From Channallabes apus (Eukaryota > Chordata > Actinopteri > Siluriformes > Clariidae): 64,000 nucleotides of DNA. Made by a program: the position numbers and the translations under genes. How positions within the stretch are numbered: position 1 is the first letter of the stretch; every line of letters begins with the position of its first letter. The stretch lies in assembly GCA_030522415.1 (NCBI GenBank), contig CM060126.1, positions 10,049,352 to 10,113,351 on the forward strand, given 5' to 3'. The notes beneath the pieces were generated by a model. The model was not told where the DNA came from. It did no database searches and saw only the letters and a program-made list of their open reading frames with translations. Of this stretch, positions 1-64,000 are shown in pieces.

Positions 1-1330
1 TGCTGCATAGGGAACTTCCTGCTATTCTACAGCACTCAAATGCATTCCTCTTTCACCTCCGCAACAAAACGAACCCAGCTTTATTTGAAACTACTTAAAC
101 CTTCATGACTCCTGCTGACGCGGCTCAAACGCCAGATGGGATCTAGTGCTCCGGTTTCACTGAGATCCGTCAGTGGGCTGATGAATTTAGAATTTTGAAG
201 TAGGTACTGTACAAACGTACAATAATATACTGCCAGCCCAGGAAGTGTGTCACCACCATCTTTTCTATAATTGCTACCGTCTTAATGCGGATCTTAAGTG
301 GATTTTATTTTAGCTCGGTGCTGTCGACTCCAACAGGATTTCAGGACACATGTACTGCATAGGCATGCACTGTTGGCGAATCATTACTGTTATATAATTA
401 ATATCATTAATATTCAGGGAAGCAATTCTTCTCCCTGATAAGAAAAAACGACACACCACTGAAATAGTGATTAACCAGGCTGGCTATTTAGGATTCAGTA
501 ATTAATATAGTGCTGACCTGTCAGTAACAAGCAATCATGCATAAAATGTTGTTGTTATTATTATTATTTAATAAAATGTGTATTTTTTTATGCGTATTTG
601 TTTCCTAATACATGCCATTTGGTGAATAAAATTATTCCCAGTCTACTTCCGTTATAACCTTAAATGCGCAGTGGAGAGTGATCTGAAAATGCCAACTAAA
701 GCATGACGAATCATTGTAAACCAAACAGTGTTGTGAGTGTTGTGGACTTTTCGAGGTAAATGATCTGCCAGTAGTGGCTGATGAAATCCAATGCTGGATA
801 AAACCAAGCTGTGCCTAGCTTTTCAAATAGCGAGTCAATAAACATATAGATACATCAGATTTCACAAACACATTGTGTGAGCACAAGCACAATGTGAGTT
901 TTTCGATCAACGTGCAGTTCCTCTATTACTCTCATCCACAGAATTTCGTGCAAATCACCCTGAACCACTTTTCATTTGTGTTCAGGTAACAGATATGGCT
1001 GGCAGTGGACAAACACATCACGGGCGGTCTCGAAGTCCTTATGATGTCAGGTCATCCAGGCAGGGAAGCAAACACATTCAATAACACAGCTTGCGAATAG
1101 GAAACTCAGACCGAACTCTCTCACTCTCATCACTGTCACCAGGGCCTAAGGAAGCACCTCACTTCATTTTAAGAAAGTTGAAGTTGTTATTCTGACATGT
1201 CTCCCCTGTCCGTTTGAATCAACTCACAGTTGACTTCCCAGACTAGCATTGCGACAGTGATGTCTGATTTGTGAATGAATATAAACCAGTATGACACTAG
1301 ACTTGTACAATAGTTTGTTTAGGGGTTTAA
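1..1330. other. gene-free AT-rich DNA
   Basis: No reading frame resembling a known protein and no structured RNA was seen. The stretch is AT-rich and looks like old intergenic DNA. One TACTGTA heptamer lies at 205-211. Confidence 0.6.
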
Positions 1331-1839
1331 GGACGCTTGCTATGCTAATAGGTTTTATTAGCCTATGACAATATAAACATATACTGTGCTGTATATACAC
1401 TACCGTTCAAAAGTTTGGGGTCACTTTCTAACTCCTTGATCGTTCTTGATTTTTGTTTCTTTCTACATTGTAAAGGAATGCTGGAGGCGTCCAAAAATGG
1501 ATTAATCTCCTTTGGACAGTTGATAATGAGATTATCTTTCTGCTCTGTAAAGACTTCATAACGCCTCTAATCTGAGGTGCTGTTAATTGGTCATTTTTCA
1601 GGCTGATAACTCTAAATGAACTTCTCGTCTGCGGCAGAGGTAGGTTTTGGTCTCGCCCTCCTGGGACGGCCTTCATGAAGAGCCAGTTTCATTATGGTGC
1701 TTGACGGATTTTGCAAATGCACTTGACATATATATATATATATGCTTATAGTCTATTAGCTATGTTTATAGTCTATAAGCCTATTAGCTTAGCAAGCATT
1801 ATATTGTCATAGGATAATAAAGCCTATTAGCAAGCATCC
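1331..1839. repeat. inverted repeat flanking a Tc1 fragment
   Basis: About 45 bases at 1331-1375 recur inverted at 1800-1839. Both arms contain 'cttgct..taatagg.tttatta..ctatgacaatata'. They enclose the Tc1 derivative at 1401-1728 and a short (TA)n run. The arms may be remains of a foldback element that took in the Tc1 copy. Confidence 0.6.
1401..1728 (-). mobile_element. internally deleted Tc1-type element (MITE-like)
   Basis: On the minus strand this encodes the second helix-turn-helix part of a Tc1 transposase (residues such as 'LTAPQIRGV' and 'LSTVQRRL', the latter a Tc1 signature). It then jumps directly to sequence like a Tc1 3' end ('acaatgtagaaa...aaaagtttggggtcac' in reverse orientation). 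The DDE catalytic domain is missing. The copy at 37690-37985 appears to carry the same junction, so this looks like a non-autonomous subfamily and not two chance deletions. Confidence 0.6.
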
Positions 1840-3750
1840 TACAGTATGTGTGTGTGTGTGTGTGTGTATATGTACTGTATAAACTTTGTTGGTTAGTTAT
1901 GGTCTACTTACATGGAGTTTAGTGTACTTGATAAATACACACATAAAAACATTTTAACACATTTTAATGCAGATAGATGGCACTGTCTCGGGATATCATG
2001 TTGTGGAAACCACTAGGATTTAAAACAAAGCGGTACTCACATGCTCATTGACCATGTCAGTAGAAGTGTTGTGAAGGCAGATTTATTTTGTGATCATTAG
2101 ATTTACTATCTAACATCAGCAGCACGATTCACAGTAATAACGTGCATCAGTGCAAATGCACAGTTTGTAATATGCCAACAGCCACTGAAGTGCGATATCA
2201 ACAAATAATGTGTTAAACTGCATGAAATAGTATTTTTTGAGTCTCTTTGAAATCAGTTACTGGGTTGTATGATAACCTGATAAGTTGTTCTGACTACCCC
2301 ATTACCATATTGAACATAACCAATGCATCCAGGGAACGTTCCATAATTGCTCCAGCAGTAAAAGTCTTTCCTGTTTTTTTCCTTGACTGACACAGAAGTA
2401 CCATGCGATGTTTATTATATACTGTAGTATATACAGTGACTGGGGCTGATCTGCCTAATCCGAAAATAAGGCATAAGGAGATCTGCAGTCTTTGGTGAGT
2501 CTAAGTTGGAGTATATTTGGGCCCATAGGGCTGTGGTAAGGGAAGTGAAGTGTATTTACAGACTAAGACAAGGGAGCGACACAGAGTGGTCTGGCCTTCA
2601 TTGGCTCTACTCACTGAGTGATATGCCTCTGCCACCTGAGGGAAGGATGGTGTTTGTGCAGTGAGAGTGATTGACAGAGTAAATGAAAGAACTGGTTGAG
2701 AAAGAGAAATCAGGAGAGTGACAGGGAATGAGCTAGAGAAGTAAAGTGGCAGATAAAAAATTTAAAGAGAATGAGAAAGACACACAAAAAAGAAAAGATG
2801 AAGTGAATGATTGTAGCAGCAGCCATGTATTCTCTGTTCAGACATTGTAAAGGCTGTGGGCTACGCCACCTTAATGCACAGGCTTACCTGGGGTGAAGAC
2901 GCAATGCCTCTGAATATCAGACGCCCACCTTGAGCCAAAAAAAAAAACAAAAAAACTTTTTTTGTAATTTGTGAAATTTTCTGTACATCACTTGATATTC
3001 ATGTTTGTGGCTGGTGATTTTAGCCCATGTAGGCACCATGACACAGCAGCCTGTCAGAATCGCTTTGACATGTGACATATTCAAATGCAAGTGACAGCTG
3101 AAGTTTGTGGTTAGCCACTATAGGTCTAAATGCTGGACATGAAAAAATTTGAGATTGATGCTTATATGAGAAAATGATCACAAGAGAAATGTTTCATGAT
3201 AAGGAATTATTAAACATTTCTAAAATTCACATTATACTTTCAAGCTTTTAATGAGAAGAAAGCTCATCAAGAAGCAGAGCAATAAATAGTGATGTCAACT
3301 AGAGACAGATATAAAGCTGTGTATGAGATTCATAGGCCAAAGAATAAGCTATTGATTTGATTATATGCTTTTATTATTATTGTTTCTATAGACAGGTTTC
3401 CTTATAGACATTCACCTTCCTTGGTTTTATAATCATCTGATCTCCTCTTTAACTTTATACACCGCTGTGTGTGTGTGTGTGTGTGTGGTATTATATAAAC
3501 GTATTCCTGCTTCTTCAGCAGTTTCTTTATTATTTTCATGTCATAACATGATCTTTTCATATTGTTTCAAAATAAGGTGTTATCACGATATAGTGTGAAA
3601 ATATCTTGAAATAACATGAAAAGATTGTATTATAATGAGAAAATAATAAAATAAGCTATCATATTATAATGTCAAAATATCATGTTATTTCAGGATAAAA
3701 TATTTTCTTGTTTCTACATGAAAAGTTTCATGTTAAAATGTGAAAAAGAG

Positions 3751-3784
<34 letters not shown>

Positions 3785-5209
3785 ACACATCCTGTTATAA
3801 GAACAACCTTTTCATGCAAAAACATTTTTATTATTCTTCCATGGCATTAATGTGCTTATATATTTTTAAAAAATTATTAGACTGATAAGTTCATTACTCT
3901 GTGGACGAATGCACCCTACTGTATTAGGCCACACATTTTTATTGTGAGACGGTATTGGGCGGGGCTACAAAACCTTTTAACATTGGGGTCTAACAGCAGG
4001 TTAATGTGGCACTGAATGTAGACTTGTGTTTCTGACAGAATTGAAACTCTTAATGAAAATGAGGGGAAAAAAATATTGTGTATAACACATGCAATTAGTT
4101 CAGTGTTTGCAAGTTCACACTTCATGAAAGTTAGCTGAAAGTTCAGTTTACACATATTCAAATTTAATAGCTCAGGTACATAGTTTATAGTCCTAAAAAA
4201 TTAACTACTGTAGTTCACGTTTATTCCTTCTTTTTTGTAGCAAACTGTACTGCGCAGGGAAAAAAGCATATTTCTTTAAGTAGTATCTTCTTCTTTCATT
4301 ATATCCAAACCCACTTGCACTGGCCAAACTGGCAAATGCATTCATACAGTAAATACTGTACATACATACGTACATACCATGCTGGAAGTACTGTAGCTTT
4401 GTTTTTAGTGCACTCAGACCTGCCAGAGACAGCTGATTATTTCCAGCACATACTGTACAGCACATGTGTGATCAGTCAAAATATCTGATCAATATTTACT
4501 TCTGTATTCTGGCTGCAATGATTTCTTGTCAGTTTGATACTGCAACCAACGTTAATAGCACTTCACAAAGATAGTTTTTTTCCCTATCTTTGCTAAACAA
4601 AACAGCTACAAACAACTGCCAACGTGTCATGAGCAGGCAGAATAATGATAATATAATCCATTCACATCAAAGCGCCTCTTTGCATAAACACTTACAGCAT
4701 GTTACGTTTACACACATACACACGATGCACTTTCAGAGGGTGAATAGTAATTTATTTTACCATTTTAAGCGATGTGTTGAAAAACACAGGAATTATAGTT
4801 AATTAAATAATAATAATAATAATAATAAATAAGTAAAAAAACAATTTTTTTAATTCTGAATCACTCTCTCATCCCTTTCAATTATTTTATTCCCCAGATT
4901 TGCATTTCAACTACAACTTAATGTGGCTATGTTCTCCTTAACTTGCTTAAGAAACAAAGCACAACTACCTGTAAGCACCAGTTTCTGATGAACTCGATGA
5001 CAATGACTGATTAGATGGAATTTAGGCACACGGTCTTGATTCCAAAATTTCAAATGAAAAAAGCCAAACGTCTCAGAAACAAGCCCCAAGTTTGTTCACC
5101 CACCCAAACCACAATCTAAATCGAAACCTCCCAATGAGGCACAAAACTGCCCAAACTGGCAACACCGTAGTGAGGATACAGATTCTATTAAATTTGAATA
5201 TGATCAATA
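1840..5209. other. gene-free DNA with microsatellites
   Basis: No gene is seen. There are (GT)n runs near 1845-1867 and 3466-3487, a (TTA)n run at 3750-3785, and short A-rich runs near 2938-2957 and 4805-4830. TACAGTA/TACTGTA heptamers are frequent, for example 1840, 1873, 2419, 3918, 4204, 4345, 4353, 4389 and 4450 (approximate). Small ORFs here have no recognisable similarity. Confidence 0.5.
3750..3785. repeat. (TTA)n microsatellite
   Basis: An uninterrupted trinucleotide run of roughly eleven units. The short tyrosine-run ORF over it is only the translated repeat. Confidence 0.9.
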
Positions 5210-6055
5210 TTAGAAATTTAAGTCCAATGCCAATTAATGTTCAGCGATCAGATTTTCAGTCTAGGTTGAAAATCTATTTATTTAGACAAGCCTTTTGTAA
5301 ATAGATTCGTCTTAGGTAAAGGTGCACATCTGGAGGACTGATGGACATAGAGTATTATGGTGGTATGTTTGGATGCTGTCTTCCCCCACTCTCACTAAAT
5401 ATTCAGGTTTGCTGACAGCATAACTAAAAGGGAGAGCCAGAAGGAAACATAAACATAAGGGGTCCCTGGGATGTAAAGTCAGTTCACTGTCATAGCTAGT
5501 CCTGCTGGAATCCCTGCTTGCACTCTGCACTAAATATACATTGACCTTATACATTATGTGCCAGTGACCATACATACCTGTCCTCTCTCTCAGCCGGAGC
5601 TACACATGGCTACCTCTGGATCTGTCTGATTTATCTCGGTGCCGCATTTCCAGTTGGAGATCTTGTCACTTGGAGGCCTTGTATGCTCTGCTTGGGATGT
5701 ATGTGGTGACTTGACCATGAAGATGGTCTTGGACTCGGGTGATGCAGACAGCTGTTCTCTGATGACTGCAGTCGCTCAATAGTTCACGCCTGAAATTCCA
5801 TAAGCAGTTTAGTACCAGAGCCTGTTAACTGTTAACACTTTTCCTCTTATACTGAACTTCTAGCTTTCTAACACACGGTATGATGGCAAAAGCTTCCACT
5901 TGCTCATCAGTGATCAGTGATAATTTTGATTTATACTGTACATATTTCCTCACTCATTTAAAACTCTTTTTTTTATTTTGTAAGGCTGCATTGCTACAAT
6001 GACCATTGTTGAAAGCACTATATAAATAAAACTGAATAGAATAGAATTGAACAAA
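5210..6055 (+). mobile_element. 3' end of an old LINE (RT C-terminus plus 3' UTR)
   Basis: The 5' part encodes 'FQSRLKIYLFRQAF', typical of the C-terminus of LINE reverse transcriptases in fish, ending with a stop near 5304. The rest resembles a LINE 3' UTR. It ends in the familiar pattern 'ctgcattg.tacaatg.ccattgttgaaagcactatataaataaaa' followed by degenerate GAATAGAATAGAATTGA repeats near 6030-6052. Part of it (about 5405-5470) recurs at 23360-23405. I assign an I/Nimb-like LINE from general resemblance; the clade is uncertain. Confidence 0.55.
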
Positions 6056-6851
6056 GCCTTTGCTGCTCACGCTCATGACACCCTCCTTCTTTACTTTAAT
6101 GAACCCCTGCTCTTTTAGTGCATTCATGCACAACACTTGTAATCAGTGATATTTTTTACAAGATTTACTGTAAGGATCTAACAGGCTTGGAGAACACTTG
6201 CAGAGCGATTTTCTGAACATAAAATAACACAGTATTCAAGTTCTTAATCTCCAATTCATTTGACAGGTTTTCAATAGGTTACAAAATTGAGAGTGAACTA
6301 GTCATTGCAAGGAATCGATTTTGTGTTTACACAAACTAATACCAATCTCGTTTTCTAAATACGTCATAAAAAAAAGAATGGAAGTTTCTCCATTTGGATC
6401 AGTCATCAAAATAATTTTTTATTATAAATCCCATGACTGAAATGTTGTCCCTGTTGGACCCTTGAGCAAGGCCCTCAACTGCTCACATGTATAATGAAAT
6501 ACAAATGTATTTGTATACAGCAAATGTCCAAGTCCTACTTGACTTGTGTAATGTGCTCAAAGATATTCCAACAGAAATCAGCTGCAGTCCTCTCTTTATT
6601 TTTTTTTTACTCTGCATATGCAGACAGGCAGTCCCACTACATACAATAAATAAGAAGCAGGCCAGCCAAATGGCTCATATTTCCCTAGTGCATGTACAGA
6701 TTGCTTAAACAGATTCCATTTCCAGCCTAAAACAAATGAGAGGGCATTAGTGCGTCTTAATTGCAGCTCTACATTATGTTCATTGTAGTTTGTTCAGAAC
6801 ACCAAGTTGCCAAGTGGGCAAAAAAAAATTAACTGGCAGAGCAAAAAAGAC
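6056..6851. other. gene-free DNA with a SINE/LINE tail scrap
   Basis: No gene. Around 6450-6485 the string 'cccttgagcaaggccctcaactgctc' resembles the common 3' segment of fish SINE/L2-type repeats and also occurs, diverged, near 31775-31815. Confidence 0.4.
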
Positions 6852-7244
6852 TCAAATTCAAATTCAAATTTTATTAGTCACATACACAATCATACACAGT
6901 ATAATATGCAGTGAAATGCTTTTATACGACCGCCAGTGACCTTAAAAAAAAAAAAAAAAAAAAGAAAATAAGAAAATAAAATCTTGTACGTAAAATAAAT
7001 AATCAATAAAAAGGAAATACTAAAGAAATAATTTTAACTAGTAAAATTTGTCAAATTAACTGTGCATAAGGGCATAATAAAATATTGCAAAAAATTTAGA
7101 AATATGGTATTAAAGTGTCAGTGGTTGTGCAAATATGCCTGAAAGGTGACATGTGCAATTGTCCAGATGTATGAGTATTTAGTGCAAGTGTGTATGAATG
7201 TGTCCATGATTGTCCAGTCAGTGTTGTGAGCTTAAAAGATGTTA

Positions 7245-9992
7245 TTAGTCCTGTGTGGAGGTGTGATTGAGAGACCTTATCGCCTGCGGGAAGAAGCTCC
7301 TCCTCAGTCTCTCTGTGTTGGCCTTTAGGGAGCGGAATCTCTTCCCAGACCGCAACAAAGAGAACAGTCCATTACTGGGGTGACTGAGGTCCTTCATGAT
7401 CTTCCTGGCCTTAGTCCAGCACCGCTTGCTGTAGATGGAGTGCAGGTCAGGGAGCTCAGTGCGGATGATGCGCTCGGCTGATCGCACCACCCTCTGTAGA
7501 GCTCGTCTGTCCTGCATGGTGCTGTTCCCGAACCAGGTCGTGATGTTTCCCGTCAGGATGCTCTCTATGGTGCAGGAGTAGAAGTTCCTGAGCACCTTGG
7601 AGGGCAGTCTAAAGTCTCTCAAGCGTCTGAGGTGGTAGAGACGCTGCCGGGCTTTTTTCACCACGGTGTTGATGTGACAGGACCATGATAGGTCCTGCGT
7701 GATGTGAACACCGAGGTATCTGAAGCTGTCCACTCTCTCCACTGGGCTCCTGTTGATGACGGGGGTCTGGTAGTTCCTCTCCTGCTTTGTACTGAAGTCC
7801 ACTATCAGCTCCTTTGTCTTACTGACGTTCAGGAGGAGATTGTTCCTCTGGCACCAGTTCTCCAGATTTCCAATCTCCTCTAGGTAGTCCGACTCATCAT
7901 TGTTGGTGATCAGTCCGACCACGACGATGTCGTCAGCAAACTTGATGATGGAGGTGGAGTTGGTAGTGGCCACGCAGTCGTGGGTGTACAAAGAGTACAG
8001 CAGGGGGCTCAGAACACAACCCTGGGGGGCTCCAGTGCTGAGAGTGAGTGTGGCTGAGACATGTCCGCCCATCCTTACTGCCTGTGGTCTGCCAGTCAGA
8101 AAATTGGAGATCCACTGACATATAGATGAGCTCAGTCCCAGGTGCTCCAGCTTGGTGGTGAGTGTGGAAGGAATTATTGTGTTAAAAGCAGAGCTGTAGT
8201 CGATGAAGAGCATTTTAACATAATTCCCTTTCCTAGTGTCCAGGTGAGTGAGTGATGTGTGGAGGAGATGAGAGATTGCATCGTCTGTGGAGCGGTTCTG
8301 ACGGTATGCAAACTGTAGTGGGTCCAGTGTGTCGGGTAGTGAAGAAATGATGAAGTCTCTGATAAGGCGTTCAAAGCACTTCATCACTACTGAGGTGAGA
8401 GCTACAGGGCGATAGTCATTGAGAGAAGCAGGATGTGGTTTCTTTGGAACAGGAACAATAATGGACTCTTTGAAGCATGTGGGGATCACCGACTGAGATA
8501 AAGAGATGTTGAATATCTCAGTGAACACAGGTGCTAGCTGGTCTGCGCAGGCTCTGAGAATACGACCTGAGATGCCGTCTGGTCCTGCTGCTTTCCTGGT
8601 GTTCACTCTCTTGAAGGCTCTCCTCACGTCGTGCTCGGAGATGATGAGCGCGTTCCCGGTGCTGACTGTGTCTTCCTGTCTGCAGCCGTTAGCGCTGCTA
8701 GCATTAGCGCCGTTAGCATTAGCGCCGTTAGCATTAGCATTGCTAGCGTCTTTAGCTGCAGCCTCGAAGCGAGCGTAAAATGTGTTCAGCTCGTCTGCCA
8801 GAGTCGCGTCCGCGTTCGTCATACCGGATGTTGGTGCTTTATAGTCCGTTATTGTTCTCAGTCCCTGCCACAGGTTCCTAGAGTCACTCTGTTGAAGCTG
8901 TGACTCTAGTTTTCTCCCGTAGCGCTGCTTCGCCTCTTTCACCGCCTTCCGGACGTTATATGACGCAGCCTTGTACGGTTCCATGTCCCCCGATGCAAGT
9001 CCCGTGTTGTAGGCAGCTGTGCGAGATCTCAGAGCGTCGCAGATGGTTTTATCCACCCACGGCTTCTGGTTGGGAAACGTTCTGATAGTCTTTTTCTCTA
9101 CCGTATCGTCTGTCAGCTTTTCAATAAATCCCACAACCGCTTCCGTAAACACGCTGACGTCATCATCGGAGCTGTTTCTAAACATGTCCCAGTCTGCGTC
9201 ATCGAGTGCGTCCTGTAACGCGGCCACCGATTGGTCCGTCCAGCGCGCGACCTCCCTCAGGACCGGAACTTCCTGTTTCAGCCTTTGTTTATATTTTGGC
9301 ATGAGGAAAATGGCGGCGTGGTCGGATTTACCAAACGCTGGACGAGATTGTGCCTTGTAACCGTCTTTGACCGTGGTATAACAATGGTCCAGTGTCCTTT
9401 CGCCCCTGGTGGGGCAGGTGATGTGCTGATAAAAGTTCGGCGCTGCGCGTTTGAGGTTGGCACTATTAAAATCCCCCGCCACAATGAGCGCAGCGTCCCG
9501 GTGTTGTGTCTGGTGCTGTGTGAGCGCCTCATGCAGCTCGCATAAGGCAGTTTCAGTGTCCGCTTGTGGAGGTATGTAAACGGCGCTGATTATGACCGAT
9601 GTGAACTCCCGTGGAAGATAAAATGGACGACACATGATGGACAGTAGTTCCAGGTTTGGTGTGCAGGAGCGTGTAAGAGGAACAACGCTCGCGCTGTTGC
9701 ACCAGCTGTTGTTCACCATTAAGCACACGCCGCCTCCCCTTGACTTCCCCGAGTCCCGCGTCCTGTCCATGCGGTGAACCGAGAAGAACTCGGCCGGCTG
9801 TATGGCGTGGTCTGGCACCGCTGGGTTCAGCCATGTCTCGGTGAAGCAGAGGAGATTGCAGTCCCGAATGTCTCTCTGGAACTTTATCCTGGCCCTGAGG
9901 TCATCCAGTTTGTTCTCCAGTGACTGGACGTTGGCGAGCAGGATGCTAGGCAGAGGTGTGCGGTGTGCACGGGCTCGGAGCCGGTTCCTCAC
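7245..9992 (-). CDS. LINE ORF2: endonuclease-reverse transcriptase
   Basis: The 915-codon frame has no internal stop. The N-terminal third is an apurinic-type endonuclease: 'LLANVQSLENK' near residue 18, 'CFTETWL' near 50, 'GDFN' near 171 and the catalytic 'SDH' near 221. A low-complexity Asn/Ala/Gly stretch ('NANGANANGAN') near residue 425 comes from a short DNA repeat. The RT domain follows, with 'AGPDGI' near 467, 'GAPQGCVLSPLL' near 655 and the active-site 'FADD' near 685, then a C-terminal tail. This protein nicks the target and reverse-transcribes the element RNA at the nick. The listed start is a GTG; the frame stays open upstream to about 10100, so the real start is unknown and no separate ORF1 protein was recognised. 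With all key motifs present the copy could be active. Confidence 0.88.
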   Translation of the reverse strand: MRNRLRARAHRTPLPSILLANVQSLENKLDDLRARIKFQRDIRDCNLLCFTETWLNPAVPDHAIQPAEFFSVHRMDRTRDSGKSRGGGVCLMVNNSWCNSASVVPLTRSCTPNLELLSIMCRPFYLPREFTSVIISAVYIPPQADTETALCELHEALTQHQTQHRDAALIVAGDFNSANLKRAAPNFYQHITCPTRGERTLDHCYTTVKDGYKAQSRPAFGKSDHAAIFLMPKYKQRLKQEVPVLREVARWTDQSVAALQDALDDADWDMFRNSSDDDVSVFTEAVVGFIEKLTDDTVEKKTIRTFPNQKPWVDKTICDALRSRTAAYNTGLASGDMEPYKAASYNVRKAVKEAKQRYGRKLESQLQQSDSRNLWQGLRTITDYKAPTSGMTNADATLADELNTFYARFEAAAKDASNANANGANANGANASSANGCRQEDTVSTGNALIISEHDVRRAFKRVNTRKAAGPDGISGRILRACADQLAPVFTEIFNISLSQSVIPTCFKESIIVPVPKKPHPASLNDYRPVALTSVVMKCFERLIRDFIISSLPDTLDPLQFAYRQNRSTDDAISHLLHTSLTHLDTRKGNYVKMLFIDYSSAFNTIIPSTLTTKLEHLGLSSSICQWISNFLTGRPQAVRMGGHVSATLTLSTGAPQGCVLSPLLYSLYTHDCVATTNSTSIIKFADDIVVVGLITNNDESDYLEEIGNLENWCQRNNLLLNVSKTKELIVDFSTKQERNYQTPVINRSPVERVDSFRYLGVHITQDLSWSCHINTVVKKARQRLYHLRRLRDFRLPSKVLRNFYSCTIESILTGNITTWFGNSTMQDRRALQRVVRSAERIIRTELPDLHSIYSKRCWTKARKIMKDLSHPSNGLFSLLRSGKRFRSLKANTERLRRSFFPQAIRSLNHTSTQD

Positions 9993-10253
9993 GCCAGCTC
10001 GTTTCCCTCGGGTTCGTCGCTTCGCGTCGCGTCCATTGTTCTCCCTCAGGATCTCACTCGGCCAGCTCGGATCCGGAGTTAAAACCGTCGAATTGTGAGT
10101 ACATTGTATACCAATAGAAACAAGAGTGTCTCTATCATACCTAATGTACTCAATGGTGGTGATTTTGCCGATTTTAAAACACTGAAAGCTAACTTAAAAA
10201 ACAAAAACAAAGAAAAGGTGGTCGGAGCAGTCGTGACGGCAGCCGACCTCACC

Positions 10254-10266
10254 GGCGCCATCTTGG
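10254..10266 (-). promoter_or_regulatory. YY1-like motif at the LINE 5' end
   Basis: On the minus strand the element begins CCAAGATGGCGCC, close to the YY1 consensus (AAnATGGCGGC). Mammalian L1 also has a YY1 site at its very 5' end, where it directs transcription to start at position +1. The deleted copy keeps the motif at 44760-44772. Function is inferred only. The ATG inside it opens a 60-codon upstream ORF present in both copies. Confidence 0.5.
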
Positions 10267-11040
10267 AATCCCCACAATGTGCAATTAGCCCCTTTCAGAT
10301 AATTTTGAAATAATAATGTCTGTTTAAGCACAGTTTATCTGTAATCTAGAACTGTTGGCCTAGTGTTAATGCAAAAAAATTATTAGTTAGTTAGAGCCGG
10401 GGTGGACGTGTGCAGGGCATTGTAATCAAGCTGTTCGTGGCATAGAGTGAGAGGAATAACCAGGGATAAAGAGAGAGGATGTCTGTGTTTGTGAGGTTGG
10501 CTACTGTATACAGGTATGTACAAGCTAGAAGAAAGAGAGAGAGCGATAGAGAGATAGAGAGAGAGAGAGAGAGATCTACACTAAAATAAACAACTGCACC
10601 TCTGATCATTAATGCGATTATCCAGCAACCAGCTGAGTAATGCACACAGTAATTTAGATATAAGTCAAGGGCTGATAAAGTTCACATCCAGCTTCAGCAT
10701 ATGGAAAAATATGATTTCAGTGTGAGACAGGTTTGGTTATTTCAGAGACCTGCTGACCTCACATAGGTGCGAGAAAGAAAAACACCTGTGAGCTGTTAGT
10801 GGAAACTGTCAAAGCCAGACTAATTCAAGTTGGCAGGAAGGTTATTGTAACGTAAATACCCACTATTCACAACAGCGGTGAGTATAAAAGCAGCTCTAAA
10901 TGCACAAACAACACTCCAAACCTTGAGGAAGATGGACTACAACAACAGGAGACAACTTGAGTATCTACTCTGAAAATCTCACCAAGAAACTGGACAGCTG
11001 AAGAGGGGAAAAACATTCTGATATTTTTGCATGGATGAGA
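10267..11040. other. gene-free DNA with a (GA)n run
   Basis: No gene. An imperfect GA/GATA microsatellite lies at about 10530-10575. No further structure was seen. Confidence 0.5.
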
Positions 11041-11205
11041 AGGTTTGCTTGTTGAACGCACCAGTGGTGTGGCTGATCTCTTGACATGATCTTGTATAGT
11101 AGCCTATTGGTTTTCATTCTGCAGATGTGGCCAAACCATGGGAGTCTGCGTGTCCGGATTTGGTCTTCAACTGCCGGTTGTCGCACCAGATTGGAATTGT
11201 GTCTT
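11041..11205 (-). pseudogene. scrap of a LINE reverse transcriptase C-terminus
   Basis: The minus strand encodes 'RRLPWFGHICRMKTNRL', the 'RRLxWxGHxxRM' motif found near the C-terminus of many LINE reverse transcriptases. Only about 50 codons are recognisable. The family differs from the LINE at 6852-10266. Confidence 0.55.
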
Positions 11206-11255
11206 TTCCAGTAAAGATACAGTATGACTAGTATCTGGTGAAGGTGGCCTTGGAG

Positions 11256-11815
11256 CAGTGGCGGTTCTACACTGAATTGCGCCCTGGGCGAGACTCCCTC
11301 CCGGCGCCCCATACCCCCCCCAAATTAAGATACAAAACTGCACATTTTGTACACACCACACGTTTTTATTAAACTACTCATAACTTAAATAAATATACTG
11401 TGTACAAACACATATTTAATAAATATAGAAATATAGAATTAATATAGAACAAATCACACTACAGAAAAATAACTTTTTTACTTCACTGCAGAACAGAAAC
11501 CACAAACTGAAACTAAAATCTGACTTTTCTGGCCTTTCTAGATGCAAAGTCATCAATAATGGCATCATATGAGATCTGCTCCCCTATTGCATGATTTATG
11601 CTTATGACAGCAAGGCCAGTGAGCCGTTCCTGAGACATGGTTGACCTCAGGTATATCTTGATTAACCTGAGTTTGGAAAAGCTCCTCTCTGCTTGAGCTA
11701 CAGTCACTGGCAATGTAAGTGCAATCCTGAGAGCAGTCCAAAAGTTGGGGTAGATCTCAGATAGAGCCTTATCGTGCATAAAAGTGATAAGCTCAAAGAG
11801 GCTCATGGTTTTTGA
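11256..11815 (-). mobile_element. 3' fragment of a hAT transposon
   Basis: Codons from about 11806 down to 11513 encode the hAT C-terminal dimerisation region: 'ALTLPVTVAQAERSFSKLRLIKIYL', then 'LTGLAVISINHAIGEQ'. This is typical of hAT transposases related to vertebrate ZMYM-type genes. The low-coordinate end, 'cagtggcggttctac' at about 11256, looks like the terminal repeat. The rest of the transposase, including the catalytic core, is absent, so this is a 5'-truncated, non-functional copy. Confidence 0.7.
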
Positions 11816-12020
11816 TGGCAGTCATTAGACACTTTATTAATCTAATATAATCTAATCTAAGGGAGGAACAATTAGCTCCTTGGTTCATTTACTGCCTCAA
11901 ATTATATGCTTTGTCACGTAACAGAGTTTTATAGCAAATGGAAAATGTATTTTAAACTATCTACACATATGTAAATTAAACTGGCTATTTACAGTATACT
12001 GTAAATATATTGTAAATATA

Positions 12021-12350
12021 CAGAGGTGTCAAGTAACGAAGTACAAATACTTCGTTACCTTACTTAAGTAGAAATTTTGGGTATCTATACTTTACTGGAG
12101 TAATTATTTTTCAGCCGACTTTTTACTTCTACTCCTTACATTTTTAAGCAGTTATCTGTACAGTACTTTCTACTCCTTACATTTAAAAAATAGCCTCGTT
12201 ACTCCTATTTTTATGATGAGAACGCGCAACCCCAACCCATGCCATCCCCCCCACCCCACCCCCCCGTCGCATGATAAGAACGCGCACAAACACTGTACAG
12301 TCACGTCATTAGCAGTGTGTGGATACAGGAGACGAACCAGTAATGGTGCG
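12021..12350. mobile_element. hAT-type MITE fragment (CAGAGGTGTCAAGTAACG end)
   Basis: It begins CAGAGGTGTCAAGTAACGAA and continues with 'tacaaatacttcgttacctta', a pattern widely seen as the end of non-autonomous hAT elements in fish. No matching right end was found, so it is truncated. At 12160-12166 the sequence 'ctgTACAGTActt' stands where I remember the family reading 'ctgTActt'; this comparison rests on memory. Confidence 0.5.
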
Positions 12351-12460
12351 ACTGTACAGTGCCTTAAAAAAAGATTTGATCCTTCCTGACAATTTTGTTT
12401 TTCTTTTGCATATTTGTCACGCTTAAATGGTTCAGATCATCAAACATATTTTAATATTAC
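12351..12460. mobile_element. decayed end of the Tc1 family found intact at 53.9 kb
   Basis: The segment 'ccttcctgacaattttgtttttcttttgcatatttgtcacgcttaaatg' aligns with the left terminal inverted repeat of the Tc1 element at 53915-55528. The rest of the copy is missing. Confidence 0.6.
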
Positions 12461-15125
12461 ACATTGACTTGGACAAATAAAATATTCCCATCATTTCAAT
12501 CATCCAACATATATAATAATCCATATATTACATATCTTGTCTGGAAAACCAGGGCATATTTTTTATTGTGCTCTCCAGAACAATTGTGCTCTACTATCTG
12601 ATTCTCTGCATCTTGGCAGACATTATATCCTTCAGAGATCACAATGATCCAAATGACTTGTTAAGAACAAACACACTAATGGATCTAATGGATGAGAAAA
12701 CCCACTTCAACACACTTACTCCAAGAACCACCTCTATTATGTCGTAATAATAAACACTGATTACACACTTTTGTCCTTCACTGAAGGAGGAATCATTCTG
12801 CAATGGAGTTAGATGGGTAGCACTGGGACCCACTCTTCCTACATGGAATACAGAAGTAGTTATACTGGACTGCTGCCAATATGACACATTAATGTATTTG
12901 CCTGTATTATACAGCAGTTGTTGTACTAAGTAAAGAATCAAGTCCCGAGGTCCAATAGCAGGCTTATTCAACTCCTGAATAAGGGCTCCCTAATGGTGCA
13001 GCAGAAATGTGACTTGTTTATCATCAGGAGCTTGCAAGTTTGAGTGCTGACAATTCCACAGCATTATATGACTGATAGTTCAAAAGAGGGTCTGCTGGGA
13101 GAGATGGCAATCATACGTTTAATGAGAGCTCAAATATGTGTTCCAAACTCCATGGTGTGCACATACTGTAGAAGTACAATATGCACACACCAAACTACTG
13201 ACATATTTGTATATAGTGTGGATTTTGGTATGCAGTTCATGTATTAGAGAGCTGAACTTGCATTCATGATGCTTAACCCCCTTAGCAATTAATTAATTTC
13301 ATCTCAATTCATGAGTAATAGTCTGTATAAGCATATGACCTAATTAATCTTATCTATATTGCAATTATAACTCTTTAGGCCTTATATTTTAAATTAGATT
13401 TTTCTTATTATTTTGCATAGAACCTTTCAGTATTTTTGGCTAAAGATATTTGTGGAGTTTGGTGGTGGATATGTCAATAGGTGCCATTAAAATATAAGAA
13501 GCTGTCGATTTAAAATACATCATTTTCTGAACGCATTTGGATTTTTTTTTAATGGGTAATACTTGCTATTTGCACTACATTGCATACTGTAAGTGAGTGC
13601 ACACAACGGTTAAAAATCCACAAGAATATAGACTTAGCTTTTAAGTTGCATTTACAAGAAATACCACTGCACGTCTTATTTATAATTTTTTATATCAAGA
13701 AACTAGTTTGATGCCTTGATGTGATTTTTTTGTGCATTTCCTGCATAATGAAACTTCTCCTTCTAACTACCATACGTCATGGTTGTGTTGTCTGCCAGAT
13801 GGTATTTTACATACAGTATGTGGCCTAAATCACTCTAAATAAGAAGTCTTTCAAGCTAAAGAGTGGGGTTTCTTTAAACTGTTTAGCGGCTTGCTTGCTG
13901 TATCGATATTCGTGCACTCTGCTGTAATGTAAGTAAACAGCTTTGCCTTAATTCAAATCCTTAATTTACATTCACAGCTGGTCCTTTAAATTATCATGCT
14001 ATAATTAAGCAATATCAGACAAGCAGGAGTATTGGCAAAGCTGTAATTCAGCTGTAGGGATGAGGCTGCAGGTAATCTCAGCCATGCCAATATGAAGCAC
14101 AACATCACAATTGTGATTTTGCTTGTATACAACAGTTTAAAAAATTACCATCAAGTAATTGATATTTTGAACATAATGTCCACAAAATATGTTTATTTTT
14201 GTTCTGTGAATAGAAGACACTGACAGCCTTTGCTCATTGATGCATCCAGTGAAATTGCCTTTACTTTTCTTGCATTTTCACCTTTGAACATTTGACAAGC
14301 TTTCATTTTTGAAAGTCATACATTTTATTCAAGAAAAATGTTTATTAATCATGTTTCCAACTCTATCATATGTAGGGACTAGCAGGCCACCTCAAACGGA
14401 ACCGTTGAACGAGGGAAAGACAGTTCACGACATCAGCAACTAAGGAAAGAATAGTATTCAGTCGGTTACAGATCCCCACTCAAACAGTGTAAATCAGCAA
14501 GCAACTCCCTTGAATGAAGCAGAAGCCAGTTTCACAACCCCCCTGGCAGTTGCTGACCAGTTTCCTACTTCATCCTGTGACCCATAACAAAGAACATACA
14601 ACGCTTTAGGGACAAGTACTATGTTAATATGTTAATGTATGCCAGTAGGGCAAATATAAAATATATGTGTGCATACTGTATAGAATGTATGCTGTATTTA
14701 TGTTGTGTTTAACATTTTTATCCTAAACTTTAATTAACAACTATAACCCTTGCTATAAATAAAGGTATTAATGGGTATGCAAGACATGGGATGTTTGGCA
14801 TCAACTGAAAGCTCTGTATATTCAATGAACGTTGATGTCAATGAAATCAGACTCATGTTAATACACTTTACCTAAATTACTAAAACTCCACTGAGATTGC
14901 CTCCCACGTGACAGACCAAATCACAGGTTAAATGTATGCACGAAAAGGATTAACCATATGGGGTTGACTACGCCCACAACCACCTCTGACTGGGACAAAC
15001 GGCTGGGGGACAGAGCTGGGCCGTAAGATTAAAATCCAAAGTCTGAACAGCACATGGGATTCATCAGAAAGAGATTTGTCATGGGTGTCTGAAGGTAACT
15101 AGCAAGCTCAACCTCTCTCAGCGAG
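12461..15125. other. gene-free old intergenic DNA
   Basis: No gene or recognisable repeat. Short ORFs (for example 12639-12971 minus and 13044-13247 plus) match nothing I know. TACAGTA/TACTGTA heptamers occur near 13162, 13585, 13812 and 14674. Confidence 0.5.
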
Positions 15126-16017
15126 ACAACCTCTCACATCTGGCAGTATGACCTCAAATCCCAGCGCTCTGACTTTTGCTACTCATTTTGCGATATTCCT
15201 GTAGCAAAACTCACTTGTGCACTTGTAAACGCGAACTTGAGAGAGCAGAGTCGGGGGCGGGTCTGGGACGGGAATGAAGTCATTTTATTGGTCGATGCCT
15301 CACCAATGAACAACGCCAGCCACAATGCAAACATTTGTATGCATATGCAGAGGTGGAAAGAGTAATAAAATTTTGTACTCAAGTACAAGTACTGTTACTT
15401 CAGTGAAATTTTACTTAAGTACAAGTAAAGTTACAATTATAAAAATCTACTCAAGTAAAAGTAAAAAGTAGCTCATTAAAAAATTTACTCAGAGTAAAAG
15501 TTACCGAGTTACTTTTTTATTTTTTTTAACAGCGGGAGTGGGATGAGGCATTCGTAGTTCAAAAAAGATGAGCAGATGTAAATCTCAAACTAGTTGTTTT
15601 TAACTGAAGGAACACCTTTGCATAATAAAGCTGTTGTCTTTCTTGTGCTTGAAAATCAAAGTGGTCACTTAAATATGGTGTTACAGTACGTCCCAGTCTA
15701 GGGCCATAGAGCAAAAGAATGGTTCAGGGTTCTATTTATAATATATATAACTGTATGGAAATGGTGGTATATGGCAGAAAGAACTAGAGCCAATCATTAA
15801 CTGATGAAATAATGAGGTTTGTGTACACACACACACACACACCAGGAGGAGGTTCAGATTCAGGTTGGACCCAGGCCAAAATAATAAACAAAATGGTATT
15901 TATATTTAGTAGCTAGATTACCTGCAAAAAAAACAACAACAAAAAAAACACACACAAACAAAAATACAGGTACCTTCCCGGACTCCCTAAACCAAAAACA
16001 ATGAAATTATCTACAAA

Positions 16018-17603
16018 CAGGGGCGGACTGGCCATCGGGAGCACCGGGACATTTCCCGGTGGCCTGACGGTCGTTCTGGCCTGCCGGCTGCCGCTGTGCA
16101 GACGATCAGCCTGGCATGTGATAGGCTGGTGTGCAACTACTAATTAATTGACGGATCTCTCAATCTACGAATCAGGCAATGGAAAGGGAAGGTTAGAAGA
16201 TCAGGAGGGAAAATTACACTCCCACATGACCCAACGTCAGCGACGCACTGCCTAATATCTGGCTATATCCAGAGACAGGGTATATCTGATTAAATCGTTC
16301 AAAAAATGGAGCGTAAACGCAAAGGAGAAGCAGAGAGGGAGCGTATAAAAAGAAAAAAAGCCCCGGCCGCAGACGCAGCAAGCTGCTGCAAAATCCCAGC
16401 CATGTTCGCCAGTAAGGGAACAGGTCGGTCAAGATTACATTTACATTATATTTATAATAATTTGGCAGACGAACACTTTCTCCAAATCACTTAGATAATC
16501 ACAATAGATAAAATTAAACCAACAAACGAGCAACAATATGTAAGTGCTGCTGTGCTGTGTCAAGTCTCGTTTCGTCTACATGTAGCATATTTTTAATATA
16601 ATAAATAAAAATGAATAAAAAGTAGACAAAATAGTGTTAGTGGGTCAAATTTTTTAAATAATAAATAAATCAAGTAGATGGTATGGAAAAGAATACAGTA
16701 TTAGTTATTTAGATTTTTCATTTCTAGTCTACAATATTCAGCCTACAATGTTTGTTTGTTTATTTATTTATTTAGAAAAGGTGAGGAAGGAAGCAGCAGT
16801 AGCACTAGTGCTGCAAATGCTCCTGCTGTTGAGCTACAGTAGAGGTGGTGGACAGTTCAGCGTTTGAGTCAGAGCAGGAACCTTCAGGTAAAGTTTAAGA
16901 TAAGCAAAACTAAACATGCAGGTAGCAGCTATACTTTTTAAACAACATGTGCTTTTTATGATTTATAAGATCAGTAGTAGGACTGTGATTTTGGGGACAT
17001 ACAACTGATGGCTGCACAATTATAAATACAGATTATTGAACGCGCTTATTTCATATTGCAGAGCAACTAGATGTGCAGAGTGAGAGAGAGAAGGATTCAG
17101 GGAAAGATGAAGGAGACAGTGAAAGCCGGTGCACTAGTAGTGCTAATTACTTACTGTTTACTCTTACTGGTCTGTTCCACATAATGCCATAATTGAGTAA
17201 ACATTGTTATCTGTTACTTACGCTGTCATAGGTTTTGTTAAGTTTATTTGTGTTTGTGTTTCTGATACATTTGGTATACTAGAGTTGAGCACTGAAAATA
17301 CATAAAATGTAAAATTTCAACATGTGAATGTGTCTCTTATCTCTTTTAAAAAGCCAGTTTTCTATTTGTCATTGGTTTGGTAGTATAAATGGTGTATTCC
17401 TAGTGAGTTGTTAAGGGTAATTTTTTTTTATTCATTTATATTGCATCTGGTAGTCTACTGTACCTGTTACAATAATAGGGTTAGCCTACAAGTTTATCAG
17501 TCCAGTAGATTACATGAATAGGGTGGTGGTGACTGCAGCAGCAGAGGTGGCCTGGGAGTGGAGTCAAATTCCCGGCCTGAATTATTGTCCCAGTCCGCCA
17601 CCG
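16018..17603 (+). mobile_element. nested hAT transposon with 8-bp target duplication
   Basis: Left end CAGGGGCGGACTGG, right end (reverse complement) CGGTGGCGGACTGGG. The 8 bases TCTACAAA stand immediately outside both ends (16010-16017 and 17604-17611), exactly the hAT target-site duplication. At 1,586 bp it is internally deleted: only the first exons of a transposase remain. It lies inside the older hAT at 15348. Confidence 0.88.
16306..17145 (+). pseudogene. N-terminal exons of a hAT transposase
   Basis: A lysine/arginine-rich start, 'MERKRKGEAERERIKRKKA', is typical of fish hAT transposases related to ZMYM genes. Two further exon-like blocks follow, at about 16776-16890 and 17062-17142. 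They are rich in Ser, Glu and Asp and flanked by AG/GT splice-like ends. The zinc finger, catalytic core and dimerisation domain are missing. In the middle block a TACAGTA at 16835-16841 creates an in-frame TAG. Ignoring its five extra bases, the block reads as one acidic frame that continues sensibly into the third block. No functional protein is expected. Confidence 0.65.
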
Positions 17604-18180
17604 TCTACAAATATATACAAAGACCAACCAAACCAAAGGGACAAAGCAATAATCAAAGTCAATTGGAGGCAAAAAATCAAAACCAGAATACACAACCAAA
17701 TATCAAAACGCCAAAATCACAACCTCTTTCCTCTTTCCCGCGTCTCTCTCCGGTTTATACATGGTCGCGCTAGTCGATGACGTCACTCAGGGCGGAAGCG
17801 ACCGTGTGGAAGGTCAGGAAGCTGCCGATGTCAGAAAACCTGGAGTGGAGTCTGGAGCGGCGCGCGACCAGGACATGATATACACACGCGAGCGCAACGG
17901 GGCATTTATAAAGCATAATATCTTTTATTATTTTATAATTTTCATTCATTTATTTTTTACTCAGTAGCGAATATGATTTAAAATGTAGCGAATTACAATA
18001 CTTCAAACAAAACGTACTTAAGTAAAAGTAAAATTACAGATTTTTAAAACTACTTTAAAAAGTAGAAATACACAAAAAATTTAGTTTTTAAATGCTAGGA
18101 AAATATTTTTATGAAATATCATTAGTTTTACTGGATTTTATATACCAGTAAAAGCACAGCAATGTCGTTTAATTGGTTGG

Positions 18181-18343
18181 AGCCAGCCAATGAAGTGGGA
18201 CGTTCTGTGCGCGAAGACGTCGGATTGTTTGATGCCGCCATCGCAATCCATCGACCACCACCACCAAAACCAGCGCGAGCTGCTCTGTGTAGTCTGTGAC
18301 GTCATCGCGTGCAAAACATCCCACTTCATTGGCTGGCTTCAAT
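18181..18343. repeat. hairpin with perfect 20-bp arms
   Basis: AGCCAGCCAATGAAGTGGGA at about 18181-18200 is matched by its exact reverse complement near 18319-18338, enclosing about 120 bases. The arms contain CCAAT boxes and the inner flanks have CRE-like 'gacgtc' and 'tgacgtca'. Both strands therefore encode a peptide starting MKWDVL, which is an artefact of the palindrome. Confidence 0.75.
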
Positions 18344-18515
18344 GGCGTTGTTCATTGGTGAGGCATCAACAAATAAAATTACTTCATTCCCAGCCCCTCT
18401 CAAGTTCGCGTTTACAAGTGCACAAGTGAGTTTTGCTACAGGAATATCGCAAAATGAGTAGCAAAAGTCAGAGCGCTGGGATTTGAGGTTCTACTGCCAG
18501 ATCTGAGAGGTTGTG

Positions 18516-19092
18516 AGTGCCGACTTGTGGTTGTACAGCGAAACTAAAGTAAAGCGCAAAGTGTAGTACACAATTGTGCCTGTCATTTTGTTTATGTGAA
18601 TGACACTTTACACATTTGTCAACAACTAATCTGCAACTTCGAATTCAAAACACAGGTGTTCTGAGTATTAGATGCAGCTTTTCACATCAGAGCTGTGAGT
18701 ATAAATTTCAACTTACAAATACAAATTTTAATTTTACAAGTTCTCACATTCAAATTTGCAAGCTCTCAGGTTTTGCTACTGTTTTACCTTCATACAGATC
18801 GGTCTCATGAATAATTCACACAAAAGACACGATGTTCACGTGCGTAACCCAATTCATATGCGTAAAACCCAATTCACGTGCACAAAAAAAATATATTAAC
18901 AAAAAAAAACACATTCACGTGCATAAAAAAATATACATATTCATAATATACAATTCACATATGTACAACTGTGCAATAAATTTTGAATGTTTAAAATTTA
19001 CGAGTGCATGTGAAAATCGACTTATGTGTGTGAACATCGTTGGATTTGTGTGTGTGTGTGTTTTTGAGACTTTGCTGGCACGTTGGAGCGTC
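18516..19092. other. unclassified repeat-like DNA with 'TTCACGTGCGTAA' units
   Basis: No gene. Between about 18832 and 18930, four or five degenerate units of the form '(A)ATTCACGTGCGTAAAACCC' follow each other, each with a CACGTG-type E-box core. It is probably part of the element whose arm ends at 18515. Confidence 0.4.
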
Positions 19093-19648
19093 ATTCGTGC
19101 TCTTTAGCCAATCAGATGCGACCTTACTATTCAGTCACAGACCTGCAGGAGCGCTCGAGTAGCTCAGCTTTGCACACCTTTTGCGCAGTCAGAGTTAATT
19201 ACAACGGAAATCAAGTTTTACCGACTCAAACTAAGAACAGGATGCACGTCTAAGTTATTGCTTTATTTCATAATGTTTTATTAATGAACTTCGCCGAAAA
19301 TAACACAGTTAACCACTTTATCATCTTTATAAACACTTCACCCTCATTACATGTTTGTCAATCAAGACAGTCACAGTTTTTAATTTGGAGAATAGCTGTT
19401 TCTATGGGTCACAGGGTATTCTGATATATCTGAATGCCACCAGATTTGCTATTATTTCATGAACAGCTCTGTGTTATTTTCGGCGGAGTTCATTAATTAA
19501 ACATTATGAAATAAAATAAAACTTGATTTCCGTTGTAATTAACTCTGACTGCGCAAAAGGTGTGCAAAGCTGAGCTACTCGAGCGCTCCTGCAGGGCTGT
19601 TATTGACTGAATAGTAAGGTCGCATCTGATTGGCTAAAGAGCACGAAT
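19093..19648. repeat. foldback element (large inverted repeat)
   Basis: The left arm 19093-19308 and right arm 19469-19648 are near-identical reverse complements, starting 'attcgtgctctttagccaatcagatgcgacc' on each side, with a loop of about 160 bases. The left arm carries about 35 extra bases. No coding content. This looks like a foldback/MITE DNA transposon; I found no clear target duplication. Confidence 0.8.
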
Positions 19649-19814
19649 TTTGCAGGTTTGCAGAAGCTGTGAGCTTCCAATCAGTATACCAACGTCGAAA
19701 AACTACACAACTACCTCTGCCCCTTCATATTCACAAATATGGTCAGTTGCATTATCAGCTGCAGCACAATCTTTACACAGGGCCTTTATTTTTTTTAATC
19801 ATAGTATGTACAGT

Positions 19815-20010
19815 ATTAACATACAGTACATGCTCCTAAACCTTGTGGAAAGACTTCACAGAAGAGTTGAAGCTGTTATAGCTGCAAAAGGCCAACATCT
19901 TACGTATTAAACCCTATGGATTACTGTAAGAAGTGGATGTTACTCACGTTTATACTGTATGCATGTGAAGGCAGGCGAGCCAATACTTTTGGCAATATAA
20001 TGTAATATAT
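19815..20010 (+). mobile_element. 3' end of another Tc1 element
   Basis: The frame ending at 19910 reads 'LVERLHRRVEAVIAAKGQHLTY', the usual last residues of Tc1 transposases. It is followed by 'gagccaatacttttggcaatata', a typical Tc1 terminal sequence. The rest of the gene upstream cannot be recognised. Confidence 0.65.
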
Positions 20011-20639
20011 AATGTGTGTGTGTATATGTATGTCCGTTGTTTTTGCCTATTCATTGACATAATTACATTTAACTTGATGCACCTTAATCCTAGGTGTGGT
20101 TTTTTTGCACTCATAGGGAGCATTAAGTGATTTTTTACATGCATACATCAGACACTGTTTTGCCAAATAGAGCAACTTGTCTAACAAATCTCCTTTCTTT
20201 TATTAGGTTGTTCAGAAAGATGAAGCTCAGGCAGAACTTGTTTTACTTAATTTATTTTAGTTTTCTGTCTTTTAATTGGAGAATTAATAGTACAACAAAA
20301 AGAAAAGGTAATGTATGGTTTCAAGGATGGTAATAAATGTTTTTGGAGGAGAACTTGTTTGTTCATTGTCTTCATTTATAAATGTAACTTTTTTAAAATT
20401 ATTATTACTTACTTCATTCATAAATGTCACTTTTCTACATAAATGTACTTTTTTGGCTTGGAGATAAGTACATTTCTTTTTCAGAAAAAAATTTAGTTTT
20501 ATGTAATCATACTTTTAACTTGAGGATAATGAAAAAGATTACTTTACTACTATTACTTTATACTACATGAATGTAATTTGTTTCTTTCAAGGTAAACACT
20601 ACACTTAAATATAATGTTACATTTTAGGTTTTTCTAAAG

Positions 20640-21060
20640 TGATATAATCAAGTTGTTGGAAAGTAGAAAAATAAGTTTCACTGGCCTAAGGCATTGTAAT
20701 AACATTTGTTTCTGATTTGGATGGATGAATTTCTTTTGCTTTGGGGAAACTTAAAAATATATTTATATTTAATCAAAATTAAACCTTAAATAATATTATA
20801 ACATTTGATTTGAGAGAAAGTAAAAAAAAAATAGCTTGTAACAAATTGAAGCAATTTTTTAAAGTTGATTCAAAGTATAATTTTTTTCAGTGTACTTAAA
20901 ATTTTTTATTTTTAATAAGTGAAAATCAAGTTGTTACAAAGTCGAAAAATTTGTTTTACTGGCCTAAGGCATTGTAACAATTTTTGTTTTTTAAACAAAT
21001 TGAAGCAATTTTTTAAAGTTGATCCAAAGTATAATTTTTTTCAGTGTAGTTTCATGTAGT
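20640..21060. repeat. short tandem duplication, about 155-280 bp
   Basis: 'acaaattgaagcaattttttaaagttgat' near 20840 recurs near 20996, and 'actggcctaaggcattgtaa' near 20679 recurs near 20959. The units are diverged and AT-rich. Both end in 'ttcagtgta', which hints at a small TIR element. Confidence 0.6.
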
Positions 21061-22229
21061 TCAATAAATTCATGTTTCCTTATAAAGAACTGTTGGCTTG
21101 GTCATGTATTTTAAAGTTTAAACATTTGCCCAGATCTTATGTTACCTTGCTCGTAAATTGGTAAATACCTGACTTTCTATTATCATCGTCGGCCGCGGGA
21201 TAAAAAGAATTGGTAAGATACACTAAATCGTGCTAAGTGCTGGACAGATAGATGATTATAGGCAAGTATACTGTATGAAACTGTAAATTTTGTTCAGTTT
21301 AATCAAATTAACCATGAATTATTAAATATTCGATTCACCTTTGACACAGAGTTGAAACCCTACACATAGTAACTGTTTCAGTGAAATGATGGCAAGAATT
21401 GAAATTGTAAATGGCAAACACAGAGAAATAAAGTAATAGAAATGGTAAAATTTAGTGTGATTAAACTAAATATAAGCAATTCTGCTTATCCAGTCATTTC
21501 GATTAAATTAAATGTTATTGATAGGTCACTTTTAAAAATGGATATTGTCACAAAGCAGTTTTACAGGAATAAAAATGAAGAAATAAATAGATGGTGGAAA
21601 GTAAAAAAAAAAAAACCCTGGTGAGGAATAAAACTTGAGAGGAACCAGACTCAAAAGGGAACCCATCTGCATTTGGGTGATATGACCAAATTGAATTGTG
21701 GCAATTTCAAACAGAAATCATATGACGTCATTGTTTATGATCTGCATCAAATGCAGTCCAAAGCTATCTAGGTTTTAAGTGGAATCACACTCAGCAGTCA
21801 CATGTATCTTTAAGCAAACCATATGGGGCCATCTTTAGCAGCAGTGTGTGTTCTCCATGTGAGGAGACCATAAGTGTGCACCAGGATGAATCAGACAGTG
21901 GAAGAGGTCAGGATAACTGGTAATTCAGGGATGCCATGTGTAGCTTGAGAGAGAGAGAGAGAGTTTGTTTTTTAGACAGCCAACGCACCAACCCTCAGAC
22001 AGAAAAAATGGTGGCACCAACACTTTGCTGAGTTACACAAAAGACCTGTCAGGATTACCATGGCCAACTAAAAGTTTGTGACCATCATCTTTAAAACGTT
22101 TAGTATCTACCAAAAAGATAAAGAAAATGGACTCAGAATGTCCGTTGAGGAGACAAATTGTCTCCTTGCACTGTGAACAGTAGACAGAGCTTCCAGAACA
22201 GATTCAGTGGTGCTTTAAGAAAGTTTTTT
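21061..22229. other. gene-free DNA with a dispersed-repeat segment
   Basis: No gene. The sequence 'gaggaaccagactcaaaagggaacccat' near 21638-21670 is a pattern I recognise from dispersed fish repeats but cannot assign to a family. A short (GA)n run is at about 21950-21963. Confidence 0.4.
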
Positions 22230-22990
22230 TTTAAAAACCATTTTCAGGCAATGCCTGACCAAAAGGCTGCAATGTTTCTTGCTGGAATGGGTGCTTCTCA
22301 ATGAAAATGTCACTGTGTTCTTCACAAATGTTATGAAACACACAGTAGGTCATTACCATCTTTTGCTCAGTTCCAGCTTGCAGTAATTTTTTTTCCGGAG
22401 ACACCTCCATCATCCTTTTAGACTCCCAAAACACATCTTGACAACAGATTGTGCACTTCTCAGTCTATAATTGTACTCTAGGTGCATTGTTCAGGGATAC
22501 TGTAACTCTGCTGGTGTCTGAAAAGCGCTTTATAAGACAGTTTTGCATGGTCACCGGTCACTTTGTTTGGCACTATCACTCAGGATATTCACTCAGGAGT
22601 CTGGTGCATAGTCCCTGGATAACTAACACATATGTCCCAAAAAAAGCCCTTTTCAGAACAGCCGAATGCCATTCTTTCTTAAATCTGAACGGCATCCTTT
22701 CTCGAGAATGTCTCGAGAATGCTACTCTCATGTTATTATTAGAATGTTGCTTCCATCTGTCACACCAACACACTGTGGTACTCTGCCTTGATTAGAGAAG
22801 AAAGCGGTCATTTCTACAAGCTTTGCAGAATCAGAAAATTTACCATGGTCACAGTTAAACACAGTACTCAGGTCTACCACAAAATGATGGATTTTGGTCC
22901 TGTATTCACCACTAGTGCCAAGCTTCCAGATGGTGATTGCTACCTGCTTTCATTTTGGGACACACAAACTGTAATTTCTGTTCCTTCTCA
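22230..22990 (-). pseudogene. decayed PIF/Harbinger (HARBI1-like) transposase
   Basis: On the minus strand, pieces in several frames line up with the DDE domain of Harbinger transposases. Near 22780-22760 is 'VPQCVGVTDGSNI', compared with the family's FPxCxGxIDGxHI that holds the first catalytic Asp. Around 22640-22600 is 'FWDICVSYPGTMHQTPE', where the second Asp would be. Near 22350 is 'MTYCVFHNICEEHSDI', the conserved CCxLHNICE region. Frameshifts and stops separate them. Such enzymes normally work with a MYB-like partner, which I do not see here. Confidence 0.65.
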
Positions 22991-23324
22991 CCATAACATG
23001 CCTGACTCGACTATAGACGTGTTCAAAGGAGTTGAACAACACTGAAATTCCTCACAAAATCTTGTGGGCTGAAAGCCGGAACAATTATGTCTAAGAGCTA
23101 GGTTGTGCCAAGACAACAGTTGACTTCTGTGTTCTCTTCAGCCTCAAGACAAAATGTAAAGATAAAAATACAGTATGTTATTCAAATCCAGGAAAGCTGC
23201 TTACAAAGCCACGTTGTAGTTTGCCATCTTGCCATTACAAGAAAGTAGGGATGCATGTAGAGAGAGAGAGTGAGAGAAAAAGAGACATAATTCAGTATGC
23301 TCACAGTCAAATAATGGATAAGAT

Positions 23325-23440
23325 TGATGTATACTTTGTGCAGAGTGCAAGACACTGTGCTAAAGGCAGCATAACTAAAAGGGAGAACCAGAAGGAAACA
23401 CGATTTTTAAGGATCCCCAAAAAACACAACCAGTTACTTC
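23325..23440 (+). repeat. dispersed repeat shared with 5405-5470
   Basis: 'gcataactaaaagggagaaccagaaggaaaca' matches the putative LINE 3' UTR near 5420. It is probably a fragment of the same LINE family. Confidence 0.5.
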
Positions 23441-23607
23441 ATAATAAACACACCTGAGTGCATGGGGGGAGCATGGAGGAAGACATCCAGGTTCACCATA
23501 AAATGCTATGCCCACTGTAAACTATTCACGAATGGCTTGACTAAAAAAATAAATAAATCAGACTAGTGTTAAACTAGTCTAATTTTCAGACTAGTGTCAC
23601 TATTCTG

Positions 23608-25730
23608 GGGCCAGTTTCTCGATAACGCACACTATTCGCGCGCTAAGAAGACTCTTAAGATATATCTTACAGTACGTTAAGTGATAACTTTTCTAGTGTA
23701 TTTCTCAAACTGTCTCTTAGGAGTCTTCTTAAGTCGCTGCCTCTTATGTCCGACGTTACAAGGCGCTGTCTACAGTGAAGGTCCTGAATTAGCTGACATC
23801 GGTTGCTCAGGAATCGATTTTTGACTTAAAAAATCATGCCATAATAGACAAATATATAAATGAAATCACCAAACTGTCGCTAATATTTTCATGTAACCTG
23901 TAGTGGTGGGGAAACGAACCGGGTATACAATCATAGTTGATGGACAAACAGCTGATAACACTCTTCACCAGCTTCAGAAACAATGTGAAGTGTCAGTTGT
24001 TGGGGTTGTATAGTGCACTTATGGAATGTATACGATGAGATGACAGAGTGGAGGTTTAATACTCCTATCTCATCTACGCAGTTTCACGCAGGGGCCGTAA
24101 GTGCGGTTCATTATGATTGTTACGTTTCCATTTTACCACGCAAAAAAATTAAACATGTTTAACATGCGGAAGCTCGCGGACCTTGCAGATCTTTGCGGAC
24201 CGTTGGGCGATCACTCGAGGCGGATCACGGTGCCTAATACCCCTATCTCACCTGTGTGGCCTGACTCATCTCCGTGAGCTGCCGTGATTGCCCGTGACGT
24301 TCCTTTAATGTTCCGCAAAGTTCTGCAAAGTCTGCAAGCTTCCGCAAGGACCAGAAAAAAATTAAACGTTTAATTTTTCACGCGGAAAGATGGAAACGTA
24401 ATCACAGCGCAAAAACTTGGGGTGAATCATGATGAACCCTACAGTACTTACGGCCACAGCACGAGACCGCGCAGGTGAGATACTGTAGGGGTATAACACC
24501 GCATCTCACAGCAAGTCAAACTGCATAAGTGAATAAGTGAAGGGGTATTACGCATTACAATCACCCAGAAAAATTAATGGATGCCGGGTTTGAAACTCCC
24601 AAGGTTATTTTTTCATTTAACTAAATCAAATTTTATAAAAATAAAACGTGTCAAAAGAAAAGCCCATAAAGTCATGGATAATGGCTAATGATCAATGAAA
24701 CATTCATTCATTCATTCATTCATCTTCTATACCGCTTAATCCTGTGTTCAGGGTCGCGGGGGACCTGGAGCCTATCCCAGGAGACTTCGGGCACTAGGCG
24801 GGGTACATCACCCTGGACAGGGTGCCAATCCATCGCAGGGCACACACACATACACACACTCACACACCCAATCACACACTACGGGCAATTTGGGAACGCC
24901 AATTAGCCTAACCTGCATATCTTTGGACTGTGGGAGGAAACCGGAGTACCCGGAGGAAACCCACCAAGCACGGGGAGAACATGCAAACTCCATGCACACA
25001 GAGACGGGAATCGAGCCTGGCCGGGGAATCGAACCCAGACCCTGGAGGTGCAAGGCGACAGTGCTAACCACTACACCACCGCGCCGCCTATCAATGAAAC
25101 ATATTTTAAACAAAAAGCAGCGAGCAGCTGGACATCGGGACGTAGAGCGTAAGTACGATGCGTTGGCCTGGCACGCGCAGGTCTGAGCAGCTCAAGAAGC
25201 TCCATAATCTGTTGCTTTGGAAGGCACTTTACCAGGGAGTTGCTTTCCCCGACCACGGGGAAAGTATGAAAAGGGCTGAAGTTTTGTCTAAATGCATAAT
25301 TTACATGAGCCACACGGCTCCACGGACGGCGCCGTCTTCAGTTTAACACAAGAACACGCTGTATCGCTCCCAAATTGTTTGCCACCTTTGCCAATTTTAA
25401 TGCATTAGTCACATTATGAAATAGGCTAATTAAAAGTCACTCTATTAGTTCTGATATCAAATAAAATAACATTCTTAAACAGGTCTACAGTATATTCCAT
25501 CATTAATACGACTTTGATAACGTGCCATAATGTGCTTCCATGCACCGCTGGTTTATAAAGACTGCTGCTCAGTAGCGGCGACTAGCGTCTCGAGCTGAAA
25601 CAACGCTAAGAATTAGTTAAGGTTGGTCCAGACCAACCTTACGAACGTGTGACTTAGCTAAGAGATACTTAGCGTAAGAACGTTTCGGGAAATGCGCCAT
25701 AACATTAAGAAGCTTTCGAGAAACCGGGCC
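23608..25730. mobile_element. TIR DNA transposon, Harbinger-like, interrupted by a SINE
   Basis: The ends are GGGCCAGTTTCTCGA (23608) and, in reverse complement, GGCCCGGTTTCTCGA (25730), with CTG just outside both ends as a possible 3-bp target duplication. Inside, 24107-24465 forms a large imperfect palindrome. There is no transposase. A second copy without its ends is at about 57953-58680 in opposite orientation. Assignment to PIF/Harbinger rests on the end sequence and is tentative. Two TACAGTA-type 5-bp differences separate the copies. Confidence 0.65.
24702..25089 (-). mobile_element. full-length tRNA-derived SINE
   Basis: Reading on the minus strand, the head is tRNA-like, with an A-box-like 'GTGGTGTAGTGGTTAGCACT' and a B-box 'GGTTCGATTCC' (internal RNA polymerase III promoter). 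A body ('CCGGTTTCCTCCCACAGTCC') and an L2-like tail ending in (ATGA)n follow. ATCAATGAAAC flanks both sides (24691-24701, 25090-25100). The related element near 58150 has only one copy of this target, an empty site. It has no coding capacity and depends on a LINE for movement. Confidence 0.9.
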
Positions 25731-25839
25731 CTGGTTATTTCATAACTGTGAGGCTTTGTATGAAACAGCTTTGGCTCCTGCTGAAAGTTTCTTTTTACAA
25801 GTGGGTGTGGCAGAGATGAGATAAGATAAAATAGGGCTA
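25731..25839. other. short spacer, nothing recognised
   Basis: No feature seen between the TIR element and the next LINE scrap. Confidence 0.4.
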
Positions 25840-26420
25840 TCTTAGTAATACATGATATTTAAATGAGTGGCTAGAATCAATAATCATGCCAAGGTCTTTT
25901 ACTGTTGCATATGAAACAGAAACACCATCCAGAGTCATTATGTAGTCAGAAATCTTCACTAGCTGCATGTGGACCTAGGACGTAGTACTTCTATTTAAAA
26001 AAAAAAAAAAAGGACTTAATTCTCCATAATTCATCCATTTTCTTATGTCCTTCACGTATTCCTAAACTTTATTAAGCTGGTGTCTCTTTATCTGGCTTTG
26101 CTGAAACATATACATATGTGAAAACTGATAACATTGTCAAGAATAATATCACCCAGAAAAATATATATATAAATATATGAAGACAAAGACATTGCAGAAC
26201 TTTGCAAAACACCAAACTTTAATTTAGTATGCATAGAGAAGTCACCATTTACGTGATGACTAATAACAATCAGTCAAAAATGCCCTGAGCAAGTAGAGGG
26301 CCATTCCCTGAACATTTCCTAATCTGTCAAGGAGAATAGTATGATCAGTGGTGTCAAAAGTGCCCTAAGATAAGGCAACACTAGCAAAGACACAAAACTT
26401 TGGTTTTATTTGCATTATTG
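25840..26420 (-). pseudogene. decayed LINE reverse transcriptase fragment (I/Nimb-like)
   Basis: Minus-strand translation in shifting frames gives 'TFDTTDHTILLDRLG' (the RT motif around the first catalytic Asp, AFDTxDHxxLL) near 26370. Further down come pieces similar to the region after the YADD box, 'KPDKETPA', and 'SDYIMTLDGVSVSYATVKDLG' ending near 25880. Many stops are present. It could belong to the same old LINE as the endonuclease piece at 30950-31460. Confidence 0.65.
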
Positions 26421-27092
26421 CCGTTCTCTGAGTAGCATGAGAGAGTGTCTCACATTAGGGAACCCCATCTCCGTGAGCACATCCACACACTTAAAGCATA
26501 ACTCAAGTGGTATATTACTGCAACTTAATTAAAACCATTTTTGTAAGATAAATTTAATGGTATAAATAAACATTTTAAATTGACAACATTATTTTAATGG
26601 ATTGTGACCACCTAAAAATGTTAAATATTTCCCCAACTTAATTTAATAAAATTTAAATGGTGGTAGTTTAATCAAATTGGATCAATTAATCAATTTCTCT
26701 CTACTGTATGTTAAGGCTCCACCCTCATCTCCTTAGGACAAGATCAGATACTGTATGTTGAGACTGCATGTTGGAAGACTGTAGAGTCTGAATATAGCAA
26801 AAGACATTTTCAAGGTCAGAATAATTTCTCTTACAAAGAAATTTGACTAATGTAATATTTTATGTAGTTAAAGTTTTAGTGCACTATGTTCAGTGTTACA
26901 CTGGATAACACAACTTAATGTAAGCTGTGGGTTTACTACAAATTGTGTTAATCGTATTTATCAATTAAAACTAAGCATCTCTTTTATTTGTGAAATATTC
27001 TAACTTACTGTAGATAGGGCATTTTATTTGTGCCAAGGGGAGGCAAACATGCTTTAGTTTACTGTTATTTACATAAGTTGCCATGTATAGTA
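26421..27092. other. gene-free AT-rich DNA
   Basis: No gene recognised. TACTGTA heptamers lie near 26703, 26746 and 27006. Confidence 0.45.
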
Positions 27093-27560
27093 CAGGGTGG
27101 GTAAAAAGTAACTATGCATAAAAAATTGGTATTAAAGTCCATATATCTAATACAAATGTATAGAAACAAATTATACATGTACTTTATTACATACAGTAGC
27201 AAAAGAAAAGCAAATCTTTAAATTTCAACGAAGGTACCAGTGGTGTCAACCAATTTCCTCAAAGGGCCAGGGATGGAATGCCTAGTTCTTTGAAGGAAGT
27301 CAGTATTGAATATTGCTGAGAACGCCCTGTATCCGTGAATCAAAGTTCTCCATGGTGTGAGGCTTTGTCCTGTACATCTTCTCCTTTGCGTAGCCCCACA
27401 GAAAAAAAAATCACATGGAGTGAGATCTGGACTTCTTGGAGGCTATTCAGGAGGTCCACAATGTCCCAGCCAATGTCCTGGAAAATGCTGGTCTAACCAC
27501 ACACGGACAGTAAGAACAAAATGCCATTAAATATTACCTAGTTAATTTTCACCCATCCTG
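27093..27560 (-). mobile_element. mariner-type element, internally deleted
   Basis: The ends CAGGGTGGGTAAAAAGTAACTA and CAGGATGGGTGAAAATTAACTA (reverse complement) are inverted repeats flanked by TA on both sides, as expected for the Tc1/mariner superfamily. The minus strand encodes 'PRSPDLTPCDFFLWGYAKEKMY', the region around the third catalytic Asp of mariner-like transposases. The first two thirds of the gene are gone and only 468 bp remain. Confidence 0.75.
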
Positions 27561-27562
27561 TA

Positions 27563-28019
27563 TTTTAAGTACAGACAAACCCTGATTAATCAGGGTCAAA
27601 TTCAGTCAAATCAAATTCAGGATTTTTTTTTTAACTGGAAGTAAATGTTTTTGAATACTAAATTACAGTACATATACAATCAGAAACTTTTAGAAGCAAA
27701 AGTTAATTCTCAGTGTTGTTGTTTTTTTTTCTCTAGGAAGCCTTGGCTATATCTCATAACAAAAAGTGACAATACATTTCAAAGATTGGTGTTTATCGAA
27801 TATTATTATTTGCGTGTTTTTTTTTTTTACCAATTGCTATATTAACAAGTTACTGAATTTTTACAAATGGTTTGGAAATGTTTTAGAAAAGGATGGGACT
27901 TTTAAAATGGGAGTTTAAATCATTTAATGTATTTTACATATTTGGCACCGTGTTTTAAAATGTGGTAGGTCTATATGGGAGTTTGTTTACCTAATTTACC
28001 ATTTGTGTGTCTTTTTAGT
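27563..28019. other. gene-free AT-rich DNA
   Basis: No feature recognised apart from short T runs. The target-site TTAGT at 28015-28019 adjoins the LTR element. Confidence 0.45.
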
Positions 28020-28373
28020 TGTCACGTTTCCCTCTTCGTCTGTGTCTGGAGTGTGTGCGTGGCATGAACGCGAAGGAAGCGAGCTGACGGTTTATCAAAG
28101 TCCTTGTATTTAACATTAAAGGTCAACATAAACTCCAAACACAAACTGAAACTTAACTGCAACTAAAGCTAGACGCCTGACTGAACTTCAGCCAGGCTAT
28201 TTATACAAAACATAAAACACAATGAACTCATTAACTTCCCTCGGTTCAGGTGAGCTTCTACGTCACCTGACCGAGGTGCAAACTGGGAACTGAAGTCAAA
28301 TATCAAACACAAACAAACTACAAACCAAAACCAAAAACGGGCGTTAGGCGCCCTCTAGGGGTTAACCGTCACA
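28020..28373 (-). repeat. 3' LTR of copy 1
   Basis: On the element strand it starts TGTGACGG and ends CGTGACA. It holds a TATAAATA box (28198-28205), a start-site-like GTCTAGCTTT (28165-28174), the 17-bp motif CCTCGGTCAGGTGACGT (28260-28276) and a CTCF-like CCCCTAGAGGGCGCC (about 28347-28361). Confidence 0.93.
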
Positions 28374-30283
28374 GTACTCCCCCCCAAAGAAATGCTCCTC
28401 CGGAGCATCACCGGAGGCCCCGGGCTCCCACCCCACAGTACTACCTTCGGCCTCCTGACCAGGAGGCTGGGTGACGGGGCTGGAGAAGCGCTCGGCGGCT
28501 GCAGAGCTGGAGAAGCGCTCGGCGGCTGCAGAGCTGGCGAAGCGCTCGGCGGCTGCAGAGCTGGCGAAGCGCTCTGCGGCTGCAGAGCTGGCGAAGCGCT
28601 CGGCGGCTGCAGAGCTGGCGAAGCGCTCGGCGGCTGCAGAGCTGGAGAAGCGCTCGACGAAGGCGTTGGAGCGTACTCGGCGCTCGACAGCAGCGTTGGA
28701 GCGTACTCGGCGCTCGACAGCGGCGTTGGAGCGTACTCGGCGCTCGACAGCGGCGTTGGAGCGTACTCGGCGCTCGACAGCGGCGTTGGAGCGCACTCGG
28801 CGCTCGACAGCGGCGTTGGAGCGCACTCGGCGCTCGACAGCGGCGTTGGAGCGCACTCGGCGCTCGACAGCGGCGTTGGAGCGCACTCGGCGCTCGACAG
28901 CGGCGTTGGAGCGCACTCGGCGCTCGACAGCGGCGTTGGAGCGTGCAGTGCGCTCAACAGCGGCGTTGGAGCGTGCAGTGCGCTCGACGACGGCTCTGGA
29001 GCGTGCAGTGCGCTCGACGACGGCTCTGGAGCGTGCAGTGCGCTCGACGACGGCTCTGGAGCGTGCAGTGCGCTCGACGACGGCTCTGGAGCGTGCAGTG
29101 CGCTCGACGACGGCTCTGGAGCGTACAGTGCGCTCGACGACGGCTCTGGAGCGTGCAGTGCGCTCGACGACGGCTCTGGAGCATGCACGGCGCTCGACGG
29201 CGGCGCAATGTCGTCCTCAAAGCCGGGAGGCGGCGGCAGAACAGGAGCGTCGGTCAGCTGCTGCTGACACGCTGGTTCACTGTCCTCGAAGCCGGGAGGC
29301 GGCGGCAGAACGGGAGCGTCGGTCAGCTGCTGCTGACACGCTGGTTTGCTGTCCTCGAAGCCGGGAGGCGGCGGCAGAACGGGAGCGTCGGTCAGCTGCT
29401 GCTGACACGCTGGCTCGCTGTCCTCAAAGCCGGGCGGCGGCAGAAGAACGCATGTGTCGGACAGCGGCTGCTGACACGCTGGCTCGCTGTCCTCGAAGCC
29501 GGGAGGCGGCGGCAGAACGGGTGCGTCGGTCAGCGGCTGCTGACACGCTAACTCGCTGTCCACGAAGCCAGGAGGCGGCGGCAGAACGGATGCGTCGGTC
29601 AGCGGCTGCCGACGCGCTAGCTCGCTGCTGAGCATTGGCGAGGGAGGAGAAAGCTCCGAGCCCGCTTTGCGGTTATCCCGGAAGTGGAGGATCATCTGCT
29701 GGAGCTCCTTCACATGCTCCAGCATTTCACTCACCCGCTCCGGTTCCGGAATCCACCACATGAGCTCTTTGCGCTGCTGCTCCGCCTGGGGTTCTCTCTC
29801 CCCCGCGTCACCGCCGTACTTGGGCTTCCTCGCCCTTCTCTTCCGGCCGGTGCGGGGAACCACGTGACCCTGCAATGGGTCGCCTCTGAATGCCGTTCGC
29901 CGAATGGCGAGCCTGCAGCTCTCCCAGCTCCGTGGTGTCTCTCTCTCTCTCTCTTCGCTGCTCTCCCGCACGTGCTCCTGCTCCCGTTTTACCAGCTGGT
30001 TGTACTTCCAGCTCCTGAGCAGATCTACCTCGCCGTTCTCCAACCAGCAGTAATCCCACTCGCCATACTCCTCTTCCTCGCTGTTCTCCAGCCAGTTCGC
30101 CAGCTCGGGCGAGATGGTCTTCGCGCCCCCCCAAAAATCATCCAGGGGAAAATCCTCCGCCATGCCACTTGTACGGTCTAGCTTTCTGTCACGTTTTCCT
30201 CTTCGTCTGTGTTTGGAGTGTGTGCGTGGCATGAACGCGGAGGAAGCGAGCTGACGGTTTATCAAAGTCCTTTTATTTAACAT
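28355..30283 (-). CDS. repeat-rich proline/serine protein of the LTR element, function unknown
   Basis: The frame has 642 codons. It could start at 30283, downstream of the predicted transcription start, or at the more usual-looking ATG at 30163 (602 residues) just after the primer site. The N-terminal extension across the LTR is basic ('HRRRGKRDRKLDR', NLS-like) and kept in frame in copy 2. After 'MAEDFPLDDFWGG' comes an acidic, tryptophan-rich region ('EEEEYGEWDYCWLENGEVDL'), a short helical, possibly coiled-coil stretch ('VSEMLEHVKELQQMILHF'), then tandem repeats: about 6 of a 23-residue unit ending 'VLPPPPGFED', about 7 of 'HAPEPSSSAL', about 11 of 'APTPLSSAE' plus Cys or Tyr, and about 7 of 'SASPALQPP'. 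The frame ends inside the 3' LTR. I recognise no capsid fold, zinc knuckle or enzyme motif; a divergent Gag-like role is a guess. Confidence 0.65.
   Translation of the reverse strand: MLNKRTLINRQLASSAFMPRTHSKHRRRGKRDRKLDRTSGMAEDFPLDDFWGGAKTISPELANWLENSEEEEYGEWDYCWLENGEVDLLRSWKYNQLVKREQEHVRESSEERERETPRSWESCRLAIRRTAFRGDPLQGHVVPRTGRKRRARKPKYGGDAGEREPQAEQQRKELMWWIPEPERVSEMLEHVKELQQMILHFRDNRKAGSELSPPSPMLSSELARRQPLTDASVLPPPPGFVDSELACQQPLTDAPVLPPPPGFEDSEPACQQPLSDTCVLLPPPGFEDSEPACQQQLTDAPVLPPPPGFEDSKPACQQQLTDAPVLPPPPGFEDSEPACQQQLTDAPVLPPPPGFEDDIAPPSSAVHAPEPSSSALHAPEPSSSALYAPEPSSSALHAPEPSSSALHAPEPSSSALHAPEPSSSALHAPEPSSSALHAPTPLLSALHAPTPLSSAECAPTPLSSAECAPTPLSSAECAPTPLSSAECAPTPLSSAECAPTPLSSAEYAPTPLSSAEYAPTPLSSAEYAPTLLSSAEYAPTPSSSASPALQPPSASPALQPPSASPALQPQSASPALQPPSASPALQPPSASPALQPPSASPAPSPSLLVRRPKVVLWGGSPGPPVMLRRSISLGGSTVTVNP
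30176..30185 (-). promoter_or_regulatory. putative self-priming primer-binding site, copy 1
   Basis: One base after the 5' LTR the element reads AAAGCTAGAC. This is the exact complement of GTCTAGCTTT inside the LTR (30332-30341), which starts about 31 bases after the first T of TATAAATA, where transcription should begin. No tRNA-like TGG primer site is present. This matches the Tf1/sushi mode, in which the 5' end of the RNA primes its own reverse transcription. Confidence 0.65.
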
Positions 30284-30540
30284 TAAAGGTCAACATAAAC
30301 TCCAAACACAAACTGAAACTTAACTGCAACTAAAGCTAGACGCCTGACTGAACTTCAGCCAGGCTATTTATACAAAACATAAAACACAATGAACTCATTA
30401 ACTTCCCTCGGTTCAGGTGAGCTTCTACGTCACCTGACCGAGGTGCAAACTGGGAACTGAAGTCAAATATCAAACACAAACAAACTACAAACCAAAACCA
30501 AAAACGGGCGTTAGGCGCCCTCTAGGGGTTAACCGTCACA
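30187..30540 (-). repeat. 5' LTR of copy 1 with promoter
   Basis: Nearly identical to the other LTR. TATAAATA is at 30365-30372 (minus strand), with the predicted start near 30341. Upstream lies a near-perfect hairpin (CCTCGGT-CAGGTGA arms around a loop containing TACGTCA) at about 30408-30443, including the 17-bp motif at 30427-30443. A CTCF-like site is at about 30514-30528. Confidence 0.9.
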
Positions 30541-30545
30541 TTAGT

Positions 30546-30949
30546 AAAATATCGTATGTTTAAATACTGAACTGCAGTGTAAAATAAAGTCATTGTATAA
30601 CAATTGTAGAGTTAAAATGTTGTATTGAATTGTATTGAAAGTGTTGCAATTTAAAAGCTAGTAGGTTAAAATAAAATTGGAAATCTAAAAACTTCTAGAG
30701 AAAATCTAATTGGACCAACTTAATTTTTAACTGATTGATAATTTACAAATTTGCTTGTAATTGTAGTAATAAAGTATTGTACAGGTATATTTTACTTAAG
30801 CAGTTTCTTCTACACACTGAAAAAGCTAATTTAAGCAACTTACTATTTAGGAGCAGTATACCGGGAAAGTTACTCAATGCACTTACTTAATGCAGTTTCT
30901 TTTTTCTTTTTTTTGGTTCAGCTTAATTTTTCCAGATATTCCAGATTTT
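30546..30949. other. gene-free AT-rich DNA
   Basis: Nothing recognised. Confidence 0.45.
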
Positions 30950-31460
30950 TTTTTTCTGTTGTGTAAAAACATTTGTTTTTAGAGTGTGGGATGACCCATT
31001 CATAGTTGATAACTCTGCCAGATGGAAAGGTCCATATTACTAAGTCACATTTTAAATGAGATGAGATGGTGATCTGATATTTACCAAAAGTCAAACTGGC
31101 ATATATGACTATATTTTCTATACTTAATCTGAGTGTTAGTATTAGATCAAGAGTGTGACCAGTGTTTTGCATGGGTCATATTATACACTGATTAACCCCT
31201 ATTGAATCTAGAATCTTGTACATAAATGCTGTTCTCAAAGAGTCTTCTCAAAATTAATATTAATGTCTCCAACAATTAATGCTTTGTGTAAAGAAATTAA
31301 TGCAGATTTTTATCTCAAACGCAAACTCACAAAGAAATTCAGAATATGGTGCTTGGATCTGTAAATAATAATTAGTGGAATCGACTGGGCAGACTTGGTT
31401 TTTGTGTCTACGCATGTTATGTTATTTAATGAAATGTGCATCCAGTTTTTTTGTGCAACA
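30950..31460 (-). pseudogene. decayed LINE endonuclease fragment
   Basis: The minus strand encodes 'GHTLDLILTLRLSIENI' followed by 'SSHLKCDLVIWTF', close to the last part of LINE endonucleases (GHTLDLV...SDHxxI). Upstream in another frame is 'LIVGDINI', resembling the GDFNI motif. The orientation and order agree with the RT scrap at 25840-26420, so both may derive from one old LINE later split by the mariner and LTR insertions. Confidence 0.55.
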
Positions 31461-31636
31461 CCTCCTCCTCCAACAGACAATGCTGATGTACAGTACTGTA
31501 TGTACTGTAAGTGAATCTAAGAAGAGTAGCTTCATTTAATGAAGTACATTAAACTCCTAAGCAGTAGTAATTTCATTAACAATAATGAAACTACTTTCAA
31601 TGCAAGTGATGTAACATTCAGCACTTCTAGCTTTAC

Positions 31637-31684
31637 ACTGATCAGCCATAACGTTAAAACTCAAAACATTAAGCCCAATATAGT
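31637..31684 (-). mobile_element. terminal scrap of a Tc1 element
   Basis: 'actgatcagccataacgttaaaa...cattaagcccaatatagtg' is the terminal inverted repeat of a common fish Tc1 family. Its homologue near 43860-43910 differs by two 5-bp insertions (see findings). A poly(T) run follows to about 31710. Confidence 0.6.
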
Positions 31685-31719
31685 GTTTTTTTTTTTTTTT
31701 TTTTTTTTTGAGGATTAAA

Positions 31720-32190
31720 GGAGAACAATTAAAGCTGTAGGATACTGGGTTTCTGATCATCACCAATGTGCCTCTGTTTAACCCTTGAGCGAGGCCCTTA
31801 TCCCTATCTGCTCCAGGGGAACTGTATCCCGACTGTGATATTCCAGCTTCCTGGAATATGAAAAAAATAATTTCACTGTGCTGTAAGGTACATGTGACAA
31901 ATAATTGACTCCTAATCTTACAGTGAGCCTTGAACACTGACTCCTATATTCTGTTCCTTTGCTTGCCAAATGTGTATAAAAAAATTGCTTGTCAGTTCTT
32001 AATTTGAATTTTGTGCCTTTCATGTACATTTTCCATAAATCAGCGTGTATAAATAAATGCATAATTCAACACAGTAACACAGTGGCCAACTCACAGCTAC
32101 AGCATATTTGTTTTTCAACAAGTCAAGTGTGAGCTTTGATTACGGTTTGAATTATCTTTGTGTCCATGTGGGTTTCTCTGGGTTTACAGT
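31720..32190 (-). repeat. dispersed repeat, also present inverted at 43985-44185
   Basis: The left part (about 31740-31920) resembles the tail of a fish SINE/L2 repeat ('cccttgagcgaggccctta...aatttcactgtgctgtaaggtac'). The right part (about 31940-32190) matches 43985-44185 in opposite orientation. Both copies encode a similar short peptide ('TKFKLRTDKQFFYTHLASK' here). I do not recognise the family. Confidence 0.5.
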
Positions 32191-32454
32191 TTTTTCCAAT
32201 GCAAAAACTAAAAAATATATCAGTAGTAATAGTAGGGCCTCTGTGGATTGCACTTGTTTGTCGAGTGCATTCCATGGATGCTCTGTCGGAATGAGAGCTG
32301 GGCAATTAAGAGGGCGGATCAACTGGTCACCTGAATCAATATGAGACTAAGCCTCTGTGATGAAAGAATCAGTTCCTTGTGCCTTCAGACCTAACCTTTG
32401 TGGAGCCCTAAGCAAAATTCCACTCTGTGAGCCACACAGTCAGAAAAAATGGCA

Positions 32455-32456
<2 letters not shown>

Positions 32457-32516
<60 letters not shown>
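32457..32516. repeat. (TA)n microsatellite
   Basis: About 29 uninterrupted TA units, likely length-variable. Confidence 0.95.
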
Positions 32517-32518
<2 letters not shown>

Positions 32519-33146
32519 AGCACTGTACCACTATGCTACACAACTCTTTCTCTCCTTTCTCTCTTATTTTATTTACTCCTTTACCCCTTAAACTTATTCT
32601 GTCCTTTCTCCTTTAAATCCTCCATTAATTACATTTTATACCCAACCCCTCCACAAAACATTTTACACACTAATATTTTTTTACTAAAATATGTCAGAGA
32701 CTTAATTTTTTTGTTGAATCACAGTAATTCTAAATGAGGAAACAGCTTAATAAGGTCAACAATTAATTAGGTCTTTGCAAAGATACACACAAAGTCAAAC
32801 CCATTGGAGCTTATTAATGCTCATTCACCCAGAAATGCCATTTCTGAGTGTGTTGACTCAGAAGAAAATGGCATGATACTGCACAATAACTCTTGCTACA
32901 CTTGTTCTAATTTGTTTGTGACAATTAGGTAAGCATGACTAAAGGTTAGGAAACCATTAATAAATTTTTTTAAGATAAATTATTGCAGTGGCTGAAATCA
33001 ACCCAACATTCATTGCTAATAGAATAATATATTTTTTAAAAATTTAAATTTGTAAAAAGTATAGAAATAGTGTTAATAAGGTGATTGTATATCAAATTTA
33101 TTTTATAAAATTTAAGTTTATACAATTTAGATTTTCTAATAACAAT
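32517..33146. other. gene-free AT-rich DNA
   Basis: No gene or recognisable element. Confidence 0.45.
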
Positions 33147-33225
33147 TTGGCACGGTGGTGTAGTGGTTATCACTGTCATCTTGCACCTCCAGAGCGCAGG
33201 TTTGATTCCCGGACAGGTTTGATTC
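33147..33225 (+). mobile_element. tRNA-like head of a SINE
   Basis: 'GGCACGGTGGTGTAGTGGTTATCACTGTC...' with A-box and 'GGTTTGATTCCC' B-box matches the head of the SINE at 24702-25089. The body and tail are missing. It is not a functional tRNA gene: no cloverleaf with a paired acceptor stem could be built. Confidence 0.75.
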
Positions 33226-33449
33226 CTTTTTTGATTGTATTTTTATTTTCGCAATCTACATATTCTTATGTTGTTGTTTATTACATTCTATATACACTTT
33301 TTCCTATTCCAAATAATGTGAAGTACATTCTAATTATTATGATCAACGTAGCAACTTCTGGCACTCTATAAAATTCCTAGAAAATTAACAAAAGATATCA
33401 AGCAGCAGCTATGTTAATAAGACGTTTCTTATACTGGGCAGATGAAAAG
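33226..33449. other. short gene-free spacer
   Basis: Nothing recognised. It ends in AAAAG (33445-33449), the target duplicate of LTR element copy 2. Confidence 0.45.
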
Positions 33450-33802
33450 TGTCACGTTTCCTTCCCTTAATGTGTCTGGAGTGTGTGCGTGGCATGAACG
33501 CGGAGGAGGCGAGCTGACGGTTTAGCAATGTCCTTTTATTCATTCAAAAGGCAAACCAAAACACCAAACACAAACTGAAACCTAATGTAACTAAAGCTAG
33601 ATGCCTGACTGAACTTCAGCCAGGCTATTTATACAAAACATAAAACACAATGAACTCATTAACTTCCCTCGGTTCAGGTGAGCTTCTACGTCACCTGACC
33701 GAGGTGCAAACTGGGAAACGAAGTCAAAACGAAACTTAAAACAAACTACAAAACAAAACCCAAAAACGGGCGTTAGGCGCCATCTAGGGGTCAACCGTCA
33801 CA
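33450..33802 (-). repeat. 3' LTR of copy 2
   Basis: Carries the 17-bp motif (33688-33704) and, at the outer edge, CCCCTAGATGGCGCC (about 33776-33790), a variant of the CTCF-like site. A G-rich polypurine tract lies beside it at 33803-33817. Confidence 0.9.
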
Positions 33803-35111
33803 GTACCCCCCCCAAAAAAATGCTCCTCTGGAGCATCATCGGAGGCCCCGGACACCCATCCCACAGTACTACCTTCGGCCTCCTGACCAGGAGGCTGGGT
33901 GACGGGGCTGGAGAGGCGCTCGGCGGCTGCAGAGCTGGAGAGGCGCTCGGCGGCTGCAGAGCTGGAGAGGCGCTCGACGAAGGCAGAGCTGGAGAGGCGC
34001 TCGACAGCGGCGTTGGAGCGTACTCGGCGCTCGACAGCGGCGTTGGAGCGTACTCGGCGCTCGACAGCGGCGTTGGAGCGTGCACGGCGCTCGACGACGG
34101 CTCTGGAGCGTGCAGTGCGCTCGACGACGGTTCTGGAGCGTGCACGACGCTCGACGACGGCTCTGGAGCGTGCACGGCGCTCGACGACGGCTCTGGAGCG
34201 TGCACGGCGCTCGGCGACGGCTCTGGAGTGTGCAGTGCGCTCGACGACGGTTCTGGAGCGTGCACGGCGCTCGACGACGGCTCTGGACCGTGCAGAGCGC
34301 TCAACGACGGCTCTGGAGCGTGCACGGCGCTCGACAACGGCGTGGGAGCATGCAGCGCGCTCGTCAGCACAACGTCGTCCTTAAAGCCGGGAGCCGGCGG
34401 CAGAACGAGTGCGTCGGTCAGCGGCTGCTGACACTCTAGCTCGCTGTCCATGAAGCCGGGAGGCGGCGGCAGAACGGGTGCGTCGGTCAGCGGCTGCTGA
34501 CACGCTAGCTCGCTGTCCATGAAGCCGGGAGGCGGCGGCAGAACGAGTGCGTTTGTCAGCGGCTGCTGACATGCTAGCTCGCTGTCCCGGATGTCTGGAG
34601 GAGGCGGAAGGATGACGCTTTCTAGCTGCGGTGCGTAGTCCTCCGCGCCGATCCCAGGCAGTGGCGGAATGGGGAGCATGTCGTCCGGGTCTGAGAGAGG
34701 GAGGATCTCCGAGACTACAGCCTGGCTCTCCCGAACCTGGACGAGCAACTGTTGGAGCCGCACCACCTGCTCCCGCAGGTCTCGGATGCGCTCCTCGTTG
34801 TCCTCCGCCCACTGCCTGTAGCACTCTCCCGTCTCTCCCTCCATCTCCGCCCCCTCGGAGTACCTGGAATCTTTCCGACCCTGCCAGAATTCCGTCTCGC
34901 CGTGCTCCTCGCTGCTCTGCCGCATGCGCTCCTGTTTCGCCAGCTGGTTGTACTCCCAGGTTCGGTGCAGGTCTACCTCGCCGTTTTCCAGCCAGCAGTA
35001 CTCCCAGTCGTCGCACTCCTCTTCCCCGCTGATCTCCAGCCAGCTCGCCAGCTCGGGCAAGATGGTATTCGCGCCCCCCCAAAAATAATCCAGGGGGAAA
35101 TCCTACGCCAT
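33798..35111 (-). pseudogene. repeat-rich protein gene of copy 2, early stop
   Basis: This aligns with the copy 1 protein, but the ATG at 35111 is followed by GCG TAG, a stop where copy 1 has a Glu codon. The rest, about 420 codons, is still open. It keeps the acidic block ('DDWEYCWLENGEVDL'), a helical block ('RIRDLREQVVRLQQLLVQV'), three 23-residue units, about eight 'APEPSSSA' units, two or three 'APTPLSSAE' units and three or four 'SASPALQPP' units. The region between the acidic and repeat blocks differs strongly from copy 1. It probably makes no full product. Confidence 0.7.
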
Positions 35112-35123
35112 GCCACTTGGACG

Positions 35124-35133
35124 GTCTAGCTTT
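35124..35133 (-). promoter_or_regulatory. putative self-priming primer-binding site, copy 2
   Basis: AAAGCTAGAC one base after the 5' LTR, again complementary to the predicted RNA start within the LTR at about 35277-35286. Same arrangement as copy 1. Confidence 0.65.
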
Positions 35134-35134
35134 C

Positions 35135-35487
35135 TGTCACGTTTCCTTCCCTTAATGTGTCTGGAGTGTGTGCGTGGCATGAACGCGGAGGAGGCGAGCT
35201 GACGGTTTAGCAATGTCCTTTTATTCATTCAAAAGGCAAACCAAAACACCAAACACAAACTGAAACCTAATGTAACTAAAGCTAGACGCCTGACTGAACT
35301 TCAGCCAGGCTATTTATACAAAACATAAAACACAACGAACTCATTAACTTCCCTCGGTTCAGGTGAGCTTCTACGTCACCTGACCGAGGTGCAAACTGGG
35401 AAACGAAGTCAAAACGAAACTTAAAACAAACTACAAAACAAAACCCAAAAACGGGCGTTAGGCGCCCTCTAGGGGTCAACCGTCACA
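35135..35487 (-). repeat. 5' LTR of copy 2
   Basis: Contains the TATAAATA box near 35310-35317, the 17-bp motif at 35373-35389 and a CTCF-like CCCCTAGAGGGCGCC at about 35461-35475. Confidence 0.9.
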
Positions 35488-35492
35488 AAAAG

Positions 35493-36549
35493 TATGAAAA
35501 AAATATGTTTTTTAAATTCCTACTCTTATTTGTTGAACAGAACTATTATATTGAAGGATGTGATATAAGAAAAATATAAAGTATTCTAGACTGCCTTTAA
35601 TTGAACCCTTCACTTAAATTAAACATCAAAAGCATCAACCAAGATAGTCATTACAGGCCTATGCAGGATTGGTTTCCCTATTAAATGTTTATCAGGCTGT
35701 GTACCATCATGACCTGGTAGAGAAATAGATGGTGTAAGTGGAGAAATATAGACCATTTCAACCACAGGACACACTGGAAGGGTGTAGACCAGTTCAAGGC
35801 ACATTTGACTCACAACATACAAGAGCTTCAGTCATTTAGGATGCATCTGCAGTAGGATCCTTTGGTTGAGATGCTCATTTTGGACATTAAACTTGGTAGA
35901 GTAAACTTTGTTATTAGTACGTTTAGTTATTGACTAAATGCTTTCTAGACCATTGACGTGAACAACACATTTCTCTTGGAGACATTAGTATCTGTAGACA
36001 GACCACATTTAAGCTGACTTCCATTATCTCTATGGCTGTAGGAGCCTATACATAGTGATTAGATACAATAGCATGACTGTGAAAAGTGATCAATAATGAC
36101 AAGGACAGTTGTGTTACCCCTGGAGCAGGGACATCCATTCTTCCATACACCATTTTCATGAATATTAATACAGTAAGACTGTACGGAACATACAACTATA
36201 ATTATATAAAGAATACTGAATATCTCTCATTAACTGTTTACCAGAAGGGAAATGTTGGGTCATCTTTCTTTTCTACAATGATGTAGCCAGTAGCAGGATG
36301 TAATACTGAGTGGCTGACTGTAACACAGTTCAAAGTACTTTAACATCCTTTATGGACTTTGTCTCAGAAACATTATCAGTTACATATTCTAGAACCCCTT
36401 AGTTTGGTGCTGAGCAGTGGGCTTTTGGTGTCTGCTTAGGGCAGTTTTCTTTCTTTTTTTTTTTTTTTTTTTTTGTAAACATGACTGCTCTGGAAAGCTC
36501 CCTCATAGGAGCATAAAAAATACTCAGCACATATTTCACCTCCACTTAC
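35493..36549. other. gene-free DNA, possibly gag remains of an old Gypsy element
   Basis: No confident feature. Because Gypsy pol scraps follow at 36550, decayed gag sequence could lie here, but I cannot show it. A T run lies at 36450-36474. Confidence 0.35.
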
Positions 36550-36990
36550 ACACCAGCAATTCACACAGAAAGATTATTTCATTCCTGATCACAGCATGTC
36601 CCCAGAATCCAGCTGTTCTTGGAATACCATGTCTATCCACCCATAACCCAACAAGTTCACTCTTTAGTGTGTTACTCTACCCAGTAGGAAAGTTGAGATA
36701 CCATAAAAGACATTCATGTTCCAGAATTGTATCATGACCTAGTTACAGTCTTTATAATTCAACTTCCACCACACCACCCTTAGTGTTGTTTTGTTGATGT
36801 CCTGCAGTGCATAGCTGTGAGTACCTGAACAAAAAGTCATGGAAAAGCACATCCCTGAATCATAGTATCAAAGCTATATAAGGCTACAGTATCTCTGTCT
36901 CCCACAGTAGCATACTGTAGCTGTTCTTTGTGGAAAAAAAATCTTTATGGCAGGTTATGATTTTGTATTCTTTTATTGAAGCCATAATGC
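36550..36990 (+). pseudogene. heavily decayed Ty3/Gypsy pol fragment
   Basis: Pieces in shifting frames follow the order of a sushi-group pol: 'NPAVLGIPCLSTHNP' (end of the protease region, cf. ILGHPWL in the copy at 38.8 kb), 'YHDLVTVF' with 'LPPHHP' (N-terminal RT region), 'VPEQKVMEKHIPES', then the block before the RT core ending 'LFFVEKK'-like. Two TACAGTA/TACTGTA heptamers (36885-36891, 36913-36919) sit in this last block. Discounting five bases for each brings its residues back into the same spacing as the copy at 40.8 kb. Confidence 0.6.
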
Positions 36991-37339
36991 CATCACAGGT
37001 CCTGGTCAAGTACTAACAGCCATGGTTTTGTTTTTCCCTAATGCATTTTTTTTTTTTTACCCAAATTGAATATTCAAAGATTATACAACCTAAACAATAT
37101 TAAATAAGGTGATGAAAAATGCTTTCACCCTCTGGCTGTTGATTAGTATTTCTTAATGCCTTATGGGCCTGTAAATGCTGCTTCAATTTTACAAGCTATC
37201 CATTAATTTCCCATTGTATGTATCCATCATATACTTTTCAACATATTAATTTGCTAACATATTCAAGATGAACAGTTTTCCAAAAACATTTTATGAGTTT
37301 CAGTAGTCATCGATAACATAACCATAGAAATTGTAATTT
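36991..37339. other. gene-free AT-rich DNA
   Basis: Nothing recognised. Confidence 0.4.
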
Positions 37340-37640
37340 ACTGTGCTGCGAAAAGTATTTGCCCCTTCCTGATTTATTTGTTTTTATTTTGCATATTTGT
37401 CACACAGAAAAAAAAACTGTTAAACATGTTTGGCCCTACAGTATGTGAAAAAGTAACCCCATCACCCACCCCTCTGCTAAATCATGTATGAAATTGTGAT
37501 TAACCATGCCACGATCCAAAGAAATTCAAGAACAGAAGAGAAACAAAGTAATTACCATGTGTTAGTCAGGGAAAGGTTACAAACCCATTTCTAAGCCACT
37601 TCTAAGCAAATCAAAGTGATGGGTAATTAAGTTACAATAA
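37340..37640 (+). mobile_element. decayed 5' part of the Tc1 family intact at 53.9 kb
   Basis: 'gaaaagtatttgccccttcctgatttattt...catatttgtcacac' matches the left end of 53915-55528. 'atgccacgatccaaagaaattcaagaacag' at 37507 matches the transposase start. A decayed match continues to about 37600. Confidence 0.75.
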
Positions 37641-37689
37641 CAACAACAGTCAGTTGCTATTTTAAGACATAACAGTGAGCAGTTCTGTA

Positions 37690-37985
37690 ACAGTCTTTGC
37701 AAGAACAGTATTGTCAAGTGTATTTGCAAAACCCACTAAGCACCATGATAAAACTGGCTCTCATGAAAGAAAGACCAAAACTTTACCTCTGCTGCAGAGG
37801 AGAAGTTCCTTTAGAGTTTCCAGCCTCAAATATCACCCATTAACAGTATCTGCTCAAAGGAGATTATTGCATATCCTGGATGACTTCAGCATTGTTTTAC
37901 AATGTAGAATTAAAAAAATTAAATTCAAGAAAGTTGAAAGAAAGAAAGACCCAGGAACTCCACTTCGCCCTTTTTCCTGACCCTC
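37690..37985 (+). mobile_element. second copy of the deleted Tc1 derivative
   Basis: About 280 bases align with 1401-1728 in opposite orientation, including the jump from the 'TVSAQRRLLHIL' region to 'tttacaatgtagaa'. It encodes no usable protein. Confidence 0.65.
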
Positions 37986-38399
37986 ATCTCCCCTTTCTAT
38001 CCCTCCATTGAGTTTTCTTTAATAGAAGAACACTTCCTTACTTTATCTCTGCCTCCCAGTGTCTGTGTTCTGACTTTGTCTGCACAAAAATCTTTACTAT
38101 ATAAGCATGCTCCACCACAGCAGCCACTTCATAAGACATGTCATGGTTCTTCACCTCTAGATTGAGACTCAGCTGCTGAAAGTCCATACAGGCCCTGAAT
38201 AACAGACCCACATGGAGTAGACACATGATCCTTCACATCATTCCCAATTTCTCTGCACAGTGATAACAGTTCTCTGTGATTTTCTTTGGCTCATACCCCA
38301 CTGTCCTAGGCCTCTTCTGGCTTCACAATTGTGTGATCTTGTGGGAAGACAATGAAATCATGGCCTGGTAAAATCAGTGTTAGCCCACTGAAATGCAAC
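37986..38399. other. gene-free DNA
   Basis: Nothing recognised. Confidence 0.4.
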
Positions 38400-38750
38400 A
38401 TACAAAAAACTAATACCACTACCAGGTGAACTGACTAACAGTGATGATCAATTATATACCAGTAATGTGGTGATTGGATCATGGGCACATCTATGCCTGT
38501 GGGAACCAAAGATTATCCTGTCTTGGGCCAATCGCATAGAAATCCAATTTTGGTCATAATAGAAAGGCACCAAAACACCCAGTGTATAACAGCCTTCTAT
38601 GTTTATGTGGTTTGTTTATAGGCAAAGAGTTCAAGGATGTTGATCCGGTCACCAAATAAAAAAAATCTCAATCCATTTAAGGATCAGATTTTTTTTCTGG
38701 ATCAACACCAATGATCCATCAAACATGAAAAACGTCAGATCCATGCTCAC
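38400..38750 (+). mobile_element. old Tc1 copy, left part, split by the Gypsy insertion
   Basis: 'accactaccaggtgaactgactaacagtgatgatc' and 'atcatgggcacatctatgcctgtgggaacc...cctgtcttgggccaatc' resemble the 5' half of a common fish Tc1 family. The 3' end lies at 43784-43910, on the other side of the Gypsy element. Confidence 0.55.
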
Positions 38751-38755
38751 CCAAA

Positions 38756-39129
38756 TGTCACACAAACCCATTTTGCGGCCGGCACTAGGACCCGGAAGTA
38801 GGACGGTCTAAAACAGGAAGCATAAAAGGAGTCAAGATGGCTCTTCACATCACACTGTCATTGAGTTTGCCCATGTCGGTTCAGATCATCCGTCTGCCAT
38901 ATCGTGAGTACTCACTTTCTTGGGTTTGTTTTCTGATACGAGTGTGTGTTTATAGGACGCGGGTTAAATTTGTGTTTTTCCCTTGCTCCTCGTTTGTGAG
39001 AGTCCTTAGACTAAATCGCATGGTTATCCTGCCTACTCGCTTGCTTCCGCGTTTGGGTTTACCATCCACGCTACAAAGGGCTAACCGCTAGTGCTAAGTC
39101 TTCTGACCATCCCGGTTAGTTTCGTGATA
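38756..39129 (+). repeat. Gypsy 5' LTR with promoter
   Basis: Begins TGTCAC, ends GTGATA. It contains an ETS-type CCGGAAGT (38792-38799), a CATAAAAGG TATA-like box at 38821 and, about 30 bases later, ACACTGTCATT (38852-38862), the predicted RNA start. Confidence 0.9.
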
Positions 39130-39130
39130 G

Positions 39131-39141
39131 AATGACAGAGT
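39131..39141 (+). promoter_or_regulatory. putative self-priming primer-binding site (Gypsy)
   Basis: AATGACAGAGT lies one base after the LTR and overlaps the gag ATG at 39132. It is the exact complement of ACTCTGTCATT in the 3' LTR (43501-43511), which starts 29 bases from the TATA-like box; the 5' LTR has one mismatch. This fits the self-priming known for the Tf1/sushi group. Confidence 0.75.
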
Positions 39142-40174
39142 CACAAGCGGTAAACCCAGCGGATTATGCGCACCTTTGCGACTTGGTTGATCGGCACGCC
39201 GCGCTAATCGACCAGCTGAACGGAGAGCTCGCTACTCTTCGCCGGAGCGTCCAAGACATCGCGGCCTTGCGCCGTGAGGTGGCGGAGCTTCGGCAGGAGA
39301 ACACGGCCCTTCGCGAAGAGGTTGCTAACGTGGCTAGCCGGCCTCCCGTCGCGGCGCCCGCACCTCTGACCCCCCCCTCTCAACTTCTGATGTCTTTCTT
39401 GCTCTACCGGATAAATGGGATGGCACGGACGGGAGATGCAGTGTTTTTCTAACTGCTCTCGGTCTGGTGTTTGAGTTTAATGCCACCAAATACTCCACCG
39501 ATCTTTTGCGCATTGCTCTCCTCGTCTCGTTGCTATCGGGGCAGGCAGCTGAGTGGGCCACGGCAGTTCTTAGAGATGACTCTGACACCGCCCATTCCTA
39601 CAATGAGTTTACCCATCAGCTGAAACTAACTTTTGAACATCCTGCGGGCGAGGTGGAGACCGACACCAAGCTGTACCACCTGCGGCAGGGAGGTTTGTCC
39701 GTGAGTCGCTATACGGCTGATTTCCGTACATTAGCCGTGCAAACCACCTGGGGGGACGCCGCGCTCCGGACAGCCTACTATGAGGGTCTGGCTTCCAGGA
39801 TTAAGAATGAACTAGCCGGGCGAGAGCTTCCTGCCACCCTGGAGGGTTTAATTCAACTCACTCTCCGGATTGACCAGCGCCTCCTGTCTCGCCCGAAGCC
39901 AGCCCCGAGAACCCTGCCACCAGCACCCACCTTCGCTTTCACCTCATCACGACCATCAACCAGTATCAATTCCAACACCCAGGGACATGTCGGTTCTCCA
40001 CCTCCTGCCGTGGTTGACACCGGAGCCAGGGAACCCATGCAATTAGGACGCGCTTCCCTGACCGTGGCCGAGCGTGAACGCCGCTTCCGAGAGGAATTGT
40101 GCGCCAATTGTGGTTCAGCGGCGCACCACCGAGCTATCTGTCCGCTCCGCCCGGAAAACGGCCATACCCGGTGA
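39132..40174 (+). pseudogene. gag of the Gypsy element, frameshifted
   Basis: The N-terminal part (39132-39452) encodes a coiled-coil-rich segment ('LRREVAELRQENTALREEV'). The main capsid-like part continues in another frame to 40174 and includes 'LVFEFNATKYS' and a CCHC zinc knuckle (CANCGSAAHHRAIC, CX2CX4HX4C) near 40095-40137. The frame change falls at a run of eight C at 39370-39377, so a single-base indel, or a sequencing error, is likely. Gag would package the element RNA. Confidence 0.85.
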
Positions 40175-43100
40175 GGAGGGAGAGAAATTCACCGGGTCTT
40201 CTTCAACTCTCCTCCACGATCACCGACACCAACCCTCGTCTCACGGTTCAGGTATCCCTCCAGTTTGGCCACAAACGGGTCGGAAGTACTGCATTCATCG
40301 ACTCTGGTGCTGCAGGTAATTTCATTGACTCTCATTATGCCAAAAAACTGGGGGTAAAATTTGAGGCGTTATCCCAGCCGGTTCGCAGACACAGCCCATC
40401 ATCCTCACCATCGATCAGCATCAGGAACGGATCCAATTTCACCTAACTTCCATTTCATCACCACCCATCATCCTCGGACACCCCTGGCTTTTGCAGCACG
40501 ACCCTTTGATCTTCTGGACCCAAAATCAGATCTTGCAGTGGGGGCCGGCCTGTGGTGAACTATGACTACCGGCTATGGCTGGGACGTGTTCTAGGGAGTC
40601 CGAGGCCCCCGACGTCGACCTCAATGCCATTCCCCCCGCCTACCGAGACCTGGCTGAGGTGTTCTGTAAAAGACGCGCCAACCATCTTCCACCTCATCGC
40701 CCATACGACTCGGCTCGGCTCCACCCCGCGGTCATCTCTACTCACTTACTCCCACCGAAACACAGGCGATGGAAGACTACGTTTCCAGCGCCCTCCGTCA
40801 TGGCACCATCCGGCCTTCTTCCTCGCCTGCCACCGCGGGGTTCTTTTTTGTAAAGAAAAAGGAGGGTGAACTTCGCCCCTGTGTCGACTATCAGGGGCTC
40901 AACAAGATCACCATCAAAAACCGACACCCTCTGCCTCTTACCAACTCTGCCCTGGACGCCCTCTCTGGTGCCACCATTTTTACGAAGTTGGACCTTCGGA
41001 GCGCCTACAACTTGGTGCGTATCAGAGAGGGCGATGAGTGGAAGACGGCCTTCATCACACCAACTGGACATTATGAAAGCCTGGTTATTCCTTTTGGACT
41101 GTGTAATTCCCCCGCCGCCTTCCAAAGTTTCATTAACGATGTCCTCCGAGACATGCTGGGGCGGTGGGCATTCGCCTATCTAGATGACATTCTTATCCAC
41201 TCCAAGACTGCTAAAGAACATAACCAACATGTCTGAGCGGTTCTCAAGAGATTGCTCGCCCACCGACTGTACTGTAAGTTGGAAAATTGTGCTTTTCACG
41301 AGCGCTCCACCACGGTCCTGGGTTTTGTCATCTCGCCCCAGGGTGTGGCCATGGACCCGCAGAAGCTTGAGGCTGTTCGTCATTGGCCCCTACCCAAGAC
41401 CCTCAAGCAGCTTCAACGTTTTCTCGGGTTTGCGAATTTCTATCGTCGCTTCATCAGGGACTACGGTACAGTTGCAGCTCCTTTGACCGCTCTGACACGC
41501 CCCACACCTCATCGATTCACCCTCAACTCTACCGCCATCTCCGCCTTCACCGAACTATGTCATCGCTTCACCACCGCTCCTATCCTTCTCCATCCAGACA
41601 CCAAAAAACCATTCGTTGTGGAGGTTGACGCTTCGGATGTGGGCGCCGGTGCTGTTCTCTCCCAAAGGGGTCCAGACCAGAAGCTACACCCCTGTGGCTT
41701 CTTCTCCAAAAAGTTTGATCCCACTCAACAGCGATACGGGGTAGGGGACCGCGAGCTGTTGTCCATAAAGTGGGCATTGGAGGAATGGTGACACTGGCTC
41801 CAGGGCACCAGCGAGCCATTTATTTTTTGGACCGACCACCAGAACCTGATCACAATACAGAATATTAAACAGCTCAACCCGAGACAGGCACGGTGGGCCT
41901 TGTTTTTTGAACATTATAACTTCCATCTGTCCTACCGCCCGGGGTCTAAAAACACCAAGAACCCGCGCCTGTTCTCCCACCATCAAGGATCATCGCACCT
42001 CTCCGTTGGGATATAGAAACGAGGGTTCGCCAGGCACAGGCCACGGAGACCGAACCGGCAGGTGTGCCGCCTGGACGACTCTACGTGCCATCAGCTGTAA
42101 GGGGCGACGTCATGGAGTGGGGACACTCCTCACCCGTTTCTGGACATCCCGGTACCAGACGCACTCTCCAGTTCGTCCAGCGCGCCTTCTGGTGGCCCTC
42201 CATGGCACGGGACATCGACGAGTTCGTCCAGGCGTGCCCAGTGTGCGCCAGGGCGAAGAACACCAACCAGCCGACTCCTGGAGAACTTCAGCCGCTCCCG
42301 GTTCCTCGTCGGCCCTGGACGCACATTGCCGTTGACTTCATCACGGGCCTGCCATCTTCAGCGGAGAAAAACACCATCATGACCATCGTAGATTGGTTCT
42401 CCAAGGCCGTGCATCTGGTGGCTCTCCCCGGACTCCCGTCAGCTAAGAACACAGCCGAACTGATTTTAGAACACGTAGTCCGCCTGCATGGGTTCCCAAA
42501 AGACATCGTCTCGGACAGGGGGCCCCAGTTCACTGCCCGGTTCTGGAAGGCCTTCTGCCGTCTAATCAATTCCACCTGCAGCCTGTCTTCTGGGTACCAC
42601 CCCCAGACTAATGGTCAGACGGAGCGGACCAACCAACAACTGGAGCGCTACCTAAGATGTTTCGTTGCCGATCGCCAGCGCTCATGGGCCCGCTACCTCA
42701 TATGTGCTGAGCTATCTCACAACATCCATGTGTCATCTGCTACCAATCTCAGTCCATTTGAGGTATGCCACGGTTTCCAGCCTTCGATGTTCGATCACCA
42801 AGAACCGGAGGTTGATGTACTGTCGGCCTAACAGTTGGTTCGCAGGTGTCGGCAGCTGTGGATACAAGCCAATCGAGCCATCCAACGAGCCAACACCCGT
42901 TACACCATCCAACATCGCCGTCGACACCCCCCGGGACGAATGTACAATGTAGGTGACAAAGTATGGCTGTCCACCAAGAATCTACATCTGCACACTGAAT
43001 CAAAGAAACTATCACCCAGGTACATTGGCCCTTATCACATCACTCTTCGTATCAACCCTGTCACCTACCGGCTCCAGCTGCCTGCGGCGCTCCGTATCCA

Positions 43101-43449
43101 TCCGGTTTTCCATACCTCCCTACTGAAACCCTTCACCACCTCTCCTATGGTTCCACCCCCCCTCCCTGCTCCTCCTCCCAGAATCATTGACGGTGGTCCT
43201 GCTTACACTGTACGTCGGATCCTCGATTCGCAACCTAGAGGCCGAGGCACCCAGTACTTGGTCGACTGGGAAGGCTACGGTCCCGAGGAGCGATCTTGGA
43301 TTTCGGCCCAGTTCATCCTCGAACCCGAGCTGATCAGGGATTACCATCGTCGGGTATCCTCCACCCCTGGACCGTCGGGAATCGGTCCTGGACAGGGGGG
43401 TACTGTCACACACACCCGTTTTGCGGCCGGCACTAGGACCCAGAAGTAG
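40157..43449 (+). pseudogene. pol of the Gypsy element: protease, RT, RNase H, integrase, chromodomain
   Basis: pol lies in the -1 frame relative to gag; GGAAAAC at 40153-40159 may be a weakened form of a slippery site. The protease active site 'FIDSGAAG' is near 40296-40320. RT is mostly within 40769-41236, with 'KLDLRSAYN' and 'YLDD'. RNase H begins '[15 protein letters not shown]' near 41617. Integrase (42064-42831) has a zinc-binding 'GHSSPVSGH' and 'CPVCARAK' and the DDE residues in 'HIAVDF', 'SDRGPQF' and 'NGQTERTNQQLE'. The chromodomain ('YTVRRILDS...YLVDWEGYG') is near 43205-43345. Lesions: a frame change with apparent deletion near 40385, TGA at 40563-40565, a frame change near 40740, TGA at 41234-41236 and 41789-41791, a frame change near 41970, and TAA at 42829-42831. 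Confidence 0.9.
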
Positions 43450-43778
43450 GACGGTCGTAAAACAGGAAGCATAAAAGGAGACAAGATGGCTCTTCACATC
43501 ACTCTGTCATTGAGTTTGCCCATGTCAGTTCAGATCATCCGTCTGCCATATCGTGAGTACTCACTTTCTTTGGTTTGTTTTCTGATACGAGTGTGTGTTT
43601 ATAATAAGCGGGTTAAATTTGTGTTTTTCCCTTGCTCCTCGTTTGTGAGAGTCCTTAGACTAAATCGCGTGGTTATCCTGCCTACTCGCTTGCTTCTGCG
43701 TTTGGGTTTACCATCCACGCTACAAAGGGCTAACCACTAGTGCTAAGTCTTCTGATCATCCCGGTTAGTTTCGTGATA
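43404..43778 (+). repeat. Gypsy 3' LTR
   Basis: 375 bp. It carries ACTCTGTCATT at 43501-43511, perfectly complementary to the primer site. The ETS-like site of the 5' LTR is mutated here (CCAGAAGT). Confidence 0.92.
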
Positions 43779-43783
43779 CCAAA

Positions 43784-43910
43784 ACCCACAGCACCCAAAG
43801 GATCCACCAGTGCCAGACACCACAGCATACTCCCAGAGGTCTTGTAGAGTCTCAAAGGGCACACTACAGTATACAGTATTGGGCTTAATGGTTTGGCTGA
43901 TCGATGTATA
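43784..43910 (+). mobile_element. old Tc1 copy, right end
   Basis: 'cacccaaaggatccaccagtgccagacaccacagcatac...agaggtcttgtagagtc' followed by 'ttgggcttaatggtttggctgatcgatgta' is the 3' end of the Tc1 whose left part is at 38400-38750. It contains two adjacent TACAGTA units at 43865-43878. Confidence 0.65.
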
Positions 43911-43984
43911 CAAACACATTCATACATTAATTCAGAGCCTGCATCATTTTTGAATAGCCAATCCAACTACGGATAAACTGTATT

Positions 43985-44185
43985 TTTGAGTTTGGAGAAA
44001 AACCCAGAGAAACCCACATGGACACAAGGAGAATTCAAACAGAATCAAAGCTTAGGATAGGACATGCTGAGTCATATAAAATGTACCTGAAAAGCACAAA
44101 ATTCACATTAAGAACTGACAAGCAAGTTTTTAATACACATTTGGCAAGCAAAAAAAAAAAAAACATATTAGTCAGTGTTCATCTT
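43985..44185 (+). repeat. dispersed repeat, inverted relative to 31940-32190
   Basis: Shares 'aaattcacattaagaactgacaagcaa' and neighbouring sequence with the copy at 31.9-32.2 kb. Family unknown. Confidence 0.55.
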
Positions 44186-44221
44186 GGTTTAGAGAAGACT
44201 CAAAAGTTTACATGTCTATGA

Positions 44222-44772
44222 TTCAAAAATTCAACAAATTCAACAAATTTTATTTGTCACATACACAGTCATACACAGTATGAAATGCAGTGAAATGCTT
44301 ATACGACCGCCAGTGACCTTAAAAATGCAAAATAAAAATAAAAAACTTATGCGTAAGGAATAAATATGAATAAAAAGAAATACTAAAGAAAATAAATTTA
44401 ACTATTAAAATAAACTGTACAAATAAGGGCACGATAAAAATATTACACTAGGCAGAGGTGTGTACCCCGCGTGCACGGGCTCTCAGCCTGTTCCTGACGC
44501 CGGCTCGTTTCCCTCGGGGCCGCCGCTTCGCATCGCGTCCATTGTTCTTCCTCAGGATCTCACTCGGCCAGCTCGGATCCGGAGTTAAAAACGTCGAATT
44601 GTGAGTACATTGTATACCAATAGAAACAAGAGTGTCTCTATCATACTTAATGTACTCAATGGTGCTGATTTTGCCAGTTTAAAGTTACTGGAAATTACTT
44701 TAAAATATAAAAACAAAGAAAAGTAGGTCGGAGCAGTCGTGACTGCAGCCGACCTCACCGGCGCCATCTTGG
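44222..44772 (-). mobile_element. LINE copy lacking its entire ORF
   Basis: Both ends match the LINE at 6852-10266: the 3' UTR from 44222 ('ttttatttgtcacatacacagtcatacacag') and the 5' region to 44772 (CAAGATGGCGCC). At about 44447 the sequence jumps from the equivalent of about 7085 to about 9943, removing some 2.86 kb with nearly the whole ORF2. It cannot move by itself but keeps the 5' promoter-like and 3' recognition ends. Confidence 0.88.
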
Positions 44773-47594
44773 TTCGTATATGTATATGATGTGATATACT
44801 GTATACTAATCTGATATACTTAAGGCCAAGCATCTGAATCTTTGTTGGGTGTTCATGTGTGAATACAGAACTTAATTTTTTTATGCTGCCCAGCATGTAT
44901 AAGTGAAGTGCCAAAAGAGTCAGTGCAGAGTGCGACACATGGCACAATACCTTTGATCAGATTTACTACTGAATTTGAACATGATTCCAAAATACTTCAT
45001 ATATATGTTTTTTTTTTTTTTTGTATATTTAATTTACATTTTGGAGACTTTTTGGCATTTTCTTACATCTTTGTTTTAAATAAGAATTTCTATACTGACT
45101 TTTTAAAATTTCTATTTAACATACTGAATTGAACCCACATGTATTACACTGATGTCCGTGCAAAGGGTAGCCAGAGAAGTGTAGAATGAGAAGAGTGATT
45201 CTCAATGAACTTGGCTGTCAAGTTAAATCACTTGACACAGCATAAATGGCTTCAGGGCAGAAAGTAGTGGCTTGGAACATCAAAGCGAATCAAACAGAAT
45301 TTTCAAATAAGATCTATGGAGAATTCGGATATGGAGATTTTTCTACACTGCAATGCAATGGAGCACCTACAAAGCTCTACTGCCCCCCTAAACTACAGGA
45401 ATAAGCAGATTGTAGAGCTTGCAAATAAAACACAGTATGTAGATTACACATTATTTACTGTATATTCCTAAATACACATTCTCACTTGCTGAACAGAAAC
45501 CAAACCAGCCCATGAAACAGGTGTGTTTCATGTCAGTTCGGGATAATGTGCAGTTATACAGAGTGCAGGTTTATGACTTACTGAAACTCACCCAGTGGCA
45601 AACAAGCACACCTCCAAAATCTTAACAATGCAAGCAAGTAAATTTACGTCTGTTTTCAGTCTATTTTTAACTGCATTGCTCAGCCTTGGTTGGGTTTTAG
45701 GTAAAGGTATGTCATAAGTCAACCTTAATTATTTGGATATAATTAAATGATACATCTCATTTTAGGCACTTACCTTTAAGCCTGTAGAAATTAATATAGG
45801 GGTTTAGGAAATTAAAGTGAGAAAGTTATAACCGATCAGATAAACTATTTTAAATCAATATTTTGCAGTGTAAAATGTCTTACTTGTAACAATCATAAAT
45901 TACTTAATAATTAAGCATATTAGCGACAGTGACAGTTTCAACAATCATATATGATGTGACAGTTTCAACAATCATAACAGAATTTAAGGCAGCAAATCTG
46001 TTTAGAATACTTGCAATAGAGTATTTATTAATAAGCTACAGCTTCTTTAACGGTAAGGTTTACATGGTTTACTGTTAGGAACGAACACGATGCGCATGTG
46101 TGTGCATTTTGAGTTAAGGAGATGATCGACAGGTCTTTACCATTCACAGATAGATTATCAGACTTCCGTTGAGTATTGAGTTGTAAGAGGAAGAGGCGAC
46201 ATCAGCATTATCACTTAAGTTGTGTCGAGTACTACATGTGAGCATTAAAAGTCATTTTGACGCATAAAAGAACCAAAATACAAGACACCAGATAAAGAAA
46301 AGATGTAAAAAGTAAAAGATGAATGAGAGAATGCAGGTAACTTTAAAAGCATGAGACTGGAGAGCACTGGTGAGAACGCCGATTCCTTCAGATAGGTCTA
46401 AAGACAAAAAGTGTCAGCATGTGAATTGTCTGGGGTAGCACACTGGAACTACGTGAAAGGATTGTCAGGGACAAAGCAGGAACCATTTCAGAAAACTAGA
46501 AAAAGTATCAGGATAGAAAGAGTTAAATCTCACTTGGCAGGCCAATATCCAAAATCTCCCCCAAAAAAATTATCCACTGATAAGTCCAATGATGAAATAG
46601 CCAGCAATATCCAAGCTATATATTAACAGGCAGACAAGATACTGACATCGGGCTGGCTGAGACCAGGTCCGCAAACAGGTGAGGAGAGAGGTACAATCAG
46701 GTACCAGCAAACAGAAACTAGAAATCCAAAACACTCAGGCAGAAACCAAAAACAGTCCAAGGGTCAGATATCCAGTGGATATACACAGTATAATTAGGCA
46801 GTCAGGATTACAAGAGCGGACTGTAAGAAGAAGTCCACACTAGGCTTTGTCAGATAAAAAAGCAAATTCAGAAAGCAGACCAAAGGCTGGAATCGGGTGA
46901 CTGACGTCTGAGCCAGATTTAAATAGTGAAGGAGAAACCGATGTTAATTGAATATAGGTGCAGCTCATTACTGGGGCATGCTGAAGGAGAGGGAGAAAGC
47001 AACTGGGTTGGAGATGCTCTGGAATGAACCAAAATGGCAGGTAAAATGATATGCAGTGTGTCACAATTCTGGGGCCACATTCTTCAATGGATGCATTTGA
47101 AGCGCAACTATGTCATAGTGTCATAACTAACGCTGTTTCATTGAAGGCACCTGTTGTTCAAAACAAAGCATACAAAGGCGTACAGTATACTTAGTGACCC
47201 AACCAAACCCAAGATCATTTATAAGTCGGGAAAAAGAATGGAAGATAAGATGGCAAATGTAGGACCCAATTATATTAAAAATAAATACATAATAAAAATA
47301 AAATATGTAATATATAAAGACAAAAAATATATAATAAATATTTAAATAAAAATAAAATAAAAACACCCAAGAGGATTATATGAAATCCACTCGCCTGTCT
47401 CAGCAGCAGCACAGCTGCTTGTATCCGATTTATGCCTCAACATTTTTTAACCATCATTGTTGTAATTTAACACATAATTTATACTTCATATTAAATTGAC
47501 AACAGTAAGGTCTGAAACAGCTGGAGACACAACTAGGAAATGGTCCACAGACTAGACCCATGGTCAGATGCAGACTGTGTGAAAACCTACAACA
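44773..47594. other. gene-free DNA; possible solo LTR near 46630-47065
   Basis: No gene. On the minus strand, 47065 to about 46630 begins TGTGACACACTGC, contains TATTTAAAT and is GC-richer than its surroundings, which could be a solo LTR. No partner or target duplication was found, so this stays speculative. Confidence 0.3.
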
Positions 47595-47755
47595 TCTAGA
47601 ACAGTGGTTCTCAGACTTCATCCTGGTGGACCACCTTCCCCTTTTTAGCGTGATTTAACTAATTAGCTAATTAACAGGCTTTTCTCAACTGAACTGGGTG
47701 TGAACGAACAGATAAAACAGTGAAATGTGCAGGGCAGGAAAACCACTGTTCTAGA
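47595..47755. mobile_element. short hAT-like MITE
   Basis: TCTAGAACAGTGGTT at the left is repeated inverted at the right, with 131 bp between. The core CAGTGGTTCTCA...ACCACTG is typical of small hAT elements. No coding content. Confidence 0.65.
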
Positions 47756-48188
47756 CGTTTGTACCCATGGATGTCTTATTATAACTCTTTCTTAGTTTCT
47801 AAAACTAAGAAAGTGTGCTAGTATAATTCATAATGGACCCATGGCTCATTTTTGTCACAGAATTGTATTTGGAGACTCTTAAATTAATTTTACATAAAAT
47901 GAGTTTTGTGATACAAAAAACAGCAATCCATTTGTTGGTATTTCTTGGAAGGCAGAAGGAAACCAAAGTACCCAGACAAACTATGAGGAGGGAAGACTGC
48001 CTGCTGTATTAATGTCCTGCAAACGTACAGTAACTATTCATAGCACCAAATGACTACAAAGTGATGGATTATGAGTTTGGTGCAATAGAAAAGTATATTT
48101 GTCAACCTAAAGAAATGTAATTAATAAATAGAATTTCTGTCACACACCACATGAGAATTATATTCACCCTTGTGTATACAAAATAACA
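47756..48188. other. gene-free DNA
   Basis: Nothing recognised. Confidence 0.4.
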
Positions 48189-48303
48189 GTTCCCTTTCAA
48201 GGCTACACTCGATGCTGCGTGAAAACGCTATGGGAACCATTTTGTCCAGTTGCCGGTTGTGAAGCATATGTGCAAACACGCCAAAATTTGGCTATATATA
48301 TAA

Positions 48304-48353
48304 CCTCGGTCAGGTGACGTCATCTGATTAGATGCAGGTGGAGGTTATAAATA
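48304..48353 (+). promoter_or_regulatory. putative DIRS promoter (17-bp motif plus TATA box)
   Basis: CCTCGGTCAGGTGACGT at 48304-48320 (extended by CA to a full CRE, TGACGTCA) is followed by TATAAATA at 48346-48353. The 17 bases are identical to the motif in all four LTRs of the compact LTR elements. Confidence 0.6.
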
Positions 48354-49022
48354 CAAGTGAGCCGGCAACAAACCTCAGATCATTTGTCTTCTACCTTGTT
48401 GTGAGCGTGTCTGTGTTTAAACCAGCAAAATAAGAAAGTGTTTAACTCACCAATATGGCGGAGTTTAAACTAGATATCCCTCCGTGTGTGATAATCCATA
48501 TCGGAGTGCGATCTCTACACTGCTTCGGTTAGTGCTGCGCGCGCCTCGCATTCCATGAAGCTTTGAGCCGCCGCGCATTCCTGGCTTAAACTCGTGCATC
48601 TGACAGAGCTGCGGCAGACGGAGGTAAACTCCTTTTCTTCTGCGTTCTCATCAAGAGGATTCCTCTCTTGCTTAGCGGAGATGAAAAAAGCCTTAAGCAC
48701 TTAAAAAAAAAAAAAAAAAAACAGTAGACGGCAGGTTCTGCCGGGTGGCCGGGGGGCGGAGCCTCAACGACGCTCTCCCCCCCTCTTAGCTCTCTCCATA
48801 TGAGTTAACCCTTTCATGGAGTAAGCTGTATTCATCCCGTGTTTTTCCTGCCATCGACTTATTGATTTATTTAAATATAGTTGATGTGGAAGCACGGGGT
48901 TATATGATGACGCCCAGAGAGAAGAGACGCTTCACAGGCTATCTCTCTCCTGGGACATCATCCTTCCTGGTAAGCTTATACTTCCTTTCTAGCTGTGTAA
49001 ACTTTCATCTTCCCTGGAGGGG

Positions 49023-49480
49023 AAAGCTTTTCAGGCAGTAGGTCAGCTTGGTGCTCCACTGCACACCAGGGCGGTTTTGCAGGCCTACCAGGCTGACCTG
49101 CTGAGAGACTTGAGTACTGGCGGGGCTCTTCAAGATAAGGCATATTGGAATTATGCCGAGCTACAGACTTGTCTCTTCATGCAACAAAGACGGCTCGTGT
49201 TATCGGCCATTTTATGGCTGCTATGGTTTTCGCAGGAGGCACCTGTGGCTAAATCTCAGGCACATCAAGGATAGGATTATGCATTCCTCCTTAATGCCCC
49301 TATCTCGCCTTCCGGCCTGTTTAGCGATGTCGTTAACTCAGCCGCCACTAGGTTCTGGGGCGAAGTTATACGAACAAGCTTTTGGGAAATTCCCTCCCCG
49401 CCGTGCTCAAGAGTCGGGATTGTCGGCCACCCAGTCTCGACCGGGTCTGACTCTTGTGAGGCGTAAACACAAGGAGTGTG
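49023..49480 (+). pseudogene. DIRS gag fragment
   Basis: One frame gives 'LQAYQADLLRDLSTG' and, after an in-frame stop near 49275, 'AFLLNAPISPSGLFSDVVNS', a signature of DIRS Gag in fish. An N-terminal gag remnant may lie upstream (48470-48960), but stops and an A run at 48700-48720 disrupt it. Confidence 0.65.
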
Positions 49481-49840
49481 TTTTTTTTTGGACCCGGGCA
49501 CCTCACGATGCTTCACAACCGGCAACTGGACAAAATGGTTCCCATAGCGTTTTCACGCAGCATCTCGTTCCTGCCTTTCAGGGAACAGGGTTACAGCAAA
49601 GTAACCCGAGACGTTTCTCTTGTTAGAGTCCTTTGAGCAGCAGTTAGTCTTTTGTAAATAAAAATAGTATATTTTCAGGAACTTTTATGTATTATAATAT
49701 ATAATTATATACAGTAACAATTATTATTGATTGCTGGCTCCATTCGTCTGATCATAATGAGGAAGAATTATATAAGCTTGTGTTCTCAGCTTCTTGGTGC
49801 CCATTTGCTTTTTATTTTATTTACATGAAAACACTCATCA

Positions 49841-50146
49841 GGCTCGATTCCCGTCTCTGTGTGCATGGAGTTTGCATGTTCTCCCCGTGCTTGGTGGGTT
49901 TCCTCCGGGTACTCCGGTTTCCTCCCACAGTCCAAAGACATGTAGGTTAGGTTAATTGACATTCCAAATTGCCCGTAGTGTGTGATTGAGTGTGTGTATG
50001 TGAGTATGTATGTGTGCCCTGCGATGGATTGGCACCCTGTCCAGGGTGTACCCCGCCTTGTGCCCTAAGTTTCCTGGGATAGGCTCCAGGCCCCCGCGAC
50101 CCTGTATATAAGGATAAAGCGGTACAGAAAATGAATGAATGAATGA
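49841..50146 (+). mobile_element. 5'-truncated SINE
   Basis: Same family as 24702-25089 but lacking most of the tRNA-like head. It starts 'ggctcgattcccgtctctgtg' and ends in (ATGA)n. A 16-bp duplication ATGAAAACACTCATCA flanks it (49825-49840 and 50147-50162), showing LINE-type target-primed insertion. Confidence 0.9.
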
Positions 50147-50228
50147 ATGAAAACACTCATCATGCACGTGAAGATAGTAAAAAGCAAAAGCAGTAGTGGA
50201 TTAAGGACTACTTTAGCCAAAACCACCA

Positions 50229-52640
50229 CACTGTAAAAAAAAAAAAAGCGTAAAAAAACGGTTAAATGACTGGCAGAACAAAAACCGTAAAATTAAGTTA
50301 AAATACTCTAGTTCATACTGTATTATGCTCAAAAACATTAAATTTACAGAAATTGTTATTTTATATATTACAGAGAAACACCGTTATTTGACAGATTTTT
50401 CCAAAATTTATACGATTAAACACCTTCATTAAACGATCAGCAGTAGAAGTTTAGCAGTGAAACACCATTATTTTACAGATTTTGGCTAAATTTATACGAT
50501 TGAAGACCTTCAATAAAGCAACAGCACTACTGTATATGTTTAGCAGTGAAACAACATTATTTTACAGATTTTTCCCAAAATGTATACAATTTAACACATT
50601 CATTAAAACAGCACTAGACGTGTAGCAGCAAAATGTTTTTATTTTACAGTTTTTTCCAAAATTATTACAATCAAACACCTTCAATAAAGCAAAAGCATTA
50701 GGCATTTAGCAAGGAAACACTGTTATTTACAGATTTTTCATAAATTGAAGATCAAACACCTTCAAACAAAGCAATAACACAAAACCCCTGATATTTAACT
50801 TTTTTTCCCCCATAAATTCCTATGAATACACATGTTCAATAAAGTGGTAACACAAACTCAAGATTACAATATTTGTAAAAAAAAAAAAAAAAAAAAAAAG
50901 TCTGTATAACTGACACAGTATAGTACAGGTATGATGCAAAATACAGTAAAAAGAAGTTCAGTTTTATAGCATTACAGTAAAATCCTAAAATTAAAAACAA
51001 TGATATTTAGACTATTGTGCTATAACAGTGAAACATTCTCTCTCACAAACTTAAACATTGCTGTGAAATATCCTTGACTAACAACTTATGAAGAAATTAA
51101 CAATTTCAAACAATATTCTCAATGTTCCATTAATGTTGGATTGGAAACTTATTACAAATATAGTACAATGTGGTCCCCTTTTTAACACTATTGTTCTTAT
51201 ATAATGTATGTGTTCAAATAACTTAAACTTTTAGTTCATAATCCTAATGTCTTAGTGCAATTAAGTCAAATCTAAAACATACCAAAATGGCAAAATGGAC
51301 GGTCCAGTGTATCCAAGAAAGATCTTCTTCCAAACAGGCAGTAAAGAACTTGGTGCATTAGGGTGGATTGGAAGAGAGAAGAAAAGAACACATTAAGATC
51401 TTAGATTTAAAAGAAAAACGTGGCAGTATTAATAAATGAGCTTTGTTTACAGCATCAACAATAAGAATGAAAATAAGAATAAAAAATATCTTACCGTCAT
51501 TGTCTCTTGAGCTTGCAGGTATTTTACATTTCAGAGTCTTCTCCTCTGTCCCTCAGAGACTGCTTTCCTCCTCACCTGTAGCTCAGTCTTCACTCCTCTG
51601 AATTTACACACACCCGTTTACCGGCTGCTGAGTCACACCACCCCTGCGCGCGCTAAACATTTGAAGGACGACTGTTTCCCATTGGCTGGTTCATATCACA
51701 TTACGTCTGTACCTGAGCAATAAGCGTAGGCGTTTTCCGCATCAGGTCCCGCCCTCACTCGCGCGCTTATTTAAATGCGCCAGTAATGAAGAGGTAATTG
51801 GAATATCTCCGCCTCCTGATCAGCCAATCAGAAACAAGATTAGAATGTTCCCGCCTCCGGCTTCTGATTGGCTGTGGCATTTAACACGGAGAGTTCATGG
51901 AGTTTTCTCTAAAGTTTTTGGTACAAAAATGACACCATAGTTCCCCTAATACAAGCTAAATATCAAAACGTAACTTAAAGCGATGCTTTAAAACAGCTAC
52001 ACAGCAAATACTGTACATTATCCTTGTGTCAGAATATGCAGGCATGCATTAAGAAAGCTGATGGCTAGATTGCCATGGTGATATTTCAGAACAACTGTAA
52101 TACAAAAATATATATTTTGATAAGTGTCAGGCTCCTAAATTCTCTTCACATTCTTTGAAGGCATGAAGCAGATACTATAGCCTACATGTAAGTGATAATG
52201 TAAGACTAATCTTTTAAAAAGTCATGAAAAATGCTAAACTTGCATCTTAGAACTTAAATATCAAAGTATTATAAAACTAATATGATTTACCTCAAAATTA
52301 CAAAGAAAAACAATAATTTCTTTGTATAGACATTAACCTTTATCTAATGAGTTTTGTATTTAATTACAATTTACTATTGTAATTTTACATAAAGTTACAC
52401 GTAATTTAACAAAAACAGAAAAAACACAGGAAAAATAATATGGTATTTTTACTGTTAAAAAATGTGAAAAAAAAAGTAAATTTTTCAATATTGAAATAAT
52501 ACTTAAAAAAACAGTCGACTTCGTAATTTACAGATAATGTCTGTAATTTTACAGAGATTTGTATGTAGTTTAAAAAAAAGGAAAACTACTATAAAATTTT
52601 AAAGTTATTTTCCGTAAATTTAGGACTTTTTTTTACAGTG
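50229..52640. mobile_element. TIR element with CACTGTAAAAAAA ends, non-coding
   Basis: Left end CACTGTAAAAAAA and right end TTTTTTTTACAGTG are inverted repeats. The 2.4 kb between is AT-rich at both sides with a GC-richer centre (about 51540-51780) and no transposase. The family is not certain; these ends are common in fish non-autonomous DNA transposons. Confidence 0.5.
50375..50785. repeat. tandem repeat of about 85-bp units
   Basis: About five diverged units follow each other, each with 'ttattttacagatttttcc.aaa.ttatac.at.aaacaccttcaataaa'. They lie inside the TIR element. Confidence 0.7.
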
Positions 52641-53914
52641 CAATGTATCGCCAAAAATAAGTAAAATAAAGATTTGTTTCAAGGAGCTTCAGAAACTTGA
52701 AATCAGGGCTGTGCCCGGGTGAAAATCCAAATGATAACCCTTAGGATAACCGGAAAGTTTCAGAACATATTATAGGAAAGGAGGGGAAGAGACAGAGATG
52801 AAGTTATCCTTCATGGGATACCCTATCCCAAGGAACACGAAGCAGGAGGATACACCATGGATGGGATGCAAGTCCATTGCAGGACAATCAGTTGATGATG
52901 ATAGAGAATGATGTTTGAGGCAGCAAAGGGGACTATGAATATGTAGGGGTTTCAGCAAACTGAACATGATATTATTGGATAGCACATGTGAGAGTGGTTA
53001 CAGCTGATGCACTTACTCCAGCACTGCAGTGTAATGCATTATTACCAAAGAAAATAAAGTACACTAATTGGGAATAAACACCTCATAAGTGCAATCAAAC
53101 ACTGATTACATTGCCTGTTTAAATATGTAAAATATTGTATATGCAAGAATTACACGTGTTAGCATTACACACATGAATTTCTATCCCGCCTCCCATCTCA
53201 TACATACACACACAACATGCAGGGCACAAATAGTTTGACTAGTAATTTGTCATGTTTCATGGTATAAATGTCTTCTATGAGCAGACCAATAAGCTTCTTC
53301 TGTTTTCGTCTGTTTTTCCCATTCTAAATACTCTTCTGCTACATTTCTCCACAAGCCTTCTGCTCTCCATCATCGGCATTGAGCAATTAGATGCAGACTT
53401 CTATCTCTTGCAAATATATTTTAAGATAAATTGCCATGCATGAATCAAATAGTGTGACTCCAGGCATCCCTGTGAGCAAATGGCACATGATTCAATGAAA
53501 CAGAACTGTAATTACAAGAAAATGGGTGGTTCACACTGCAATGGTTGGTTCAGTCACACTTCTCCTGCTGATAGCTAATTTGTTGAAATATGTTCCGAGG
53601 GGTGAGTGGAGAAAGAAACAGATGGCATCACTTAAGTGTTACAAATGGTGGAGGTGTCAAATGATTGAGATTTAATTTACCAAAACATCAACAGGTTTAA
53701 GGACTATCAGTATTATGCAAAATGAAAAATTGCAAAGCATGTCTATTTCTTCAATAAGATTTAAACTCTATTTGCTTAAATTGACAAAACCTACTTTGAA
53801 AGGACACAAAAATGCAAATTTTATGTTTATATAAATATCTTTTAACTTTACTTTTTTTAACCTTATTTTTAATCACTTGTGTGTTCCTCTACCTCAGGTA
53901 AAAGTACTTATATA
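52641..53914. other. gene-free DNA
   Basis: No gene or recognisable repeat; small ORFs such as 52770-52985 (minus) and 53252-53443 (plus) match nothing. Confidence 0.45.
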
Positions 53915-55528
53915 CAGTGGTGTGAAAAACTATTTGCCCCCTTCCTGATTTCTTATTCTTTTGCATGTTTGTCACACTTAAATGTTTCTGCTCATCAAAA
54001 ACCGTTAACTATTAGTCAAAGATACCATAATTGAACACAAAATGCAGTTTTTAAATGAAGGTTTACGTTATTAAGGGAGAAAAAAAACTCCAAATCTACA
54101 TGGCCCTGTGTGAAAAAGTGATTGCCCCCCTTGTTAAAAAATAACTTAACTGTGGTTTATCACACCTGAGTTCAATTTCTGTAGTCACCCCCAGGCCTGA
54201 TTACTGCCACACCTGTTTCAATCAAGAAATCACTTAAATAGGAGCTACCTGACACAGAGAAGTAGACCAAAAGCACCTCAAAAGCTAGACATCATGCCAA
54301 GATCCAAAGAAATTCAGGAACAAATGAGAACAAAAGTAATTGAGATCTATCAGTCTGGTAAAGGTTATAAAGCCATTTCTAAAGCTTTGGGACTCCAGCG
54401 AACCACAGTGAGAGCCATTATCCACAAATGGCAAAAACATGGAACAGTGGTGAACCTTCCCAGGAGTGGCCGGCCGACCAAAATTACCCCAAGAGCGCAG
54501 AGACGACTCATCCGAGAGGCCACAAAAGACCCCAGGACAACATCTAAAGAACTGCAGGCCTCACTTGCCTCAATTAAGGTCAGTATTCACGACTCCACCA
54601 TAAGAAAGAGACTGGGCAAAAACGGCCTGCATGGCAGATTTCCAAGGCGCAAATCACTTTTAAGCAAAAAGAACATTAAAGCTCATCTCAATTTTGCTAA
54701 AAAACATCTCAATGATTGCCAAGACTTTTGGGAAAATACCTTGTGGACCGACGAGACAAAAGTTGAACTTTTTGGAAGGTGCGTGTCCCGTTACATCTGG
54801 CGTAAAAGTAACACAGCATTTCAGAAAAAGAACATCATACCAACAGTAAAATATGGTGGTGGTAGTGTGATGGTCTGGGGTTGTTTTGCTGCTTCAGGAC
54901 CTGGAAGGCTTGCTGTGATAGATGGAACCATGAATTCTACTGTCTACCAAAAAATCCTGAAGGAGAATGTCCGGCTATCTGTTCGTCAACTCAAGCTGAA
55001 GCGATCTTGGGTGCTGCAGCAGGACAATGACCCAAAACACACCAGCAAATCCACCTCTGAATGGCTGAAGAAAAACAAAATGAAGACTTTGGAGTGGCCT
55101 AGTCAAAGTCCTGACCTGAATCCTATTGAGATGTTGTGGCATGACCTTAAAAAGGCGGTTCATGCTAGAAAACCCTCAAATAAAGCTGAATTACAACAAT
55201 TCTGCAAAGATGAGTGGGCCAAAATTCCTCCAGAGCGCTGTAAAAGACTCGTTGCAAGTTATCGCAAACGCTTGATTGCAGTTATTGCTGCTAAGGGTGG
55301 CCCAACCAGTTATTAGGTTCAAATTACTTTTTCACACAGGGCCATGTAGGTTTGGATTTTTTTTCTCCCTAAATAATAAAACCCCTCATTTAAAAACTGC
55401 ATTTTGTGTTTACTTGTGTTATCTTTGACTAATAGTTAAATGTGTTTGATGATCAGAAACATTTTGTGTGACAAACATGCAAAAGAATAAGAAATCAGGA
55501 GGGGGGCAAATAGTTTTTCACACCACTG
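53915..55528 (+). mobile_element. complete, apparently intact Tc1 transposon
   Basis: 1,614 bp flanked by TA. Terminal inverted repeats of about 210 bp start CAGTGGTGTGAAAAACTATT at both ends and differ at few positions. Each has an outer and an inner copy of a GTGTGAAAAA-type direct repeat (for example 'ccctgtgtgaaaaag' near 54106), the IR/DR layout of Sleeping Beauty-like elements. Decayed relatives are at 12351 and 37340. The near-identical ends and open transposase indicate a young insertion. Confidence 0.95.
54294..55316 (+). CDS. Tc1 transposase, DD34E, intact
   Basis: 340 codons, the usual Tc1 length. It has a paired-like DNA-binding domain: the first helix-turn-helix is around 'YKAISKALGLQRTTVRAII' (residues 30-48), a GRPR-like 'SGRPTKI' near 60, and a second helix-turn-helix up to about 110 with a basic 'FPRRK'. 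The catalytic residues are Asp153 ('WTDET'), Asp244 ('QQDNDPKH') and Glu279 ('NPIEMLW'), with the 34-residue spacing of this group and a glycine-rich 'YGGGSVMVWG'. It ends 'AAKGGPTSY'. The enzyme would cut the element out at its ends and insert it at TA. No stop or frameshift was seen, so activity is possible. Confidence 0.95.
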   Translation: MPRSKEIQEQMRTKVIEIYQSGKGYKAISKALGLQRTTVRAIIHKWQKHGTVVNLPRSGRPTKITPRAQRRLIREATKDPRTTSKELQASLASIKVSIHDSTIRKRLGKNGLHGRFPRRKSLLSKKNIKAHLNFAKKHLNDCQDFWENTLWTDETKVELFGRCVSRYIWRKSNTAFQKKNIIPTVKYGGGSVMVWGCFAASGPGRLAVIDGTMNSTVYQKILKENVRLSVRQLKLKRSWVLQQDNDPKHTSKSTSEWLKKNKMKTLEWPSQSPDLNPIEMLWHDLKKAVHARKPSNKAELQQFCKDEWAKIPPERCKRLVASYRKRLIAVIAAKGGPTSY

Positions 55529-56617
55529 TATGTATTATAATTGTACTTATAAAAAAAAAGTACTTATAAATAATTTACTTCTTTCTTTCTTTACTTATTT
55601 TTAGGTTTACAGTAAAGTTGCATACAGTAACTAATAATTTTACAACCTATTTGATCAATGTGTTGGCCTTGAGGTTTAGTGTCTTGCAGGGAACATCGTG
55701 TACAAAATTATTTATTGAATGTTTTTTTCACACATTTTTGATGGATACAAAATCTATATATAAAAAAGGGATTATATCACTCATTCACTGCGCCTACCTT
55801 ATTTGTGTTGAATAATTAGTGTCTCAACAATGTACACAGCGGCACTGATGAAATAAAAAGCCACACTGTCTGCCTCGTTGGCTATCTACAGGAGACCGTA
55901 TTTTTGTAGATATAATGGCTTAATAAACCGCAAGCTTTGGGTTACGGTTTTTGTCATTAGAATGATAAAGAACAGTCACTAAAATGGGGACATTAAATAA
56001 AAATAAAAAAATTAGCGTACCGTGCTGCAGCTCAGTTAAATAACCCTGTCCAGTCATTCCAAATTACACTTTGTTCCTCGGTCATATTAAGCCATAATGA
56101 AACAACAAACTCAGCATCTCATCACTTCATACAACAATCTCTTAAACAATAAGCTGCAGAGATGAACTTTTCAGTGATGTATCAAAATAAAACAAAGAGT
56201 ACATGATTCATTTTGTTTATAACATTCTGTGAAATAGACACAGTCCAGCATATAACTATACAGTATACTGTAAATACATTTATATTTATTTCCTTCTAAC
56301 AAAGTTTGCCTTAAAGATCATTGTATTTCTTGTTTCTTGTTAAAAAGAAAAAAAAATAATATCAATTGTGCTGTTATTTATTATTTATTCTATTCCTATT
56401 TTTCATAGTCTTTCATTAATGAAAACAATAGTGAATAGCTTAACAACTGCACATATACAGTAGACCTCTTAGTTTATTTAAACAATGTACAACTGACACT
56501 GCACTACCTTACAGTGGTGTGACAACCAGACTGCTCATTACCGTCGCACTCACCGCCGTGGAAACGCGGCAGCGGCCGAAATAAACCAGGAGCATTTCAA
56601 AATAATTCGTGAAATGA
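55529..56617. other. gene-free AT-rich DNA
   Basis: No gene. TACAGTA/TACTGTA heptamers near 55608, 55623, 56262, 56269 and 56457; those at 56262-56275 form TACAGTATACTGTA. Confidence 0.45.
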
Positions 56618-56631
56618 CCGCCAGGTGGCGC
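56618..56631 (+). promoter_or_regulatory. CTCF-like motif
   Basis: CCGCCAGGTGGCGC closely matches the CTCF core. It lies in a small GC-rich island (about 56540-56635) in otherwise AT-rich DNA, just before the tandem array. Binding is not shown. Confidence 0.4.
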
Positions 56632-56755
56632 AAATTGACATTTTCCGTCGTATCGGTTTTTAAATATATTCAGAGCTTAAGTCATAATAAAGTCAAAACA
56701 ATATGTTGTAGCAAAGTAATACTACAATTATGATAATTTACACATCCAACAAACA

Positions 56756-57952
56756 TGTAAAACTATAAATATAAAAAATATGAGTTAGAAAACATTGGTT
56801 TTATTTTGTTTAGACAGACTCTCTGTTTTTATCTGTTTAGTGTTATTATTAAAGAAAACAGCGCAAACAACAGCACTAGGGCTTTCAAAAAAATTATTTC
56901 GACAATACTTACAGTTGTTAGAGTTTAAGACATCAAGATTTAAATATAGAAATAACTAAAACAAATAGAGCAAACTTCCAGAATAGATAATAAAAAATAA
57001 ATCAATAAAAAAGATGTATGCAGTATAATCGGGGCCTCTCATTACATTATATTTTGGTTCAGTGCCAGACGAAGTGCGAGCTAATATTGTCTTACATTTG
57101 TGAATAAAATATCATTGTTTTATTCAGAGATTTACAGTATTTGTGCAAAATAATAGTTATGACATAATTAAATATAAATATAATTACAGGCTCTGGATTC
57201 GTTTTTCGTTTGCAGTATAAAACCAAAATACATCTTACTATTTTTGAGAGATTCGTCGTAAAAAAAACTATTTTTTTTTTTCAGATATTTGTCTGTACAA
57301 AATAATATTTATGCAATATAATCACGGGCTCTTGATTCGTTATTCGTTTGCAATATAAACCAAAATACATTAACCATATAATATAAACCAAAATATAAAC
57401 CAAAATATTTAATTTGCTGTATTAAATATTTATGCCGTCTCATCAAGGATCCAAAGATTGCCTTGTACTAAATAATATTTTTGCTGATTTTTTTCTGCGA
57501 TTCAGTTGTGTGATGTTTTAATGATGAATGATGTTTTACTGTATGTTTACTGTATATAAAAAAAAATATGAGTTAGAAAACATTGGTTTTATTTTGTTTA
57601 GACAGACTCTCTGTTTTTTGGAATTTTGGAATCCACAGACGCAAAAGAACATGATAATAATAATCAAAAGAATAATATTAATCTTTTTGCTGTTTATTTC
57701 CACCATTTAATAATGTTTTAATTATCAATAATTAAAGCTGCTCGTGTCGGCTCATATCGGGAGCATTTTTTATGAAAGATAAACAAACAGCTGTGTGTGA
57801 ATGGAAAAGAGTGCGCTTTGCCGAGTTTTGATCTACTGTAAAGTCAGATGATCACATTTAAACAATTTATTCATACAGATGTACCTGTTTTACATGGAAA
57901 GTTACAGGTTTGGGCTACTGTTATCTACTTCAAATATTTGAAGTTAAAAGCT
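56756..57952. repeat. diverged leading copies of the tandem array
   Basis: 'tatgagttagaaaacattggttttattttgtttagacagactctctg' occurs at about 56780-56826 and again at about 57568-57614. 57190-57440 is a diverged copy of the start of the 1.83-kb unit. No coding content. Confidence 0.75.
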
Positions 57953-58680
57953 AAAACTTGAAGATTTGAAGCTAAAACTTCAGCCCTTTTCATATTTTCC
58001 CCGTGGTCGTTATTAAAAAATATATATAAATAAAAGTTTTGCCTTCCAAGGCAACAGATTATGGAGCTTCTTGAGCTGCTCAGACCTGCGCGTGCGTCGT
58101 ACTTACACTCCCCGTCCCGATGTCCAGCTGCTCGCTGCTTTTTGTTTAAAATATGTTTCATTCATCATTAGCCATTATCCATAACTTTATGGGTTTTTCT
58201 TTTGACACGTTTTATTTTTATGAAATTTGATTTAGTTAAATGAGAAAATAACCATGGGAGTTTCAAACCCCGCATCCATTCATGTTTCTGTGTGATTGTA
58301 ATGTTTAATACCCCTACAGTATTCACTTACTGTATGCGGTTTGACTCGCTGTGAGATGCGGTGTGTTATACCCCTATCGCACCTGCTCGGTCTCGCGCTG
58401 TGACCGTAGGCTTGATCATGATTCACCCCGAGTCTTTGCGCTGTGATTACGTTTCCATGCTTCCGCGTGAAAAATTCCGCGAAGATCTTCCGCATGTTAA
58501 ACATGTTTATTTTTTTGCGTGGTAAGATGGAAACGTAATAACAGCACCAAAACTCGCACCGAATCATAATGAACCGCACTTATGGCCCCGCGTGTGAGAT
58601 AGATGTATTAAACCTCCACTCTGTCATCTCATCGTATTCATTCCATAAGTGCGCTATACAACCAGTGTGTAAGTGTGTAA
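57953..58680 (-). mobile_element. second copy of the 23.6-25.7 kb TIR element, ends missing
   Basis: It aligns in reverse with about 24000-25290, including 'gcagcgagcagctggacatcgggacg', but lacks both terminal repeats. It has no SINE at the position where the first copy carries one. Confidence 0.85.
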
Positions 58681-58857
58681 GTGTGTACAAACAACAGCAC
58701 AATGCATGTATGAATGGCTGAAACGTTAAGTCAGATGAACGCGCGCGCCGATATGAGAGATTAGATCTTTCAGCACGCCGATGTCAGTCACTAGCAAAGA
58801 GCATTTACTGATCACATTTAAACAATTTATTCATACAGATGTACATGTTTTATAGGT
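58681..58857. repeat. partial array unit
   Basis: Holds 'gtcagatgaacgcgcgcgccgatatgagagattagatctttcagcacgcc', which recurs near 60243, 62078 and 62727 and, partly, 63378. Confidence 0.8.
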
Positions 58858-60690
58858 CGTTTTTCGTTTGCAGTATGAAACCAAAATACATCTTACTATT
58901 TTTGAGAGATTTGCTTTTAAAAAAATCTAAAAAATAAATAAATAAAAATTCAGATATTTGTCTGTACAAAATAATATTTATGCAATATAATCACAGGCTC
59001 TTGATTCGTTATTCGTTTGCAATATAAACCAAAATACATTAACCATATAATATAAACCAAAATATAAACCAAAATATTTAATTTGCTGTATTAAATATTT
59101 ATGCCGTCTCATCAAACTCGCAACTCACTCCGAAGAGCATCCTTCTCTGCCTTGCAAACTCCCAACTCACTTGAAATTTAATATCGTATATAATATTTAA
59201 TATTGGCATAATATCCCTGCCCCAATTCTAACAGCTGTACAGTATGAGTTGAAATAATAACAGTAGTGTTTTTCTTTACTGAATAGGCAGAGCCTCTGAA
59301 TAGGCGGAGCCGTTGATGTCTTTTGTTTCGGCTGTGAGTGGATGCGCTGTAGTAATCCACGTTTTATACAAATTACATAAACTTTTTTCAGTCATGATAT
59401 ACTAACATATATTTCAGTCATGATTTCAGTCATGATATACTAACATATTTTTCGCCGTGTAGTGCGCGCGCAACATCTAAAGGGCGAGCGTTCACACAGC
59501 TGACCAAATCGTCATTCTGCGTGCCCCTCCCCCAAACAGCGCAGCGAGGAGCATTTACCTGTTAAACAGGTTTTACAGGTGTGCTTTGCAAAGTCAGACA
59601 CATACAAATGCAAATGATACTGAATAGCTGTTCTCACCTACAGTATACACTCGGAGAAACTAGAATGAGCAAGAATGAGATTTTTCTTACCATAACATGT
59701 AGTGTTATTAATCACTCTACACTGTTTTTAATTACTTTTAATTTTATTTATAAATAAACAAACCAAATAAAATTATTCCATGTGTATTTACCCTTTGTAA
59801 AATAGCATTAAAAATGATGGGTCGTGTATCGAGTGATTAAAAAACAATACAAGGCACGTTATGATAAGGAACCTTTCTACAGTACAGTATCTCTTCCATT
59901 TCAGTGATTAAAAAACGGTAAAAATGTCAATTTTGGAATCCACAGACGCTCAAACAGCAAAAGAACATGATAATAATAATCAAAATAATATTATTATTCT
60001 TTTTGCTTTTTATGTCCACCATTTAATAATGATTTAATTATCAATAATTAAAGCTGCTCACATCGCGCGCTTTCACTTTAAAAATGCAGTGTTTAATCAG
60101 CAAGTATATGTCGCCTCTCTTTATGATTGATAAATATTCTGACTGAAACAAATCTGCTCGTGTCGGATTGTTCATTTTTTATGAAAGAGGAGGGGAAACG
60201 TTTGCATGATCCTGCGTGTGCGCCTTTAACTTTGATCTAAAGTCAGATGAACGCGCGCGCCGATATGAGAGATTAGATCTTTCAGCACGCCGATGTCAGT
60301 CCCTATAGCAAGGAGCATTTACTTATATCTAAACAAAATCACTGATCACATTTAAACAATTTATTCATACAGATGTACATGTTTTATAGGTTTGTTACTG
60401 AAGAACTGTGGCAGCGGGCACACCTAAAAATAAACGCAGGATTATTATTTTTTTAATAGTTTTATATAAATAAAAAATGCTTTTATAAATGTGGGCTGTT
60501 ATCTACAGTACTTCAGTACTTATATTTCACATCTGTGAGGCGAGTATACACGGAGTTTGGGTTCATTTTCTGACGCGCTCAAGTTCACCGAAAACAATAC
60601 AGAACCCCGTTTAGTGTAATTTATTTCATTTAATAAATCTACTACAAATTTAAAGAACACAAAATATAAGATGACACAAGACCCTGGATT
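58858..60690. repeat. 1.83-kb tandem unit A
   Basis: 1,833 bp, starting 'cgtttttcgtttgcagtatgaaaccaaaatac'. It is followed directly by an almost identical unit B; by eye only around ten differences, mostly one or two bases in simple runs. No protein is recognisable; the 60-65-codon ORFs are repeated only because the DNA is. Confidence 0.92.
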
Positions 60691-62525
60691 CGTTTTTCGT
60701 TTGCAGTATGAAACCAAAATACATCTTACTATTTTTGAGAGATTTGTTTTAAAAAAAAATCTAAAAAATAAATAAATAAAAATTCAGATATTTGTCTGTA
60801 CAAAATAATATTTATGCAATATAATCACAGGCTCTTGATTCGTTATTCGTTTGCAATATAAACCAAAATACATTAACCATATAATATAAACCAAAATATA
60901 AACCAAAATATTTAATTTGCTGTATTAAATATTTATGCCGTCTCATCAAACTCGCAACTCACTCCGAAGAGCATCCTTCTCTGCCTTGCAAACTCCCAAC
61001 TCACTTGAAATTTAATATCGTATATAATATTTAATATTGGCATAATATCCCTGCCCCAATTCTAACAGCTGTACAGTATGAGTTGAAATAATAACAGTAG
61101 TGTTTTTCTTTACTGAATAGGCAGAGCCTCTGAATAGGCAGAGCCGTTGATGTCTTTTGTTTCGGCTGTGAGTGGATGCGCTGTAGTAATCCACGTTTTA
61201 TACAAATTACATAAACTTTTTTCAGTCATGATATACTAACATATATTTCAGTCATGATTTCAGTCATGATATACTAACATATTTTTCGCCGTGTAGTGCG
61301 CGCGCAACATCTAAAGGGCGAGCGTTCACACAGCTGACCAAATCGTCATTAGCGTGCCCCTCCCCCAAACAGCGCAGCGAGGAGCATTTACCTGTTAAAC
61401 AGGTTTTACAGGTGTGCTTTGCAAAGTCAGACACATACAAATGCAAATGATACTGAATAGCTGTTCTCACCTACAGTATACACTCGGAGAAACTAGAATG
61501 AGCAAGAATGAGATTTTTCTTACCATAACATGTAGTGTTATTAATCACTCTACACTGTTTTTAATTACTTTTAATTTTATTTATAAATAAACAAACCAAA
61601 TAAAATTATTCCATGTGTATTTACCCTTTGTAAAATAGCATTAAAAATGATGGGTCGTGTATCGAGTGATTAAAAAACAATACAAGGCACGTTATGATAA
61701 GGAACCTTTCTACAGTACAGTATCTCTTCCATTTCAGTGATTAAAAAACGGTAAAAATGTCAATTTTGGAATCCACAGACGCTCAAACAGCAAAAGAACA
61801 TGATAATAATAATCAAAATAATATTATTATTCTTTTTGCTTTTTATGTCCACCATTTAATAATGATTTAATTATCAATAATTAAAGCTGCTCACATCGCG
61901 CGCTTTCACTTTAAAAATGCAGTGTTTAATCAGCAAGTATATGTCGCCTCTCTTTATGATTGATAAATATTCTGACTGAAACAAATCTGCTCGTGTCGGA
62001 TTGTTCATTTTTTATGAAAGAGGAGGGGAAACGTTTGCATGATCCTGCGTGTGCGCCTTTAACTTTGATCTAAAGTCAGATGAACGCGCGCGCGCCGATA
62101 TGAGAGATTAGATCTTTCAGCACGCCGATGTCAGTCCCTATAGCAAGGAGCATTTACTTATATCTAAACAAAATCACTGATCACATTTAAACAATTTATT
62201 CATACAGATGTACATGTTTTATAGGTTTGTTACTGAAGAACTGTGGCAGCGGGCACACCTAAAAATAAACGCAGGATTATTATTTTTTTTATAGTTTTAT
62301 ATAAATAAAAAATGCTTTTATAAATGTGGGCTGTTATCTACAGTACTTCAGTACTTATATTTCACGTCTGTGAGGCGAGTATACACGGAGTTTGGGTTCA
62401 TTTTCTGACGCGCTCAAGTTCACCGAAAACAATACAGAACCCCGTTTAGTGTAATTTATTTCATTTAATAAATCTACTACAAATTTAAAGAACACAAAAT
62501 ATAAGATGACACAAGACCCTGGATT
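60691..62525. repeat. 1.83-kb tandem unit B
   Basis: 1,835 bp. Examples of differences from unit A: 'tcattctgcg' versus 'tcattagcg', one more CG in a (CG)n run near 62090, and 'cacatctgtg' versus 'cacgtctgtg'. The near identity means a very recent duplication, or an assembly artefact. Confidence 0.92.
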
Positions 62526-64000
62526 CGTTTTTCGTTTGCAGTATAAAACCAAAATACATCTTACTATTTTTGAGAGATTTGTTTTAAAAAAAAATCTAAA
62601 AAATAAATAAATAAAAATTCAGATATTTGTCTGTACAAAATAATATTTATGCAATATAATCACAGGCTCTTGATTCGTTATGATTGCCCCAATTCTAACA
62701 GCTGTACAGTATGAATTGAAATAATAAGTCAGATGAACGCGCGCGCCGATATGAGAGATTAGATCTTTCAGCACGCCGATGTCAGTCACTACAGTAGCAA
62801 GGAGCATTTACTGATCACATTTAAACAATTTATTCATACAGATGTACATGTTTTATAGGTTTGTTACTGAAGAACTATGGCAGCGGGCACACCTAAAAAT
62901 AAACGCAGGATTATTTTTTTATATAGTTTTATATAAATAAAAAATGTTTTTATAAATGTGGGCTACTGTTATCTACTTCAAATATTTGTTAAACAGGCTG
63001 GAAACTCACTCTGACCATTTTAATAATTCATTGATAAGATCGTGATTCCTTTGGTTATGGCTGTGCTGATCATGTCATCTCGTCGTCAGTGAGCGCGCCT
63101 ATACAGTAATTCACTTCTCATACGAATTACATAATCTAATATTTTTTTTTTCATTAGTTTATATTAAAGCAGATATTTCTCTTTCTATAAGTATATATTT
63201 TTCACATCTGTGAGGCGAGTATACACGGAGTTTGGGTTCATTTTCTGACGCGCTCAAGTTCACCAAAATCAATACAGAACCCCGTTTACTTTATTTATTT
63301 AACAAAATCATAAAGTTTTTTCGTCATTGTGAGTGCACCTAAATAAAAGTAGAGTCTTTGCCGAGTTTTGATCTAAAGTCAGATGAACGCGCGCGCCGAT
63401 ATGAGAGATTAGATATCTCTTTCAGCAAACACATATTAATGGTGTTAAATAAGCGCTATGCGGCGCTGGGAGAAACGCACGCCGATGTCAGTCCCTAGCA
63501 TTTACTTACATCTAAACTGAGTCATTTACATAAATCACTGATCACATTTAAACAATTTATTCATACAGATGTACATGTTTTATAGGTTTGTTACTGAAGA
63601 ACTTTGGCAGCGGGCACACCTAATAATAAATGCCGGATTATTATTATTATTTTTATTTATAGTTTTATATAAATAAAAATGCTTTTATAAATGTGGGCTA
63701 CTGTTATCTACTTCAAATATTTGTTAAAACAGCGGGGGAAATTCACTCTGACCATTTTAATAATTCATTGATAAGGTAGTGATTCCTTTGGCTGTGCTGA
63801 TCATGTCATCTCGTCGTCAGTGAGCGCGCCTATAATTCACTTCTCATACGAATGACATAATCTAATTTTTTTTTTCATTAGTTTATATTAAAGCAGATAT
63901 TTCTCTTTCTATAAGTATATATTTTTCACGTCTGTGAGGCGAGTATACACGGAGCTTGGGTTCATTTTCTGACGCACCAAAATCAATACAGAACCCCGTT
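62526..64000. repeat. rearranged partial array units with a 735-bp sub-repeat
   Basis: A third unit begins at 62526 but jumps near 62682 and 62727 to later parts of the unit. A newer period of about 735 bp appears: 'cactctgaccattttaataattcattgataag' near 63008 and 63743, and 'gtgaggcgagtatacacggag' near 63211 and 63932. The array runs off the window end. Confidence 0.85.

Follow-up and report, generated by a model that had tools for sequence, protein, structure and literature searches.

TACAGTA and TACTGTA heptamers, very probably excision footprints of Tc1-type transposons, are dense in the genome of Channallabes apus

Introduction

Why do the heptamers TACAGTA and TACTGTA (together, TACWGTA) recur so often in one stretch of fish DNA, and often where a homologous copy has a plain TA? 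The stretch, referred to here as the window, comprises 64,000 nt of Channallabes apus (contig CM060126.1, positions 10,049,352 to 10,113,351) and was analyzed together with 25 arbitrary 10-kb loci of the same genome. According to earlier reports, TAC(A/T)GTA is the typical Sleeping Beauty (SB) footprint (PMC3432063), excision footprints are the same as the 3' overhangs (PMC7827188), and a palindromic AT-repeat target is favored both by SB and by the fish element ZB (PMC3271037, PMC7913693). The excision mechanism is already known, and what is unusual here is the density of the footprints.

Results

Exactly 85 heptamers were counted in the window, 47 TACAGTA and 38 TACTGTA, in agreement with the approximately 85 given by a sequence-only reading of this DNA, although the AT content is 59.7% rather than the roughly 62% stated there. 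Dinucleotide shuffles of the window (n = 100) contained 8.7 heptamers on average (sd 3.0, maximum 18), with none reaching 85, and the excess persisted against order-2 (12.4 expected) and order-3 (15.8 expected) Markov models. Chance alone would supply about 9 to 16 of the 85, and these are individually indistinguishable from the rest. Against an order-4 model the excess is only about threefold (85 versus 27.6), which counts against a footprint reading. Among 7-mers with at least 40 occurrences, only simple repeats outranked the heptamer in excess over the order-3 model. Also against a footprint reading, the one-mismatch neighbors of the heptamer showed no overall excess (about -15, a sum that omits TACTGTA and uses a contaminated background model), such that no halo of old, decayed footprints is visible.

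The heptamers, recorded without strand, are spread across the window. In addition to those discussed individually below, TACTGTA occurs at 205-211, 1873-1879, 2420-2426, 3917-3923, 4206-4212, 4354-4360, 4389-4395, 4451-4457, 5934-5940, 6166-6172, 10502-10508, 13164-13170, 13585-13591, 14674-14680, 17456-17462, 19922-19928, 19953-19959, 21269-21275, 22498-22504, 26702-26708, 26749-26755, 27006-27012, 31503-31509, 36913-36919, 44797-44803, 45456-45462, 50316-50322, 50528-50534, 52009-52015, 57537-57543, 57548-57554, and 57834-57840. TACAGTA occurs at 1840-1846, 4345-4351, 11218-11224, 13812-13818, 16694-16700, 16835-16841, 19809-19815, 19822-19828, 23169-23175, 25486-25492, 27192-27198, 27664-27670, 36169-36175, 36885-36891, 37437-37443, 47181-47187, 48026-48032, 49710-49716, 50942-50948, 50973-50979, 55608-55614, 55623-55629, 56456-56462, 57133-57139, 58315-58321, and 62705-62711, and a TACAGTA adjoins a TACTGTA at both 11990-12003 and 56259-56272.

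A tandem duplication (58857-62681, 99.4% identical) carries five heptamers at 59238-60504 and again at 61072-62339, which leaves no more than 80 independent heptamers among the 85. The duplicated TACAGTA sites are 59238-59244 (counterpart 61072-61078), 59639-59645 (61472-61478), the two heptamers nested as TACAGTACAGTA at 59878-59889 (61711-61722), and 60504-60510 (62339-62345). Three young elements hold 354 of the 4,623 TA dinucleotides in the window but a single heptamer (TACTGTA, 41270-41276; p = 0.02), which weakly favors the earlier suggestion that the heptamers belong to older DNA.

The 25 loci contained 233 heptamers in 245,512 bp, which extrapolates to about 1.1 million per genome. Together with the window, 318 heptamers were found in 309,512 non-N bases, 289 of them outside tandem repeats (0.99 per kb); 277 heptamers compare with about 58 expected among 18,237 TA. 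To an order of magnitude, and as extrapolated from the 25 loci, the 1.16-Gb genome would hold 0.9 million footprints above background. Measured against the density that a published mouse figure implies, the heptamers are about nine times as dense.

Nine of the pairs of homologous copies in the window that had been named earlier as differing by exactly 5 bp per heptamer were re-aligned, and all nine did so. TACAGTA at 62790-62796 stands against TA near 58792 (apart from the gap, a single mismatch over 131 aligned bases), at 63102-63108 (misplaced at 63112-63118 in the earlier reading) against TA near 63833, at 60504-60510 against TA near 62974, 63709, and 57926 (the last a short alignment of 39 columns), and at 62339-62345 against TA near 62974. 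TACTGTA at 58328-58334 stands against TA near 24526 (minus strand) and at 24481-24487 against TA near 58375, and two adjoining TACAGTA at 43865-43878 add 10 bp relative to a TATA on the minus strand near 31679 (again a short alignment, 63 columns). In comparisons with the loci, TACAGTA at 15682-15688 matches TA in L014 and that at 24440-24446 matches TA in L008 and L017, while those at 12159-12165 and 23668-23674 are 5 bp longer than copies in L001 and L017 and in L008, respectively.

Among the 5-bp gap records of a stricter alignment set, 15 of 25 were TACWGTA versus the short form (14 distinct heptamers), as were 16 of 48 in a laxer set covering more loci (15 distinct heptamers). The 5-bp signal resides in the content of the gaps, without a clear spike in the spectrum of indel lengths: 5-bp gaps numbered 48 versus 40 of 4 bp and 42 of 6 bp in the laxer set, and 25 versus 16 and 26 in the stricter one. 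Two further observations count against the footprint reading. The short copy had TG or TT, not TA, in 4 of the 16 laxer records, which calls for a substitution that preceded the insertion or for another kind of target, and footprint indels dropped to 4 in 32 kb at 20-30% divergence with no further rise. A transposon still present at a footprint site in another allele was not seen among these copies, all from within one genome.

The sites carry a target signature. Outside tandem repeats and with duplicates removed, A-Y-R flanks, taken on both sides, were found at 93 of 456 heptamer flanks (20%) versus 194 of 2,460 (8%) at other TANNNTA (p = 6.7e-14). Of 13 resident Tc1-type ends with TA, 12 had A at -3 and 6 had AYR; 10 of the 13 came from the five query elements themselves. 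The heptamers thus lie at TA sites with a Tc1-like target preference, of which A at -3 is common to the resident elements. Enrichment of flank trimers was 3.6-fold for ACA, 3.0-fold for ATG, and 1.6-fold for ATA, and because ACA and ATG exceed ATA, the published ATATATAT does not fully describe the signature. The core shows an even orientation (CAG:CTG, 116:112).

One complete Tc1 element, identified by its terminal inverted repeats and TA duplication, occupies 53913-55530 (plus strand, flanking TA duplications included), and its two ends share the same outer 20 bases, CAGTGGTGTGAAAAACTATT. It contains an uninterrupted ORF (54294-55316, plus strand, 340 aa) for a predicted Tc1/Sleeping Beauty-type transposase with HTH_SB, HTH_Tnp_Tc3_2, and DDE_3 domains (PF25787, PF01498, and PF13358). 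Counted by eye in the translation, 34 residues separate the first D of DNDPKH from the E of NPIE, a spacing that we take to fit the DD34E motif rule. End queries from five elements recovered 14 Tc1-type ends at 9 places, compared with the 318 heptamers in the window plus the 25 loci.

Heptamers are also nested within one another. The inverted form TACAGTACTGTA, seen in the window at 31489-31500 as two heptamers with a common TA, occurred 4,564 times versus 169 for its control (27 times), and the inverted form TACTGTACAGTA 6,478 times versus 146 (44 times). The direct form, TACAGTACAGTA, was more frequent than either, with 9,191 and 9,183 occurrences on the two strands, which points to some added tandem duplication or other bias. 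This surplus, along with one (CA)n array in L013 that bears many heptamers, is what would be expected if the heptamers came from slippage in a pentanucleotide (ACAGT)n microsatellite or were borne inside simple repeats. However, the great majority lie outside tandem repeats, single heptamers stand in place of TA between homologous copies, and thousands of inverted nested forms against some 150 to 170 controls rule out simple slippage as the main source. We consider this origin very improbable overall, although slippage could account for part of the direct nested forms.

A further alternative is that repeat families carried the heptamer ancestrally, with the short forms arising by 5-bp deletion. 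Five heptamers are common to the tandem duplicates at 58857-62681, indicating that some were inherited with the copy. On the other side, the only family consensus built, from 47 copies of a SINE-like family, lacks the heptamer, which instead makes up three of the four 5-bp insertions in that family (in two copies); three heptamer sites stand singly against 11, 7, and 4 short-form alignments; and a symmetric target signature would not arise by deletion. The heptamer is accordingly the derived state in this one family, with the single sites in support, and we regard an ancestral heptamer as the least probable of the alternatives, with next to no likelihood.

Discussion

Most TACAGTA and TACTGTA heptamers are very probably excision footprints of Tc1/Sleeping Beauty-type cut-and-paste transposons. 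The sequence-only reading had raised Tc1-type excision, which is supported by the target signature, the A at -3 beside resident ends, the even core orientation, and the inverted nested forms; the unknown process inserting CWGTA that it offered as an option is not needed. An element with CAG...CTG ends would insert at TA and duplicate it. When the transposase later cut the element out, three of its terminal bases (CAG or CTG) would stay behind at the vacated site, and closure by end joining would yield TA-CWG-TA, which exceeds the original TA by 5 bp. Over a long time, with many families and many copies jumping in this way, footprints would accumulate. We infer from this scheme a full transposon formerly resident at each footprint site, germline repair by end joining, and likewise the responsible families and the time scale of excision.

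The same target signature would be expected if the transposase acted abortively, cleaving or joining at TA to leave CWGTA without a resident transposon, or if very short CAG-ended elements came and went, and the 318 heptamers far outnumber the recognizable ends recovered with the five element queries, which may miss older or unrelated CAG-ended families. Since the heptamer is the published product of ordinary excision, and a modest number of copies jumping repeatedly suffices in principle, we judge such abortive action unlikely.

Tc1-type excision also sets these heptamers beside known systems, as far as the available text of the cited reports describes them. Sleeping Beauty footprints (PMC3432063, PMC4378557) are the same heptamer, with TA on both sides and a CAG or CTG core; they come from experiments with engineered transposons, whereas here they occur about once per kb of a natural genome. 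ZB of zebrafish (PMC7913693) is alike in its Tc1-type cut and paste at TA and its palindromic target preference, and the HTH_SB and DDE_3 domains of the resident element extend the likeness to ZB-type fish elements. The text on ZB gives footprint lengths of 0 to 3 bp from cell assays rather than a genome-wide tally, and the flank preference here for ACA and ATG over ATA is unlike the palindromic AT preference of ZB. A catalogue from rice (PMC4423477) likewise counted natural DNA-transposon excisions by sequence comparison, yet its 94 excisions mostly carried deletions or filler and only 8 were perfect; the class recognizable here is the clean canonical footprint, in very high number, and a heptamer test is blind to messy excisions. 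Among the best-matching titles and abstract openings in the open-access literature, we noticed no report of such a footprint density.

Matching Tc1-type excision and occurring about once per thousand bases, the scars resemble a dense fossil record left by past transposon jumps. Tentatively, at a little less than an even chance, excision in this lineage may be continuing and roughly clock-like, with a 5-bp footprint arising very roughly once per 300 substitutions (from 3-16% divergence) and on the order of 1% of all TA marked. If so, thousands of sites should be polymorphic for TA versus TACWGTA among individuals, and the history of transposon traffic could be read from the footprints without reliance on surviving copies. 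Cut-and-paste transposons are usually tallied by the copies left in place, and it is difficult to detect when they have left. With a recognizable scar at this density, excision would become countable genome-wide and could be given a rate relative to substitutions; the tally would also reveal the amount of short-insertion mutation that a single transposon superfamily can cause. In such a genome, ordinary replication errors would then not explain many of the 5-bp indels, a point of consequence for alignment, for models of indels, and for the annotation of frameshifts.

Heptamer abundance in the window and sampled loci

The window contains 85 copies of TACAGTA or TACTGTA (together TACWGTA, the heptamer), 47 of the former and 38 of the latter, which matches the roughly 85 claimed by the sequence-only reading. 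By comparison, 100 dinucleotide-preserving shuffles of the window gave a mean of 8.7 ± 3.0 (SD; maximum 18), and Markov models fitted to the window itself gave expectations of 12.4 at order 2, 15.8 at order 3, 27.6 at order 4, and 61 at order 5; models of high order already incorporate much of the heptamer. Across the window and 20 other loci, 277 heptamers were observed versus 57.7 expected under an order-3 model, and CAG ranked top among the 32 strand-merged TA-NNN-TA classes (277, with AAA next at 187). When the 7-mers occurring 40 times or more in this set were ranked by order-3 excess, TACAGTA/TACTGTA was the seventh strand pair; the six higher pairs were all simple repeats, and below it stood minisatellite words of the window and GACAGCG, a single word whose excess is of unexplained origin. 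One-mismatch neighbors of the heptamer, tried for decay dating, showed no overall excess against a background model inflated by the footprints themselves. Other unexplained departures from the order-3 model, in the window plus loci L009-L028, were seen for TACAATA (83 versus 57) and TACATTA (85 versus 65), both mild, and for TACCGTA/TACGGTA (11 versus 5.7).

Heptamers were also common elsewhere in the genome. Twenty-five arbitrarily chosen 10-kb loci from contigs 1 to 20 held 233 over 245,512 bases other than N, or 0.95 per kb, with 1 to 22 per locus (the lowest locus contains 4,488 N); for the first 20 of these loci, 192 were observed versus an order-2 expectation of 35.9. The mouse genome is about 2.7 Gb in size, over which 300,000 heptamers would amount to about 0.11 per kb versus 0.95 here, a single, uncontrolled yardstick, and one that is not a fish. 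That count is taken from a mouse-screen paper, which places the two heptamers at over 300,000 sites (PMC4378557). Among the open-access papers listed, as far as titles and the starts of abstracts disclose, we found no report of such a heptamer density. In the accessible text of a catfish repeat paper, "transposon footprints" is used once, for Tc1 sequence generally, and the word excision is absent (PMC5953449); footprint, excision, and CAG were all absent from the text of PMC7731502.

Short and long forms of homologous sites

Homologous copies had been said to differ by exactly the 5 bp (CWGTA) that separate TA from the heptamer. Nine named pairs were re-aligned, and all nine set a short form against the heptamer, two of them in short alignments (60504 versus 57926, 39 columns; 43865 versus 31679, 63 columns). 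The length differences thus stood, while one heptamer placed at 63112-63118 actually lies at 63102-63108. The pair at 62790 and 58792 differs by the heptamer plus one base in 131 aligned, so this footprint is recent compared with the divergence of the two copies. A tandem duplication of about 1.83 kb (58857-62681, 99.4% identity) has five heptamer sites in common between its copies.

In an all-against-all comparison of the window and loci, 15 of 25 five-bp gap records opposed TACWGTA to the short form (14 distinct heptamers); laxer settings and more loci gave 16 of 48 (15 distinct heptamers). Five-bp gaps are not far above four- and six-bp gaps in number (48 versus 40 and 42 at the laxer settings; 25 versus 16 and 26 at the stricter). 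In 4 of the 16 records (L023 849, L024 3810, L027 7953, and L027 8098, given as locus and position), the short copy had TG or TT opposite the long copy's TA, so either a substitution came first or the target was other than TA.

The direction of change was examined in one abundant SINE-like family (members at window 24662-25105 and 49837-50160; 47 matches in the window and loci, 10,215 bp, 10.5% substitutions from the consensus), the head of which may be tRNA-derived. Its 378-base consensus lacks the heptamer and has TA at 15 positions. Of the four five-bp insertions relative to this consensus, three were heptamers, two of them in a copy from L027 and the third in a copy from L024; all told, the family's copies contain 5 heptamers, 2 of which were unplaced as five-bp insertions. 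At three single sites, one heptamer copy faced alignments without the insertion: 11 at L027 7953, 7 at L024 3810, and 4 at L027 8098. With a heptamer-free consensus and lone heptamer copies, the heptamer, as judged from these alignments, is the derived state in the one family examined.

Target-site signature and resident elements

The strongest evidence for site choice by a Tc1-type transposase came from the flanks, which are symmetric: beside the outer TA, A is raised at -3, a pyrimidine at -2, and a purine at -1 (A-Y-R), mirrored on the other side. Once tandem repeats, duplicates, and nested cases were excluded, A-Y-R occurred at 93 of 456 heptamer flanks versus 194 of 2460 at other TANNNTA (p = 6.7e-14) and 2499 of 34,698 at all TA (p = 2e-19). 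End queries from five resident inverted-repeat elements found 14 places in the window and loci, 13 with TA (10 of these 13 being the query elements' own ends); A was at -3 beside 12 of the 13 (background 0.335, p = 1.8e-5), and A-Y-R beside 6 (background 0.093, p = 6e-4). Sleeping Beauty and ZB are reported to favor TA targets that lie within a palindromic AT repeat (PMC3271037, PMC7913693); the flanks here share its symmetry and its outer A, but differ from it in that enrichment is higher for ACA and ATG than for ATA.

A complete Tc1 element lies at 53913-55530, with the same outer 20 bases at both ends (TACAGTGGTGTGAAAAA) and an uninterrupted 340-aa transposase frame containing HTH_SB, HTH_Tnp_Tc3_2, and DDE_3 domains. 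Its ends start with CAG, as do those of the other four query elements, a uniformity that is partly by construction since the scan for ends took only CAG or CAC starts. Any CAG-ended family would leave an identical scar, and the footprints are therefore not assignable to a family. Two inverted-repeat segments were also found: one of 472 bp at 27091-27562, whose CAGGGTGGGT/CAGGATGGGT ends are flanked by TA and which is possibly a small non-autonomous element, and an element-like segment at 48211-49564, in which 1240 bp separate perfect 57-bp inverted repeats and whose overlapping 170-aa frame had no Pfam match.

Other residents include a Ty3-type retrotransposon (38756-43778; direct repeats of about 375 bp, 96% identity), separate pieces of which match gag, reverse transcriptase, RNase H, integrase, and chromodomain families, and a minus-strand LINE-type open frame of 982 aa (7245-10193) with endonuclease and reverse transcriptase domains. 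Two related GC-rich units (28020-30543 and 33450-35487) contain 27-, 30-, and 69-bp tandem arrays, and each is bounded by near-identical direct repeats some 355 bp long (98.6% and 99.2% identity). Two long frames scanned in them had no Pfam match, and the units may represent a non-autonomous LTR-type element that carries minisatellites within it. No Rfam family reached gathering thresholds in the window.

Alternative sources of the heptamer

Carriage of the heptamer by a single repeat family was ruled out by its contexts, its 277 occurrences having 266 different flank pairs, and by the absence of the heptamer from the one consensus built. Microsatellite slippage might multiply the word in place, and direct nested forms are indeed frequent: genome-wide, TACAGTACAGTA occurred 9191 and 9183 times on the two strands, versus 474 and 419 for the word read backwards. 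Inverted nested forms were likewise in excess (TACAGTACTGTA, 4564 versus 169 in the control; TACTGTACAGTA, 6478 versus 146). These are not made by slippage but are made by a second insertion and excision at the footprint's own TA, and 289 of 318 heptamers in the window and loci lay outside tandem repeats (0.99 per kb), so slippage was ruled out as the main source. Why direct forms outnumber inverted ones is unexplained, slippage after nesting being one possibility. Core orientation was even (116 CAG versus 112 CTG). At L013 760-1140, a (CA/TG)n array has many TACTGTA and TACTGTG units, and footprints and repeat expansion seem to be mixed there.

Accumulation and proposed mechanism

Canonical excision of Tc1/Sleeping Beauty-type elements, which the sequence-only reading proposed at an extraordinary density of footprints, is very probably the source of most of the heptamers: its sequence-level consequences fit the genome data, with exceptions that include the TG/TT short copies, the ACA/ATG flanks, the lack of a five-bp spike, the excess of direct nesting, and the fall in footprint indels at 20-30% divergence. 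According to published work, Sleeping Beauty excision leaves 3' overhangs that are sealed by end joining, with TAC(A/T)GTA as the product (PMC7827188, PMC3432063).

Footprint indels per kb, by rising divergence, were 0.13 (0-3%), 0.22, 0.28, 0.47, 0.40, and 0.13 (20-30%) over 674 aligned pairs of up to 30% divergence, which are non-independent and in many cases involve the same few copies. At 3-16% divergence this corresponds to one footprint indel in roughly 240 to 350 substitutions, and over all bins to one in 490 (44 per 21,495). Of the 85 heptamers, 1 falls in the three young window elements (the LINE frame, the Ty3-type element, and the Tc1), which have 354 of the 4623 TA (p = 0.02). These alignments suggest that footprints accumulate over time, at a rough rate that falls in the most divergent bin and does not establish a clock.

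Scaled up from the 25 loci to the 1,164,683,209 bases (93 contigs) of this genome, the total is about 1.1 million heptamers, of which roughly 0.9 million remain after the order-2 expectation is subtracted. A transposon would formerly have been present at each heptamer site, and its departure would have left a break repaired, presumably by end joining, in the germline of the animal studied, over a similarly presumptive time scale.
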